Assembly: GCA_964017235.1 (NCBI GenBank)
Contig: OZ024938.1
Location: 9,167,454 to 9,231,453, forward strand
DNA length: 64,000 bases
DNA from: Sabellastarte sp. h YS-2021
Lineage: Eukaryota; Annelida; Polychaeta; Sabellida; Sabellidae
Direction of reading: 5' to 3'
The notes below the pieces were generated by a model. The model searched no databases, was not told the DNA's origin, and worked only from the letters and a program-made list of their open reading frames with translations. The translations under genes were made by a program, and so were the position numbers. Within the stretch, counting starts at the first letter, position 1; every line of letters starts with the position of its first letter. This document shows, in pieces, positions 1 through 64,000 of the stretch.

Positions 1-210
1 TTCTAAGAATAAGAGTCTTTGTGAATACAGACCCAGGTCAAAATAAAAGTTTACCTATTTTCTGTAACTTTTTTTTGTTTCCCTCCCCCTGTGGGTTCAG
101 TGGAGTAGAATAGTGAGTGGGATTGTGTAGCCCTGAGTACATAGGCTAAAATGTTGTCATAGCTCACACATGTTGGCTGATTTCTAGAGATGTTAGTGCA
201 GTTTAAAAAT

Positions 211-669
211 CCTGGGGCGGATTTTATGAAAGGTGCCAGACTTAGCCCAGTCTCTGGCTGAGCCACTGGCTCAAATCTGAGCTTTCTGGCTCAGCTACCC
301 ATTTTTGTAGTCCAAATATTCTACTATTGACATATATGATCCTTGTTTGACACATATTACATCTGGTCAAATGCTATTTTGCAATGAGAAAACCTTGTAA
401 ACATGTAGAAACACCAAAGATTACTCTGGGTAGTTCTTTTATACACTTATATCGTATTTTCAGCCATTTCAAATTTGGAACTGAGAATGAATTATGGTAG
501 CCATATTTGAGCCTCTGTTTACAAAACTTAAGCCCACTACCTACCAGTCTCAGAGACCTTTTGTGGCCTGTGCCTGTGGGTTCAAGAATAATGTTCCAAT
601 AATTTGAGACAAAAGTCTCAAGTTTGAACCTGAGACCAGGCTAAGACATTTCGTGAAATCCGCCCCAGG
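211..669. mobile_element. MITE, family M1 (GGGGCGGATTT inverted ends)
   Basis: The element starts CCTGGGGCGGATTT at 211 and ends with the exact inverse (AATCCGCCCCAGG, to 669). The similarity of the ends continues inward (cttagcccagtctc against gagaccaggctaag). It is about 459 bp with no coding capacity. Its interior matches, in inverse orientation, the interior of the copy at 56191-56679, for example the 'gtaggtagtgggcttaag' stretch. No convincing target-site duplication is visible, so the superfamily cannot be assigned. Confidence 0.8.
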
Positions 670-726
670 ACAGCTCATAACGTCTTCTCAATCCTGTCTC
701 AATAGATTCAAACTTAGGTTTCAAAC

Positions 727-1005
727 TTAATTTTTATGTTCATAAATTTGTTTTCTGAACTCCCTTTCTGTTTTACCAACATATTGTATTTTATATTTGA
801 TACAGGAGATTAAATAAATTATGTTGCTTATTTCACAGAAAATTCTTTTAGGTAGGTCTATGCATTTGAATGTGGTGCCTGTGTAAATGCATTGGGCTTC
901 CTGATTCCTCTTAATAAGTGGGCAATATGTACATTTATCGAGTCTAGTGCACATTTTTAGAGTGGAGCTCTAAACTGATGTTTCTTCAGTATAAATATCA
1001 ACATT
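727..1005 (-). pseudogene. Penelope-like element remnant, GIY-YIG endonuclease part
   Basis: The minus frame from 954 to 727 reads a Cys-rich start (CTRLDKCTYCP), then NIIYLISC and IQYVGKT, then EHKN and a stop. An IIYLISC...QYVGKT core preceded by CxxC-type cysteines is the arrangement of the C-terminal GIY-YIG endonuclease of Penelope-like retroelements. Only about 75 residues remain and no reverse transcriptase was found beside it, so this is a decayed fragment. The second cysteine of the usual ISC-x-x-C pair appears to be lost. Confidence 0.6.
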
Positions 1006-1717
1006 AAAGATGATAAAACTATACAAAATAGACCTGTATGTTTTGTTTGTTATTTTAGTTTTGTTTGTAATTTGATTCTGTTTATGAAAAGTTTTTTTTT
1101 CTGTTCACAGTTTGTTGTTTTACCGTCTGTGCTGTGACCGGGGTATTGCCGCTGTAAGGAATAAGATAATCATATAGCTGTGGTCATTAATATCCTGAAT
1201 AGTCTGTGAAATCAGCCAACATACTGAAGTTACCATGGAAACAAACAAACCTGGTGTGATGTTAAATTGTATTGTTTTTCTCCCTTATTTCTAATATCCT
1301 TAAAATATTAAATCATTTACTTCCCAGACAACAAATTTGGTATTATTGTAATACAAATTGCTCATTGACCTTGTCCCACCAAGGAAATGGAGAAATGTAA
1401 TCAGTTCAGCTTATTTGTCTTTCTATCTGTCTGGCTGTATGGATAGCTTTAAAACTATGTATCTGGCCCCATATCCACTAACTTTCTATATCTTAGAAAA
1501 ATATTTTTTCTTAGAATTAAAAAATTTTCTTATTCTTAGAAAAAAAAATTGTATTTATGAAGCAATTCTTAGTTAAGAATTATTTCTAAGAATAATAATT
1601 TTCTTAGTTAAGGATAGTAAACAGAAAAATGTGCATGCATGTAGCTTGTATGCCACATGATCAGTCATGTGATTTATTTACATCTTTATTGTTTGCAATG
1701 GGGTCACAATTAGGTGA
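1006..1717. other. AT-rich non-coding stretch
   Basis: No gene recognised. Around 1500-1620 there are dispersed TTCTTAG/CTAAGAA motifs in both orientations that could form weak hairpins. Confidence 0.4.
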
Positions 1718-2084
1718 CTGATTCACAAAAGGTCATAGTCTTTTCTTAGGCTTAACCCAGTCTCAAATACAATAGGAAAACATCCCGAATAAAAAACTCC
1801 TTTTAAATGCTGCTTATGTATACTGTTATCTTGTGGATATATATTTCTCAGAATATGTGTTGATGTACACTGTAAAACGTGTCCACTTACTCCTGGATCA
1901 GAAAGGGATATGTTTTGCAGTTGAGAAGAACGTTCTGACCAATTAAAAACATACAAAAACTGCTTTGAGAGGTTTCTAAGATTTTTAACTTACTTTGAGC
2001 CATTTGAAATTTGGGCATGTTTAAAACCAGTCAGAAAGTGTAAATATACCCCATGCCAAAAAGAGCTAAACAAAATTAGTCTTT

Positions 2085-2116
<32 letters not shown>

Positions 2117-2330
2117 TTCCCTACAAATCGGGCCCCCTAAAAGCTCTCCCCTACCCCGAGAAACATTACCATCTGCATGTTCACCGCCCCCCAACGATTT
2201 AGTTGCGCCCATGGGCTCACACATTATAGAATTCACTAATAATCTCAGTCTCATCAGCTTTGGTTCAGACAAGTAGGTAGTGGGCTTGAGTTTTTTTAAA
2301 CAAATGTTCAAAAAATTTTAAGTGGCTGAA
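1718..2330. mobile_element. Degraded M1-type MITE parts
   Basis: 1718-1765 resembles the M1 end (gattcacaaaaggtcat, aggcttaacccagtctc). 2255-2300 resembles M1 interior (ggtagtgggcttgag). The part between is not clearly M1 and contains a C homopolymer. This is probably one old copy interrupted or rearranged. Confidence 0.45.
2087..2115 (+). repeat. 29-base poly-C tract
   Basis: An uninterrupted run of C from 2087 to 2115. Such a tract can form G-rich secondary structure on the other strand, and its length is likely unreliable in an assembly. Confidence 0.95.
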
Positions 2331-2394
2331 CATAAAGTAAAAATATATAAGACACCCCCTGCCTCCCCCGAAAAGAGTAGTCTTTAGTGCTTTG

Positions 2395-2715
2395 CATACA
2401 TATACACTTGTCTAGGAACTCAGAGGACGTGGGTTCAAACCCAGGTACAGGCAGATACATAGTGGCTCGGATGACCACTTAAAATGGCGGTCCTCTGTCA
2501 TTGGGTCCTATCCCCAGTGGCAGGTTAGAGAACCTCAAGGACGTTGATAAATGGTCATCCTTGAGCCTCTATCTTCCAGTTAGGGGATTGTCAGTTACTT
2601 GTGAGTTGGGGCTGTACATGTACAGTCAGATTGGTTAAATAGCACTTTGAGTCCTGTAGTATATGGAGATATTGCGCTGAGTATAAATACATAATAATAA
2701 TAATAATATAAAATT
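2395..2715 (+). mobile_element. SINE family C, tRNA-derived, AAT tail
   Basis: The 5' part contains a B-box-like GGTTCAAACCC (about 2432-2442). A family-specific body follows (gatacatagtggctcggatg ... gcactttgagtcctgtag), and the copy ends in an AATAATAATAAT tail. The same body recurs at 46985-47285 and 31850-32070. A tRNA-like B box plus a simple tail fits a tRNA-derived SINE. The A box is poorly defined. Confidence 0.65.
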
Positions 2716-3212
2716 GATATAAATAATTAACTTGTTAAAATTTCCCGATGCACAGCTGCTTGATGCTGCATTATTTCATCTATTCACGACTGTAGTTAAC
2801 AGCTTGTAAAAAATGCACAGAACTGTGCCATCCCCTGTGTCAAAGGTGAATGCCTCACAAAATGTGAAAGAATGTAGCAGTAATGATAGGTAAAGGTCAC
2901 TGCAGATGATACCAGTACCTTCTTGTAAAAGGAGAGCGGTGTCGCATATAGTCCAAATACTCTGAAGCCATTACTGGGATGGCTGTACCCTGTTTCACTA
3001 TAAATTCGATCGGCAAATATTGCCTTGTTTTGTACGTTCATTTCACAATTTTACTGTTGAAATTTACAACATTTATTCACAAAGTTCTTACTGTAAACTG
3101 TCCAAATCTTTGAAAGATTTTCTTCTGTGGCAAATTTAAAAAGACACTAGGCATATTTCACAGATATAATCCATGAATCTAGATTCCTCAGATTAACAGA
3201 TTCGATTGTGAT
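2716..3212. other. Non-coding stretch, nothing recognised
   Basis: AT-rich sequence without long open frames, splice-flanked coding blocks or identified repeats. Confidence 0.4.
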
Positions 3213-4145
3213 GTCGTTGGACCACAAAACGTAAAGTGCTGCAAAATGTAAAGTGGGGTTGCAAAATGTTAAGTTGCAAAGTGTAAATTACTGCAAAACA
3301 CAAGGTGTTCACAATATATTCAAACCTCAGGATATTGGTCAGGATACTAGTCCTTAGGCTGAATGTAACTTCTGTAATAGGTAGATACAGCATGCTGGTG
3401 GACATGACATCCATTTTGACACTGGGAGTACAGAAGGCCTCCCTGACAGTGACTTGGATGATAGGGAAGCATTGATGTTCCTTGTGAAGAAAATGGGGAA
3501 ATGGGTTCTTGGAATCTCCCCTTTGCAGTAACTGTACGGATTATAATGCATGCTACATCAGTTGATAATATTTGCCAACAGTGGTTGCAATATGTATGCA
3601 AAGTTTGTATTTTTATCAGATATCTTGGCCAGTATTCTCATTCCTGATGATTTAGTTACAACTTCAGTATCAATTACAAAAATCTTAAGTGATGCTGGTA
3701 CACACAGTGGACTGGCTGTGAAATTGAAATCATTGGTGGAAACCCCAACTTGGAACAAAGCTTGGCTTGCAGTTGTCAAGGCAATATTACCTGAGTGGTA
3801 CACCATCATTCATGTTCACTAGAGAACTAAACAAAAGAAGTTAGGTGCTAGAAAGGATGGTCACTCTTTGGACAGTTTTAATAAAAAAATCATCATTGCT
3901 TTAAACTATGAGTTGAAAATAACCTTTAGTGTTAAGCACATGTTAATTATTTGGAGGGGACTCAAACTTTACCATTTAAGCACCCAAATTTTATAATTTG
4001 ATGACATTTTTAACTTTAGAGTTTAACTCCTATTTTTACAATTTGCAAACACACCTTACATTTTGCAGACTTTATGTTTTGCAAATTTACAGTCTGCAAG
4101 CCCACTTTTCGCAGCACTTTACAATTTGTAGTACAACAATGTGAC
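3213..4145. mobile_element. Foldback element FB1, arms of short subrepeats
   Basis: The left arm (3213-3310) and right arm (4030-4145) are inverted relative to each other. Both are built of diverged ~14-16 bp subrepeats of the kind tgcaaaatgtaaagt; the right arm reads the complement (actttacaatttg, cttacattttgca). Flanking similarity (GATTGTGATGTCGTT against a gtgaccagaatc inverse) suggests the element may extend further. The interior has no recognised protein domain. Foldback elements with internally repeated inverted ends are known in invertebrates. The exact ends are uncertain. Confidence 0.6.
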
Positions 4146-4886
4146 CAGAATCCTATTCCGGATTATGAATCTGTTGATCTACCTCTGGAGGTGGATTCCA
4201 AATTCAGATTCATTAGATTACGATTTTTGCAAAATAGTGGTGGCAAATTGTCCCAGCAAAATTTAGGAATTAGGTAATTTTATTATCTCTATAGCAGTTT
4301 ATCTTATTTTTTTGTCATTGAGTGCATTTTGGATTCTGATGTCGAGAAAATTGCATACCACAAATCTTGCTAATCCACAGAATCCAAATCTGAATCTGGA
4401 ATGCACAGATTATGTCTGTTTGTCCAGAACCCGGTCTGTTAAATTGTTAACCCGTGTTGTTTACCTAGTCATGCTTCTAAAATGGGTAATCCGACAATGG
4501 GAGCCATTTCATTGGGAGCTATGTACAACGATCCTCAGCTTGGTTTCTGTGAGTGGAGCCTTGGGTGTTTGTTAGGTTCACGTTAGTCCAGGCTAGTCAG
4601 TCTGATGATGGGGGATGGGAATTTAAGAATTCTTCTACATAAAATACATCAAGTCTCATTTAGATTTTTCACTTGTGTAAGCAAGAGAATTTTGGTGACT
4701 CCCCTTGGTTGATCCTGGCTAACTCCACTTCTACCAAGGTCACACAGACTTAATGTCAAACAGAGAACTACAAGGACTACTTGAGTCAAATAATCCCATC
4801 CTCCACAAATTGGGAAATATGGATCAGGCTCATCAAAACCAGCCCTCCAGTAGAAGTATGGCACCAGTTAGTATAAGAGTTGCAAA

Positions 4887-5880
4887 ATGACCAGCAGCAG
4901 CGACAACAGCTGCAACCAAATCAAGAACAACAGCAACAGCTCAACCAGCAGCAACCACCTACAGTTGCAGCCTGACCAACATGAACTACCACACCAGCAG
5001 TCAGATCAACAGCAGCCAAAACCCTTTTCCATACACCTTCCCTATCAGCCAACACAATTTCCCCTCCCCAGTTAAGAATGCCTTTAGACAATCTCCCGTT
5101 TAAACTGTCCCAATTCTCAAGAGATCCACAACAACATCTCAGCAGATTTGTGAAGGATTTCAGACTGGAAGCCGCCATTTGATCTTGGCCACAATAATTT
5201 TGGCCACCAGCCTTTCAGCTTTGTCTTAAAGGTGCAGCCAGAACATAGTTTGAGAAACTGGCACCCTTAATACTGCAGAATCCAGATCACATCTTCACAG
5301 AATTCCTGCGAAAGTACAGGCCAGGTTGTATAGACTCGGCAGCAGAGTCACTATTCTCAGTGTCCAAGCACCTTACGAAAATGTGAATTTCCCAACAGAA
5401 CCACTGAACTTGGAGGACATGCTGGTAAATCAGACAAAGATATTTTGCATCAGTTTTAAGGGACTTTTACCAGCTTGCAGAACTGACACCTTAATCCAGG
5501 ACCCCATTGCATTAGAAGAAGCTATCAACAAGGCCACCTTGGATGACAGTGCTATGAAGTTTTCCCAGCACTCTCTACTACAACCCATGACAGACCGACA
5601 AGAAGACAGAACAAAACCAGTGAAAGAACACAAAAGACTTTGGTGCAGTTTTGTGGTAAGCAAGGAGATGTAGTAAAAATCGGTTGAGCAACACAGCCAA
5701 AGGAGACAGGCGCCAATACAGCAGACAGCTAAAACACACACCAGAGCATTACAGAAACAATAAATCAGTCCGTTCTGATATTGGTTGTTTTAAATGTGGT
5801 AAAACAGAGGAACAAATATTCAGAGGAACTGTGCTCTCAGCAAAGAAACAGTAAATATTTCTCTTCAGACAAAAACCAAA
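4887..5880 (+). pseudogene. Decayed LTR-retrotransposon gag-like sequence
   Basis: Three successive signals appear in broken + frames. There is a Gln/Asn-rich leader (4890-4970). A block reading QFSRDPQQHLSRFVKDFRLE follows at about 5110-5170, and a KGAART.FEKLAP block at about 5230-5265. At about 5790 there is a CFKCGK start of what looks like an eroded CCHC zinc knuckle. Stops and frame shifts interrupt it. The order capsid-like block then zinc knuckle is typical of gag. No protease, reverse transcriptase or integrase and no clear LTR pair was found, so the clade is not assignable. A ~35-bp stretch at 4690-4725 (ggtgactccccttggttga) recurs at 6115-6150. Confidence 0.5.
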
Positions 5881-6139
5881 GACACCCTTTTGACTTCACC
5901 TCAAGATTTCAGTGCTACTCAAAAATTAAACTAGAAAAATCCAGTACGGTAAGAGGAAACTAGCGTGGGAGAAGCATTTCCTAAGGTTACAGTTCAAAAA
6001 AGTAATCATGATACAAAGAAATTACTTTACCAAAAAGATGTTCATTTAAAGCATGGGTTTGAGGATAACAAAATTTGCAAGAAAGTCTTGCAAAAAAGTA
6101 TTAAGCAAGAAGCTTTTGGGGACTCTCCTTGGTTGATTC

Positions 6140-6620
6140 CAATTAGGAGACGATAGTCAATTTTGTGAAGGACCATAAGGAGCTGTCCAACCAGACCAAA
6201 GAGCTCTTCAAGAATAAGGAAAAGAACGATAGTTTCTATAAACACTCTGTCGAGGTCTGCAAGATATGGATATTAAGTCCAAGACTTGGTATGGCAAGCT
6301 CACAGTCCAAATCTGGCCAAGCCATGACAGGCAGCATCCGATACATGACAAATTTCAGTTTCTTAAGTCACACAGCAGAGTAAATTGTATCAGCAAGTCC
6401 CTTAGGGTTCAATTTATCACAGAGAGGGTCCAGTGACAGTGGCGGCTCTGCACACAATTTATCCTGGGCTGCTACAGACACAGATAGTATGGAGACCAGC
6501 ATTCACTCTGACTCAACACACCAGACTTCCATTACCAGTGCAGACAGTACTGTAGTAGTGTTCCAGCTATCATCATTTGACCAGTAGGTCTTAGAGCAGG
6601 TTTCACAGATAAAGTCAATG
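6140..6620 (+). pseudogene. Decayed MADF/Myb-like domain sequence
   Basis: Across two + frames there is DHKELSNQTKELFKN..., then SKTWYGKLT, then QSKSGQA and HDKFQFLKSH. This order resembles a MADF (Adf-1-type) DNA-binding domain with its TWY/GKLTxSKSGQA region and is interrupted by at least two frame changes. MADF proteins occur as host factors and in PIF/Harbinger transposons, and I cannot tell which applies here. A Ser/Thr-rich stretch follows (to about 6560). It is not functional as read. Confidence 0.4.
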
Positions 6621-6959
6621 ATTAGCTACAACTTTTCTGTTAAGCAACTACAACTTAAGCTGGGATCTACAGCTTGTCCTAACCATTCCACATTCAATCA
6701 CGCAGAAAAACATCCCAACCCTAAGTCAGGTCTAGAGATGGATCTATACAAACTGCGATGACTTTTTACATTTTCCTGCCCAAAAATGGCCGATGCACAA
6801 CCTGCATTACCGACTGTAGAGTTAGTTAGGGTAGGGTATGGTCGGTTCTAGTGGAACACCCACATTATTACATGAATACATTATTACACTTTAACGTGCT
6901 TGGGTCTGAGAGAAGGGGGACCTTGAAGCATCCTGACAGGTACTGTAGAGCATTAATAT
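6621..6959. other. Non-coding stretch, nothing recognised
   Basis: No coding block or repeat family was identified. It may be the decayed 3' part of the MADF-like relic. Confidence 0.35.
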
Positions 6960-7036
6960 TGATTGTGTCTGCTGGGACTCGAGCCCAGTGCCTTTGGATT
7001 ACACAAAAGATCTAGCTCTTTGAACGGCTTAGCCAA
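6960..7036 (-). mobile_element. tRNA-like SINE head
   Basis: The minus strand reads TGGCTAAGCCG (A-box-like) and, about 40 bases later, GGGCTCGAGTCCC (B-box-like). The spacing fits a tRNA head. No mature tRNA cloverleaf with a matched acceptor stem is evident, so a SINE remnant is preferred over a tRNA gene. Confidence 0.5.
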
Positions 7037-7235
7037 AGGTGAATCCAGGTAGAAAAGAGAGGATATAACACTTTGTACATATAATGCTTGTTGTTTCACC
7101 CGTACCATCCTTTTTCATATGTTTAGTCATGGAATCACCCGAATTTAACTTTGCTAGGTCTTGCAATAAAATCAAAAGATGGGCAGCAGTATTAAGAACT
7201 ATAAATATATATTTTTCACAATCATAAGTACCCAT

Positions 7236-7374
7236 TGCCCTACTAGGATAGCCAGTTTGGCATCTTATCTCAGGATGTCACCTCTGTGTGGGTTGGACTC
7301 CCACAATGCTGAGGGCCTGTCCCAATATGAACCTGGCTATTGAACTGGATACAAAACATCAACTTTGACCTTTC
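7236..7374 (+). mobile_element. SINE family B copy
   Basis: It contains gccagtttggcatct, a B-box region (tgggttggactccca), then ggcctgtcccaatatgaacc and a tail-like aactttgacctttcc. The same order occurs at 9826-9955, 24957-25066, 55705-55857 and (inverse) 33503-33656. Confidence 0.7.
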
Positions 7375-9486
7375 CATTCTATCAGATTGAAAAAAGGACT
7401 GTGTTTTTCAACCATTATTAACCTTCACATGAAACTCTACATTGTTTCTGCACGATGATTCATCAATATAAACAAGTGACCATTTTGATTACTTTCGAAT
7501 GTGTTTATATATACTAGTTGGATTGATGTGTAGAGAAATATAACAAATGTAAGATTACACACTTTTATTAAATTTAATTGCACATCAGTATTTATCCCTT
7601 CACTGAAACAATTAGTTTGTAAATGACTACAGTGCAAAATACATATTTCTTTCTTCAAATTCAATACTGCAACATCATTTGTGTTAAGAGAATTGTTATG
7701 TTAATAAACTCTGTTAAACCGTTAAAAAAGCTGAAAAAATGTGTTGATAATTCGAAATTTGAATAATGATGACTGTATGTTAGAAATCAAGATTAAGTGC
7801 AAAATCCTGGGATGTTTTTGAGATATGATGATGTTAATTATATAATCACTTTCTCAGACATCAAAATTTCACTAAAGCACAGAATTTCGATAGACTACCA
7901 CATATAAATTATTTAGAACACAAAGCAGTATATACATCTATTTTATCAGAATTTCTAATTTCTCCATGGAAACTATTGTTTAACACAAGTATTATTACTT
8001 ATGTCTATTGAAATTTCGCCCTGACAAATCCGAAAAATCTGCCATATTGTAGCTGAAATTGATATGTTTTTGGATAAAATAATACATTTAACATGTAGTT
8101 AAGGGAATGTTATGGTTCATCTGATAAGTCAACTCCAAAGCACGTCTGACCTATCAAACACAATATTTTATTTTAAAATGTTACACAATCCAAGTCAAAA
8201 TTGGAGAAAAATCAAACAGAAAATATATTTTGTTTCATCACCTACATAGTCTTGGGTAAAGTGCTTTGTTAAAATTATAAATCTGGCAGTAGAAACCCTG
8301 ATGATTATATCCTCCATTGTCCATTATGATAAAATAAAATTCATACCAAGCAATTGCATTTTGTGGACATGTAGCTTAAAACTCCACACATGGTTTATAC
8401 AAGGCTGGAATACACAGAGGGGATTGAATATATCTTATTGCATCAAAATAGTAGAAATACAAAATATATAATGCCCTTCTAAACTCCCAGTTCATTCAGT
8501 ATAACAACTTAAAATTAAATTCTGTAAAAAAACCTAGATGCAGCACTTACTGCTATTACTCATAATAGGTAAAGACCAATGGCAACAGTGTTTTTTTATA
8601 TTTTGCTCATTCTTTTTGTTAATAGCTATATTATATCAATACAAATAATGTTGTTCAATGTCCAACACCATAGTTCAATTGGAGTTGCACATTTTTAGTA
8701 TTATATCAAATACTACCACCAGTATTAGTGTGTGTAAAAAACATTGAATATGAAACAATACCATTTTCTTAAACTAATATCTGCAGGTCATAATATATAA
8801 ATAATAATACATCCTACTCTATAGTACACTACAATAAATGATACTTATTTCTATATTGCTGCCTTGAAACCAACAATATCAGAAGTTGGCAAAGCAAACT
8901 CACAACGTTTCCACAAAAATACTGTCACAGACAAAGTAGAGATTTAACCATGTTGGTATTTGTCTTTCATAATCAACAGAGATTTGGTATGTGCTACAGT
9001 TATACAATAATATAAAATACTCTGTCATTTGTTAAAAGGAAATATTACTCTAGAAAATTGATAGCATTGTGCCATTTGGTTCTACACTTGGAGTCGCAAT
9101 CTTTAACAGAGTAACTGACATCAAAGTAAAATTTGTAATTTGATTATTTTGTAACATGGACATAATCATGCAACAAAGTCGATGATGAATTGGTGCAATT
9201 TTACTGAAGAGTAATGGACATCATTTTTAAAAATAATTCTAGGGTTGTTTCAAAACTGTAATTTAGTATATGTCAGTATTTTTCAATCTAATCATTTGAT
9301 ATACCAATGAAATCTGAAAAAGTGAAATTGTTGCTCATTATTCGACAAAAAGTTGCATTAGGACATAAAGTAATGTAGTAAATATGAATTGTAAAAAATG
9401 GTTGATGTTAGTCTGTCATAGTACAAACATGGCAGCAGTTACCACTCTGTGTCCAATGGAAGAAAAATCTACTGTACTTTCATATC
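7375..9486. other. AT-rich region downstream of the ligand gene
   Basis: About 2.1 kb with no recognised gene, SINE or structured repeat. It lies directly 3' of the minus-strand TGF-beta ligand gene and may include its 3' UTR. Confidence 0.5.
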
Positions 9487-9492
9487 TTTATT
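9487..9492 (-). promoter_or_regulatory. Possible AATAAA polyadenylation signal
   Basis: The minus strand reads AATAAA here, about 70 bases after the ligand stop codon. That would give a very short 3' UTR. In AT-rich DNA the hexamer is common, so this is only a candidate. Confidence 0.25.
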
Positions 9493-9561
9493 CTGGTGAT
9501 GCATTCCCTTTCAAGACTGTAAAATTTGAGCTCATACATATTTTTTTTCGGAAACACAAAA

Positions 9562-9702
9562 TCAGTTACCACCATCTAGACAAGCACATTCAGTTATCAA
9601 AAAGTCTTCAAAGATTGAGAGTTTGATATCTTGCTTTGCATCCAGGTGAATGACTTTTAGTGGCTTAAATTTCACAGGTCCACAGCACAGATGGTCTATG
9701 GG
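9562..9702 (-). CDS. Ligand exon 6 (last), C-terminal cystine knot
   Basis: The acceptor TTTTATGTTTTAG precedes 9702. There are 46 codons plus TGA (9564-9562), starting [20 protein letters not shown]. It supplies the Cys-Cys pair (the first of which usually makes the interchain disulphide), the beta-strand LKVIHLDA, and the final ECAC. The 31-residue spacing from the Cys-Cys pair to the C-x-C motif matches the family. The protein ends LDGGN after the last cysteine, whereas most ligands stop at or one residue beyond it. Phase 0 matches exon 5. Confidence 0.9.
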   Translation of the reverse strand, partial: PIDHLCCGPVKFKPLKVIHLDAKQDIKLSIFEDFLITECACLDGGN

Positions 9703-12700
9703 CTAAAACATAAAATGGACATGTATTTTTTCTTAGAATAGACAGTATGATTGTATGAAAATAACAGTAACTTATACAACAGCTTATACTAGATTCCCAT
9801 TGTTCTGAGATGTCTGAATGTCCTCAGTGGCCTAATAATCAGCAATTTTGGCTTCTAATCAAAGGCTGTCACCTCTGTGTTGGTTTAACACCCACGGGTG
9901 ACAATGCTGAGGGCCTATCAAAATATGACGTAAAACATTAACTTTAACTTTGTTTTGTAAGTTCTCATTTACCACCGTTTTGTTATTGATTGATGGATAT
10001 ATCATATTATATAAAAGTATATAAAGTATATTATGTCCAGCTCTAAAGCAGCACTCTCTATATTGCAGCATTTTAGGCTAGCTCTAGCAGAAGGCATTAC
10101 AACAAATAATAGAACAAGTATTAACATAATATGTTTCTAAATAAAGTTAAATGATATGATTTAATGTTAACAAACCAAATAAAATACAAAAATATACACT
10201 CTTTACTAAGTAAATATTAATGCTACAACACAAGTACATCTAAACACGACCAGTTTTTCATCACAGACTTCTTTTGTAGTGTAATTTCCAAATTTGTACT
10301 TGGATATCATAATTATAAAAGTCTCTGTGAAAGCATAGCCAGGCTTAACCAAATGTGCATATAACCTCTACAAAGTGGTTTACCTTGAATTTGCTTTTGT
10401 CGCTTTTTGCTAATCTTCTGAAGTATTTATTTTTGGGAAATCTGGTACAAGAGCCCTTGCATGTGACGTGTTTGAAGCCTTGGGGTTGGATGATCCAATC
10501 CTTCCAGCCGAGATCTGAAAATATAAAGAACGCAATAATTAAAAGAAAGAATAAGACAGATTGGCTGGGTTACTGTCATTCCCTCATAGTTCCATTTCAT
10601 CAACTAGTGTGCATTTACTATATTGTCCCCTAAAAGTGTCAAGTTACGGTTCCATATTTCCAACTTTGGCTCCGACCCTTGTCCACTAGGAAGTTAAAAA
10701 CCAAAAATTTGCAATAGTATATGTCAGAAAGGTAAAACAAGAAAGCCAAGAGAATATCCACCATGTTTGAAATTTTACATAAAATGTGTGGCTTTGCTCC
10801 CCAAATTCCAAAGCCGTCATCTTCATCCCAACTAGTCTTAATGGCAGTAAGTCAAAGCGTATAGGTCAGAGTACACTCCAGCCACATTCTATTGTCAATA
10901 TGTCAAATTGTATTGCTCATATGTCTAACTGTATTATAATTACAGTATAGGTCAGCTTCTTACTGACCAGACTTTGACAACAATGATAGAATCGAGTGGC
11001 TAAAAGCTTGCAATATTCCTTCTTAGATTTTTATTTAAAAATAATGGCCAATTTTAAGGTTTGAGCATCTTTCTGAAATATATTAATATATTGAAATATG
11101 CTCTCTGGCCTAATAATTTAGGAAATTCCTACATTGGTATAACAGATAGTAAAATAAAATCAATAGAAACTTTAACCAATCAAAATTACGGATGCAAAAA
11201 AGACCTCTTGATTGGTTATCATAAAACAGAGAACTGCACAGGCAACAAAAATGCATCTGCACATTTCCTGAGAGTCCATCATAGAGAAACTAATGTCCCC
11301 TGTTCCAATCTATGAATATAAACTTGAAAATAAAGTTCAAAACAAACAGAAGCAGTGAACATTGGGTGAAGCACTAATTATCTTTTTATAGTAGAAATAA
11401 ACTACTTTTGCTTGGACTTTATTGGCGAGTCAGTCACAAAAAATATCCTCTAAATAAAGGACTTAATTGGGCCTTCCGCCTTAGTCATTTATTTGAGTTT
11501 ATTTTTGTGATTGAATTGCCAGTAAAGTTTGCGCATGCGTGGTTTATTTCTACATTAGCTGGCTGCTTTCCAGCAAGCATCTATGATTCCACTTGTTAAT
11601 TTTTTGGTGGGGGGTCATTGGAATGTATTTACAAAATGTATGCCTTCTTGTACGTGATATTATTTCAACAACAACAAAAAACATCATTCTTGGAAACTGT
11701 AGTGTCTGTGGCGAGTTGTGTAACTAGGCATCCCTTCACTTTATACTCTTACTTGCATATATTTTCCATATTAATTGACACACTCGTGGGAATAATTTAT
11801 ATTGGTAAAAAATGTTGGTAAATCTGTGTAAAGGTCTGCTGTTCCAGCAATTGTTCACGACTGTTGACTGGAACCTTGGTATGAATGCTAGTAGCAATGA
11901 TATCTCATTTCTATTTCCTAACTCATTTATAATCTAGCTTATTTATAAATAAAGGTTTATATTGTTTTTATTTCTTGCAACAGGAACAAGAGATAAATGT
12001 GTTTTTTTTTACGAAAAGAAACAAATATTTACATATTTTCCCATACAACATTTTTTTGCCTCTGTGTATTTCCCAGTAGACTTTAATTGCCTTTAAAGTC
12101 CGCCATCAATGGATTATTATTGTAATAAATAGTGTTAAATATAAAAAAGAGTAGATATCCTTTTTCAGATACACAATTCGCCCTCTTAGAATGGTGTTCT
12201 CTAAAATGCATCACCCTCAAAGATGATCATATCACCACCGTGCAGGTCATATCACGAAGGGTAGTTTTGTAGGCAGAGGACCCCAGTACATACAGTTGGT
12301 CAAGGTTCTGGACGGTAAACTGTCGACCATCGGTAACGAAGTACCAATCTTCCACCATAAGGTCTGGGCCTTAAACTGCCGACCTCAGAGGTGGGAAGTG
12401 AATGTTTTACAGTGGACGGACGTTTCGGACATGGACATTTCGGTCTAGAACGTTCTGGCCTAGGATATTTTGGACAGGTCTTTTTTCGGGGAAGGACATT
12501 TCTGGACAGATTTTGTTGTGAAAAGTATTTTTTTTATGTTCTGGTTTTTATTTTCACAAACGAATGAATGGTAAAAACATTTGTTGTACACCCTTTTTAT
12601 CAACATTTATCACTACAGTAAACCGTTTATTGTATATCATTTTTGTCAACATTTATCACTTTAACTGAACATTTGTCACAACAGTATACTTTAACTGAAC

Positions 12701-15700
12701 AAATCCAGTCGATAGTATGACTGGTAAAAACACAAGACAAGATTCATGAACATTGAAACAAGTTCCATTTTAAATGTCTAGCTGGCCTCCTCTCAAATTG
12801 TGACTCACCCCCCCCCCCCCCCGAAGGAAATCTGCTATGGACTTGCAACCTGAAGATCTGTGCTGACAGAGATTGCACAATCTAGTTTGAGTTCTGTGTA
12901 GATTTCTTGGTCCCCTTCTATGTTTTCTATGTTTAAACAATTAACCACAAAATAGTTCCTATTTTACAAGAAGAGTCAGCTTCATGTAATTACCTCTGAG
13001 CAGTCCAATCCTGAGTAGGTATCAAAGGATACTGTCCCTTAACTTCATAACTTTTTTCACTAGAAATTTAAAAGTAATTCAATTACTGTGAAACTTTTGA
13101 TTATCACCTGAGTTCTGCTATCCTGAGTTGGTTTCAATATTCACATTCTTTAGCATGCACTGACAAAGAAGTTTAACAAATTTCATAACCAAAAAAAATT
13201 GTCCGATACGTCCACAATTGAAAAAAGGCCTGTCCGAGATGTCCTAGGCTGGAACATCCTAGGCCGAAATGTCCCAGTCTGAAACGTCCGTGTCCGAAAC
13301 GTCCTACATTCTTGTTTTAAAACTGTGCCACCATGGCCCCTCAAATCTGATCATAGAAAAGTGAGACAGAAATGGTGGATGTAGATTATTAGGGCAATGC
13401 ATCCAGTAGGCATTAATTAATTTCTTTATGTAAGTGCTCCTGCTCACACAGAACATTCCCTGTAATTTTCCCATATAACAGTAGATATTACATACATATT
13501 CTATCTAATTATATGCAAATACATTAAGTCACAGACAAAGGTTTCTAGGAGACTTACACCAACACCATCTCACTCTAGAGATCAACACTGTGTGATTAAT
13601 CAAACCACACAAGTCAGCCCCTTATTGGTTGAGTCAAATGTTACAGGACCAGCCTTCTAGTGAGCTCGAACCCGGAATTTCTTGCTCTAGAGACCCACAC
13701 TCTACCAGGTGAGCTGTAAGAGAAATCCCTACTGGCAAAGCCATTATGATGTATTTTTATCACTGTCTAGATACTGTCACAATAACATATTTATTAACGT
13801 GCATACATATAAATATACATTATACATGTATAACTATTATGACCTGTACGGGGGCAACAGTGGCAGTGGTAACACTCTCGCCTCCCACCTTTGAGATCAG
13901 GGTTCGGTTCCCGGCCCTGCCTCAAGTGGGAAAGCTGGTAGTTGCTTGCCGTTGGTCAGCAGTTTACAGTACAGAACCTTGACCAACTGTATGTACTGGT
14001 TTCCTCTGCCCTTTCAACAACCTGCCATGATATGACCTGTACAGTGTTGAAAGCAACGTAAAACCCCAAATAAATAAATGAATTATGACCTGTATTTGTC
14101 GGTTAATTTCCACCATCTATCACAGTTCCCATGAGAAATAACAATATTCCCACATTTGGATGTGTTTTCTGTTCATGAGATTGCATATTCTGACTAGAAA
14201 AGCACTCAGAATATAGACGTCCTCCAAGGGACAATATCTTTAACATGGCTATGAGTGTAATGATAAATAATCCTTTACAATTTCCCGGATCCAGACTGTA
14301 ATCTGGATCACTACCAAAATTTAATCCTCTGTTTCTTGTGTGGTATTTCCTTAAATTTCATGAAAATTGATCCACTACTGAGTAATTTTGCAAATAAACA
14401 AATGCCACCTACTGCATATGCCCTCTTGAAGTTAATTAATGATAATTGTGGCCCTTTCAATAGTGTTTATTTGTTTGTTCTTTTACGTCGCGTTCAACAG
14501 CCAGGGTCATATTGTGACGGGTAGTGTACAGGTGGAGGAAACCAGTGCATAATGCACTGTAAACCACCGGGCATCAGCAAGTAACTACCAACTTTCCAAA
14601 ATGAAGGACCCGGCCCGAGATTCAAACCGGCGGCCTCAGAGGTTGGAGGCGAGAACTCTAACCGCTACACCACCGACCCCCCCCCCTCCCCCCTCAATAA
14701 TGTTTAAGTAAAAATTAAACAGAAAATACTTTGGGTTGCCACTGGTGTGAGGCTGCATAGTGTTACTTGCTGGAATGCTGAGGAAACAGTTACCAAATTA
14801 CCAGATGGTTTACAAAACATCCCATTTCCCACAATTATGGGGAATTTTTGTAAATTTATTTGTTCCTTTTTTAATATAGTAACTGAATGAACAGCGCAAC
14901 CCTTAATGTATGGAATGGCATTTATTGATTTAAAAGATTTTTAAATATGTTACGTATATAACATACATAGTTTTTCATTTCAATATGTCAGTGACTTTTG
15001 TGGTATACCCCCACCGTCAAAAAAGGTCCGCATAAAACCATAACATTTTGAAAAATCAGGGGGAACCAAATATCTAAATCCTAGCTACTGCCCTGGGTCA
15101 TTCTCAGAATACAGAAAAAAAATGCTAAATTTTCAAAAATCCTATGTTAATTGTATGGTTATGGTTGACATTTTACTCCAAAAGTGTTGAGTGGATCTTC
15201 ATGGTTTTAATATGGTTAGACCCTGGCCAAAGAAATCAGTAATTATAGTTTGGGAAAGACCAGGGGCGGTATTCACTAACAAAGATTAAGATCAGATCAA
15301 GATCAGATCAAATTTGAGAAAAAAGTTTCAAGTGAGCCAGTGGATCAAATAGCTATTCACAAAGCAGGGATCACTTGAGCTGAAAAGATCAAATATTTGA
15401 TCTGTTTTTGTAATCATTACTACTCTCCCAATTTGTAGTTGCTTATTGTTTTAGGTTAAAATTCCTCTTAATCTATGAGCCTTCCATTATCTGAACAAAA
15501 ATCTCACTCCCAAGCTGTTCACATAATAGAGGTTCAAACTGTACTATACTGAAAGCATCACTGCTCACAAATTACTTTATCTCTTTAAACACTTTAGTGA
15601 TGTATTTAATCCATTGTTTTCAATAAATTATTTTATTACATTACAAAGTACATATTAAATTTCAGATTTACCCTTCAGAAGAAAAACAAAACAGTGCTAT

Positions 15701-18700
15701 AAATAACATTAAGCACTGAAATATTGTTTCCCAAATCTTGGGCAACATAATTTTTATACAGATACCCAGTGTAAAATATATCTATTGTTTTGACAAATGT
15801 TTTAGAGCCATGTGTCATTCTTTTCTGCACACAAAAATATTAGAAATATATCCATGCAGCTGTATTTTAGTGACATATAGTTTATTACTTTGCTGCATAT
15901 ATAAACATTAAGAAATATCCCCATTGTTTAAACAACTGTGTTTTAGAGCCACAATATTTTTGCCTGGCAAAATATCCACATTGTTTTGAAAACTATTGAA
16001 GAAACACATAATTTGCAAACCTTGACATGCTGTCCTCTATTGGGTTTATGATTAAAGAAATCTGATTGGTTATACCATGGAATGTAAAAATAAGTGGGCC
16101 TTTGGTTTGACCCTATATGTGCCAATATAACAAAATCAATACATGCAAATTGCACTGAGTAGGTGTGATCTGTAGCTGTGTCAAGCACAGTAAACATTTT
16201 TCTTTTTTTTAATTTGTGTCAGCAAAATGATGTGAACATTTTTAGAGCAGTTTGTTTTTCAGTAGTTTGTTTTTCTGAAATACATATGTTAGATTTATAT
16301 AAACAAAAGAAGTAATTCTAGTTGCAATATAATAGCCCACAAACATGGTAACCAAAAGAGGTAATATATTTGCACATTAGGATACATACAATTGTTTAAA
16401 TGTACCTGTATACATGTTTTCCATGTGTGTATATTTACAAACAATCTCACAAAATCATAGACTAAGCTGTTGACAAACTTAGGTTTAAGCTTGAGTTTAA
16501 GCATAAACTCAGAGGTTGATTTTTTTGTCTCACATGAGATTACTTTTGAAAATACAAACTTCAACATAATCTCATGTGTGCAGAAAAAACTGAGATTTAT
16601 GTGTTTGAATTTAAGTATGAGTTTAAGAATCTTTGTAAATCCGGGCAGTATCATTATTCATCTGCCAAAGTTTTATTTGTAGATCAATTTTTGGATTTGC
16701 TAAAAATTTATGGATATGTATATATTACAGTACCATCCAAAACCAGAGAAGTTATAATGAATAATATCTGGCCAGAGAGGGAACAAGTGATCATTGAACA
16801 ATGCACTGAAAATTCCAATGTTAGTCATGGAACCATTAGTTCCTCTGTCTCTGTAGTACCTGATTAAAAGATCCACCTTGATCAGAAAGTTAATCCAACA
16901 AAGTACATAGATCAAATTTAATCCAAAATTTGATCAGAAAATCAGATCAAATGTTTCGTGAATACCAATCATTGTTGATCCAAAAATCTGATCAAAAGTT
17001 GATCATTTTTGCTCAAATTTGATCTGATCTTTACTGATCCGTGTTCATGAATACCGCCCCAGGGGTGGTATTCACTAACATGGATTAGTAAAGATCAGAT
17101 CAAATTTGAACAAAAATGATCAATTTTTGATCAGATTTTTGGATCAGCTCAGATTGGCATTCATGAAACCTTTGATCTGATATTTTGATCAAATTTTGGA
17201 TTAACTATGACCTATGCTCTTTGATGGATTAACTTTTGGATCAAGACAGATCATAAATAACTGATAGAAGATTTATTTCTCAGGTAAACCATATAAAAAT
17301 GGATTGACACACTTTGACACATCTCTCAACACCACCTGGGATTTGAACACTCTCTCTAACTTTATTTCTTTATAGGAAGGATTGTTTAAAAATTAGAATC
17401 AAAGTTACGCCTATCTCTGGGGGAGATATGAAACTATTTCGTACAAAACTGAGTTTAATGAGCAACATTTCCTTTTGTAAATAGTTAAGGGGAACCTGTA
17501 AACAGCAATTTGCCTCAGAATATTTAAAAAAAATAATGGCACTTAGAAAATAAGCTATAATTAAATAATTAACAAAACACCATTTTTATGATGTGTGGGT
17601 GTATGTTTTCCAGTTTGGAGCAGTTTTGTATTAGTCACTTCACCCGAGAGAATGAATTCATATCCCTGACTTAAGGGTATGGGGGAAAGGGGGGAGAACC
17701 AAATTAAAGACAGTATAGCAATAAAAAGATACATTATAAAAGTTTCAAGCTCTAATTATGTATATAGAGGCTTTTAGTTTGTATTTTGTGTGGTTTGCCT
17801 TCAACTCAGGAAGCATAGGTGTACACTAAACCTTAATTTTGAAAAGGAATTTTTAACTGAGAGTTTATCCAGTAAGGCTTTCTTCAGGAGCAGTAAAATA
17901 AAGAAACTAGCCAACTGAGACTGTACAAGTCTCGCGTTCTAGCTGAGGTTTTCTCTTGAAGTTATCCTCCATTGTCTCAGCAAAGTTTTTTTCTCCCATT
18001 TTGATTAATCTTTCCTCATTGCAAAGAAAGAGATTGTTCCTGCCAATCAAAATCTAGAATAGTTTTCATATGACCTTGGTGACAAGTAAGAGAAAAAATA
18101 AGTCACCGTTCTAGATGGCTTATATCCAAGCCAGAATTTGAAGCCAAAAAAGTGCCAAAATTCTTGATACTAAATAAGTTGTACATGACAAATGACAAAG
18201 GAAAGTATGTATTCTCTAACTAAACTAAATATTAAGAAAAATACGTCACATGTTAATTCATCCATTGATTTGGAAATTCATAACATTTTTAAGTCGAATT
18301 TTACTTTCTTGATTCTTAATTGTTTGGATCGAAAATTTGGCAGACACCTTAATTTGGCATAGATATAAAAGAGACAATAAATTCAGAATCTAACCAATCA
18401 CAATAACTGAGACAAAATTACGCTATTGTAAGCTTTACATTAATTGACTGTGTGCCAATTACAGTAAGAAATCTCATTATCCCCCTTTAGCGTTTTGTTC
18501 GTTGGGTGTTTTTGGTAAATATTACTTTGGAGAAATCCAGGCTGGTTTACATAAAAAGGTGTAATTAACATTTAACATTTTTCAGCCGTGCCAAATTATT
18601 ACACTAAGCATTGGGCAGAATGCTCTACCTATGTTACTGATATATTTCTCAAACCATTTTTCAGCTGTGCCAAATTATTACACTAAGCTCTGAGCACTTT

Positions 18701-21700
18701 GCTCGACCTATGTCAGTGATATACTGCTCCCTGCCATGACTTGGCAAATGCCTTAACTTTGCACAAAGTGATAGGCTGGAGTGGTGACTTTTCATGGTGG
18801 CCTACTTTTAAAAACCCAGAAACAATGGTCTCTCTTCTGAGCTACAAGGACGAGCTTATCAAGAAGTATGCAAATGCGTACAGATATGGCCCTAAGAAAA
18901 GGTGTGACCTTTCCTTTATGATTTTAAAATCACGTATTTGCAGCTTAACTCAGAGCAAAATACTGATACAAATTGACATTTGTTGGTACCAGGGAGTACA
19001 AAAATATAGAGCCCAGTCTGTATGTAACAACATTTAGGTCAAATTCATGGTGTGGTTGAACATATGTGCATAGTATATTGTGCTAGAGTCCACGCATATT
19101 TCTGTCAAAAGTCACGGTATGTCACACAAAAACAAATAAGCAAATTTTGCTAGAATTCTTCCAATGTGTTGCTTTCTGCATTGTATCAATTCAGGCCATA
19201 TACAATTGTTTATGCAAAAAGTTTCTCAATTTGCAGGCAAGATTGAAGTCTCTTTTCATAATGTACCCATGCGATATACTTCTATTATGTAACCATCCAG
19301 GCTTTATAATGTTCTTCATTACTTAATTATTGGCCTAAAATTGTTCTAACACCTAGTTCAAACTGTTCTGTACTGGCCTCTCTAGGTAAATGGGAGCTGA
19401 AAAAATTTCAGTCATCTGGGCTGGTTTCTGGCTTGACTTTTGGTAGTATCCTTAGAGGGCTGTTCCATTTCTGTGATGTATCATAAACCTTGCTCCCGAT
19501 CCTAAATATATTGGGATCAGAAGGTAAATATTTTCAATTGGAATGATCTTAAAGCCATCGTACAGAGATCCTTTACGGAGCTCCCCGATTGGTTTACAAG
19601 GACAGGGATTGGGAGGGATTCAAACTGTTTGCAATTGCTGTAAACCTTTTCCAGTTCTTGTCAGGTCTATGTTATTGTAAACCAATCATATTGTCATATT
19701 TTTAATCTTTAAGCAATCTTAAACCAACAGTCAAACATCATATAGTGATCATAAACCTTTTTTATCTTAGTTCCATCATAAACCAATCAGATGGATTGGG
19801 ACACCATCGCAAACCTAGCAAAAGATTTTCTGGAAAGATATCAGGAAAATATCTTGTACATCAGGAACAATCGTAAACCCATCTTAACCCTCTATCGTAA
19901 ACTATACCTTGAATCCTGCATTTTTTACAGCCAGGAGCATGGTTTATGATATATCACAGAAATGGGACAGATCCATTAAAGTTTCAGAAGTCGGGTTCGT
20001 ATTTCAGTCGGACTTGTTCATCACAACATTTACAGTATTTCCAGCACATTGCAGATTTTTCAAAAATGTTGGAAAACATCTACCATGAGGTTTCACTTTC
20101 TAAACTAAAATGCACACGTGATACAGCTGAATAGGGAGTCAGAATGACTACATGGGGTGGCTAGATTTCTCAAAATGAACTTCTAAAATACAAGGTCTAT
20201 TTATGAATTAATTAGGACAAGTTTTTGAAGGAGAATTCTAATAAGTGTTGCTAAGACCGGAATGGTTTGAACAGGTGGTTACTGGTATCTAAATTTGAAA
20301 ATCAACCGCATGACCACTGTTCTAACTATGTTGTTTTATTGTATTTTGGGAATATTTAAACATTCGGTAATTATAAACCTTAACTAAAACCAACAAGACT
20401 AAAAGGGTTTCAATCTACTAGCGCAAACCGCAAAGGCAATAAGAGACACAAGCAGAGCACTGAGGCGGTCACCCATCCCAGTACTAACATAGCCCATTGC
20501 AGCTTAACTTCAGTGAAGAGACAGATAGTTATCACATTATGCTACAATTCACGAAAGTCCGGAGACAAAACAAAATGAAAAAAAACCTTTCCTAGGGGTA
20601 CGAACCTCACTAGAGTTCACGCTTTAAAAAAGTGGAAAAAAGTGATCACTAGAAGTACAAGCCTTGATAGATCTCGTGCTTAACAAAGACTTGTAATGAA
20701 TTGTAAAAATATAAAATTCTAATAAATGCAATAAATATTTGTTTGATTGATATAATATCTTATTATTAGATTACAAAACTTATCGATTTGATATATCTAT
20801 CATTTATTTCCTTATATCTCATTTTTTTTAAGATGATGCATTTAGTTATTCAACTTTTATGTCAGTCTCTTCACACATGCACCAGATTTCATCCTTGAAA
20901 TGTGTGGCATATTTTAACTAAATGAGCTCTTATTTTTACACGGGATATATGAAACCAGCTTTGACAGTATGCAATTAGATTGTCGTTCTATTATTTATCT
21001 TCAAAAGTGACCTTATGTAGACCAAAGTCAGTTTATGCTATTTATAGGTGAAAATGCCAAAAACCAGTTGAGTTCTTAAAGGTGCCTGTTACTATACATA
21101 TTGATGACGTCATGATAGTGGTAATAGCCTTTGTTATCCAATTGTCTGATTTGTGTCATGTTTTGTGTATTCAGAGGTTAGTAAGCACTTATTTCCGCCC
21201 AGACAGTTTACAAGATCTTGCCTTTCACAGCAAACAGGAGACCGGGAAACAAAATAGGTCCATTTAGTACACATATTTCGTCTGAAATTTTTATTGCACA
21301 TGCAAATTGTGTTGCAAAATAAACAAACAAGGATTGGAGGCTCTAAGAGATCAAGATATCCCAGACAAAATGATAAAGGGTGCACTTACAGGCAGCCAGG
21401 ATTGGACTGAATTTTTCATGGATAAAAGGAACTTGAAGTTAGATAACATGAATCCAGGATAAAAGCCCTCACAGGTAAAGTAACAACCATTGCAGACAAA
21501 AGTTCTGGACAAAAGTGCAAATGCTCCACATTCTACACTAGACAGTTCTCGTAGATCACAGACCTCCGCAAAGGCAGACAAGTATCTCTGTATTACAATT
21601 TCACACAAATATTGCTCTTTTATTTTTATCTTGGATAGCATGGCAATGAAGAAAATCATTGAAAAGCCAGGATTTTTTTTTAATTTAATTACTGGTTCAT

Positions 21701-23163
21701 TAGATTTGGAGTAATCATAAATACAGATAGACTAAATAATGCACTCAAAACATGACTAGTAATAGTGGTAGTAGTAGCAGCACAGTAGCAGTAGAAGTAG
21801 CAGTAGTAGTAGTAGCAGCAGCAGTAGTAGTAGTAGTAGTAGCAGCAGCAGTAGTAGTAGTAGCAGCAGTAGTAGTAATAAAAGCAGCAGCAGAAGTAGT
21901 AGTAGCAGCAGTAGTAGTAGTAATAGAAGCAGTAGTAGTAGTAGAAGTAGTAGTAGAAGTAGTAGTAGTAGTAGTAGTAGCAGCAGCAGTAGTATTAATC
22001 TAATCTAATCTACTGCTTTGCAGGCGCAATATCTTCCCCACTAAGGGGAACTCAGTGCGCTAGTTAACAAAAATCATTTCTTATAAGGAGAGTCGAGGGG
22101 CGTTCAAGGTCAGTGTACCAGGTTTGTGGGTGAGACCGAGAGGGAAGGAGACTAAGTTGGGAAACTAGAGTTGAAAAGGTGGGTTTTGAGGTGTTTCCTG
22201 AAAGATGCGACAGAGGGACTGTTTCTTATTTGGAAGGGGAGAGAGTTCCAAAGAACTGGGGCATAGTGACTAAAAGAATTTGAGAAGTGTTTAATTGATT
22301 TATGAACTCTATGGTCAAAAGTGGGGGTATGAAGGAACTTGAGTTTAGGGGTACTTCGTCTAGTATTTCTAAAGGAAGTGTAGGGGTGGATTAGTTCTCT
22401 TAGGTAAACAGGCTGACCTTGGTTGAGGATTTTGTATGTAATGAGGCCTATTTTGAATTGTACCCTATACCTAACTGGAAGCCAATGGAGTTTTTTCAGT
22501 TGAGGGGTGATGTGAGAAAATTTTGAGGAACGGGTGACAACCCTGCAGAGTGAGTTTTAAACTAGTTGCAATCTTCTTAGTTCAAAGTCTGTGAGTGATA
22601 GAAACAGGGAATTGCAGTAGTCCAATCTGCTGCTGACCAAGGCATTGGCTAAAAGAACTGATGTTTTAAGGTCTAGAAGAGGGAGTATTCTGTAGAGGTC
22701 TCTTGCATGAGCTCTAGTGGACTTTATGACCTGTGACACATGGTCGGAGAAAGTGAAATTGGAGTCCAACACCACTCCGAGGTTCTTGACACTTTGTGCT
22801 GGTGAGACCTGATTACCAAGAATATTGATTGGAAAGTGAGGAAGGAGTTGTTTACGGTTGTTTTTCGAACCTTTCAAAATGAACTCGGTTTTATCAGGGT
22901 TGAGTTTTAATTTATTTGTAAACATAAAGTTTTGGATGTCGTTTAGGCAATTTTTTAGTTTTTGTACAGAGTGAGAAAAATTTGCTGGAGAGAGTAAAAT
23001 GTATAGCTGAGTGTCATCGGCGTAGAAATGGTAATTGATGCTACTGTGAGATTGAATGATGGAGCTGATTGGGTTGGTGTAAAGGGAGAAAAGAATTGGA
23101 CCAAGGACGGAGCCCTGGGGCACCCCATGCTGAAGGGCAACAGGATTTGAGAGTATTAGTAGT

Positions 23164-23195
<32 letters not shown>

Positions 23196-26100
23196 CAGCA
23201 GCAGCAGCAGTAGAAGTAGTAGATCCAGATAATATTTTGGGATCCAAAAATAAAATCCTATATTTTGGGATCCAAAAAATAAAATCCTATATTTTGGGAT
23301 CCAAAAATAAAATCCTAACTTTTCAGACTGCTTCCCCCACTCCTTAGAGATTTGTGCTCCACAAATACTTTGTAGTTATTTTTATTATGATTATACATAA
23401 CATGAAAATATAATAAATCTACATGCACTTCATAGACAGAACAACATCAACGTATTTTCGGGAGGAAATAATAAAATCACCAATGAAATATGCAATACCC
23501 CATCCCCTAACAAATATTGCATATAACCACAACTTTCTGAAAAAATAAGGGCATACCAAATCAAACATCCTAGCTTCTCCCCTAGTTGTTCCAAAAGCTA
23601 GGACCTTCATTAAAATATATCTATCAAATTGAACCTTTGAATTGTGAACCTGGTTAATAAATGGTGGAACCACAGGATATTGGTTTTTGTTTTCGCATGT
23701 CAGATCTGCTTGTGTTTAGGTAGAAGTATGGAATTCCAAATAAGGCTTTAAAATATATTTGGAGTCTGTGTTATTCAGTGAAGCTGTTTCAAAGACAGCA
23801 CAGTATTTCTTAGGGTATAGGGGGTGATAGCGGTGGGGGGGCAGTGGAGTAATCTGCGAACATACGTGATATGTGGCCAGCTCCTGCACTAACAGAGATT
23901 TAATTGATTTTATCCTGACAGGGAGTTAGTAGAGTGTAGTGAAGCAGTATAATTATACTGGTTTAATTTAGTTATTTAAGATTCTCTATTTGAACAGCAC
24001 CAGCCTCTGGCAGGGAATTGGTCACTTTCTCCACCCCTGCCTGAGACTGCATTTGAACCTAAAGTCTGAATATAATAATGCAATAGATGGCCAAACATGA
24101 ACTCCATAGGATGGATGGTCTAAAGGAAGGGACACTTATAACGGACAAATTGTAAAAGTCATTAGGCCCATTATGATTGTCCTGTCTGTAAGACATTCCA
24201 CCCATTGTTTTGGTACAGTCACATTCCAGATAGTAATTCTGGATGCAATAGACAACAGGAAAAACCAAGCCAGAATGCTTATACCTGCTGTAAAGCTCAG
24301 CTACACACCTCTAGCTACAGTATTACTACAGAAAAGAATCAGAGTTAGGAAGGACGATGGTTACAGGGTGACACAGAAAAGACACTGAAAAAAAAATAAT
24401 GTAAATATACAGTAATGTTATGGTAAAGATTTAACTCTGCTGGAGCCACAGAAAAAGACAGATTAACACTGATTTGGGAAGGAAAGGCAGCAGAATAGCC
24501 ACAAAAATGATAGGACACTCAGTAGATACCCTAAAGAACTTCATACAATCTTTGGCAGACTGTAGAGACATATTTAGAATCTTGTATACAATAGGGTAAC
24601 TTATCGTAGAAGCTTAAACGGGGTTTAAGGTCATCCAAACCAAGGTCTATTAGCCACTAAAACCAGCAAGTGTCCTTGATCAGATTTGAAATACATTTTA
24701 CTTTAATGTACCAGGCCTATCCAGCACAACAATCGCAGAAACAAACTGTCATTACATATTAATTAAACAGTGGAATATTTTTTCTTTAAAAACCTGGACC
24801 AAAAATAAGGATATTCTACACATTTTACTTGCACTGAATAATCTCTGCTCATGTTAATTACTGGGCCATTACAGAGGAGAATTATTCAAAACAAAAACCC
24901 TTTCATCTCTGAACATATTAAGACGTTTCTAGTGTATATATCCGGAGTATGTATATTTCAATGGGTGGGCAATGAGTCTGACTCCCACAAGTGAAAAAGC
25001 TGAGGACCTGTCCCAATATGACCGTGGCTGTTGAATAAAAGGTAAAACCCCAACCTTTGACCTTTTAGAGAAGACAAATTAATATCAAGTGCATCCTTTT
25101 TATCACAAAGAAATTGAGCTTTGAAACATATCCATAATTACAGATACCAGTGCATATAAAAACTTCCATTTGTGACTTGAGATTTCTCAGTCATTCCTTA
25201 GTGGATTTCAATGCTTCAAAAACAAGTAGAAGGTCTGTAAAACTACCTTTCTTATGATGCATACAACACATTCCAAGCACACATGATTAATGAAATATTG
25301 AACTAATACCACTTGTTTATGCATTTGTAATGGAAATTTAACACTGTAATTTGCACTGGGCAATCTTAGAAATACAGCCCTAAACCGATAATAAATTGTC
25401 CATTACAACGCTGGAGAAACACACAAAGCTCTCAATGGATTTCTTTTTCAAATCAAACTAAAATTAATACTTTCTCAAATAATAGATAACTATGTTATCT
25501 GAGGGATTTCCCCCGAAGAGGAAAAAGAAAACAAAAGACAAAATATTGGTATTATTTTCCTGTGGATTTTTTTCATATCTTGGACTTTCATCCGTAGAAA
25601 AAAAATGTTGTGCCAAGCAACATCAATTGGCAGTATTCACTTTAAATACACCTAGGGACCTCTGTTTCCTTCCAAGTGTACATTTTATTTGTAGTTTATG
25701 TCCTGTTAATCTCTATGGAGTGAATACATGACTGGTACCACCTTCACAAATAGTGTGAAATGGGCTGGAAAGGTTGTCAGAAATAGTCTTTTTAGTAGAT
25801 GTGTGATAAAACAAGAAAAAAACCTATGTAGTCTGGTTCCCATACCACTTTCCGATGTAGAAAAGGGCCCGGTATCTTTATTTATTTATTTGGGGTTTTA
25901 CGTCGCTTTCAACACTGTAAGGTCATATCACGACGGGTAGTTGGAAGGGCAGAGGAAACCAGTACATACAGTTCGTTAGGGTTCTGTACTGTAAACTGCT
26001 GACCAATGGCAAGCAACTACCAGCTTTCCCACTTGAGGCCGTGCCGGGAATAGACCCCGAGACCACTCTGCCACCGTGGCCCCTAAAAGGGCCCGGTATC

Positions 26101-29100
26101 AGCTGCAATTTTAAGCCAAGGCCTTTTGTAGTATCACTTAGCAACAAAAAGTTAAATGAAATGTACCTTGCTGCTTGCTTGTCCTATATGCTACACAGTT
26201 TCATACTATTGTTCTCTATTGCATAATTCAATGAGATGATAATTTAATTAAACATATCTCATGACATCGGGAACTCTGTTCTGACAGTTCTTATATATGG
26301 AACCAAGGGCCAGATTTTACAAAATGCCTTAGCCAGATTTTACAAAATGCCTTAGACTAGCAGTAAATACTTTTGTCTTTAATTTAGAGAAAGTCTGAGG
26401 TCTTAGAGGGTTTCACAAAGCTGCTAAGTCGAAGTTATGGATAAGTCTATCTGGGAGTGAGCTTAAGTTTTGTAAACAAAGATAATAAGTATGGTCATCA
26501 TGATTTGTCTCACTTCAAAATTTGAAATGCCTGAAAATAAAGAATACATATATAGGACACCTCCCTAAATTAGTCCTTGGACATTTATTAGGTAGTTAGA
26601 TTGTTTTCCATTGAACAGCATTTTATCAAAGATAAAGTGTGCAAACAAAGGATATATATATATCGGTAAATCTTTTTGACAAGAAAGAAAGTGTCACATT
26701 ATATAGAAAAGCACTGTGGTTATTTAATAAGCTTTGTCTCAGCTAAATCACCCTTTGTGAGATCCATCTAAGTCCCTAGATATATCTTAGACAAAAAGGC
26801 TCAGAAGTAAGTCCCTGACTTAGCCTTAATCCAGACTAAGCCTAAAACCCTTCGTGAAACCAGCCCATGGGTGGTGCTAAAAAGAAATTAGAAATCAGAT
26901 TAAAAGTTTAAAACAACTCACGAAATAAGTTTTCCTTCAAAAGACTAATGTCGTTTCATATCTTTATCAATATTTTGTACTATAATTCCGATTATACATT
27001 ATATATGCTAACAACTAACTACATTAAAAAGATATTAGTGCTGTATTTTTTTTTCAAAATATCACAAAAGTTCCTAATTCACTATCACAATGCATTGCAG
27101 TTCAGACAGACTAGGTCAAGGTCACCGTGGGTGATACTAGTCCCTTTTTTGTTAAACTGGACTGGTTTCCAGGCACATGGACACTAAACCTTATTTCTAT
27201 TTCAAGTGGATTCCTTTGGACTAAAATATATCGACACAAGATCAAATTACAAGCTATCTTTAGTTACTTAAAATCAATTCCCTTAAACCATTAGAATGCA
27301 TTTTTCATGGGTCGATAATATAATTTCTACATATAATCAGCGCCCCAACTTGGTTGAAACGAAATTCCAAATTTACAAACAAAATCCATTTATGCCTGTC
27401 CTTGAACTTTCGCTTACATTTTGCTGATTTCAAGTACAAAGTTCTGGTTCAAATTTTATAGTGCTTAATTTCTGCTAACTACAGATTCTAATGCAACATG
27501 TCCGTAAGCCTAGACTTTCTTCAAGTCCTTTTGTCTTAGGTATTATATGAGGATTGAATGAACTTTTTTTCAAGATGAAGAATTTGGTGCTGACATTTCA
27601 TCAAGACAGTAGGATCCCCATCCACCAAATAAATCCATAATGATCCCATGTCTGTCAGATTTGGTGGAATAAGAAATACAAAGACTTGGAGCAACTCTAC
27701 CATAAGCCAGAGTTCTAACAAAGAATCTGATGACAACCAACCATACATTAATATTCTATATTTAGAGTCTACACTGAGCATGATAGCATTTTTCAATACT
27801 CAATGATGGTGTTCAATGGTGCAATGGGTAACACACTCGGCTCCAACTGCTGAGGTTTGCGGTTCAAACCTGCCACCCTGTGTGGTAAAGTTGATAGTTG
27901 CTGACCAGCAGTTTACAGTGTAGAATCTTGGCCGAGTAGTGTGATATATAGTCGCACTGATGAATCTAAAATTTCAGTTTTTTTAGCAAGAGAAAAACTA
28001 TCTGTAAAAATACCTTTCCAATGATTATGTAACATATTTTAAAATTCAGATAATTAGGGAAATGTTTAAAACAATTTCAGCACCTTTGAACGAAATGTAA
28101 TGCCAATTATACATAGTAAGTATTGCCTGCTGCGTATGCCGTGATATTTAGGTCAAATATACAAAGTCAACTCATTTTGGTTGAATAATAACATTTTAAT
28201 TGGTAAGTCGCAGATTTCCACTGTTTTGGCCATAATCAGTAACAGAAGGGCCTTCACTTCAAATATGGCTCTCGAATGTCGAACAGTGTTATAAGTCAAA
28301 CCTGTGATATGATTTACTTAAGATTTACTTTTTGTTTTACGTCGCATTCAACAGCCAGGGTCATATTGTAACGGGTAGTTTATGGTTGGAGGAACCAGTG
28401 CAAACTAGTTGGTCAAGATTCTGGACTGTAAACCACCAGGCATCGACAAATAACTACCAGCTTTCCAAAGTGAAACCTTTGATATGAATATTCATATAAA
28501 AACTAGATAAAATTAGATAAAATTGACATAAATATACATCTTTCTCATGTACTAATGGGGCTGTTCCACCTTGGCGAATGGATCATAAAAGTTACTTCCC
28601 TGTGGGAAAAAATATAATATTCCACAATCCATGGGTGTTACTTGAGATATGTCTAAGAAAAATTTAAGAAGGTTCACACCCCAATAATGCAGAGACTGCC
28701 AAATAGATGTTCCAGAAAATTTGCGATAGATTTATGAACCTTGATATAAAGATCGAAGATGATAAAGATATGTTTAAGATCTCTGTAATATGGAAAAGAT
28801 TGCTTTGTGACAGTGACGATTGGTTTCTGATTACTGTAAGATCAAAATGATGACTGTGCAAGCAAAAAGATCGGTTTACGATAGCTTTAAGATTGGTTAA
28901 AGTTGACAAAAATCTGATAAGGATTGCTAGCAGTTTGTGATAATTTCAAACCGTTTAGCATTGTCATAAACTGACGGACCTGCAATCGCATTCGATCAGG
29001 AATATATCACTGAGTTTCTGTAACTTCTGTACACAGCGTGTTTACAATGGCCTTACGATCTTTGCGATGGAACAGATCTACCTCCCGATCTGACAATTTA

Positions 29101-32100
29101 CAGGTATGCAAATCTATCGCAAAGCATTACCACCAAGGTGAAACAATACCTCAACCAAGAAGGTATAAATTCATGTTTTTTTAGTATGTTTGTTTGTTTG
29201 CAGGATTACTCAGATGCTACAGGTTGGATCATCATGAAAAAAGTGAAAATATTGATCTTCGTCAAAATTAAAGCCCATTAAATTTTAAGACAGATACTGA
29301 TCACGATCCCCATACAACAGAATATCAAAGATTTTTGCAACAATGATGCAACAGATTTTTTTTCATTTGTTTATTATTAAGTGCCATGGCAGGGGCCTGC
29401 ACTCTCTGAGTGCTCTTGTCTGTTTTATGTTTATTTTTCCTTCTAATTGCCCGTGTGTGAGATATTAACAAGGCAGCCAGTGACTACATATCTGGTACAT
29501 TGCACACAATTTAACTGGCCTCCAACATAACAACATACAGTACTCAGTACTTTATCTGACTGTCTGCAACTTTTCATTCAGGGGTTGTTGCACTGTTACA
29601 AATGGTTCTGGAACGTCCCTGACTAACTATTTTTATTTCTATTTTGCAGCTAATGGCCATTCTGAAGCAAAATCGTGGTATTCTGACACAACTAGAATCC
29701 AAGTTCGATCACATACTACAAAACAAATTCTTGAATGACTTATACAAAACAATATATCATAAATGAAGATGGCAATATTATATATATGACTGCTTAGCAC
29801 AAGTATTATTTTTTGTTCATCTGCGTGGGTGATTAAGATTGAGCTTTTATATATTTGATATCCAAGGCTTAACATTATGCAGATATTGATTCAGTTTCTG
29901 AAAATGCAGCAGTAGTGTTTGAATGTGCAAGGATGACATAGAGCCCAGTGTCATCAGCATAAAAATGTAACTTTTATGTCATTGTGTCTCGCGATAACTC
30001 TGCTAAGTGGAGATGTGTACAGGGAGGACAAAACTGACCCAAGTACTGAACCCTATGGCCCACAATTCAACTAACAGCTTACACGAGTCATACAAAATAG
30101 AGTTAACCCTGACCCAGAAGAAAGATGACTTAAAGAAAAAAATCCTCAATTCATTAATGTCATTTTTTATGTGTTTTGGTAAAAAAAAGAATGATTAACA
30201 TAAGTGTACAAGATAGGAATTGAAAAATATGACAACATGTCCATTTCAGTATTATATTACTATTAAATTATTGTTACTTTCCCCTTTTCTTTGAGTGTGT
30301 GAAACATTCTTTATAAGGCAAATAATGATTGCATAGCTGGCTGCCTTCCTTTACCATGTTCCTAGATCCTAAACCACCAGACGTGGCCACTCTGACCAAC
30401 ACTGCTTGACAGTTCCACCTTTTCACTCTTCCCTTGACAGAGTCAGTCAAATATTTCACTTTTGCCTTCAATCCACCTAAGATTTGGAATGACCTACGAG
30501 ACAACATACAAAATGCAACCTCTATGCCTCCTTCAAGAAAATGCTCAAAACTTGCCTGTCTATGGAAGCCTGTCCACCAGAGCTATCCGTCTAACTGTAT
30601 CTTCTCTGAAATGACCTGACTATGTTAACTGATCAACTCTTACTTAATGTGTTTATATATAGTTGCACCTTAGAGTCTGGCATACGACTGGGATTAAGTG
30701 CTATAAAAGTGCTTATTAGATTGGATTATAACATACGATTGTAGTCTACGTAGGAAACCATTATACAGGACGGTTGCACAGCCTTAGGTTCTTCATAAAT
30801 AAAAGGAAATTCCCAGAAAATCAAATGTGCCCTCAGTTGCTGCCAATAATAAGCATCCAACCGACTTTATTAAGGTAGTTCATAAACTGTAATCATTGAT
30901 GCAGTTAACCAGTCATCAGCCCTTGGATTCAGTGAATAAAAACTGACCGGATTAATTTGTATAAGTGCTTTATTGATTGTCTGTTTTATGAAATAGCTAT
31001 CAAATGTTTTAGTGCATGTTACACGCCTTTGGCACTGTGTAGCTCTGCCAAGAGATTATGATTTGGTGGTGTTCGTTTCTTTGATTGTTTGTCTGCTTGT
31101 TTGTAAAATAACTTGAAAAGCTATGAATGGATGTTATTAAATTTTCAAGTAATTTAAACAATGGCACAATGGTTTTCACCATAACAGGCATAAGGAATAT
31201 TGATGGTATTTGACTTTGGCGGAGATATGCATTCTCCAAGTGCTCTTATTTAATAAGGCACCCCGAGGTTTGTACGTCTGTTTGCAAATTGATCTTTGAA
31301 GTCTGGCACCATCTCAAATGGTTTTATTTAGCTTCAGGGTGGAGAGGTTAAAGAGTATCCAAAACTCTTTGTGTCATTGTCAAATTCGATGCTAAGTAAA
31401 CACCCTAACACACATATACATAAAGTGGCTAGTGTCACGTGCTTCATTTTCATAGGGAAGTATTAAAACTCTAATGAATATGACGGTTTATAGAAGAGTT
31501 CACTTGCAAGCTGATGATATGCAAAACCTGAGCAGTAAGTTTGCTTATGTCGCCTCTGACAGGGTGAAGCTATTGTAATCACATCATTCTTCGCATAAAA
31601 ATCAATAATTATACATCTGGGGTGGTATTCACTGACACAGAGCAGATCAGATCAAGATCAGATCAAATTTGGGAAAAAGTTTCACATGAGCCGGTAGATC
31701 AAATAGCTGTTCACAAAGCAGGGATCATTTGAGCTGAAAAGATCAAATATTTGATCTGTGTTTTTTAATCAGTGACATGGGAATCTTCCCGTAAATTTGC
31801 AGCAATTTGCAAGATATGAACAAAGGATCTCCTGTATCATTCATTTAGTGGTTTGAATGGCTGCTTAAATCAATGCAATTCTGTTATTGCCACATGACGG
31901 GTAAAAGAACTTAGGGACATTGATAAATCGTCATCCCCAAGCCTTGGTGAGATATCTCACATTTCAGAATGTCAGTCACTGTGGGTTAATCTGTACATGT
32001 TCCTTCGGTATCGATAGAATAGCAGTTTGAGCCCTACAAAGAGATATTGTTCTTTGTACAGCATATCCTACAAGCAATTTTCTGAGCCCCTGTCGGTAAA

Positions 32101-35100
32101 AAGTTGTTTGAAAACTGTGTAATTAAAGTAGCTTCAATTGTATACCATATAAGGAATATTTAATAGCATTCCAACCTAACTCGATCGCAGGAGACCATTC
32201 TTGGATATTTACTTACAAAGCTAACAGTTTTAATCTCCTGATAAACATTCCTGGATGTATTGGCTGTATAAGGAGGTTGTGTTTTGGGTGCAGTCTGTCT
32301 GTCTTGTCCTTGTGATTAACCCAAACATTATTTGCACGGATCTTTCTAATTTACACTGAATGAACAAAGCCATACAAACCCATCATATCATATACGGGAT
32401 ACCCTTGCCACTTATGTTAAACAGCATTAATGTTAGTGATACGAAACCGGTAGCTAAACCCATCTTATGTGATACATACATTGATACAATTAAACCAGGG
32501 TTCACATATTGCATTTCCTAATAATTTAAGGAAATTACATAAAATAAGACAGTATAATGACAACAGGTCTAACGTTAATGCCACTAACATTAGTGACACT
32601 GGTGTAATGCTATGAGGGCAGACAGTGGGACAGGGGTATAAGTGTTCTTTGGTTTTACTATGGTTTTATGATTTGTTTTAGTTATACCCTGTCTAGACAC
32701 CAAGCTATTGACTAGCCACAACTTAAGTACAAATAGGTCATTGACTTTGTGTGTAGGTCCCCCAGGGTGTTTCCTTTTTGAATATTTTCGACAAAAAATT
32801 CCATATTTTCAGCCCCCTACTGGGTTGGAAGCTATTCAAGTTACCTGTACATTCACTCATTTGAACTGACATGCTTTATTTCGTTTGAAAACTTATTGTT
32901 CATGCTTTCAGTAAGCCTATTATTTCCTGCCTTTAAATGTAAATATTTGTGCTGTATACCCTTTACTACTGCTTATGCCCAGGTCAGACAGTGGCGAATT
33001 TTATTGGCCAATATCTGTGAATAGGAAATTGAGCGATGTTTGTGAGTGATTCTTCATTGTTCTTAGATCTTCTCCAACCCTCTTCATATTTTGCCCGCTC
33101 ACATAGACAAGAAGATGCTGTTCAAAACTATCATAGGTATTCGTTGCCTTTGGCATTTACCATAATAGGTGACCCATTCTTTTGTATTGTAATTCTGTTT
33201 CAATGCAGTCACCAACAAGTCATACTAATTTCCTGCTCTAAATAAATTCTCCAGATGTTCTTACTTAATTGCTTCTCATTTCTTTGTGGCATAAGAATCT
33301 TCATAGCTCACTTTGATTTTATTGTCCAGCCGTAGCTAATTCATTGCTATTTGTTCATCTGTTCTTGGGTTATTCTTATAATACTTGTGCTTTGTACAAA
33401 TATAACTTTCGTGATTACAACCCTTCTTACATTTCACGACTTTTGATTTTTGTCTTAGGTTTTTGAATGTTAAGCCTTAGAATCTGCTAGTTTATAGATT
33501 AAATCAAAATCAAAGTTGGGGCTAAGTCCCGTTCAACAACCAGGGTCATATTGGGACAGGTCCTCAGCATTGCCGCTTGTGGGAATAGAACCCACAAAGG
33601 TGACAGCCTATGATTACATGCCAAACTTGCTAACCCACTAGGCCACTGAGGACCTTGTTTACAGATTAAGAACTTGGAATATATTACATGATACTCTAAG
33701 TACACTCAAAGAAAGTAAAAAAGTATTATAGAAATCTGGAAATTTGGGGGGTCATGTGACCAATATTATAGGCCACTTTTAAATCGCCTCGATTGTCATG
33801 TGTCGCCCAAGGTTATTACAGTAAACTCTCCAGTGAGTGATCTGAGCACAGCGACATGTCAGGCCTGGCCTTGATGGCATCTTAGTCAGCATGAACTAGA
33901 TTCAAATCTATTGCAACCATTCCCCACAATGGTAACTAATGTATCTACAGACATAATTTTATATCAGGAATTTCCATATGCCCTTTTCGAGATTTGGACC
34001 CTGTTAGCGTGCTGATGTAAAGTAGAAATTATACAATTGCTCCTTAAAAAGCACTGCAAAGGATTCATTTATTTTATATGTGTGCTGTCACATTAGTACA
34101 TATTTAAATTTTGCTTCATGATGTTGTCCCTATTGTTCTGTAAATAGAGCTTGTATGTGAAGAGTGCAGGTTTAATAATGAGCTGCTCCTTTAAACCATT
34201 CCGCTCCTTCTCCTGCATCTGAGTCTGCCATATGCTGAAAAGGCTGTTCGTTCTATGTGGAACGTCCCCAAATATGGATACTGACTATGGATTCTACAAA
34301 AACAGGAAATGCTTCAAGGCAGAAGTGAGACCTGTTTAAAAATTAAATAAAGTTAAATATGTTGTGCTTGTATGTAGCTTGTAAGGTCAACACAGAAAAT
34401 TGTAACCTAGGTATTAAGTTCATTTATAACTTGTTCGTGTGACAAATGAAAACGGTATGAAAATAATTGAAAATGGGATTGCTGAAATCTTCCAGAGTAT
34501 AATCCAGATCTTTCCCACAGTTTGTCCATTTTTGTTTTCCTTTTTGGTCATAATCTACATGCATAAAAAAATTGCATACAGATGCATTCGTTAGTTTTGG
34601 AGTAATCACGAATACGAAGCAGACAGACAAACTGATAAACACAACCAGAAACATAACATATTTGGTGGTGGAATTTAGTACAAATCCACAGTATATAATT
34701 ACACAGAACAATATTTACCAAGTTATAGTAGGGTGTAGTATATCAGTATGGGTAAATGGCCAAGTAAGTGTCCAATATTTGAAAGTAATGGACTGTTTAC
34801 GAGGTCCTGAACTGACTAAATGAACAGCTCATTATTTTCAGATATTGGACACTCATACCAGGCTATTGAGTATTGACCTATTTAAATTACACCCCTTCCT
34901 TAATTTGTAATTTTAAAGATGTTGTTTAACATTCTTACTTTTCATTTCTATATTTCTGGTTTGTATTTTGGGTTTTTATGATCATTTTAGTTGGAACAAG
35001 TTAAATAAAAGGGTTTCTTTGAAAATTCCCAAAAAGGCTTCTACATGTATAACCAAAGTTACACAGCGGAACAACTGCCCATGAGTGAACGATATTGGAC

Positions 35101-38100
35101 AGTTTTAACAAAAGAAAAAGTCCCAGGTATAATTTTAAAGGGGAAATAACAGATTGTTATGAATTGAGTTGTAGAGGTATGCATTTTATGGTATTTTAAG
35201 CCTTATTTTCAATACAAAAACCAATGTAGGTACATGTGTTGTGTAACCAGATGATCCACTGAAAACAATCCACCAACCAGATAAGGTAGACAGCTAACTT
35301 TGTTCTCTCTTTTTTGGCACATGTACTCGTAAGTGGCATATTTACACCTAGAGCCTATCTGGATACTACTACATATATAAACAAACAACCCAAGAAAAGC
35401 CACAAAAAAGGAACCACAAAACCCGACAGAGGCTGAGATAATGTTATGTAATCAAGTGGATGAATTACTTATTTTTACTAACCTGTTTTGCAGTGCATTC
35501 TACTTGTTGTTGTTTTTATTTGGGATTTAAATCCTGACATAAAGTGACTTAAATTTCCTCTCAACATTTCTCTAAGTATAATGCTGTGTAATAATCCCTA
35601 TAATGCTATAATGACTGACTAACTCACTTACTCACTCATTCACTCACCAACTCATTCAATCAGTACTCATTCATTTATAACCCACTGACTCACTGAATCA
35701 CCTGTAACTCACTTATTCACTCACTTACTCACTAACACACCCACCCATCTCAATCATTGACTCACCAACTCACTCAAACTCAAAACTTACCCATTGACTC
35801 ACTGAACCATTCACTGACTGACATATTTATTCACCTACTTCCTAACTAACTCATTCACTTACCGAGTCATCGACTAACTCTTACACTCACCTACTCACTT
35901 ATTCACTGAATCATTCAATCACTCACTTATTCATTAGCCCACTCACCCCCTTACCCTCTCAATCACTCACTCACTCACTCATCAGATAATTAACTAACTC
36001 ACTTTTAAGAAGATTGGACTAAGCTAAATGTGTCTTGCTTGTATAAAATATATGTACAATAAACTGGTGAAATTACTATTTCAAAATCCCTGAATGGCAT
36101 TCCCCAATGACTTAGAAAGTGGGAACATTTTGACAAACAAATATTAGTTTATACAAATCTGACTGAAATTTAAACTTAAATTTATGGATTGGAAAAAACA
36201 TTTAACAATTTTATGAACTTATTTTGCATTTGGCTTGTCAACATATATGACTCATCTTTTAACATATCCGGTCTCCTAAGAAGTGCGAACATGTTATAAG
36301 TGTTGTTTATGTTCAGTTTATAACAGACAGTTTTCAAACAATGGTAGCATTTATAAACAAAATATAAAAATTATTTGTTGTTCTGTGATAAAATCCAATA
36401 CAAAGTATTTAGTTATCGAAAACTGTGAGTTGTCCCATTGTTTAGGATTTTATCAGTTACATTTTTGTTCATTTTTGTGGCTCTATGATAATGCCATTTA
36501 TACATCATTAACCTACTTAGTGAAGACTGTGGAGGTTTAAAAAAAACACAAATCCAGAGGGTATTATTTGATACCATTGTTCATTGTAAAATTTCTGTTA
36601 TCCAGAAGAAAAAACTCAAATAAATAAAATATTATGATATAAGTATAAAATGTATAACTTTTATTGTTAATTATCTATGTATACTTTAAGGTTCACTTTT
36701 CTCTTTCTTTACTCAAATTGTTAAGGGCAGCCTCACCGAATCCCCTGTACAGGCCCAGAGGGACAACTTCCTTAAACCTCACTGGTGTTTAGGTGGCCTT
36801 AACCTGATCTAAAACTTTTTATATTGTTATCCGGAAAGAAAAAAAATCAAATAATAAATAGTGGTATACGTTTGAATGTATAGAATATAGATACCTTTAC
36901 AGAAATGTTTACAATGATGAGTGTGGTCTCACAAAGTTTCATTCACAGCACCTTTCTTAGTGTAGTTTCCCAATTGTACATCCATAATGATCAGATTAAA
37001 AGCAGAGAAGATGACATTCCATTCCCAAAATAAAAGATTTCATATGAAATCTGGAACCTCCTGGTAGATACTGGTGCAACGATAACCCCCGTAGCTACCT
37101 ATGGAACAAAGACCTAAAGTAATAAGTGCCCCAGGACACACAATACTTTCAAGCTCAAATCCCAGCAAAGCAGAATCATCCAAGTCTCTAAATATTTCAT
37201 AGAACAGGGTCATTGTTCTAAGGACATGAAATTCTCCATGCAGGAATGGTGTTCCCTTAAATACCACACCCCAAATTCTAAACATACACAATGAGAGAGA
37301 AATGGTGGATGTGGAATAATGGGGCAATCCAGCCAAACTGGTACTAATCAATTTATTTAAATTATATATAATCAACAATAAAACAGTCTCCAGCCAATAG
37401 GGATCCCTGATATACAAATATGTGCCAATTTATGCCCAGTAGAGAATATATTAATACAACTTTAGAAGCACTGAAAATATTTGAAAAGTTTAGTGCTTAA
37501 GAATGCATAAAACAGTTGCCAGCAAGCAGTACTGAAACAAGACAAAATCGCACCTTTCTATCCAGATCTGGTCTAGGATCATCGATCATAAACCGGATGA
37601 ACTTTTAGAAGGATTGACTCACTGTTAGACCCCCGTATGCAAATATGTCCCCAATATGATGAATATTTTGGGAGTTTTTTCATATGAGTATTTTGCTAAA
37701 AAAAAATCACAAAATCATTTCCAGATTCACGAACCAGACCATGTTCACCTCTAAGTCAGATCAAGCCACAGGCAGACCCCACCATGCATGAAAATATAGT
37801 CCAGATTTGATGTACAGTTATTGATTGAGACACATGGACAAATAGACAGATGTAGATGATAAGGATACCTTTGTCTTTAATATTTGGGAGGTAAGAGTAA
37901 TAAAGGCTGGGTTATCTAGTTGTCTCAAATTACGAAGAAACCGGATGGAGATCCAGATCACTCTGAAAATGTAATGGGATGTAAGTAGGTCCAAGACCCT
38001 TCTTATGATTTTTTTTTCAGGAGGATTCAACCAGTAGTATTTTCACAATCCTGCTAACAAACAAGTGGTCATAAAAATAAAACCTGCATGCCAGAGATAA

Positions 38101-41100
38101 AAATAATATTACACTTCTCTGGTTTAAAGTATTTCAATACACTTTTGACACATTTAAATAGGTCAGAAGAGGTCTGGAAATAGGAGAAATGGGGGGAGGA
38201 TGGGGCTGGTCTGAAAAACATTTGTCGGTGAACACGTGCATATTTTTTTCTCATTTTGGTCACAATGAAAACAGTCATTGTATGGCACAAACAATGTGAC
38301 AGATAAGATAAGACACATTTTATCTTTCCCTTTATCAGATATCATTGAAAATGATGATGTTATTTGTTTCACTTTGTGTGTTTTTATTTCCTCTGATAGT
38401 TGTTTTGTGATTGTATTTGTAAATTGTCAGCATATTAATCCTGTCCCCCTCCCCGAAATGAGAGGATATTGTTATTATTATTCTATGGCGCAAATAAACA
38501 TAAAGTGGCTAAACTCAAAAAGTTTCAAAATGCCCTAAGTAGAATTTTTGTCTTTAGATGCAATAAAACAAGCCATGTTACTCCCTATCTTAAAAAAACT
38601 ACACTGGCTCCCAATTTCACACTGTATCTTGTTTAAATATAAGCTCCTTACATTCAAGGCCATTAAATTCTCCTAACCTGCATACTTATCATCCTTAATC
38701 AAGACCAGTAGCCTCACTCATAGAAATCGGCTATCTCTTTAACCAAATTTGTCCTATGAAGGCCATTGGTAGACTAGGTTTTTGCAATGGCTTCTCCCAC
38801 TAAATGGAACAGACTCCCACAATCGGTCCAATCACAACACACAATACCAGGGTTCCAAAGCCAGTTTCAAATTTACTTGTTTAAACTAGCATATCCTCCA
38901 CCATTATATATCTCCCCAGGTGGGGGCTAAATTGGATCTCAACCTGACAAATTCCCGAACTTTCCTTTTTTGACCTCAAGCGCATAACAGGATGCTGTAT
39001 CAATTTTGTGCCATAAAAATGTTTCTGTTCTATTCTATTATTGTTATCAGTCAGTTGGTTTGTTTCATGCTTATAATCCGAATAACATACTTGAACCCTT
39101 GGCTCAGTCCCCTCAAAGATGATCCAGAACTGGATCCTTTCAGCAATATTTAAATGCATTCTGTTGGGGTTATTAAACATTGTTCAGGCAACATTCTGCA
39201 CAACTATGTAATTAACCTCTCCGAAAAAAAATGATATGTTTGGTATAAATCCACTTGAAAATGACGTCATTGTTTTCCGATACATTGCTTTGGTCTGTAT
39301 AGTTTACAAAGGATAATAACTAAAATTATTGCTAACTTTTCCATTGTTACAAAGTGTTCAATATGCGGTTGCTGTTACTTCTGGCAGAATCAGAACAGAC
39401 TTAGAAAACAAAAACTACAGAGAAAAAATATATAGATTTAAAATAAGACATAAAATAAGATAGAGCATAAAAGGAGAGCATAGGTATAAAGAAATAGCGG
39501 AAGTACTAATTAAACTAGAGATTGCGTCTCGACGCAGTGTATCCCCAGACGGGACATAGTTAAGGTGTGAATATGTCGGTCTTGAGCCTGTTTCCTGGAG
39601 CACCAGGTCAGGATTCTCCATAGTACCAGATTACTCCCAAAAGGTAATGACTCCCCATTTCATACCGTATCTTGTTTAAATATAATCTCCTTACATTCAA
39701 GGCCATTAAATAAGATAGAGCATAAAAAGAGAGCATAGGTATAAAGAAATAGCGGAAGTACTACTTAAACTAGAGATTGTGTCTCGACGCAGTGTATCCC
39801 CGGACGGGACATAGTTAAGGTATGAATATGTCGGTCTTGAGCCTGTTTCCTGGAGCACCAGGTCAGGATTCTCCATAGTACCAGATTACTCCCAAAAGGT
39901 AATCACTAGTTCTCTATATCTCTCTTTAAAAATTACATTTCATGGATCCAGAAGATCCATATAGTGATCCGGATCACTTCCAAAATTCAATCTTTTCATC
40001 CTTTTACCTTTTTAGAGATATTCTAAAAAATTCATCAAAATCCGTCCATAAATTTTTGAGTTATCTTGTACACAAACAGATCTGGCAACCTGGATCCACA
40101 TGATCAAGACAGTGATCCAGATCACTCCAAAAAACTAATCACTTGTTCTTTGTCCCATTTAAGACATTTCCTGAAAATTTCATAAAAATCCACCCATGAC
40201 GTTTTGAGCTATTTGTCTTTAAAATTATATTTCATGGATCCAGAAGATCCAGATAGTGGTCCAGATCACTTTCAAAATTGAATCATTTCTTCCTTTTACC
40301 ATTTCTTTCTTTTACCATTTGTAACATATCCTAAAAATATCATCAAAATTCATCCTAAAATTCTGTTGCAGCCTGGATCCAGATGATCTAGATCACTCCA
40401 AAAATGTAATCACTTGTTCCTTGTACCATTTAGGTCATTTGATGAAAATGTCATCACAATCCATCCATAACTTTTTGAAGTATCTGTCTTTAAAAATTAC
40501 ATTTCATGGTTCCAGAAAATCAGTATAGTGATCCGGATCACTTCCAAAATTCAATCATTTCATCCTTTTACCTTTTCAGACATATCCCAAAAATTTCATC
40601 CAAATCCGTCCATAAGTTTTTCAGCTACATTGTACACAAACACATCTGGCAGCCTGGATCCAGATGATCCAGACAGTGATCCAGATCACTCCCAAAATCT
40701 AATCACTTGTTCCTCGCACCATTTAGGTCATTTGCTGAAAATGTCATCACAATCCATCCATAACTTTTTGAGGTATCTGTCTTTAAAAATTACATTTCAT
40801 GGATCCAGAAGTTCCATATAGTGATCCGGATCACTTCCAATATTCAATCATTTCATCATGTTACCTTTTCAGACATATCCTGAAAATTTCATCCAAATCC
40901 GTCCATAAGTTTTTCAGCTACATTGTACACAAAACATCTGGCAGCCTGGATCCAGATGATCCAGATCACTCCCAAAATCTAATCACTTGTTCCTTGTCCA
41001 ACTTAGGACATTTCCTGAAAATTTCCTCAAAATCCACCCATGACTTTTTGGGCTATACTGTACACAAACACATCTGGCAGCCTGGATCCGGATGATCCAG

Positions 41101-44100
41101 ACAGTGATCCAGATAACTCCAAAAATGTAATCACTTGTTCCTTGTACCATTTAGGTCAATTGCTGAAAATGTCATCACAATCCATCCATAACTTTTGAGG
41201 TATCTATCTTTAAAAATTACATTTCATGGATCCAGAAGATCCATATAGTGATCCGGATCACTTCCAAAATTCAATCATTTCATCCTTTTACCTTTTCAGA
41301 CATATCCTGAAAATTTCATCAAGAGCCATCCATAACTTTTTGAGCTATACTGTACACAAACACATCTGGCAGCCTGGATCCGGATGATCCAGACAGTGAT
41401 CCAGATCACTCCAAAAATCTAATCACTTGTTCCTCATCTCATTAAGGACATTTCCTGAAAAAATTCATCAAAATGCACCCATATGTTTTTGAGTTATCAG
41501 TCTTTAAAAATTAAATTTCATGGATCCAGAAGATCCAGACAGTGATCCGGATCACTCCCAAAATTTAATCATATCTTCCTTTTACCATTTTGGACATATC
41601 CTGAAAATGTCATCAAAATCCTTGTGTCAGTTTTTGAGTTATCTTGTTCACAAACAAACAAACAAATAGAGGGCCAAAAATGACCCTCGGTCAGGTACTT
41701 TGGCAGTCAGTGGATGACCTTAAATGAAGATCTGTAACCGGTAAGCCTGCATGCGGGTACTCCATCATGTACTCAACCTCCAAAGCCATTTTCAATAGTT
41801 TCCAAGCAATGTAGTCAGCATTAAGTGTGACAATATCTCTAAATATGCCAAAAATGACCCTTGGTCAGGTACTTTGGCGGTCAGTGGATGACCTTAAATG
41901 AAGAGCTTCAAGGTCAAATTTGTGCATGCTTACAGAGGACATATATATGTATTATATATACCAGCCATAGGATGATCTGACTTTCTGTATATGAGTTAAG
42001 TGTGAAAATATCTCCAAAAAGGCCAAAAATGACCCTCGGTCAGGTACTTTGGCGATCAGTGGATGACCTTCAAGGAAGAGCTTCAAGGTCAAATTTGTGC
42101 ATGCTTACAGAGGACATATATATGTATTATATATACCAGCCATAGGATGATCTGACTTTCTGTATATGAGTTAAGTGTGAAAATATCTCCAAAAAGGCCA
42201 AAAATGACCCTCGGTCAGGTACTTTGGCGATCAGTGGATGACCTTCAAGGAAGAGCTTCAAGGTCAAATTTGTGCATGCTTACAGAGGACATATATATGT
42301 ATTATATATACCAGCCATAGGATGATCTGACTTTCTGTATATGAGAACTGGGCCAAAAAGTGAAAAAAATGGCCAAAATCTGATTTAAGTGGCCACCAGT
42401 GACCTTGAGATTGAAGGTCAAGGTCACAAAACAATAGCGTTCGTGGCATTGCCCATATCTACCCACATACCAAATTTCAAAGTTCTAACTAAATTATTTT
42501 TTAAGTTATCGCGTCCAAACGGAAATCTCTGCGGCAGCGGCGGCGTGACCTTACTGAATCCTAAGTATCCCCGACTTTCGTCCGCGGATACAAATATTAC
42601 AGACCAGTTACAATTCCAGGGATGAACTCCTGGATCACTCAAATACAACGTAAACATTTTGAGAAATATGTGATTCTGCAACAGCCTGTGGTATAAATGA
42701 TCTGCTATATACTAGGGCATAAGGCCCATCTAGCAATGCTATCGAAAATTAACTGTGACACATAACATCCGAGGGCAGTCTGGGAGCAAGCATACATGGT
42801 TCAGTTTGGGAGCAATCCCGATATTTATTATCCACCACGCGACGTATTTGCCCTAAATACGGGGAAATACAGACCGGGATGTATTTTTTTTGTATACATC
42901 GGCGCCCCGGTACTATGGATAATGAGTGTGAATAACTTCCGGTTTTTCAACAATATCTCGGAAAGTATGCAACTTACAAATATATATAATATATCATTAG
43001 AAAGGTGTTATTGTAGCGCTTCTGCTGATGTATGTTGCATAAAAATCCATGCAGAAATGACTGAGATATTGCAAGTTAAAGATTGAAGTTTTTATATTCA
43101 GTGTTGCTCATGCTTTTCAAAGCCTTTTTCACGTCCTGTCATTAAATATTCGTATTATTTGACCCATAAATCACACAAAATGGTGGATAATAAAAGTAAA
43201 ACACCCCCTCATCAGACATATGCAGAAAAAATATATCACTCATGAAGATTAACAATATAATACTCGTGCTACGCACTCGTATAATATTGTTATCTTCATT
43301 CGTGATATATTTTTTCTGTATATGTCATTCGGGAAGTTTTCCTATTATACACAAACCATTCTTCGTGATGGTAACACCCCATAAAGATAATTTTCCAGGA
43401 GGCATTTTTTCTAGGAGGCATTTTATTGCAGGAGACGTATATTTTGCAGGAGACATTTTGCCCTGATTCAAAACTGTTTTGTTGTTAACATTTTGCGGAA
43501 GTTTCAAACAACATTAAAACCTAAACCTGATTCTTTACACTTAAAACATAAACTGCAGCAGATATGCAGATATAGGATCAAAGAGCCAGTCAGCCACCAA
43601 TCAGTGGAGTGTTTTAAAAGTAACAATTACATCTCTCTCTCTCTCCTCAGCAGAAATTACTTTTGTGAACTTACCTGTATTTATTCAGGAAATAATACAC
43701 AAATCACCAAATACACTGGTTAGACCGGTTTTTGGATTGTATATCAGTTATCAAAGCCCCTGCAAAGCCGAGTGCATGTTGTGTTTTGTAAGGTCAATGA
43801 ACTGATATTTTCTGAAAAATGATAGCATAGGTTTAATTCTTGTTTATTAGTTTTAGTTGGGCATGGCAAATTTACTAATGTGAACTCATTTGTATTGATA
43901 TAAATTATCAAAAATACGGACATCCATTGTGAAGTCAAGTTATTGAAATTAAAAATTCCACATTAGTGCACTTATTTTGGAAGGTGATGATGTTATTTTT
44001 TGATTATGTATTTTTCAAGCAGATAATCAGGAATCCAGGTGCTTAAAGGGCTATTATACCCCAAAAACAAAATGCCTTTAAAACATGTACTACTATCTGA

Positions 44101-47100
44101 TAAATCATTTCCCCAAACAGAATTTTGAAACACAGCTTAATTACTGATTAATCAGCAATTAAAGTAAAAACACCCAAGCCACGAAAATTGCCAAGTGCAC
44201 TGCTGCAGTAGTATATGTGTGCCCTGACATCATGCTTGCCCATGTATTATGTTGGTTTTATGCACCTGTAAGTCATTCATATATAGAAGTGTAAATATAC
44301 TTGAAATGGCCTCATTTTAAAACTGAGAAAGAGAACCAGGATACTACATATATACTTCACCTTATAATGGCCTTATGATTTAGCCAGTAAAAAGATTAAA
44401 TAACCTGACAAAATGATATAAGATTAATGATTTAATCATGTTTCCTATACTATTGTTTACTATAATAAAGTACATTAAGGATGACCTAACAGGAAAGTAA
44501 ATTTTGCAATTTATGAACATTCTGTTAACAAATTTCGGTGTGTGGTTCAATTTATTTATTTATTTGGGTTTTTACGTCGCTTTCAACACTGTACAGGTCA
44601 TATCACGACCATATCACGGTAGTTGGAAGGGCAGAAGAAACCAGTACATACAGTTCGTCAGGATTCTGTACTGTAAACTGCCGACCAACAGCAAGCAACT
44701 ACCAGCTTTCCCACTTGAGGCCATGCCAGGAACTGAACCCCGGCCTCAGAGGTGGGAGGTGAGAGTGTTACCACTCTGTGCTTCAAGGTATCAAAGACTC
44801 CCAGTATAGTTCAGTACAGTACTGGCAAGTATTTTTTTCCATGTTTATCACATATATACACGTACTGGAACCACATTGTGTGATCAACTCGAGAAAATGT
44901 CATTTTGTTCTTGTATGTCATGGTTTGATGTAGAATATTGAAAATATTTTAGCATTTTGGTCAGGTTATAAGCATGATAAGGATATTGAGGTGTCTTACA
45001 ATTTTTACTGTTTTGTGTACTTCATAGGTGGGACCAATAGCATGGGTAATTCTAAATTGAAATGAGCTGTAGTATGTCTCATTTATAAAGTCATATAAAA
45101 CTTGTTATTATTTGTATATATGAATTTAAGTAAGTACATTGCAGTGATGGCACAAATAATTATTTTCATCAAAATGAGATTTGCCCAATTTTGTTCGTAG
45201 GGTCAGTATCTAGGCAAAATATTTTCCACCTGAGTGATTTTTATACTAAAATGTGAAAATAGACATTTTACTTTAAATAATTAGAGTTTACAATGACTGC
45301 CCAGCATGTACCCCTATTGAGTAAAGTTGTAAACTTCATGCATACAGGTGATGATACAAATTTTGAAAACCTATCAATGTCATATGAACATCATCAATTC
45401 AATCCAGAAACTTATTTCTATCTGAAGAAATACTGAAGAAAATTCAAATGTCTAAATCTGTTTTGTAATTTTTAAAAGGGGTCAAAACTGGACAAAATAA
45501 GTGCTTGCCATATACAAATCCTTTTCACATATTTATTTCAATGGCCATCGGGTTGATTGTTCATATATTGTATGTTTTCAATGCAAATAACAATAATATA
45601 ATCAAATTCACTGCCAAAAATCTTTTTTTACAATGTTCTTCTCATTGCACACAACACTCGTAAAACATTACAAATTTATATATTTGCTATAATTTTCTCC
45701 CTGTACTTACAATTTTCTTATTTGTTCAGTCATGTTAATTACTACAACTTTGTTATATCACCATTTGTGAAGTTATAAGCCCTGCTTGTATCTTTCTACT
45801 TGTAATCTCTTAGTACTCTATGTAAAGTTATGCTGGTGTTTAAATATTTTAAAACAGCCTGTTTTTTTCCTTCTGTCATAAATCTTATAGATTCGTCATG
45901 ATAAAAATACTTTTAAATTCAATGATCCTGAAAGTAAGACAAGTATACTGTACTAAACACAGATATGCATTGAGATAGGCTCTAGACAGATTCCAAGGTT
46001 TGGAAATTTTGTATAAACTGATCACTTCCCATACTGATCATATAAGACCTCCCAAATTTACAAGGACTGAAAGGAAAGGTCTTATGGTCTACTCCTGACT
46101 GCTATGACTCATGAAATTGACTCACAATAGTAAGCCCCAGCAACTCTTGGCATGAACTTGGAAGAATTATGACTTTTGTTATCCAGCACAAGCCATATTG
46201 TGCCGATATATATTTAATGATTTATAAGATGGGATACATTTTTGCGTACCATTTGCCCCATACTACGGATAATAAGCATTACGAATTTGTCGAATAGTAC
46301 CGATTTTATTTTACTATTTCTGAAACCTACAAGTATGATATATACATCAATAGAAAGATATTTTTTAAATTTTAGCAAAAATAATCAACTTTTCGATCAG
46401 CTCAGATTGTTATTCACAAAATACTATATCTGATCTTTCGATCAATTTGCGATCAACTTTGGCCCATGCACTTTGGTGGATTTTCTTTTGGATGAAGATG
46501 ACTCAAACATAGCTGATAGATTTCTCTGGGAATGTTTTAATCTGTAGTTTTCAGAGATGGAGGTGACTTGGCGACTGAGTCAACCCTTTATATTTCCTGA
46601 GTGATGAAAAACTCTATTCAATGTTGTGAAAATAATAAACAAAAATGATGAAATTTATAGTCTTTTCTTCTCAAATGATCCATGGTTTGTGAATAGCCGT
46701 TTGATCCACTGGTTCATTTAAAATTTTTTTCTCGAATTTGATCTACTCCTGATCCATGTTAGTGAATAACACCCCTGGAATTTGAGGAGAGCACAGCACC
46801 AGCACATTTTAACTAGAATAAAACCCCCAAAGGAAAGAAAGAATGATAGGAAGGATGCAGAGGGGACAGAAACAATTTCACCAGGGCAGTTCATTCAAGA
46901 CTTTAGGGGCATCAAAGACAAGTCTGGGACACAAAGGCTTTATAGATTTGTTAATAGGTGGTCAAAACTGTGGAAGAGTAACTAACAAACTCCCTTAGGA
47001 ACACCTTAGTATCTTGGTTTGATCCTAGGTATCAGTAGATACATAGTGGCTCAGATGACTGCTTATAATGGTGATCCTACACCAATTGGGTGCTGTTCCC

Positions 47101-50100
47101 AGTGGCAGGCTAATAACTCTCAGGGATATTGATGAATGTAAAACCCTGAGACACTGTCTGTCAGTTAGGGGAATGTCACTCACTAGAGAGCTTGGACTGT
47201 ACTTGTGCAGCCGGGATGGGTAAAAGAGTGTTAAGTATGTTAAGAGTGTTAATTATGCTAAGTATAACAAGATGCACTCAGAGAGAGCAAAACGCTCGAC
47301 TCCATGTGACCAGTCTCTCAAGTGACAGAAAGTATTGTAAGGAAGACAATAAAATAAAACCAAACATGTAAATTAATCTTCATAGAAATATCAAGTAGAA
47401 AGCCAAAGTCATTAAAAATACATTAAAATGGAACCTCTGAAAATTTTTGATTTTTTTTTTGTATCCAAAAGAAGATCCAGATCCTTCTTTTAGTAAGTTC
47501 TTCCTTTGGCCAGGTCCTATCCACCAATTTTTAATAAAGATCTGTTCATTACTTCTAGAATCATCTAAACACACACAAAAAAAATCAGACAAAGAGACAA
47601 ACAATTAGCAAACAAAAACATAAACTGCAACTGCTGGTGGAGGTAAAAATATTGCTTAAAGATCACTTCTTGGTGAAAATCATGCATGATGATTTTTTGT
47701 CAAGGAATTGAAAGAAAAAAAACAGAAAATAATAACAGAAATAATAACTAATAAAATGATGAATATACCACCTCCCTCTCTATTATCTTTATGTCAATTT
47801 CAAGACATAAAATGAGAAGAAATATTTTTACTTAAAGACAGCAAGTATCACAACCTAGGTTTGTGACCTCACAATGAGAATTGTATTGTGACATCACTGA
47901 GTAATGATATCATCAAGAGCAAAGTATTGATTTTTTAGGTATGGGATGAAGAGAAGCAGTTTCACTGTGTATTCCCAATTAGAAATAAGAAAAACTCACT
48001 CCTGACTTTAATTTTCAAACAAATCACACCAAATTTGAAAAACTCTCTCCTGACTTTAATTTTCAAACAAATCACACCAAATTTGAAAGAATCTGTCTGT
48101 ACCCCACCAAATTTGAGATTGATTGATGTTATAGTTTTTGAGTTATAAGGGCACAACGGTGCACAGACAGACTGACAGACAGACAGACAGAAACAAACTG
48201 ATTACAATAACCCTCTCCTATCGTCGAGCGTTAATGATACAATACAGTTATAAACTAAAATGATGTCCATTTAACAGTATTTAACCAGAAAACCAATGTA
48301 GGCTTTGACAATTGGGGTGGCTCAAAGCAAAAACAAAAGTGGGTAAGGTAATTTAGGCAAGGATACAGATCCCATCAGCTTTCGCCCTGAAATCTGATAC
48401 CCTAAATACCATAGCACAGATACTATTTATCTTGCAAAATATTTGTAATTATTAATTTCATTATCATCCTACCTTTAAACTTTATGTACATCTCTTCTGT
48501 GCCACAGTGAGGCTTTTTCAGTGAATGCTGTTTCTTTGTCTGCAATCCCCTTTTAAGTCTTGCATTTTTCGATTTCACCACCGTGTAAATGTCTAGTGCA
48601 GGAAGTGTGGAGTTATATCTGGTTACGTGAGTTCTGTTACCTTGGACATTCTTCTGCACCATGGGCAAGGTCACCGGAAACTTGGCATGAGCTGTAAGTA
48701 AAAACATAAAGCCAGTGAGAAGAAAAAAATTTAAAGCAATATAAACATATTTCTTCAGACAAGGAAAATCACTGAATAGTATTGATAAGAATATTGCTTT
48801 CCTTGATGATTTGGACAAACTTTCCAAATTGGCAAAAAAAAACACAAAGTAAATTATGATTTCAAACTCCGGCCAACCAAGAACAGAAAAATGATTTTAT
48901 CGCCCATTTCAAACTGCTCACTGAAAGGTAACTGGCATAATGTCTTTTTATGGTATGCCCCAATCATACTTCTGGTGGTATTGGCCATATTTATGGCCAT
49001 TTTGTATGTGTATCAGATTCCCCTCATGTACTGCTATACTTCTGTCTGTAACGTTTGCCAACTGTAGCATTCCCCAATTTCTCTGGGCCACACAAAGAGT
49101 AAGTTTAAACTATTCAAAATTCCCAAAATTTAGATCCTTTTATATTTTGAAAGTAATCTAGATCACCACCTGGTATCTACATTACCAAAAAATAATAATC
49201 CAGATTTTCAATTTACTTATTACTACATGCCCACATGCATGGGAGGTCTCTGAGTGCTCTTGTGACAGTATATTTTCTGTATCTCTTTCCTCTATCACAT
49301 CATGGCCAATACTTCCTACCAACTATGATTTGCTTCCGTAGTTAAACTGTAGCGATCTGTAGCCTGTAGTGTGGTCAGAGCATGAAGTACCTTTTTATGT
49401 TACATTTCTATCAATAAATACCTTTTTCACAATGAAACACATCCCAAATGACATAAAATAAGAGTAAATAAGCATGTTTTTGGTATTTTGAGATCACCGA
49501 ACAGTCTGTTTCATATCATCAATCTAGTATTATAGATGTATATAAACAGTAGCAGCAAATACATTTTACAGGCAGAATATAACAACATAAACCAACTGAT
49601 GAATACCTTCCAGAAGACTTTCCAAAGAACTTTGCTTGTCTTTTTTAATCCCATATCCATCAATATCTTATCTCTTCACAAAAGCCTACCAACCCAAGGT
49701 TTTATCATATTTTCTGATAGTCTCTCTGGTGTGGACCCCTATCTGTGGCTGTGAAGTAAGAATTCTTTGGCCTTGTTTCTTGGTTGTTGCCGTCTGCCTT
49801 TTTAATGGAGATTAAGTACCATAAAAGTCATATTAGAATTAGAATCTATGTCCGCCATGTGCCAATAATCATGGTACCCTAGATGGTTGGTATAAAAATG
49901 TGTTAGTTGTCAGTGGAAAAGAAGGGTCAAGATCATTCTCTCTTCACAGACAAGTTTTGGTCCCAGGGCCAATTGCTATTGATATACCAATGGTACGCAA
50001 TCGCCATTGCGTACTGTCAAAAATATCAACAGAAATGCATGACAGGACAGAAAATTGGTCTTCACAGGCAGACATTGTGAAAAAAAAGATTAAAATTGAC

Positions 50101-53100
50101 AGGCGAAGTTCCAACTCTTGTGGGTAATAATACAATTCCTTTATTTTTTTATTGGACACCTCCCAATTTCATAAACAAATCAGTATCCACCATACATTGT
50201 ATTAATTTTCTATCAGTGAACCTGACTGGCTACATAGCAAATTAGTTGTTTAGTTTATTTTGTCCTGTAGGGGTTAAATTGGATAATAGGTATGTATATT
50301 TATATTGATCCTAGTTATCAGGAGATATATTTATTTTATGTATATATCTTGAGATAATTTAGCCATATAATCATCTTATTTTTGGAACAAGGTAAAATGT
50401 TACCAACAGTTTGCAAAATAAAACACTGAAATCAGGCCATTTCGTAGCTTTGGAAATGAAGCATATATGTGTGACATGTGCTTTAGACCAAATACCTTCA
50501 CTCTCCATTACTAACAGCTGCTCCTTTTATTAGAATGGACACAAAACCCCCCATTTCTTCTCTGCTAAAAATACACAGTACAAATCCGTCTAGACCAATC
50601 CATTTTGTAAGGCTATTTAAAGTCACTTAAGTTAATCCCCCATTGCCCATAAAAGGATCCAGGGTACTCATATGTGCTCTCATTTTTTTCACGATGACTA
50701 AACTATACCAATTGTTACCCTGGATATTTGTATAATGTTGATAATTTTACCTGGCATTAATTTTAGCTGTTTAGTTCAGTTTAGTTGATTTTTTGACATC
50801 ATGCCAAGTGCCTTATCAGTTATATTGTGATGAGTAGTTGGAAGGGCATAGATAACCAGTACATACATCTGGTCAAGATTGTGTACTGTAAAACTGCCAA
50901 CCAATGGCAAGCAACTACCCACTATCCCACATGATGTCAGGCCCGGCTTCGAACTCTGATCACAGAGATAGGAGATGAGTGTGTCTATTTAGTTTAGATA
51001 GTGAAAATTATATTTCCAGTGACCTTTTAAATATATATTATTCTCTTCAAGTGAATAATAATTATTGTGAATTTCTCTAAAAAATTGAAAAATATTGGAA
51101 TGTTTCTGCCAGCTTACATTGTCCTTTATTGAATATTTGACCATGGTTAGTTGGGACATCATTTAATGCAGAGTTCTATTGATATGGTCATCAGCATGTA
51201 CTTGTATATATTGCTGGAATGATTTTAAGAATAATATATGTTATAACTCTATGTGAAATATATATGAAACATTTTAATCGCCAGTTTTTGGCACCTATAG
51301 TGGAAAATGAATGCCAGTGGTATTTGCCAATGATATTTTTGGATATGTAATGATACACATGCCAAAATGAGGCCAAAGAAAAGATTTCACATTTCAAAAA
51401 ATGAGACTGGAATATTTTGCACATAAAAAATATATCCTCAGGAAACAGAACTCTTATTGACTGCTTTGCAGGCACAATATTTCTCCACAATGGGGAACTA
51501 AGTGGGATAAATTAAAACAGAATTGTAAGAAGATTGATTGTCAATGGATGTTCTGGATCAGTTATCCAGGTTTAGAATGAGGGAAGATAGGAAGTGGGCA
51601 AGCTTGAGATGAAGATGTAAATCTAAAGATCCTTGCTATAGAGATATTACTGATAGACTGGTTGATATATATTAAAGGAAAACTTTCTAAATGACATATT
51701 AAGAAACACGACTGAAAGGGGTTTTGGTCTACTAGCACAAGTCCCAAAGCTATCAGAGACACGAGCAGTGCACTGAAGCGGTCACCCGTCCCAGTACTAA
51801 CATAGCCCATTGCCACTTAACTTCAGTGAACAGACAGATACTCATCATGCTGCGCCACAATTCATGAAAGTATCGAGACAAAAAAAAATGAAAAAAGTGA
51901 TCTCTAAAAGTGTGAGCCTTGCTAGAGTTCACACTTAACAATATATTGCGAATGAAAAAGATAACAATATTATACGAGTGCATAGCACAAGTATTATATT
52001 GTTAATTTTCATAAATGATATATTTTTTCTGTATGTGTCTAATGAAGGATATTTTACTTTTATTATCTACCATTTTGAAAAGCTTTACTACCTAAATAAA
52101 TTAATATTTAAAGAGATAACAAAAAAGGATCTCGCATATACAGAGACACTAGTCTACATAAAACCTCAATCTCTAACTTGAAATTTCTTAAGCATTTAAA
52201 ACAAATAGCAGCAGAATCGTTATAAAAAGACCCTTCTGATGATATATAATAGATATTTGTAGATTACATAATTTCCAAGATGTTAGTGAAAACCGAAAGT
52301 TATTTACACTAATTATCCATAGTACTTTTGCTCCGTAGATCCCCCCCTATACAGGTTAAATACTTCTTGTAGTGGATAACGAAAAAAAGGATGAGTGTTC
52401 CAAAACATAGTTACATATTGGCTTAAATGGTTTTGTCTAAATGTAACAGTGTTTCTCTGCCTAAACCCAACAAAGCTTGTTACATATTTCTAAAAATTGT
52501 TTAAAGCACAGACATCATGCCCTTATGTGTATTTAAAAATAAACCTTTCGGTATAGCCATTCCAATGTGAAGTAGTAAAATCAAAACATCAAGTTATTGT
52601 GCCTTGGGACACAATATAAAAGGTCAAATTTTTTTCTTACAGTTTCTAAATCACAGTAACTTGAGATATAATAGAATGCGCTTGACACAACATGCCCAAA
52701 CATGTGACATTTAAGCCAAGTCAAACATCCGCAAAAAGTAATACAAGTCAAACTAAAAGATTGTATAAAGTGCCATAGTTTTAAATTCTAGTTACAATAT
52801 GCTATACTCTTTGCTTTGAAAACCTTCAGACATCAATAACAGCACAATGTGTTCTGACCAAAAGGTGTTGCAATTTTCAGGAAAAAATGTTGGGACAAAT
52901 TCCAAATTCCAAAAGGGTCTGTCAAGACTACCTACATGGTGGTATGAGAATGGTTGATATATTTAATTTTGAGAAATCATTGAAACTAAGCTGGCTTAAG
53001 CAATTAAATATTGATAACAAAAAACCTTGGCTTCTGCTCCTTCAAGAATCAATACACTCATTTCAAAAATTATATACTTTGGGGCCAGAATGGAGTTTAA

Positions 53101-56100
53101 ATTTCATTCCGAATTTAAATCCTTTCTGGCAAACAATATTCAAATACTGGGTGGAATTTTGCAGAAACAATCATGCATACTCATTTGAAGATATTCTTCA
53201 GAGTAGCATTTGGTATAATAAAGAGATGGCAACAGAAAACCTATTTTATCCAACTTGGTATAAAAGAGGAATCCATATTGTAGGTGATTTGGTAGATGAA
53301 AACTACAAAATTTTAAGCTTTGAAAATTTAAAAGTTAAATACAATCTGAATGCAAATATTCTGAATTATTATACTATCAGGAGGTTACTGACAAAATTTA
53401 TACCTAAGGCAAACCAATCTGTATATTCAACAGTAAGAAGGCCCCACATACCCTTTCACATAAGTCCCTTGATTAATGCTGAAAGAGGCAACAAAGTTTT
53501 CTACAATATCTTGACAAGCCCTAGTCTTGACCAAATGAAGGACAAACATGAAGTCAAATGGTCTTTTGTTTTCAAATATAGATTGAGTGAGAACATTTGG
53601 AGAAACATATATAAATCCTGTTTTAAAGCAATTAGTGATAACTTTTTTATATGGTTCCAATATCGAACCATTTACAGAATTCTTGGAACAAATGGCTATT
53701 TAAAAAAACTAAATATAAAAAAATCATCTCTTTGTGGGATATGTACCGAGGAAACTGAAACTATTATCCATTTGTTTGTAACTTGTGGACAAGTTGATGA
53801 GCTATGGCAAAATATAATCATATGGATTGAGCAAAAGCTGAAGCTAAAAGTGAAGCTTGATGACGAATCAAAAATTCTGGGGTATTATGTAAAAGATCAG
53901 TTTTGGTGGCCAATGAACTTGATATTAATTGTTACAAGAGAATATATTTTTCAATGTTCAAAAAATAATCAAAAGCTTAACATATACTATCTTCAAACCA
54001 GAATAAAAGAAATATTCCTGGAACAGCAAAATCTATTTAGAGTGAGATCTTCTGAAAATGTTTTCCGTAAAAGATGGTGTGGATGGGAACAGCTATTTTA
54101 TGAAATATAATGAACCTGTAAAACTGTAATGTGAAACTTATTTACTCTGAACTGTAGTTTCGTTTTCTTTGTTTATCTCTTCATGTATATATGTTATCAA
54201 AAAATGCAAGACATTAAAAGTATTGTTATTTTTCTCTCCTGTATACTACCTTTGTTTTTTGTGTTTGTATATTGTGCAAATTAATGTAAGTGGAAAAATA
54301 AAAATAAATAAAAAAAAAAAAATTCCACATGCAAAATGCAATTCTGATTTCACAGCAGCATACTACCACAAAGAAAAGCCTCACCATTAATCTAGGTGTT
54401 GTAGTTTTATAGATGAAACTGATGCGGCAAAGGTTTAAGAATATATCTGCATTTTGCCAACATTCAAAGTCATAACTAAAAAGGTCTCATAGAGAGCAGA
54501 CTTCCACCGGGGTGTTTTCAGTATTTAAAACTTTTTGTATCTGGAATATGATCTGGATCTTTCATCTTTGATGATTATCAATTCATTACTTTTTGGTACA
54601 TTGTCAACCTAAAAGTCAAAGCCATTCAAAATAAATTGAAAAAATGGGACCTTTGATCTAAGGGGTTATTTGTTTTTGTATATCTACAGTATGTTCTTGC
54701 TATTTCCCGGAATTTAATCACTTCTTCCTTTGACCTTGCCCTAGCCACATAAAAAGGGTTCATGGAGATCCATTCATTACTTATGAAGAAAAGTCAATCA
54801 GAAACCCAAAGTAAATATAATAAACATTGTACATTTGAAAATACTGGATTTTTCATATCCAGAAAATGATCCAGATCTTACAAAAATTCAATGACTTTTT
54901 CCTTTGACCAGATCCTACTCACAGCAAAATTTCTAAAAGATCGGCCCATTACTTTTGGAATTATGGTCAATGCAAACAAACACGCGAACAAATGTAAATG
55001 AAACATAACCTCCTTAGAACTTGTTATTAAATATGAGCAGTTATTAATAGTACAAGGATATTTCCACCAACCATTTTCGTCAGAACAATTTGGAGTGACA
55101 AAGACATGTTCGGGCTTCAGAATTCTATCTTCACTGTCTTCCGTCACCACTAATATACCAAAGTTCTTCTTTGGCTTATCCAGCCAGCTTTCGACTGCAG
55201 ATTTCATGTCCAGCTTGATCCACCCTTCGTGATCTCGAGAAACCACATGTGAGGATACAAGTTCTTTCCTCTCTGTTAGAAATATAAAACCAGGGCCAGG
55301 ATTCATGAAAGGTCTTAAATCTTAGACAAAATTTTTAATAAGATCAATATTGAGTAACTTGAATAACTTAACTTGGGACCCTATAAAATGTAATAAGCAA
55401 AATCTTATGTAAGAACTTTGTCTAAGCTTTTTTTCATCACAAGTCATATAACCACATAAGCAAACTGCTGTGTCAGTGCATCTGATTGGCTGAAAAACAT
55501 GGCACAATTTCTTGTACAAGAGGACATTTTGACACATATTAAATGTCATTTTCAAGTTTGCAAAAACATTGAACGTAGATCCACATTGTTTCGCAACTGT
55601 ATAGAGTGATAATTTTTATATATACATATTGAAAGGCATATCCACATTATTTTCACAACTACGTTTAAAGATATCTATTATATGATATTTTGCAGAACCC
55701 ATAAACATGGTCTTGTGGTTAGCTAGTTTGGCATCTAATCATAGGCAGTCACCTCTGTGTGGGTTCAACTCCCACAATTGACAATGTTGAGGATCTGTCC
55801 AAATATGACCCTGGCTGCTGAATGGGACGTAAAACTCCAATTTTGACCTTTAAAAAAATCCATATTCTTGAACAACTCCTTCACAAACTCTTTAATATCT
55901 TCAGTATTTTTTGCAATTCACTTGCACCAGCTACTATAAAACCTTCAATTTTTAACTTTACATTTCTCTGCTGTTTCTGCATGGATTTCAATTCAACAAG
56001 AACAAGCAGAACACTATATAAAGGTACCATTTCAATGCCATATGAAACATATTTGCAGGTTACATAGTTACATTTTTAGAAAAACTTAGCACTTGAAATT

Positions 56101-57868
56101 GGCAAATCTGATGCAAAGTAAGGGTTGTTGAGGATAAAAAAAATATTGTCAGGTCTATGTGTACTGGGTGCATTTCCTGGAAAGGTCTCAGCCTTTATGG
56201 ATTTCACAAAAGATCTCACTCTCAGCTTTGGCTGAGCCACTGGCTAAAATGCTGAGACTGGTAGGTAGTGGGCTTAAGTTTTGTAACAAAAACTCAAATA
56301 TGGCTGCCATAATTCATTCTCCACTTCAAAATTTGAAATCGCTGAAAAAAGGTACAAATACGGTATATAAAGCAACTGCTTAAAGTAGTCATTGGGTGTT
56401 TCTACATGTTTACAAAGTTTCCCATTGCAAAATAGCCTTTGCCCAGAAATAATGTGTGTCAAACGAGGAACACATATATGTCATTAGTAGAATATTTTGA
56501 CTAAAAAAAGGGCCACAAGACACAGAAAACCACTATGGTTATTTGATAGGCTCAGTCTCAACTGACATCCCTTCTGTAAAAACCGTTTGAGACAAAGACT
56601 CAGCTGAGCCAAAAGGCTCAGATTTGGGTCAGCCTGAGACTGAGCTAAGGCTGAGACATTTCAAGAAATCCACCCCTGGTATTTAGGTCAAACACAATAC
56701 ATTGTATGTATGTATATAATAAGGCATGATACTAGCTGTACCTTTTTTATCCTTTCTGACAGGTCTGAGGTATCTGTAGATTGTCACTTTTAACTTATGT
56801 CCTTCTTCCTCCAATGAATGCTGGTGTTTCCTCTTCTTGTTCTGTGCCTTTGATCTTCTGTTCTTGGGCTGTGATTCAATTTGACAATTGCAGTCTGCTG
56901 AATAAAACAATACAATAACAACAATAATAATAATAGAAAAAAATATATATATGGTATAAAAAGGTCCCCTAATGCACACTGGAATCCAAAGCCATGGCAC
57001 TTAGAGCCCACCAGGCAGGCAGCCATGACTTTGTTGGTGGGTATACCAGTCTGAACAGCTATGCCCTCAGATGACTCCTGAAACTGGAATTGGTCTGTTG
57101 GGATCTGACAATAAGTGGAAGCCTGTTCCATTCAATTGGTGTGGCCATGGCAAAACCCTACCTGGCTGTCACCTTTTTGGGACTGATAAGGAAACTGATA
57201 ACCTACTTCAATGAGTGAGAGAAAAAAAGTAAAGATATTTCAGTTATTTTATGTGCCATCGGGCATAACCAATCAGAACCCACATCCAGGTAATGCTACA
57301 AATTTCACATATATATTTGTCAGGTATAATTTGGCCATGTTCGAATAATTTATTCTGACAATAAAGCTACGTTGTCTTCCTTTTTATATAAACCATAGCT
57401 TTGTATACTTTGGAGTTTGGACCATATATAACATTTTATTCCACTTTTCTGCCCTTTACTCAAATTTAGCTTCTTCAGTGTCAACATTTATCATGGTTGA
57501 TTGCAGTACGTGGCTTTTCAATAACCACAGATTTGCTGCTTCTCGTTCATATAACCACACAATATTTTATACGGCCACAGCTTTACTGATTTTCATTTAT
57601 ATGACCACAAATAGTTTATATAACTACATTTAAGTATCCATATTTATATCATCACAGATTGTAATACCTTCTTCTGTATAACCACACAGCTTGTTAAGTA
57701 ACCCCATTGCTTTATCATGCTCACCTTCCAGTGGTTTTTTATATAACCACAAAGATGATGTGGAGAACTGAACTCTGTCGTTATCTTCAACTTCTTTCTC
57801 TACATTAAAATACAACCGGAAGTGGTCTTTGGATCTCCATCCTTCATCTGATTTAGGAGGATTTTGGC
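9562..57868 (-). CDS. TGF-beta superfamily ligand precursor, six exons, 5' end not found
   Basis: This is a secreted growth-factor precursor. Dimers of the mature C-terminal domain of this family bind type I/II serine-threonine kinase receptors. Six minus-strand exons (57868-57725, 56897-56742, 55272-55072, 48691-48473, 10514-10384, 9702-9562) join in frame at phases 1,1,1,1,0 to give 329 residues. The propeptide occupies residues 1-214 and includes [15 protein letters not shown], a TGF-beta propeptide signature. The furin-type site RLKR is at 211-214, and the mature domain of 115 residues is 215-329. The seven knot cysteines are at 229, 258, 262, 289, 290, 322 and 324. GWKDWII (242-248) is the family Trp motif. 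Three N-glycosylation sequons lie in the propeptide (NCS, NRT, NST). The loop between Cys 262 and Cys-Cys 289 is short (26 residues), and five residues follow the last cysteine. Both are atypical, so I do not assign a BMP, activin or other subfamily. The start codon and signal peptide are missing from the recovered part. Confidence 0.92.
9703..10383 (-). other. Ligand intron 5
   Basis: 681 bp, GTAAAC donor and TTTTAG acceptor. It contains a SINE-B copy at 9826-9955. The rest is AT-rich with nothing else recognised. Confidence 0.8.
9826..9955 (+). mobile_element. SINE family B copy
   Basis: It reads cctcagtggcctaataatca, then ggctgtcacctctgtg, a diverged B box (ggtttaacaccc), gctgagggcctatcaaaata and tgacgtaaaac. 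It sits in intron 5 of the ligand gene in antisense orientation to it. Confidence 0.65.
10384..10514 (-). CDS. Ligand exon 5, mature-domain finger and Trp motif
   Basis: Acceptor TATATTTTCAG and donor AAG|GTAAAC. It has two bases plus 43 codons: after the split Asp it reads [20 protein letters not shown], then [18 protein letters not shown]. The GW-x-x-W motif, WII-x-P and C-x-G-x-C are hallmark features of TGF-beta ligands. The usual WIIAP alanine is Gln here. The helix region normally carrying an NATNHA-like motif is replaced by a short Lys/Arg-rich segment. Confidence 0.93.
10515..12231. other. Intronic stretch, nothing recognised
   Basis: AT-rich, no repeat family or coding block identified by eye. 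Short open frames on both strands have no family resemblance. Confidence 0.4.
12232..13345 (-). mobile_element. SINE family A copy split by foldback element FB2
   Basis: 12232-12411 matches the inverse of the SINE-A body (caggtcatatcacgaagggt ... gacctcagaggtggga). The tRNA-head end resumes at 13313-13345 (actgtgccaccatggcccct), which is where it should in the family. The intervening ~900 bp is the foldback element at 12412-13312. The 3' tail of the SINE (low-coordinate side) is missing. Confidence 0.75.
12412..13312. mobile_element. Foldback element FB2 with GGACATTTCGG subrepeat arms
   Basis: The left arm (12412-12520) and right arm (13200-13312) are inverse of each other. Both consist of diverged ~14-bp units such as ggacatttcggtctag and (inverse) ctaggccgaaatgtcc. 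The element is flanked by tgttttaca (12403-12411) and tgttttaaa (13313-13321), a 9-bp target duplication with one mismatch, inside a SINE-A copy. A 9-bp duplication suits MULE/foldback-type transposition. The interior includes a 15-base poly-C tract (12808-12822) and no protein domain. Confidence 0.8.
13355..13712. repeat. Dispersed repeat with tRNA-like end, second copy near 37285
   Basis: 13362-13440 (agaaatggtggatgtag, ggcaatgcatccag, attaattaattt) matches 37298-37360. Near 13645-13712 the minus strand reads AGCTCACCTGGTAGAG and later GGGTTCGAGCTC, a tRNA-like A/B box pair. A tRNA-derived SINE is likely, but its ends are not defined. Confidence 0.45.
13849..14081 (+). mobile_element. SINE family A, full length, with 13-bp target duplication
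   Basis: This is the best reference copy. The tRNA-like head has an A box (tggcagtggtaac, 13861-13873) and a B box (ggttcggttcc, 13901-13911). The body carries agctggtagttgcttgcc and agtttacagtacagaacctt. The 3' end is acgtaaaaccccaaataaat. It is flanked by perfect duplications attatgacctgta at 13836-13848 and 14082-14094. It should be transcribed by RNA polymerase III from the internal promoter, with LINE machinery presumed for insertion. Confidence 0.92.
14285..14400 (+). repeat. R1 repeat fragment (gatcc/TTTTGA-type)
   Basis: It reads ggatccagactgtaatctgg, atcactaccaaaatttaatc and aaatttcatgaaaattgatc, the same succession as units of the array at 39925-41665. A degraded single unit. Confidence 0.6.
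14470..14693 (-). mobile_element. SINE family A copy, variant subfamily
   Basis: The inverse orientation shows ttttacgtcgcgttcaacag at the 3' end and a B-box inverse (gattcaaaccgg) near 14620. The body has ccagggtcatattgtgacgg, shared with 28313-28472 and partly with SINE-B, so it is a distinct subfamily. Flanks tcaatagtgttta (14457-14469) and tcaataatgttta (14694-14706) form a 13-bp target duplication with one mismatch. A C-rich tract sits next to the head. Confidence 0.8.
14707..15259. other. Intronic stretch with possible old repeat
   Basis: 15030-15105 (aaccataacattttgaaaaa, ccaaatatctaaatcctagc) loosely resembles 23520-23600. Otherwise nothing recognised. Confidence 0.3.
15260..17062. 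mobile_element. 1.8-kb inverted-repeat element, family M2 (GGCGGTATTCAC ends)
   Basis: The left end is ccaggggcggtattcactaa followed by gatcagatcaaatttgag. The right end at 17062 is its inverse (gaataccgccccagg, preceded by ctcaaatttgatctgatc). Both terminal regions are rich in TTGATC/GATCAA motifs, so inverted similarity runs over about 100-150 bases. No transposase was recognised, so it is presumably non-autonomous. Related ends occur at 17059, 31617 and 46780. A hairpin-like nested repeat is at 16467-16655. Confidence 0.75.
16467..16655. repeat. Imperfect ~75-bp-arm palindrome nested in M2
   Basis: The left arm (16467-16545: gacaaacttaggtttaagct ... ctcacatgagattac) pairs with the right arm (16565-16655: aatctcatgtg ... 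gagtttaagaatctttgta). It could be a small foldback MITE inside the larger element. The open frames across it on both strands are by-products of the palindrome. Confidence 0.65.
17059..17250 (+). mobile_element. Second M2 end, abutting the first copy
   Basis: It starts ccaggggtggtattcactaa exactly where the previous M2 ends and runs through GATCAA-rich sequence to about 17250. The two termini share the ccagg bases. The matching right end of this copy was not found. Confidence 0.65.
17251..18579. other. Intronic stretch, nothing recognised
   Basis: AT-rich, no repeat or coding block identified. Confidence 0.35.
18580..18733 (+). repeat. Direct repeat, two ~77-bp units
   Basis: The tttttcagc(c/t)gtgccaaatt block followed by attacactaagc and ctatgt..gtgatata occurs at about 18580-18656 and again at 18657-18733, with about 85 percent identity by eye. 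Confidence 0.7.
19460..19970. mobile_element. MITE, family M3, 37-bp terminal inverted repeats
   Basis: The termini 19460-19496 and 19934-19970 are inverse repeats with three mismatches (ctgttccatttctgtgatgt ...). The interior is built from many diverged copies of an ATCNTAAACC motif (for example atcataaacc, attgtaaacc, atcttaaacc, atcgtaaacc), more than ten in about 400 bp. A second, more diverged member is at 28561-29146. No coding capacity. Confidence 0.85.
20400..20690 (-). mobile_element. 5S-rRNA-related SINE, copy 1
   Basis: Read on the minus strand, 20515-20463 gives GAAGTTAAGC, ATGGGC, then TTAGTACTGGGATGGGTGAC and CGCC. This matches the A-box, intermediate element and C-box order of 5S rRNA genes. 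Further 3' (lower coordinates) is a conserved family body ending near aaagggtttcaatctactag. This copy carries an extra duplication of the ctcactagagttcacgct end. 5S-derived promoters define SINE3-type elements. Other copies are at 51714-51945 and 59742-59968. Confidence 0.75.
20691..21751. other. Intronic stretch with one unresolved exon-like block
   Basis: Mostly AT-rich. On the minus strand 21578-21388 is an open, Cys-containing block between an acceptor-like attgtaatacag and a consensus GTAAGT donor. I do not recognise its translation, and it does not fit the ligand reading phase. No other repeat was recognised. Confidence 0.25.
21752..22002 (+). repeat. AGT/AGC trinucleotide array, left part
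   Basis: About 250 bp of mixed agt/agc/aga triplets. It continues after the LINE insertion at 23160-23222. The valine/alanine-rich open frame across it is an artefact of the triplets. Confidence 0.95.
22003..23153 (-). mobile_element. L2/CR1-like LINE, 5'-truncated, inserted in trinucleotide array
   Basis: About 1.15 kb, coding region followed by a ~150-bp 3' UTR and a TTAGA-repeat tail (inverse taatctaatctaatct at 21995-22010). The 5' end is cut just before the reverse transcriptase PQGSVLGP motif. Flanks agtatta on the left (about 21990) and right (23153-23160) may be a short target duplication. A second short 3'-end copy of this family is at 51460-51520. The element looks young, with one stop codon in the residual frame. 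Confidence 0.85.
22152..23150 (-). pseudogene. LINE ORF2 C-terminal half, reverse transcriptase palm onward
   Basis: The minus frame runs PQGSVLGP (motif before the catalytic block), then FYADDTQLY with the YADD active site, [18 protein letters not shown] and SRLDYCNSL. After a single TAA at 22558 it continues in the same frame through LKKLHWLPV and [10 protein letters not shown] to LWNSLPFQI and a TAG at 22154-22152. In related elements the stop position is a Gln-containing QLVQN, so one C-to-T change explains it. The apparent start at 23123 is a GTG inside the truncated domain, not a real start. Order and motifs are those of the L2/CR1 group. Confidence 0.88.
23160..23222 (+). repeat. AGT/AGC trinucleotide array, right part
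   Basis: Continuation of the array at 21752-22002, split by the LINE. Confidence 0.9.
23229..23316 (+). repeat. 28-29-bp minisatellite, three units
   Basis: Three consecutive units begin tattttgggatccaaaaa and end taaaatccta. They are almost identical and differ mainly in one A-run length. Confidence 0.95.
23340..24956. other. Intronic stretch, nothing recognised
   Basis: No gene or repeat family assigned. A possible old repeat shared with 15030-15105 lies near 23520-23600. Confidence 0.35.
24957..25066 (+). mobile_element. SINE family B, partial
   Basis: It retains gtctgactcccacaa (B-box region), gaggacctgtcccaatatga and ggtaaaaccccaacctttga. The 5' end is worn. Confidence 0.55.
25877..26084 (-). 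mobile_element. SINE family A with 16-bp perfect target duplication
   Basis: The inverse copy begins tttatttatttatttggggt, with ttttacgtcgctttcaacac and then tggcaagcaactaccagctt. Its head is slightly shortened around the B box (gggaatagaccccg). Flanking aaaagggcccggtatc occurs identically at 25861-25876 and 26085-26100, showing a recent insertion. Confidence 0.93.
26307..26870. mobile_element. MITE, family M1
   Basis: The left end is gggccagattttacaaaatg, tandemly doubled in a 24-bp repeat. The right end is the inverse (cttcgtgaaaccagccca). The interior shares cttaagttttgtaaacaaag and similar stretches with other M1 copies. Confidence 0.7.
26871..27807. other. Intronic stretch, nothing recognised
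   Basis: No repeat or exon identified. Confidence 0.35.
27808..27945 (+). mobile_element. SINE family A, head and partial body
   Basis: tRNA-like head with tggtgcaatgggtaac (A-box region) and gcggttcaaacctgcc (B box). Body gttgctgaccagcagtttac is followed by abrupt loss of the 3' half. Confidence 0.65.
28313..28472 (-). mobile_element. SINE family A variant, 5'-truncated, with target duplication
   Basis: It has only the 3' body (tgttttacgtcgcattcaac ... ctaccagctttccaaagtg). Flanks aaacctgtgatatga (28298-28312) and aaacctttgatatga (28473-28487) form a 15-bp duplication with one mismatch. The missing tRNA head was therefore lost at insertion, as with LINE-driven truncation. Confidence 0.8.
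28561..29146. mobile_element. MITE, family M3, diverged copy
   Basis: The ends are ctgttccaccttggcgaatg and the inverse (caccaaggtgaaacaa). The interior again contains gatcggtttacgatag, cagtttgtgataatttcaaa and similar TTTACGAT/ATCGTAAA-type motifs. Confidence 0.65.
29147..30279. other. Intronic stretch, few weak signals
   Basis: 29755-29825 resembles one arm of the palindromic repeat at 43215-43326 (gaagatggcaatatta, gcacaagtattat). 29375-29425 and 49225-49262 share a ctctgagtgctcttgt box. No gene seen. Confidence 0.35.
30280..30735 (+). mobile_element. L2-like LINE 3' end
   Basis: The decayed C-terminal coding end reads [19 protein letters not shown], then a short 3' UTR ending gggattaagtgctataaaag and a ttagattggatt tail. 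This is the characteristic end of the L2-type elements repeated across the window. The frame is broken after about 30540. Confidence 0.75.
31040..31240 (-). repeat. R1 repeat copy, inverse
   Basis: It contains tgtttgtaaaataacttgaa, agctatgaatggatgttatt and aaattttcaagtaattt, the inverse of the R1 unit end (TTTTTGAGTTATCTTG preceded by a CATCAAAATCC stretch). Confidence 0.55.
31617..31765 (+). mobile_element. M2 left end, partial
   Basis: It starts ggggtggtattcactgaca and continues with gatcagatcaagatcagatc and tgaaaagatcaaatatttga, close to 15265-15410. No right end nearby. Confidence 0.7.
31850..32070 (+). mobile_element. SINE family C, partial
   Basis: Shares gacattgataaatcgtcatc, gtcagtcactgtgggtta and agcagtttgagcccta with the copy at 2395-2715. 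The head is missing. Confidence 0.55.
32071..33489. other. Intronic stretch, nothing recognised
   Basis: No repeat family or exon identified by eye. Confidence 0.35.
33503..33656 (-). mobile_element. SINE family B with target duplication
   Basis: Inverse copy: aaagttggggctaagtcccg at the 3' end, B-box inverse gggaatagaaccca, head gctaacccactaggccactg. Flanks gtttatagattaa (33490-33502) and gtttacagattaa (33657-33669) give a 13-bp duplication with one mismatch. This is the clearest full SINE-B. Confidence 0.85.
33670..34754. other. Intronic stretch, nothing recognised
   Basis: No supported feature. Confidence 0.35.
34755..34860. repeat. Palindrome with ~45-bp arms
   Basis: agtgtccaatatttgaaagt ... 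ggactgttta on the left is mirrored by gaacagctcattattttcag, atattggacact on the right. A third partial gatattggacag motif is at 35090. Confidence 0.6.
35602..36004 (+). repeat. Degenerate ACTC/ATTC tetranucleotide tract
   Basis: About 400 bp of actcactcattcactc-like sequence with frequent substitutions and indels, an old expanded microsatellite. Confidence 0.9.
36005..38469. other. Intronic stretch, mostly unrecognised
   Basis: 37285-37370 is the second copy of the repeat seen at 13355-13440. A 125-codon minus-strand open frame (37417-37040) has no family resemblance. Confidence 0.35.
38470..39040 (+). mobile_element. L2/CR1-like LINE C-terminal remnant
   Basis: The broken + frame reads [31 protein letters not shown], then GFCNGFSH (frame change), WNRLPQSV-type residues and [10 protein letters not shown]-type residues, ending near a ccataaaaatgtttctgttc tail. 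A closely related fragment is on the minus strand at 56990-57175. Confidence 0.75.
39440..39905 (+). repeat. ~195-bp direct duplication around a LINE scrap
   Basis: 39452-39647 (aataagatagagcataaaag ... ctcccaaaaggtaat) is repeated at 39710-39903 with few differences. Between the copies (39652-39709) is a fragment matching 38610-38672 of the LINE (tatcttgtttaaatataatc). The organisation suggests segmental duplication or a target region duplicated with the scrap. Confidence 0.85.
39925..41665 (+). repeat. R1 satellite array, alternating ~146-bp units
   Basis: About 12 half-units, each built as ggatcca..gatcc, gtgatcc.gatcact, aatca, ttcctt, tttcctgaaaatttcatc, ccataactttttgag. Two types alternate. 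One starts after aattacatttcatgg and the other after acacatctggcagcctgg. The aattacatttcatgg landmark recurs at about 39931, 40222, 40495, 40788, 41215 and 41508, giving a ~290-bp dimer period with one extra half-unit between 40788 and 41215. The array ends in a CAAA-repeat (41648-41666). Open frames across it are artefacts. Confidence 0.9.
41674..42346 (+). repeat. 175-bp tandem repeat, four units
   Basis: Units start at about 41674, 41848, 42023 and 42198 with ccaaaaatgaccctcggtca. The last three contain tcaaggtcaaatttgtgcat and acatatatatgtattatata and are nearly identical. The first unit diverges after 60 bases. Confidence 0.95.
42347..42560 (+). repeat. Dispersed repeat following the 175-bp array
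   Basis: It contains gaccttgagattgaaggtca, aggtcacaaa, then accaaatttcaaagttctaa and ttatcgcgtccaaacgga. By recollection this resembles repeats common in molluscan and other marine invertebrate genomes. No second copy seen here. Confidence 0.4.
42800..43330 (+). mobile_element. Repeat element ending in a near-perfect palindrome
   Basis: 42890-43060 (tactatggataatgagtgtg, aatatatcattagaaaggtg) recurs diverged at 46245-46365 and inverse at about 52240-52335. The terminal palindrome 43215-43326 has ~55-bp arms (gacatatgcagaaaaaatat against its inverse) around ctcgtgctacgcactcg. The palindrome recurs at 51955-52055. Confidence 0.7.
43331..44550. other. Intronic stretch with short subrepeats
   Basis: 43385-43465 has four diverged ~19-bp units of the kind ttttgcaggagacatttt, similar in style to the arms of the foldback elements, but no inverse arm was found. 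The rest is unrecognised. Confidence 0.45.
44551..44785 (-). mobile_element. SINE family A copy
   Basis: Inverse copy from tttatttatttatttgggtt through tacgtcgctttcaacactgt to the head (ctcagaggtgggaggtgaga). It has an internal duplication of atatcacgacc/atatcacgg. Confidence 0.85.
44786..46240. other. Intronic stretch, nothing recognised
   Basis: AT-rich, no supported feature. Confidence 0.35.
46376..46780 (-). mobile_element. M2-related element
   Basis: The right end is atgttagtgaataacacccc, inverse of the M2 terminus. Inward it has ctcgaatttgatctactc and gaatagccgtttgatcca, and the left side has aatcaacttttcgatcagct. Internally deleted relative to 15260-17062. Confidence 0.6.
46985..47285 (+). 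mobile_element. SINE family C copy
   Basis: ttggtttgatcctaggtatc (B-box region), gatacatagtggctcagatg, cccagtggcaggctaataac and ggtaaaagagtgttaag match 2395-2715. Confidence 0.65.
47400..47650 (+). repeat. R1-related repeat copy
   Basis: It has aagaagatccagatccttct, ttcttcctttggccaggtcc and tctgttcattacttctagaa, then CAAA-type tail sequence. Same subtype as 54850-55020. Confidence 0.6.
47985..48235 (+). repeat. 48-bp direct repeat and GACA microsatellite
   Basis: actcctgactttaattttca ... caccaaatttgaaa occurs twice in succession (47997-48040, 48045-48088). It is followed by gttatagtttttgagttata and a gacagacagaca run (48163-48190). Probably an R1-like element end. Confidence 0.7.
48473..48691 (-). 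CDS. Ligand exon 4, propeptide end, cleavage site, first knot Cys
   Basis: Acceptor TTTTTACTTACAG and donor AAAG|GTAGGA. 72 full codons plus split codons, phase 1 on both sides. It has sequons NRT and NST, then SKNARLKR with the RLKR cleavage site, and a basic mature start [13 protein letters not shown]. The first mature cysteine follows in [12 protein letters not shown], aligned with the LYVDF-type strand of other ligands. The hydrophobic sequence that would precede it on an unspliced reading is intron. Confidence 0.92.
49580..49850 (+). mobile_element. L2-like LINE 3' end
   Basis: Coding scrap [17 protein letters not shown]-like, then the 3' end aatggagattaagtaccata, aaagtcatattagaattaga. 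Matches the terminal signature at 59233 and 63620 (inverse) and 30690. Confidence 0.6.
50800..50990 (-). mobile_element. SINE family A, worn copy
   Basis: gtagttggaagggcatagat, aaccagtacatacatctggt and caatggcaagcaactaccca are clear SINE-A body. Both ends are eroded. Confidence 0.7.
51460..51520 (-). mobile_element. 3' scrap of the 22003-23153 LINE family
   Basis: gactgctttgcaggcacaat and aatggggaactaagtgg match 22010-22060 (actgctttgcaggcgcaat, aaggggaactcagtg). Confidence 0.65.
51714..51945 (-). mobile_element. 5S-rRNA-related SINE, copy 2
   Basis: Inverse 5S-like block gcggtcacccgtcccagtac, taacatagcccat, cttaacttcagtg at 51778-51829. Flanking family body ggtctactagcacaagtccc and end gtgagccttgctagagttca. 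Confidence 0.75.
51955..52390 (-). mobile_element. Inverse copy of the 42800-43330 element
   Basis: Palindrome aagataacaatattatacga, gtgcatagcac, gtattatattgttaattttc at 51955-52055, then ttttacttttattatctacc. Further in, ccgaaagttatttacactaa and ttatccatagta (inverse of 42905-42945). Confidence 0.65.
52391..52859. other. Intronic stretch, nothing recognised
   Basis: AT-rich sequence upstream of the L1-like LINE. It may include a decayed 5' part but shows no motif. Confidence 0.3.
52860..54325 (+). mobile_element. L1/Tx1-like LINE, 5'-truncated
   Basis: It carries an open frame for the C-terminal part of ORF2, a ~190-bp 3' UTR and an A-rich tail (aaaaataaaaataaataaaa at 54295-54322). No endonuclease or reverse transcriptase motifs remain upstream. 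It lies in ligand intron 3, opposite to the gene. Confidence 0.8.
52887..54110 (+). CDS. LINE ORF2 C-terminal region with zf-RVT-type motif
   Basis: A 407-codon open frame without any stop. It begins with a region like [20 protein letters not shown], the segment just after the reverse transcriptase in L1/Tx1-group proteins. Near residues 282-302 it has [18 protein letters not shown], a Cys-x2-Cys-x8-His-x4-Cys pattern (zf-RVT). The methionine used as start is internal to the ancestral protein, and the frame extends slightly upstream (CCNFQEK). It was probably not translated by itself. An uninterrupted frame of this length implies a fairly recent insertion. Confidence 0.8.
   Translation: MLGQIPNSKRVCQDYLHGGMRMVDIFNFEKSLKLSWLKQLNIDNKKPWLLLLQESIHSFQKLYTLGPEWSLNFIPNLNPFWQTIFKYWVEFCRNNHAYSFEDILQSSIWYNKEMATENLFYPTWYKRGIHIVGDLVDENYKILSFENLKVKYNLNANILNYYTIRRLLTKFIPKANQSVYSTVRRPHIPFHISPLINAERGNKVFYNILTSPSLDQMKDKHEVKWSFVFKYRLSENIWRNIYKSCFKAISDNFFIWFQYRTIYRILGTNGYLKKLNIKKSSLCGICTEETETIIHLFVTCGQVDELWQNIIIWIEQKLKLKVKLDDESKILGYYVKDQFWWPMNLILIVTREYIFQCSKNNQKLNIYYLQTRIKEIFLEQQNLFRVRSSENVFRKRWCGWEQLFYEI
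54500..54800 (+). repeat. R1-related repeat copy
   Basis: It contains cttgctatttcccggaattt, aatcacttcttcctttgacc and ttcatggagatccattcatt, followed by acttatgaagaaaagtcaat. Confidence 0.55.
54850..55020 (+). repeat. R1-related repeat adjoining ligand exon 3
   Basis: It has ccagaaaatgatccagatct, tttcctttgaccagatccta and cattacttttggaattatgg, then caaacaaacacgcgaacaaa and aaacataacctccttag. It ends ~50 bp from the donor side of exon 3. Confidence 0.7.
55072..55272 (-). CDS. Ligand exon 3, TGF-beta propeptide core
   Basis: Acceptor TATTTCTAACAG; 66 full codons plus split codons. [20 protein letters not shown], then [26 protein letters not shown] and [12 protein letters not shown]. The W-I-x-L-D-x-x-x-A-V-x-x-W-L pattern followed by N-x-G-I is the TGF-beta propeptide signature. 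The donor that keeps frame is AATG|GTTGGT, a weak site. The sequon NCS is near the end. Confidence 0.9.
55705..55857 (+). mobile_element. SINE family B, near full length
   Basis: A-box region ttgtggttagctagtttggc, B box gtgggttcaactccca, body gaggatctgtccaaatatga, 3' end gggacgtaaaactccaattt and an A-rich tail. Confidence 0.85.
56191..56679. mobile_element. MITE, family M1
   Basis: Left end gcctttatggatttcacaaa then agatctcactctcagctttg. Right end aggctgagacatttcaagaa then atccacccctgg. Interior ggtaggtagtgggcttaagt shared with 211-669 (inverse). Lies in ligand intron 2. Confidence 0.75.
56742..56897 (-). CDS. Ligand exon 2, propeptide
   Basis: Acceptor TTTTATTCAG with a tandem NAG (TTCAGCAG), donor AAAG|GTACAG. 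51 full codons plus split codons. It encodes DCNCQIESQ, a Lys/Arg/Gln-rich linker ([17 protein letters not shown]), then [15 protein letters not shown], a beta-strand typical of TGF-beta propeptides. The CxC in the propeptide could be involved in prodomain disulphides. Phases 1 and 1. Confidence 0.87.
56898..57724 (-). other. Ligand intron 1 (of the recovered part)
   Basis: 827 bp, donor GTGAGC. Contains an L2-like fragment (56990-57175) and a cluster of ATAACCACA motifs (57522-57686). Confidence 0.85.
56990..57175 (-). mobile_element. L2-like LINE C-terminal fragment
   Basis: The minus frame gives [17 protein letters not shown] and SSFRSHLRA then a stop and LFRLVYPP. This is the conserved LINE end WNxLP...F+xxLK...LF, and is very similar to the fragment at 38760-38900. 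Confidence 0.7.
57725..57868 (-). CDS. Ligand exon 1 of the recovered part, propeptide
   Basis: Acceptor TATTTTTTTCAG, donor GAAG|GTGAGC, 47 full codons plus split bases. [20 protein letters not shown] then [20 protein letters not shown] and LYKKPLE. The pattern of an amphipathic strand followed by LWLYKK matches the arm region of TGF-beta propeptides. As it begins with a splice acceptor in phase 1, at least one upstream coding exon with the signal peptide must exist. Confidence 0.87.
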
Positions 57869-58049
57869 CTGAAAAAAATATTCAAATATTATATTCTTAT
57901 CGATACTGTCAAAATTTAATATGATAATACATTACTCCATATCTTTGTCAACGTTGTCCATTGTCAACAAATGTATATGGCACTTTGGCCTACTTGGTAA
58001 AACTCAACAGACAACTGGAATTTGATTCCAGGTACAGGTCGTATAGTTA
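57869..58049. other. Upstream intronic sequence
   Basis: A tRNA-like B box (ggaatttgattccaggtac, about 58018-58036) suggests a SINE head. No upstream ligand exon recognised. Confidence 0.35.
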
Positions 58050-58390
58050 AGTTTACCTGTGAGTTTGTTAACATTTGTGAAAAAAGACTGAAAAATGCCT
58101 CCCCAATTTCTTTCTACTTCAAAACTTGAAATGCCTAAAAATAAACAATGAAGACATAGAACACCAACCTAAATTAATACCTGGTCATTTGAATGTGGTT
58201 ACAAGTGTTTTTAAAAATGCAAAACAGAAAATTTGTGTCAAACTTGAAATAATGGATCACATGACATAGAAATCTACTATGGTTATTTCATAAGCTTGGA
58301 CTATCAGACTTAAGTCCCTGGGGCGGATTTCACGAAAGGTCTCAGACTTAGCCCAGTCTCGGTCTGATTCACTGGCTCAAATCTGCCAAT
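58050..58390. mobile_element. M1 MITE parts
   Basis: 58318-58383 is a good M1 terminus (cctggggcggatttcacgaa, aggtctcagacttagcccag). 58080-58310 is M1 interior-like in the orientation expected for a different copy. Likely two partial copies joined. Confidence 0.6.
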
Positions 58391-59220
58391 TTTCTTTGCA
58401 GGGTCTCTGCAACCTTGAAATACTGTTATAAAATCGCACGTGTAACTTAAGTGTCCCTTGCAAATCAGGCGATTTTTCTCTCTAACTAGGACGTACATGC
58501 ATGCCAGATTGGATGTAAGAGAGGCTTAAATATGCAGCAGATAGAACCAGAAATGACTGTAGCTAAGTCCATTTGTTTGTAGGTCAGTACTGTGGCAAGT
58601 TGTGAACTAGGTACTATATTTGAAATTAAAGGATATCTGTATTTAATCATACGAAAAAAAGTCCTAATTGTGCTGATCTAGGGGATAAAATGTGAAAATT
58701 GGGCATCTTCCCTGAAACTGTAAAAAAGACTGCAATAAGCACATACCATAAACACCACCTAATCATGAATATATGACAAAAACACAGTGCATGTTTCTTT
58801 ATTTGGTGGTATCATATTTCATAAATATTGACAAAGGATTCATGGCTAATGAAACACACAATGGCTATTTCATAAGACATTAATTCTTTTGACAGAGGGA
58901 CGTGTAATCAGCATTATTTCTATGAGATATTTACATAGAGATTTATACACGCTTCGGAGGTTTTAATCCCCTTTCTCACACACCTAGAACTCCATTATTC
59001 AAGCCTATTTGGAAACATCATCCATTTCATTGTGTTTTTAGTACGACCATTCCGTATTTAAGGTTATGAATTTCTGTCAACCTCCTTACGTCTCTGCAAT
59101 TACAGTTTCTTGTCCACTCACTCAAATGGCAACATATTTTCTGCTTCTTGTGTCCATAATCACTAAAATGTTGATAGCCAGAGCTTCGTAGTTGTAGCAT
59201 GATCCGAAAGGAGAAATCTA
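58391..59220. other. Stretch with nothing recognised
   Basis: No repeat, and no signal-peptide exon for the ligand, seen on the minus strand. Confidence 0.3.
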
Positions 59221-59224
59221 ACCT

Positions 59225-59530
59225 AATGTTTACTTTTATAGTACTTAATCTCCATCCTTAATCAACTCTAATGGGCAACTATGCACAATTGTATTAAACA
59301 TTCATAGAGTTCCATTCAACATAACCAGGTCATACGCAAGAAGACACAGGGATGGCGGGGTTTCCATGAGGGACCCGGCATTCGCAAACAGATAAGTTGC
59401 AAGCTTCTTCCTGACAGAGGCAATAGATGTAGCATTGTGTACATTGTCGGGAAGGTCAATAGATTATCACTTGTATTAAGATAACAAATAAGTATATCAT
59501 TTTCCACATACTCATCTTTCAAAGACTCAT
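59225..59530 (-). mobile_element. L2-like LINE 3' end
   Basis: The minus frame reads LPDNVHNATSIASVRKKLAT then YLFANAG. The 3' end ggatggagattaagtactat, aaaagtaaa is near 59233. Compare [13 protein letters not shown] at 30280-30735. Confidence 0.75.
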
Positions 59531-59741
59531 CTTTTAAGAATTGTCATCCCACCACCAAAATTGTCTCTTCCCTGGTAGATGTAGTTGCTTTTGGCATGGA
59601 CCTCCTACTGGAAATTGGACTATACCTTTTTTTTACAAATCAGCCTTTTGTAAAACAATGTAACAAGTAATTTTATACTGCTTAACCTCCACCATATGGC
59701 GGCATCCAAGGTGCTAGAGCCTGGAAGAGAGAGGAAACTAG

Positions 59742-59968
59742 GCCGAAAGGGTTTCAGTCTACTAGCGCGAGCCACAAAGCCACCAAAGACACGAGCAGTG
59801 CACTGAGGCTGTCACCCATCCGAGTACTAAGGTAACCCATTGCCGCTTAACTTCAGTAATGAGACAGGTACTCATCCCGCTACATCACAATTTATGAAAG
59901 TCCGGAAACAAAGCAAAAAAAAAGTAATCTCTAGAAGTGTGAGCCTCACTAGAGCCTCATGCTTAAAA
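59742..59968 (-). mobile_element. 5S-rRNA-related SINE, copy 3
   Basis: Inverse 5S-like block ggctgtcacccatccgagta, acccattgccgcttaacttc at 59808-59858. Family body gtttcagtctactagcgcga and end gtgagcctcactagagcctc. Confidence 0.78.
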
Positions 59969-60009
59969 AAGTCAGAATCTAGGGATAGAGAAGGGTGACA
60001 CCAGATATG

Positions 60010-60300
60010 CCAGAAAAAATTAGGGTTATGGAGGGTAAGCTTTAATTAAGATGTATGTCTTCAATTTGCATCTGCAAGATGTCAGAAAAACTGTAGTTTG
60101 GATGTCCTCGTGGAGCTGGTTTCCGCAAAATTAGAGCATCAAATGCAAAACTATGGGCCTATGGCAAAATTGGGTTTTCTATTACTAAGGACAAGAACTG
60201 TGCAACATAAAGATAATTTATGTGAGGACTAATGTGCCTGGTGTTGTAGGAACACGATGCTTGAGTAAGGCAGGGGCTGGAATGCTATGGCAAACTGATG
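60010..60300 (-). mobile_element. Decayed L2-like C-terminal fragment
   Basis: The minus frame gives FCGNQLHEDIQTTVFLTSCR then CKLKTYIL, resembling the LWNxLPxxIR...FKxxLKTYLF end of LINE proteins. Stops are present. Confidence 0.5.
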
Positions 60301-60509
60301 TAGAGGTACTGGTACATTAGAGTAAGAGTTTGTAATGAAAACTGTTTTGAATTCATGATCGGAATGCAGACGACTTTACTGTCAACATACAATCAGGAAA
60401 TTTGAAATAGCACCTCAAGTTTTTAGCCGGCATTTGTTATTCTATACAAACCCGCTGATTGTATGTGCATAGAAGCGTTTTCATTTACTGATCACCCCCG
60501 GTCTTTATA

Positions 60510-60742
60510 ATTATTTATTTCTTTTGGTTTAACCTAGCTTTCAACACTGTACAGGTCATATCACAGCGGGTAGTTTTGTGGGCAGAGGAAACCAGTATTT
60601 ACATTTGGTCAAGGTTCTGTACTGTAAACTGCTGACCATGGGTAAGCTACTAACAATTTTCCCACATAAAGTCCAGGGTTTGAACCACAGACCTCAGAGG
60701 TGGCTGGCGAGTATGTCACCACTGCTCCACCCTGGCCCCTGA
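60510..60742 (-). mobile_element. SINE family A copy
   Basis: ttatttcttttggtttaacc at the 3' end, cactgtacaggtcatatcac, gttctgtactgtaaactgct, B-box inverse gggtttgaaccac, head ccactgctccaccctggccc. Confidence 0.85.
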
Positions 60743-63589
60743 AATTTTTTCTAACAAGCTGGGGAGTTCATAAGAAGAAACTCAATCCCAAATATGGCTT
60801 TTTGTTATTTCTCCTAGAATTTAAAACTTGAGATGGTTAAACAAATCATCGATTCATCTGAAGAAGTGTGAGAGCCCCATAATGAAGCAATGCCAATGAC
60901 CTTCCCAACAAAAATCAACAAAATGATTTCAAGTGCTTTATTTACAAGCAAGATATTATGTTTTTATATGTCTGTCTTGTCCCTCTGCAAAATGAACCTG
61001 GACACTGTTGTCGTTAACCGCATTTATGATGGACTGAATAAAGATCAACTCGGGAACCATTTTGTGGGTAAAAAGTGAGGGGTGCTTAAATAGCTGACAA
61101 AATAGATTGGTCTAGACAGCTTTGTTGTGGGTAATTTTAGAGGGCACACAGCATTTTTGAGCTTCAACTGAGCAAAAAGAGAGTATACCAATGAACAACA
61201 GAGACAATCGAGTATTCAAAATACTGTAATTTTACCTAAACATTGCTATGTCTATTTTTTACATCATTACATTAAAAAAAAATATTTGAAATTGTGTAAA
61301 TTGATGTGATCGCCAAATATCGCCCTCTGAGTTCTGACTCAAGATTCCACCAACTCATCCTAACACTAGGTAGATCCAAATCAATCATTGTAAAAAGGAT
61401 ATTAAAGGCTAGGCAAGATTGTCAATAAAACATATGCACCCTTGTTCATCCCAGTCTGTTTCTCATTTAAAAACAAAACAAAGACAAACAAGGAGCACCT
61501 AATGGAGTACAAACCTTCGCCCAGGCATCCAGAACTAGACATTGGTGAATTCCTGAAAAAAAAATCTGGAGTGTGGTTCCATATCATTTTTGAGGTGGAC
61601 TAAGCCTAAGATGAAACCCACCTTGTGTGAAAAGAAGACACACACACCCCCCCCCCCCCCCCCCCCAATTTAGATAATAGGCTTTTTCAGTTATGGAGCA
61701 GATATGGGAGAAGTATACATAGAAACTTCTAAACACTCGATCTGGATCCAGATCATCTATTAGAAGGACCGAGCAACAGAGGGACACCCTTTTTGTGTGA
61801 AAATATGATACTACTCTATATCGTTCGACTGTGTGGATGTCGATATTGAATGTAAATATATTTCAATAATGGTCTATATCAGGGACATGGTATTGTCTAC
61901 TAAATAGTCTGTATCCAGGATGCTGAAATTGTTTGTTTTAGCATATCTCAAAGCAAGAACAGGAAGTGAGATTTGTTGAAACAAAACATTGCAGTTTTCA
62001 TCAAAACTCCATTGAAAGCTACAAAAATGCAAGATAAAAGTATATACATTTTTTTTACAAATTAGTTTACAGTTTTACTTAAATTGGTGAAATTGATATA
62101 TATCTTTGCACATCGATATCGGGCAACCCTGTCCCACAACAATCAATTTCGCACTTCTGTCCGATGTATGGTTCTCATGTTTATGCACATTGACAAACAG
62201 ACAAACAAATGGATGGAATTACAATTCACTCACCTTTCCCCTTTGATGGTCGAGGTTAATAGTAATAATTAAATATTGAATTTTGTTTCACAACCTAGGT
62301 CTTACTGTTCTGTAAGTGGACCTCCTATATCATCTTTAAATGAGTCACAGAAATAGCCATTCAGCCAAGTCCCCATTGATGCCTTCTGTGTGTATATTTT
62401 AGTGTAGTTTGTGGGAGGTCATGACAGATTTTTTTTAAACATTTTTAAAAAGTTATCACATATTGAAAATCCTGTATGGAATGGGTCCAACCCAGATATG
62501 ATTACCAATTTATTGCGTCAAACAGGTATAATGAATCAACACAAGGGGCGATGAGCCATAAACGAGTTCAGATAAGTCAAATATTTTTCCATTCATAAGT
62601 AATTTGTGAAACACCGTTCTGATATATTTGTATATTTATAAGATAAGTGTTTATCCAGTGTGCCATTGTACATTAGTCAAATATTTCACACCTATTGTAG
62701 AGTGACTTTTATCATGCCTTTTCAGAGGAGTTTTTTCCCCTCTTGTCTTTTGAAATCTGATCAGGATTATCATTATTGAGATCACCTATGATCATCATAT
62801 CTCTTGTTGACTTGATGTTTATTGCCAGTACATCATGGTACAAGTCCTATTGTTTTGTCAGTGAAAAAAGTATCAGTGGAATATTTGGATAGTCAATAAA
62901 TTGTCTTTGTAAAGAGTGAATTGGTGTTTTATGTTGAAAAGGGAAAAAAAACTTTTGTTCTTTTGAATAAGTCAAAATCTGGGTGAGTTGACAAAAGCTC
63001 TTTAATGGGTTTGTAATGACAAAGGAGAAGTAATATCCTAGGAAAACACAAACATTATCAAATTTCTGCACCAATTTCAAATCATGTCTTAAATTTCTTT
63101 AATGGGCAATTAGGTTCACTGGATAAAGGACACACCTTTATGTATAAGGGTGTTTCACACTTACAAAGAAATAAGGATGGGTCGGTATCAAAATTATATT
63201 ATTACCAATGCAAGGCCATTCCGATTCCAGGATTTTACAAAAGGATCTGTTATAGTACCCATCCCATTAGATTTAGACACTACTCGGAAGTGAAAGTGAT
63301 GAAACCAAAACATGGCAGCTTCCCCTGCACAAAATGGCAATAATAGTCCCCAAAAATACACAACACATGGGATAAAAGTGTAAAATTTATTCAAACTTTA
63401 AGCTTGTTTCCAACATTTTAAAGTTTTCCTGCAATTACATTTCTTCACATATGAGATGGTAGTTTTAAAATGTTGCCACGACATTATAGTAAAATGCTAT
63501 CAGTACCAACATAACACGTGCACCAAACAACCCCTACAAAAAAAATGAAAACCGCCAACATAATTGAAACTTGTGTCTCAGTCATACTA
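60743..63589. other. Upstream region, mostly unrecognised
   Basis: A 20-base poly-C tract lies at 61647-61666, and an R1-like gatctggatccagatcatct at about 61739-61758. No coding exon of the ligand could be supported. A consensus minus-strand donor (AAAG|GTGAGT) near 62230 is not preceded by a convincing open frame. Confidence 0.35.
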
Positions 63590-63800
63590 CAGTTAGCATT
63601 CTATTCTATTCTATTCTGTACTTTTATAGCACTTAATCTCTGCTTGGCAGATTCTAAGGCGAAACACCAAAATCAAATTCAAGAGACGCCAGATGGAGTG
63701 TATGCTAAGTTGGAAATGCATTTTTGAAGAGATACGATTTTAACCTTTTCCTGAAACAGGCGAGAGTTGGGGCAGAACTGACCTCATCAGGCATCAGTAT
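63590..63800 (-). mobile_element. L2-like LINE 3' end with TAGAA tail
   Basis: The minus frame gives SSAPTLACFRKRLKSYLFKN then AFPT. 3' end gcagagattaagtgctataa, aagtacagaatagaatagaa at 63660-63597. Confidence 0.78.
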
Positions 63801-63867
63801 CATCTATGTTTATCAACTTCTTGATTGGCCCCTCATTACCCCAGGCATTGTTACAAGCAGGAAATTC

Positions 63868-64000
63868 TAATTCTAACTGGACTTTTATAGTTCATATCCC
63901 CCTTTGCTAAAGTGACACTTAGGCCCAGCAACACCATCACTTTTTTCTTGGTAACCCCCAAGAAAGATTTTAACTGTTCAAAATTTCTGCTGATCCTAGA
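63868..64000 (-). mobile_element. Second L2-like 3' end, runs off window
   Basis: The minus strand ends ggggatatgaactataaaag then tccagttagaattagaatt (63905-63867), the same terminus type. The coding part would lie beyond 64000. Confidence 0.5.

Follow-up and report, generated by a model that had tools for sequence, protein, structure and literature searches.

A 64,000-nucleotide stretch of contig OZ024938.1 from Sabellastarte sp. h YS-2021 (hereafter the window) very probably contains the 3' part of an apparently intact, divergent animal TGF-beta superfamily ligand gene, encoding the propeptide from about its middle onwards and the whole mature domain. The gene comprises six exons on the minus strand, running from 57868 to 9562 over about 48 kb. 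When joined, exons A to F give 992 bp and an open frame of 329 residues that ends at a TGA codon, without an internal stop or frameshift, with intron phases of 1,1,1,1,0 and AG/GT borders. The joined protein carries the motifs GWIKLDM, GWKDWII, CKGSC, Cys-Cys and CAC, as well as RLKR. The outer coordinates, splice dinucleotides, phases, stop at 9562 and motifs named in the original prediction were all found in the sequence. That prediction gave the outer ends only, and the inner exon borders are our reconstruction from phases and splice sites. The features are as follows.

57725..57868, minus strand: exon A, propeptide; phase-1 acceptor and donor AAG|GTGAGC; lies within the TGFb_propeptide match of the joined protein, no Pfam match alone.
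56742..56897, minus strand: exon B, propeptide; phase 1 to 1; lies within the joined TGFb_propeptide match, no Pfam match alone.
55072..55272, minus strand: exon C, propeptide with GWIKLDM; donor ATG|GTTGGT; matches TGFb_propeptide alone (6.5e-9).
48473..48691, minus strand: exon D, end of the propeptide, RLKR, first knot cysteine and EEMYIKF; phase-1 donor AAG|GTAGGA; matches neither TGF-beta model alone.
10384..10514, minus strand: exon E, shortened middle segment; donor AAG|GTAAAC, phase 0; matches TGF_beta alone (5.3e-7).
9562..9702, minus strand: exon F, Cys-Cys to CAC, tail LDGGN and stop TGA; matches TGF_beta alone (1.4e-6).
9487..9492, minus strand: AATAAA, a possible poly(A) signal about 70 nt past the stop, read by eye.

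The family assignment of the joined protein rests on several searches. Both Pfam models against which the original prediction proposed to run the joined exons, naming the lack of a hit as a refutation, match strongly: PF00019 TGF_beta with an E value of 1.1e-20 (74.7 bits, cut-off 27; residues 228-324) and PF00688 TGFb_propeptide with 3.4e-14 (53.5 bits, cut-off 25.8; residues 13-156, model positions 107-224 of 242). The complete mature domain with a seven-cysteine knot that had been proposed is borne out, as the TGF_beta match covers positions 1-104 of 104 and seven cysteines follow RLKR. The accompanying claim of a propeptide with an RLKR site holds in part: the furin-type site is present at 48549-48560 on the minus strand, between the propeptide and the mature domain, whereas the propeptide match is partial, beginning at model position 107 of 242. 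The description of the exons as not obvious on their own fails for three of the six, namely C, E and F, each of which exceeds the Pfam cut-offs singly. A search of the PDB returned 61 distinct sequences at E <= 0.001, led by BMP-7 (4e-15), and the best 60 of these 61 are without exception ligands of the TGF-beta superfamily, natural or engineered. The 2959 stop-to-stop frames of at least 15 aa on both strands were also scored with a mature-domain HMM derived from 15 human sequences. Two frames fell below an E value of 0.01: exon E (1.2e-9), followed in the expected order on one strand by exon F (6.8e-7). The third-ranking frame reached 0.27, and the matches of exons E and F are far beyond chance. 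In a second test, a home-made prodomain HMM found exon C weakly (0.0038) and gave exon A an E value of 8.7, exon B being absent from its matches. Of the features that mark the superfamily, the joined protein shows the TGF_beta cystine knot (six cysteines, with the dimer cysteine as a seventh), an upstream propeptide and an RxxR site.

The original prediction joined the exons into one transcript across a 38 kb intron, which contains part of a retroelement.

10515..48472, minus strand: putative D-E intron of 37,958 bp, placed by the phase and model continuity of exons D and E.
22560-23375, minus strand: reverse transcriptase fragment within the D-E intron (PF00078 RVT_1, 1.9e-16).

The gap of 37,958 bp with its retroelement sequence would also fit two genes or remnants, with A to D part of a ligand gene that has its mature exons at another site, and E and F part of another gene or remnant. 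We consider this very improbable, because exon D ends and exon E starts at adjacent TGF_beta model positions and in the same phase, and because the TGF_beta score rises on joining, from 30.8 bits for exon E, its split first codon omitted, to 46.0 bits for D plus E. Apart from exons E and F, none of the 2959 frames in the window fell below an E value of 0.01 with the mature-domain HMM. Both strands were scanned for a first-cysteine motif with a phase-1 GT after it, which yielded 20 candidates (8 minus, 12 plus); among these, exon D alone has R-x-[KR]-R within 40 residues upstream and is one of two with a good donor. On the strength of phase, model continuity and score gain, we infer a single gene over the 38 kb intron, a D-E join across 37,958 bp that is well supported at the level of sequence.

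The finer borders are less firmly placed, with uncertainty over the donor sites of exons C and E. Exon C ends at a weak donor, ATG|GTTGGT, and seven further phase-1 GTs occur in the same open frame; for exon B, two acceptors 3 nt apart are possible (CAGCAG). Exon E could instead end at one of two donors that lie 12 and 18 nt downstream of the one used, which would lengthen the protein by 4 or 6 residues. Among 12 open joins around D, E and F, the exon E donor in use ranks third by HMM score, with 74.6 bits against 77.7 and 77.6 bits. The two higher-scoring donors (77.6 and 77.7 bits) are poorer donor sequences, and the phase-0 donor was retained because its sequence best fits the donor consensus.

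A search upstream of exon A for the 5' end of the gene turned up neither a start codon nor a signal-peptide exon within the 64-kb window. Seven short Met-initiated hydrophobic frames occur there, two of which have a phase-1 donor of the type searched for, both poor, and none of the 17 upstream minus-strand frames of at least 50 aa gave a propeptide match. The first exon or exons may lie beyond position 64000.

Repeats and mobile elements are spread through the window. Within the D-E intron, the frame adjoining the reverse transcriptase fragment (22155-22556) has no Pfam match, and a microsatellite of (TAG)n type is found close by, at 21757-21994. The same intron holds two tandem arrays, one at 40384-41656 with a period of about 148 bp (70% matches), which by self-comparison reaches to about 39917, and one at 41821-42345 with three copies of a 175 bp period (97% matches). 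In the C-D intron, a 441-aa open frame on the plus strand at 52785-54110 represents the end of a LINE-type retroelement, with a zf-RVT domain (PF13966, 6.5e-9). A GIY-YIG domain fragment (PF01541, 1.1e-5) at 730-969 on the minus strand may derive from a Penelope-like element, and a long imperfect palindrome at 16877-17245, 87% alike to its own reverse complement over 369 bp, is possibly a MITE. A SINE-like dispersed repeat family with the motif TTTTACGTCGCTTTCAACA is also present, its matched copies being about 70-91% alike.

13863-14086, 25877-26058, 44549-44775, 60507-60725, 12232-12410, 28323-28466 and 50834-50984: copies of the SINE-like repeat.

Matches to NCBIfam DNRLRE (23 bits, below the cut-off of 34) and to DUF1685 (under its cut-offs) were rejected, and an Rfam scan at the gathering threshold and a tRNA scan gave no matches.

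The cysteines of the mature domain, seven after RLKR, follow a BMP/Nodal/Vg1-type pattern. According to published work, nine cysteines occur in TGF-beta, the inhibins, myostatin, GDF15 and the Maverick/Panda group, and the Lefty/GDF3/GDF9 group is without the dimer cysteine (PMC4564238). The seven cysteines do not fit the nine-cysteine group (TGF-beta/activin/GDF15/Maverick), and the Cys-Cys pair does not fit the Lefty/GDF3/GDF9 group. Since it fits neither, the protein is filed as a TGF-beta superfamily ligand with a BMP/Nodal-like cysteine pattern and without a subfamily. A maximum-likelihood tree of 23 rows, in which the bootstrap had not settled, gives the ligand a terminal branch with a length of 3.76 changes per column. 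A branch without support (52/78) divides the tree in two, and the ligand falls on the larger side, that of BMP and Nodal, together with GDF15, AMH, GDF9 and LEFTY1; no supported set in this tree includes it.

The searches for relatives likewise point to divergence. Single-sequence searches of a collection of 5.8 billion proteins, animal proteins included, drew 305 candidates with the whole protein as query and 8 with residues 225-328, and none of them passed. Such searches depend on shared 5-residue words, and they came back empty because the mature domain shares almost no 5-mers with the family members compared: 134 of 135 comparison sequences have none in common with it, and TGFB1 has two. 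This comparison set combines 15 human domains with 120 listed of the 1192 proteins matched by an alignment query, which was made up of the joined protein and six human domains; Nodal and inhibin beta A dominate these 120. PF00019 is present in each of the 120 listed matches, most of which go by the names Nodal, inhibin beta A or BMP10. Elsewhere in the family, shared 5-mers number 13 for BMP2 and the unnamed record P0003, 16 for GDF2 and the likewise unnamed P0078, 6 for the paralogues BMP7 and BMP2, 20 for human NODAL and a Polypterus nodal-related protein, and 57 for INHBA and a protein from Amia. The empty searches therefore speak against the presence, in that collection, of a near relative 181-575 aa long, and leave room for distant kin or proteins of other lengths. 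A literature search, made without the species name, tied no paper to the ligand, to which we attach small weight. The divergence and the absence of near relatives could reflect a lineage-specific ligand or a poorly sampled group.

The pattern of conserved and changed positions bears on whether this divergence is that of a working gene. Against the 135 sequences, and in BMP-2 numbering, the seven cysteines, Gly27, Trp28, Trp31, Pro35 and Gly45 are kept. Ser88, which we take to be part of the type II surface, is replaced by Lys (Ser in 129/135), Tyr91 by His (Tyr in 127/135) and His60 by Tyr (His in 131/135). Five residues (LDGGN) lie beyond the last CxC, where all 120 listed of the 1192 matches have exactly one. 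Human LEFTY1 also has residues beyond its last CxC, so that such a tail is not unique in the superfamily. The equivalent of the BMP-2 wrist leucine 51 is Lys in one alignment and Pro in another, Leu in neither, at a position that is itself variable in the comparison set (Leu in 34/135, Val in 54). This leucine is described as critical for the binding of BMPs to the type I receptor (PMC4564238). As judged from the alignments, these differences suggest altered receptor use. The divergence would also be accounted for by a pseudogene in decay that has so far kept an open frame, and the very long unplaced branch, the change of several usually constant positions and the weak donor of exon C are in favour of this. 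We hold this to be very improbable, as six exons join without a stop or frameshift and the seven cysteines and structural Gly, Trp and Pro residues are kept while other positions have changed, which is a pattern of constraint.

An apparently intact ligand gene is thus the preferred reading, and by analogy with the family a mode of action can be proposed. The precursor would enter the secretory pathway via a signal peptide encoded further 5', dimerise by way of the additional cysteine in Cys-Cys and be cut after RLKR by a furin-like protease. The mature 115-residue cystine-knot dimer would then bind, or compete for, type I and type II serine/threonine kinase receptors. More tentatively, and with considerable doubt on our part, the protein might be a lineage-specific, fast-evolving ligand outside the named subfamilies, which keeps the cystine-knot scaffold and the dimer cysteine while its type I (wrist) and type II (knuckle) surfaces have been remodelled, and which could serve as an antagonist that blocks receptors, or work through a non-standard receptor pair. 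Should the divergence prove real and shared across the lineage, the gene adds a ligand that word-based searches miss, with changes at likely receptor contacts; should it prove orthologous to a known BMP or Nodal, the result is ordinary gene annotation. In either case, the locus is a clean case of a complete signalling-ligand domain recognised in raw sequence over a 38 kb intron.

The gene type itself is well known, as multi-exon TGF-beta ligands have already been described, and this copy is an additional member of the family. With BMP ligands (BMP5-8 and BMP2/4-type) it shares the seven-cysteine knot, the LGWxDWII core, the RxKR site and the propeptide domain. BMP-7 and BMP-6 are its leading PDB matches, and among the 120 listed of 1192 proteins the propeptide is matched best by P0003, which we read as Dpp-like. 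Unlike BMP ligands, it has Lys at Ser88, His at Tyr91 and five residues instead of one after CxC. The spacing between the third and fourth cysteines is 26 residues, compared with 30 in BMP-2, and identity to six human domains is 28-31%. The stretch CC-x-PVK-x-KPL ... ECxCL resembles human NODAL, with which the ligand also shares the number of seven cysteines, whereas in the tree it stands outside the supported pair of two Nodal rows. A tail past the last CxC is also present in human LEFTY1. The Lefty proteins differ in being without the dimer cysteine (PMC4564238), whereas the window ligand has Cys-Cys. Maverick, Panda and GDF15 are without the BMP wrist leucine (position 51 of BMP-2), as the window ligand also seems to be, and differ from it in having nine cysteines rather than seven (PMC4564238). 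For scallops, a published account gives 6 exons for a BMP5-8-like ligand gene, 5 for an ADMP-like gene and 2 or 3 for others (PMC10763453), so that a multi-exon ligand is not unusual. The window gene, likened to this set by exon number, differs from what the account describes in having at least six exons plus an unseen 5' part (PMC10763453).
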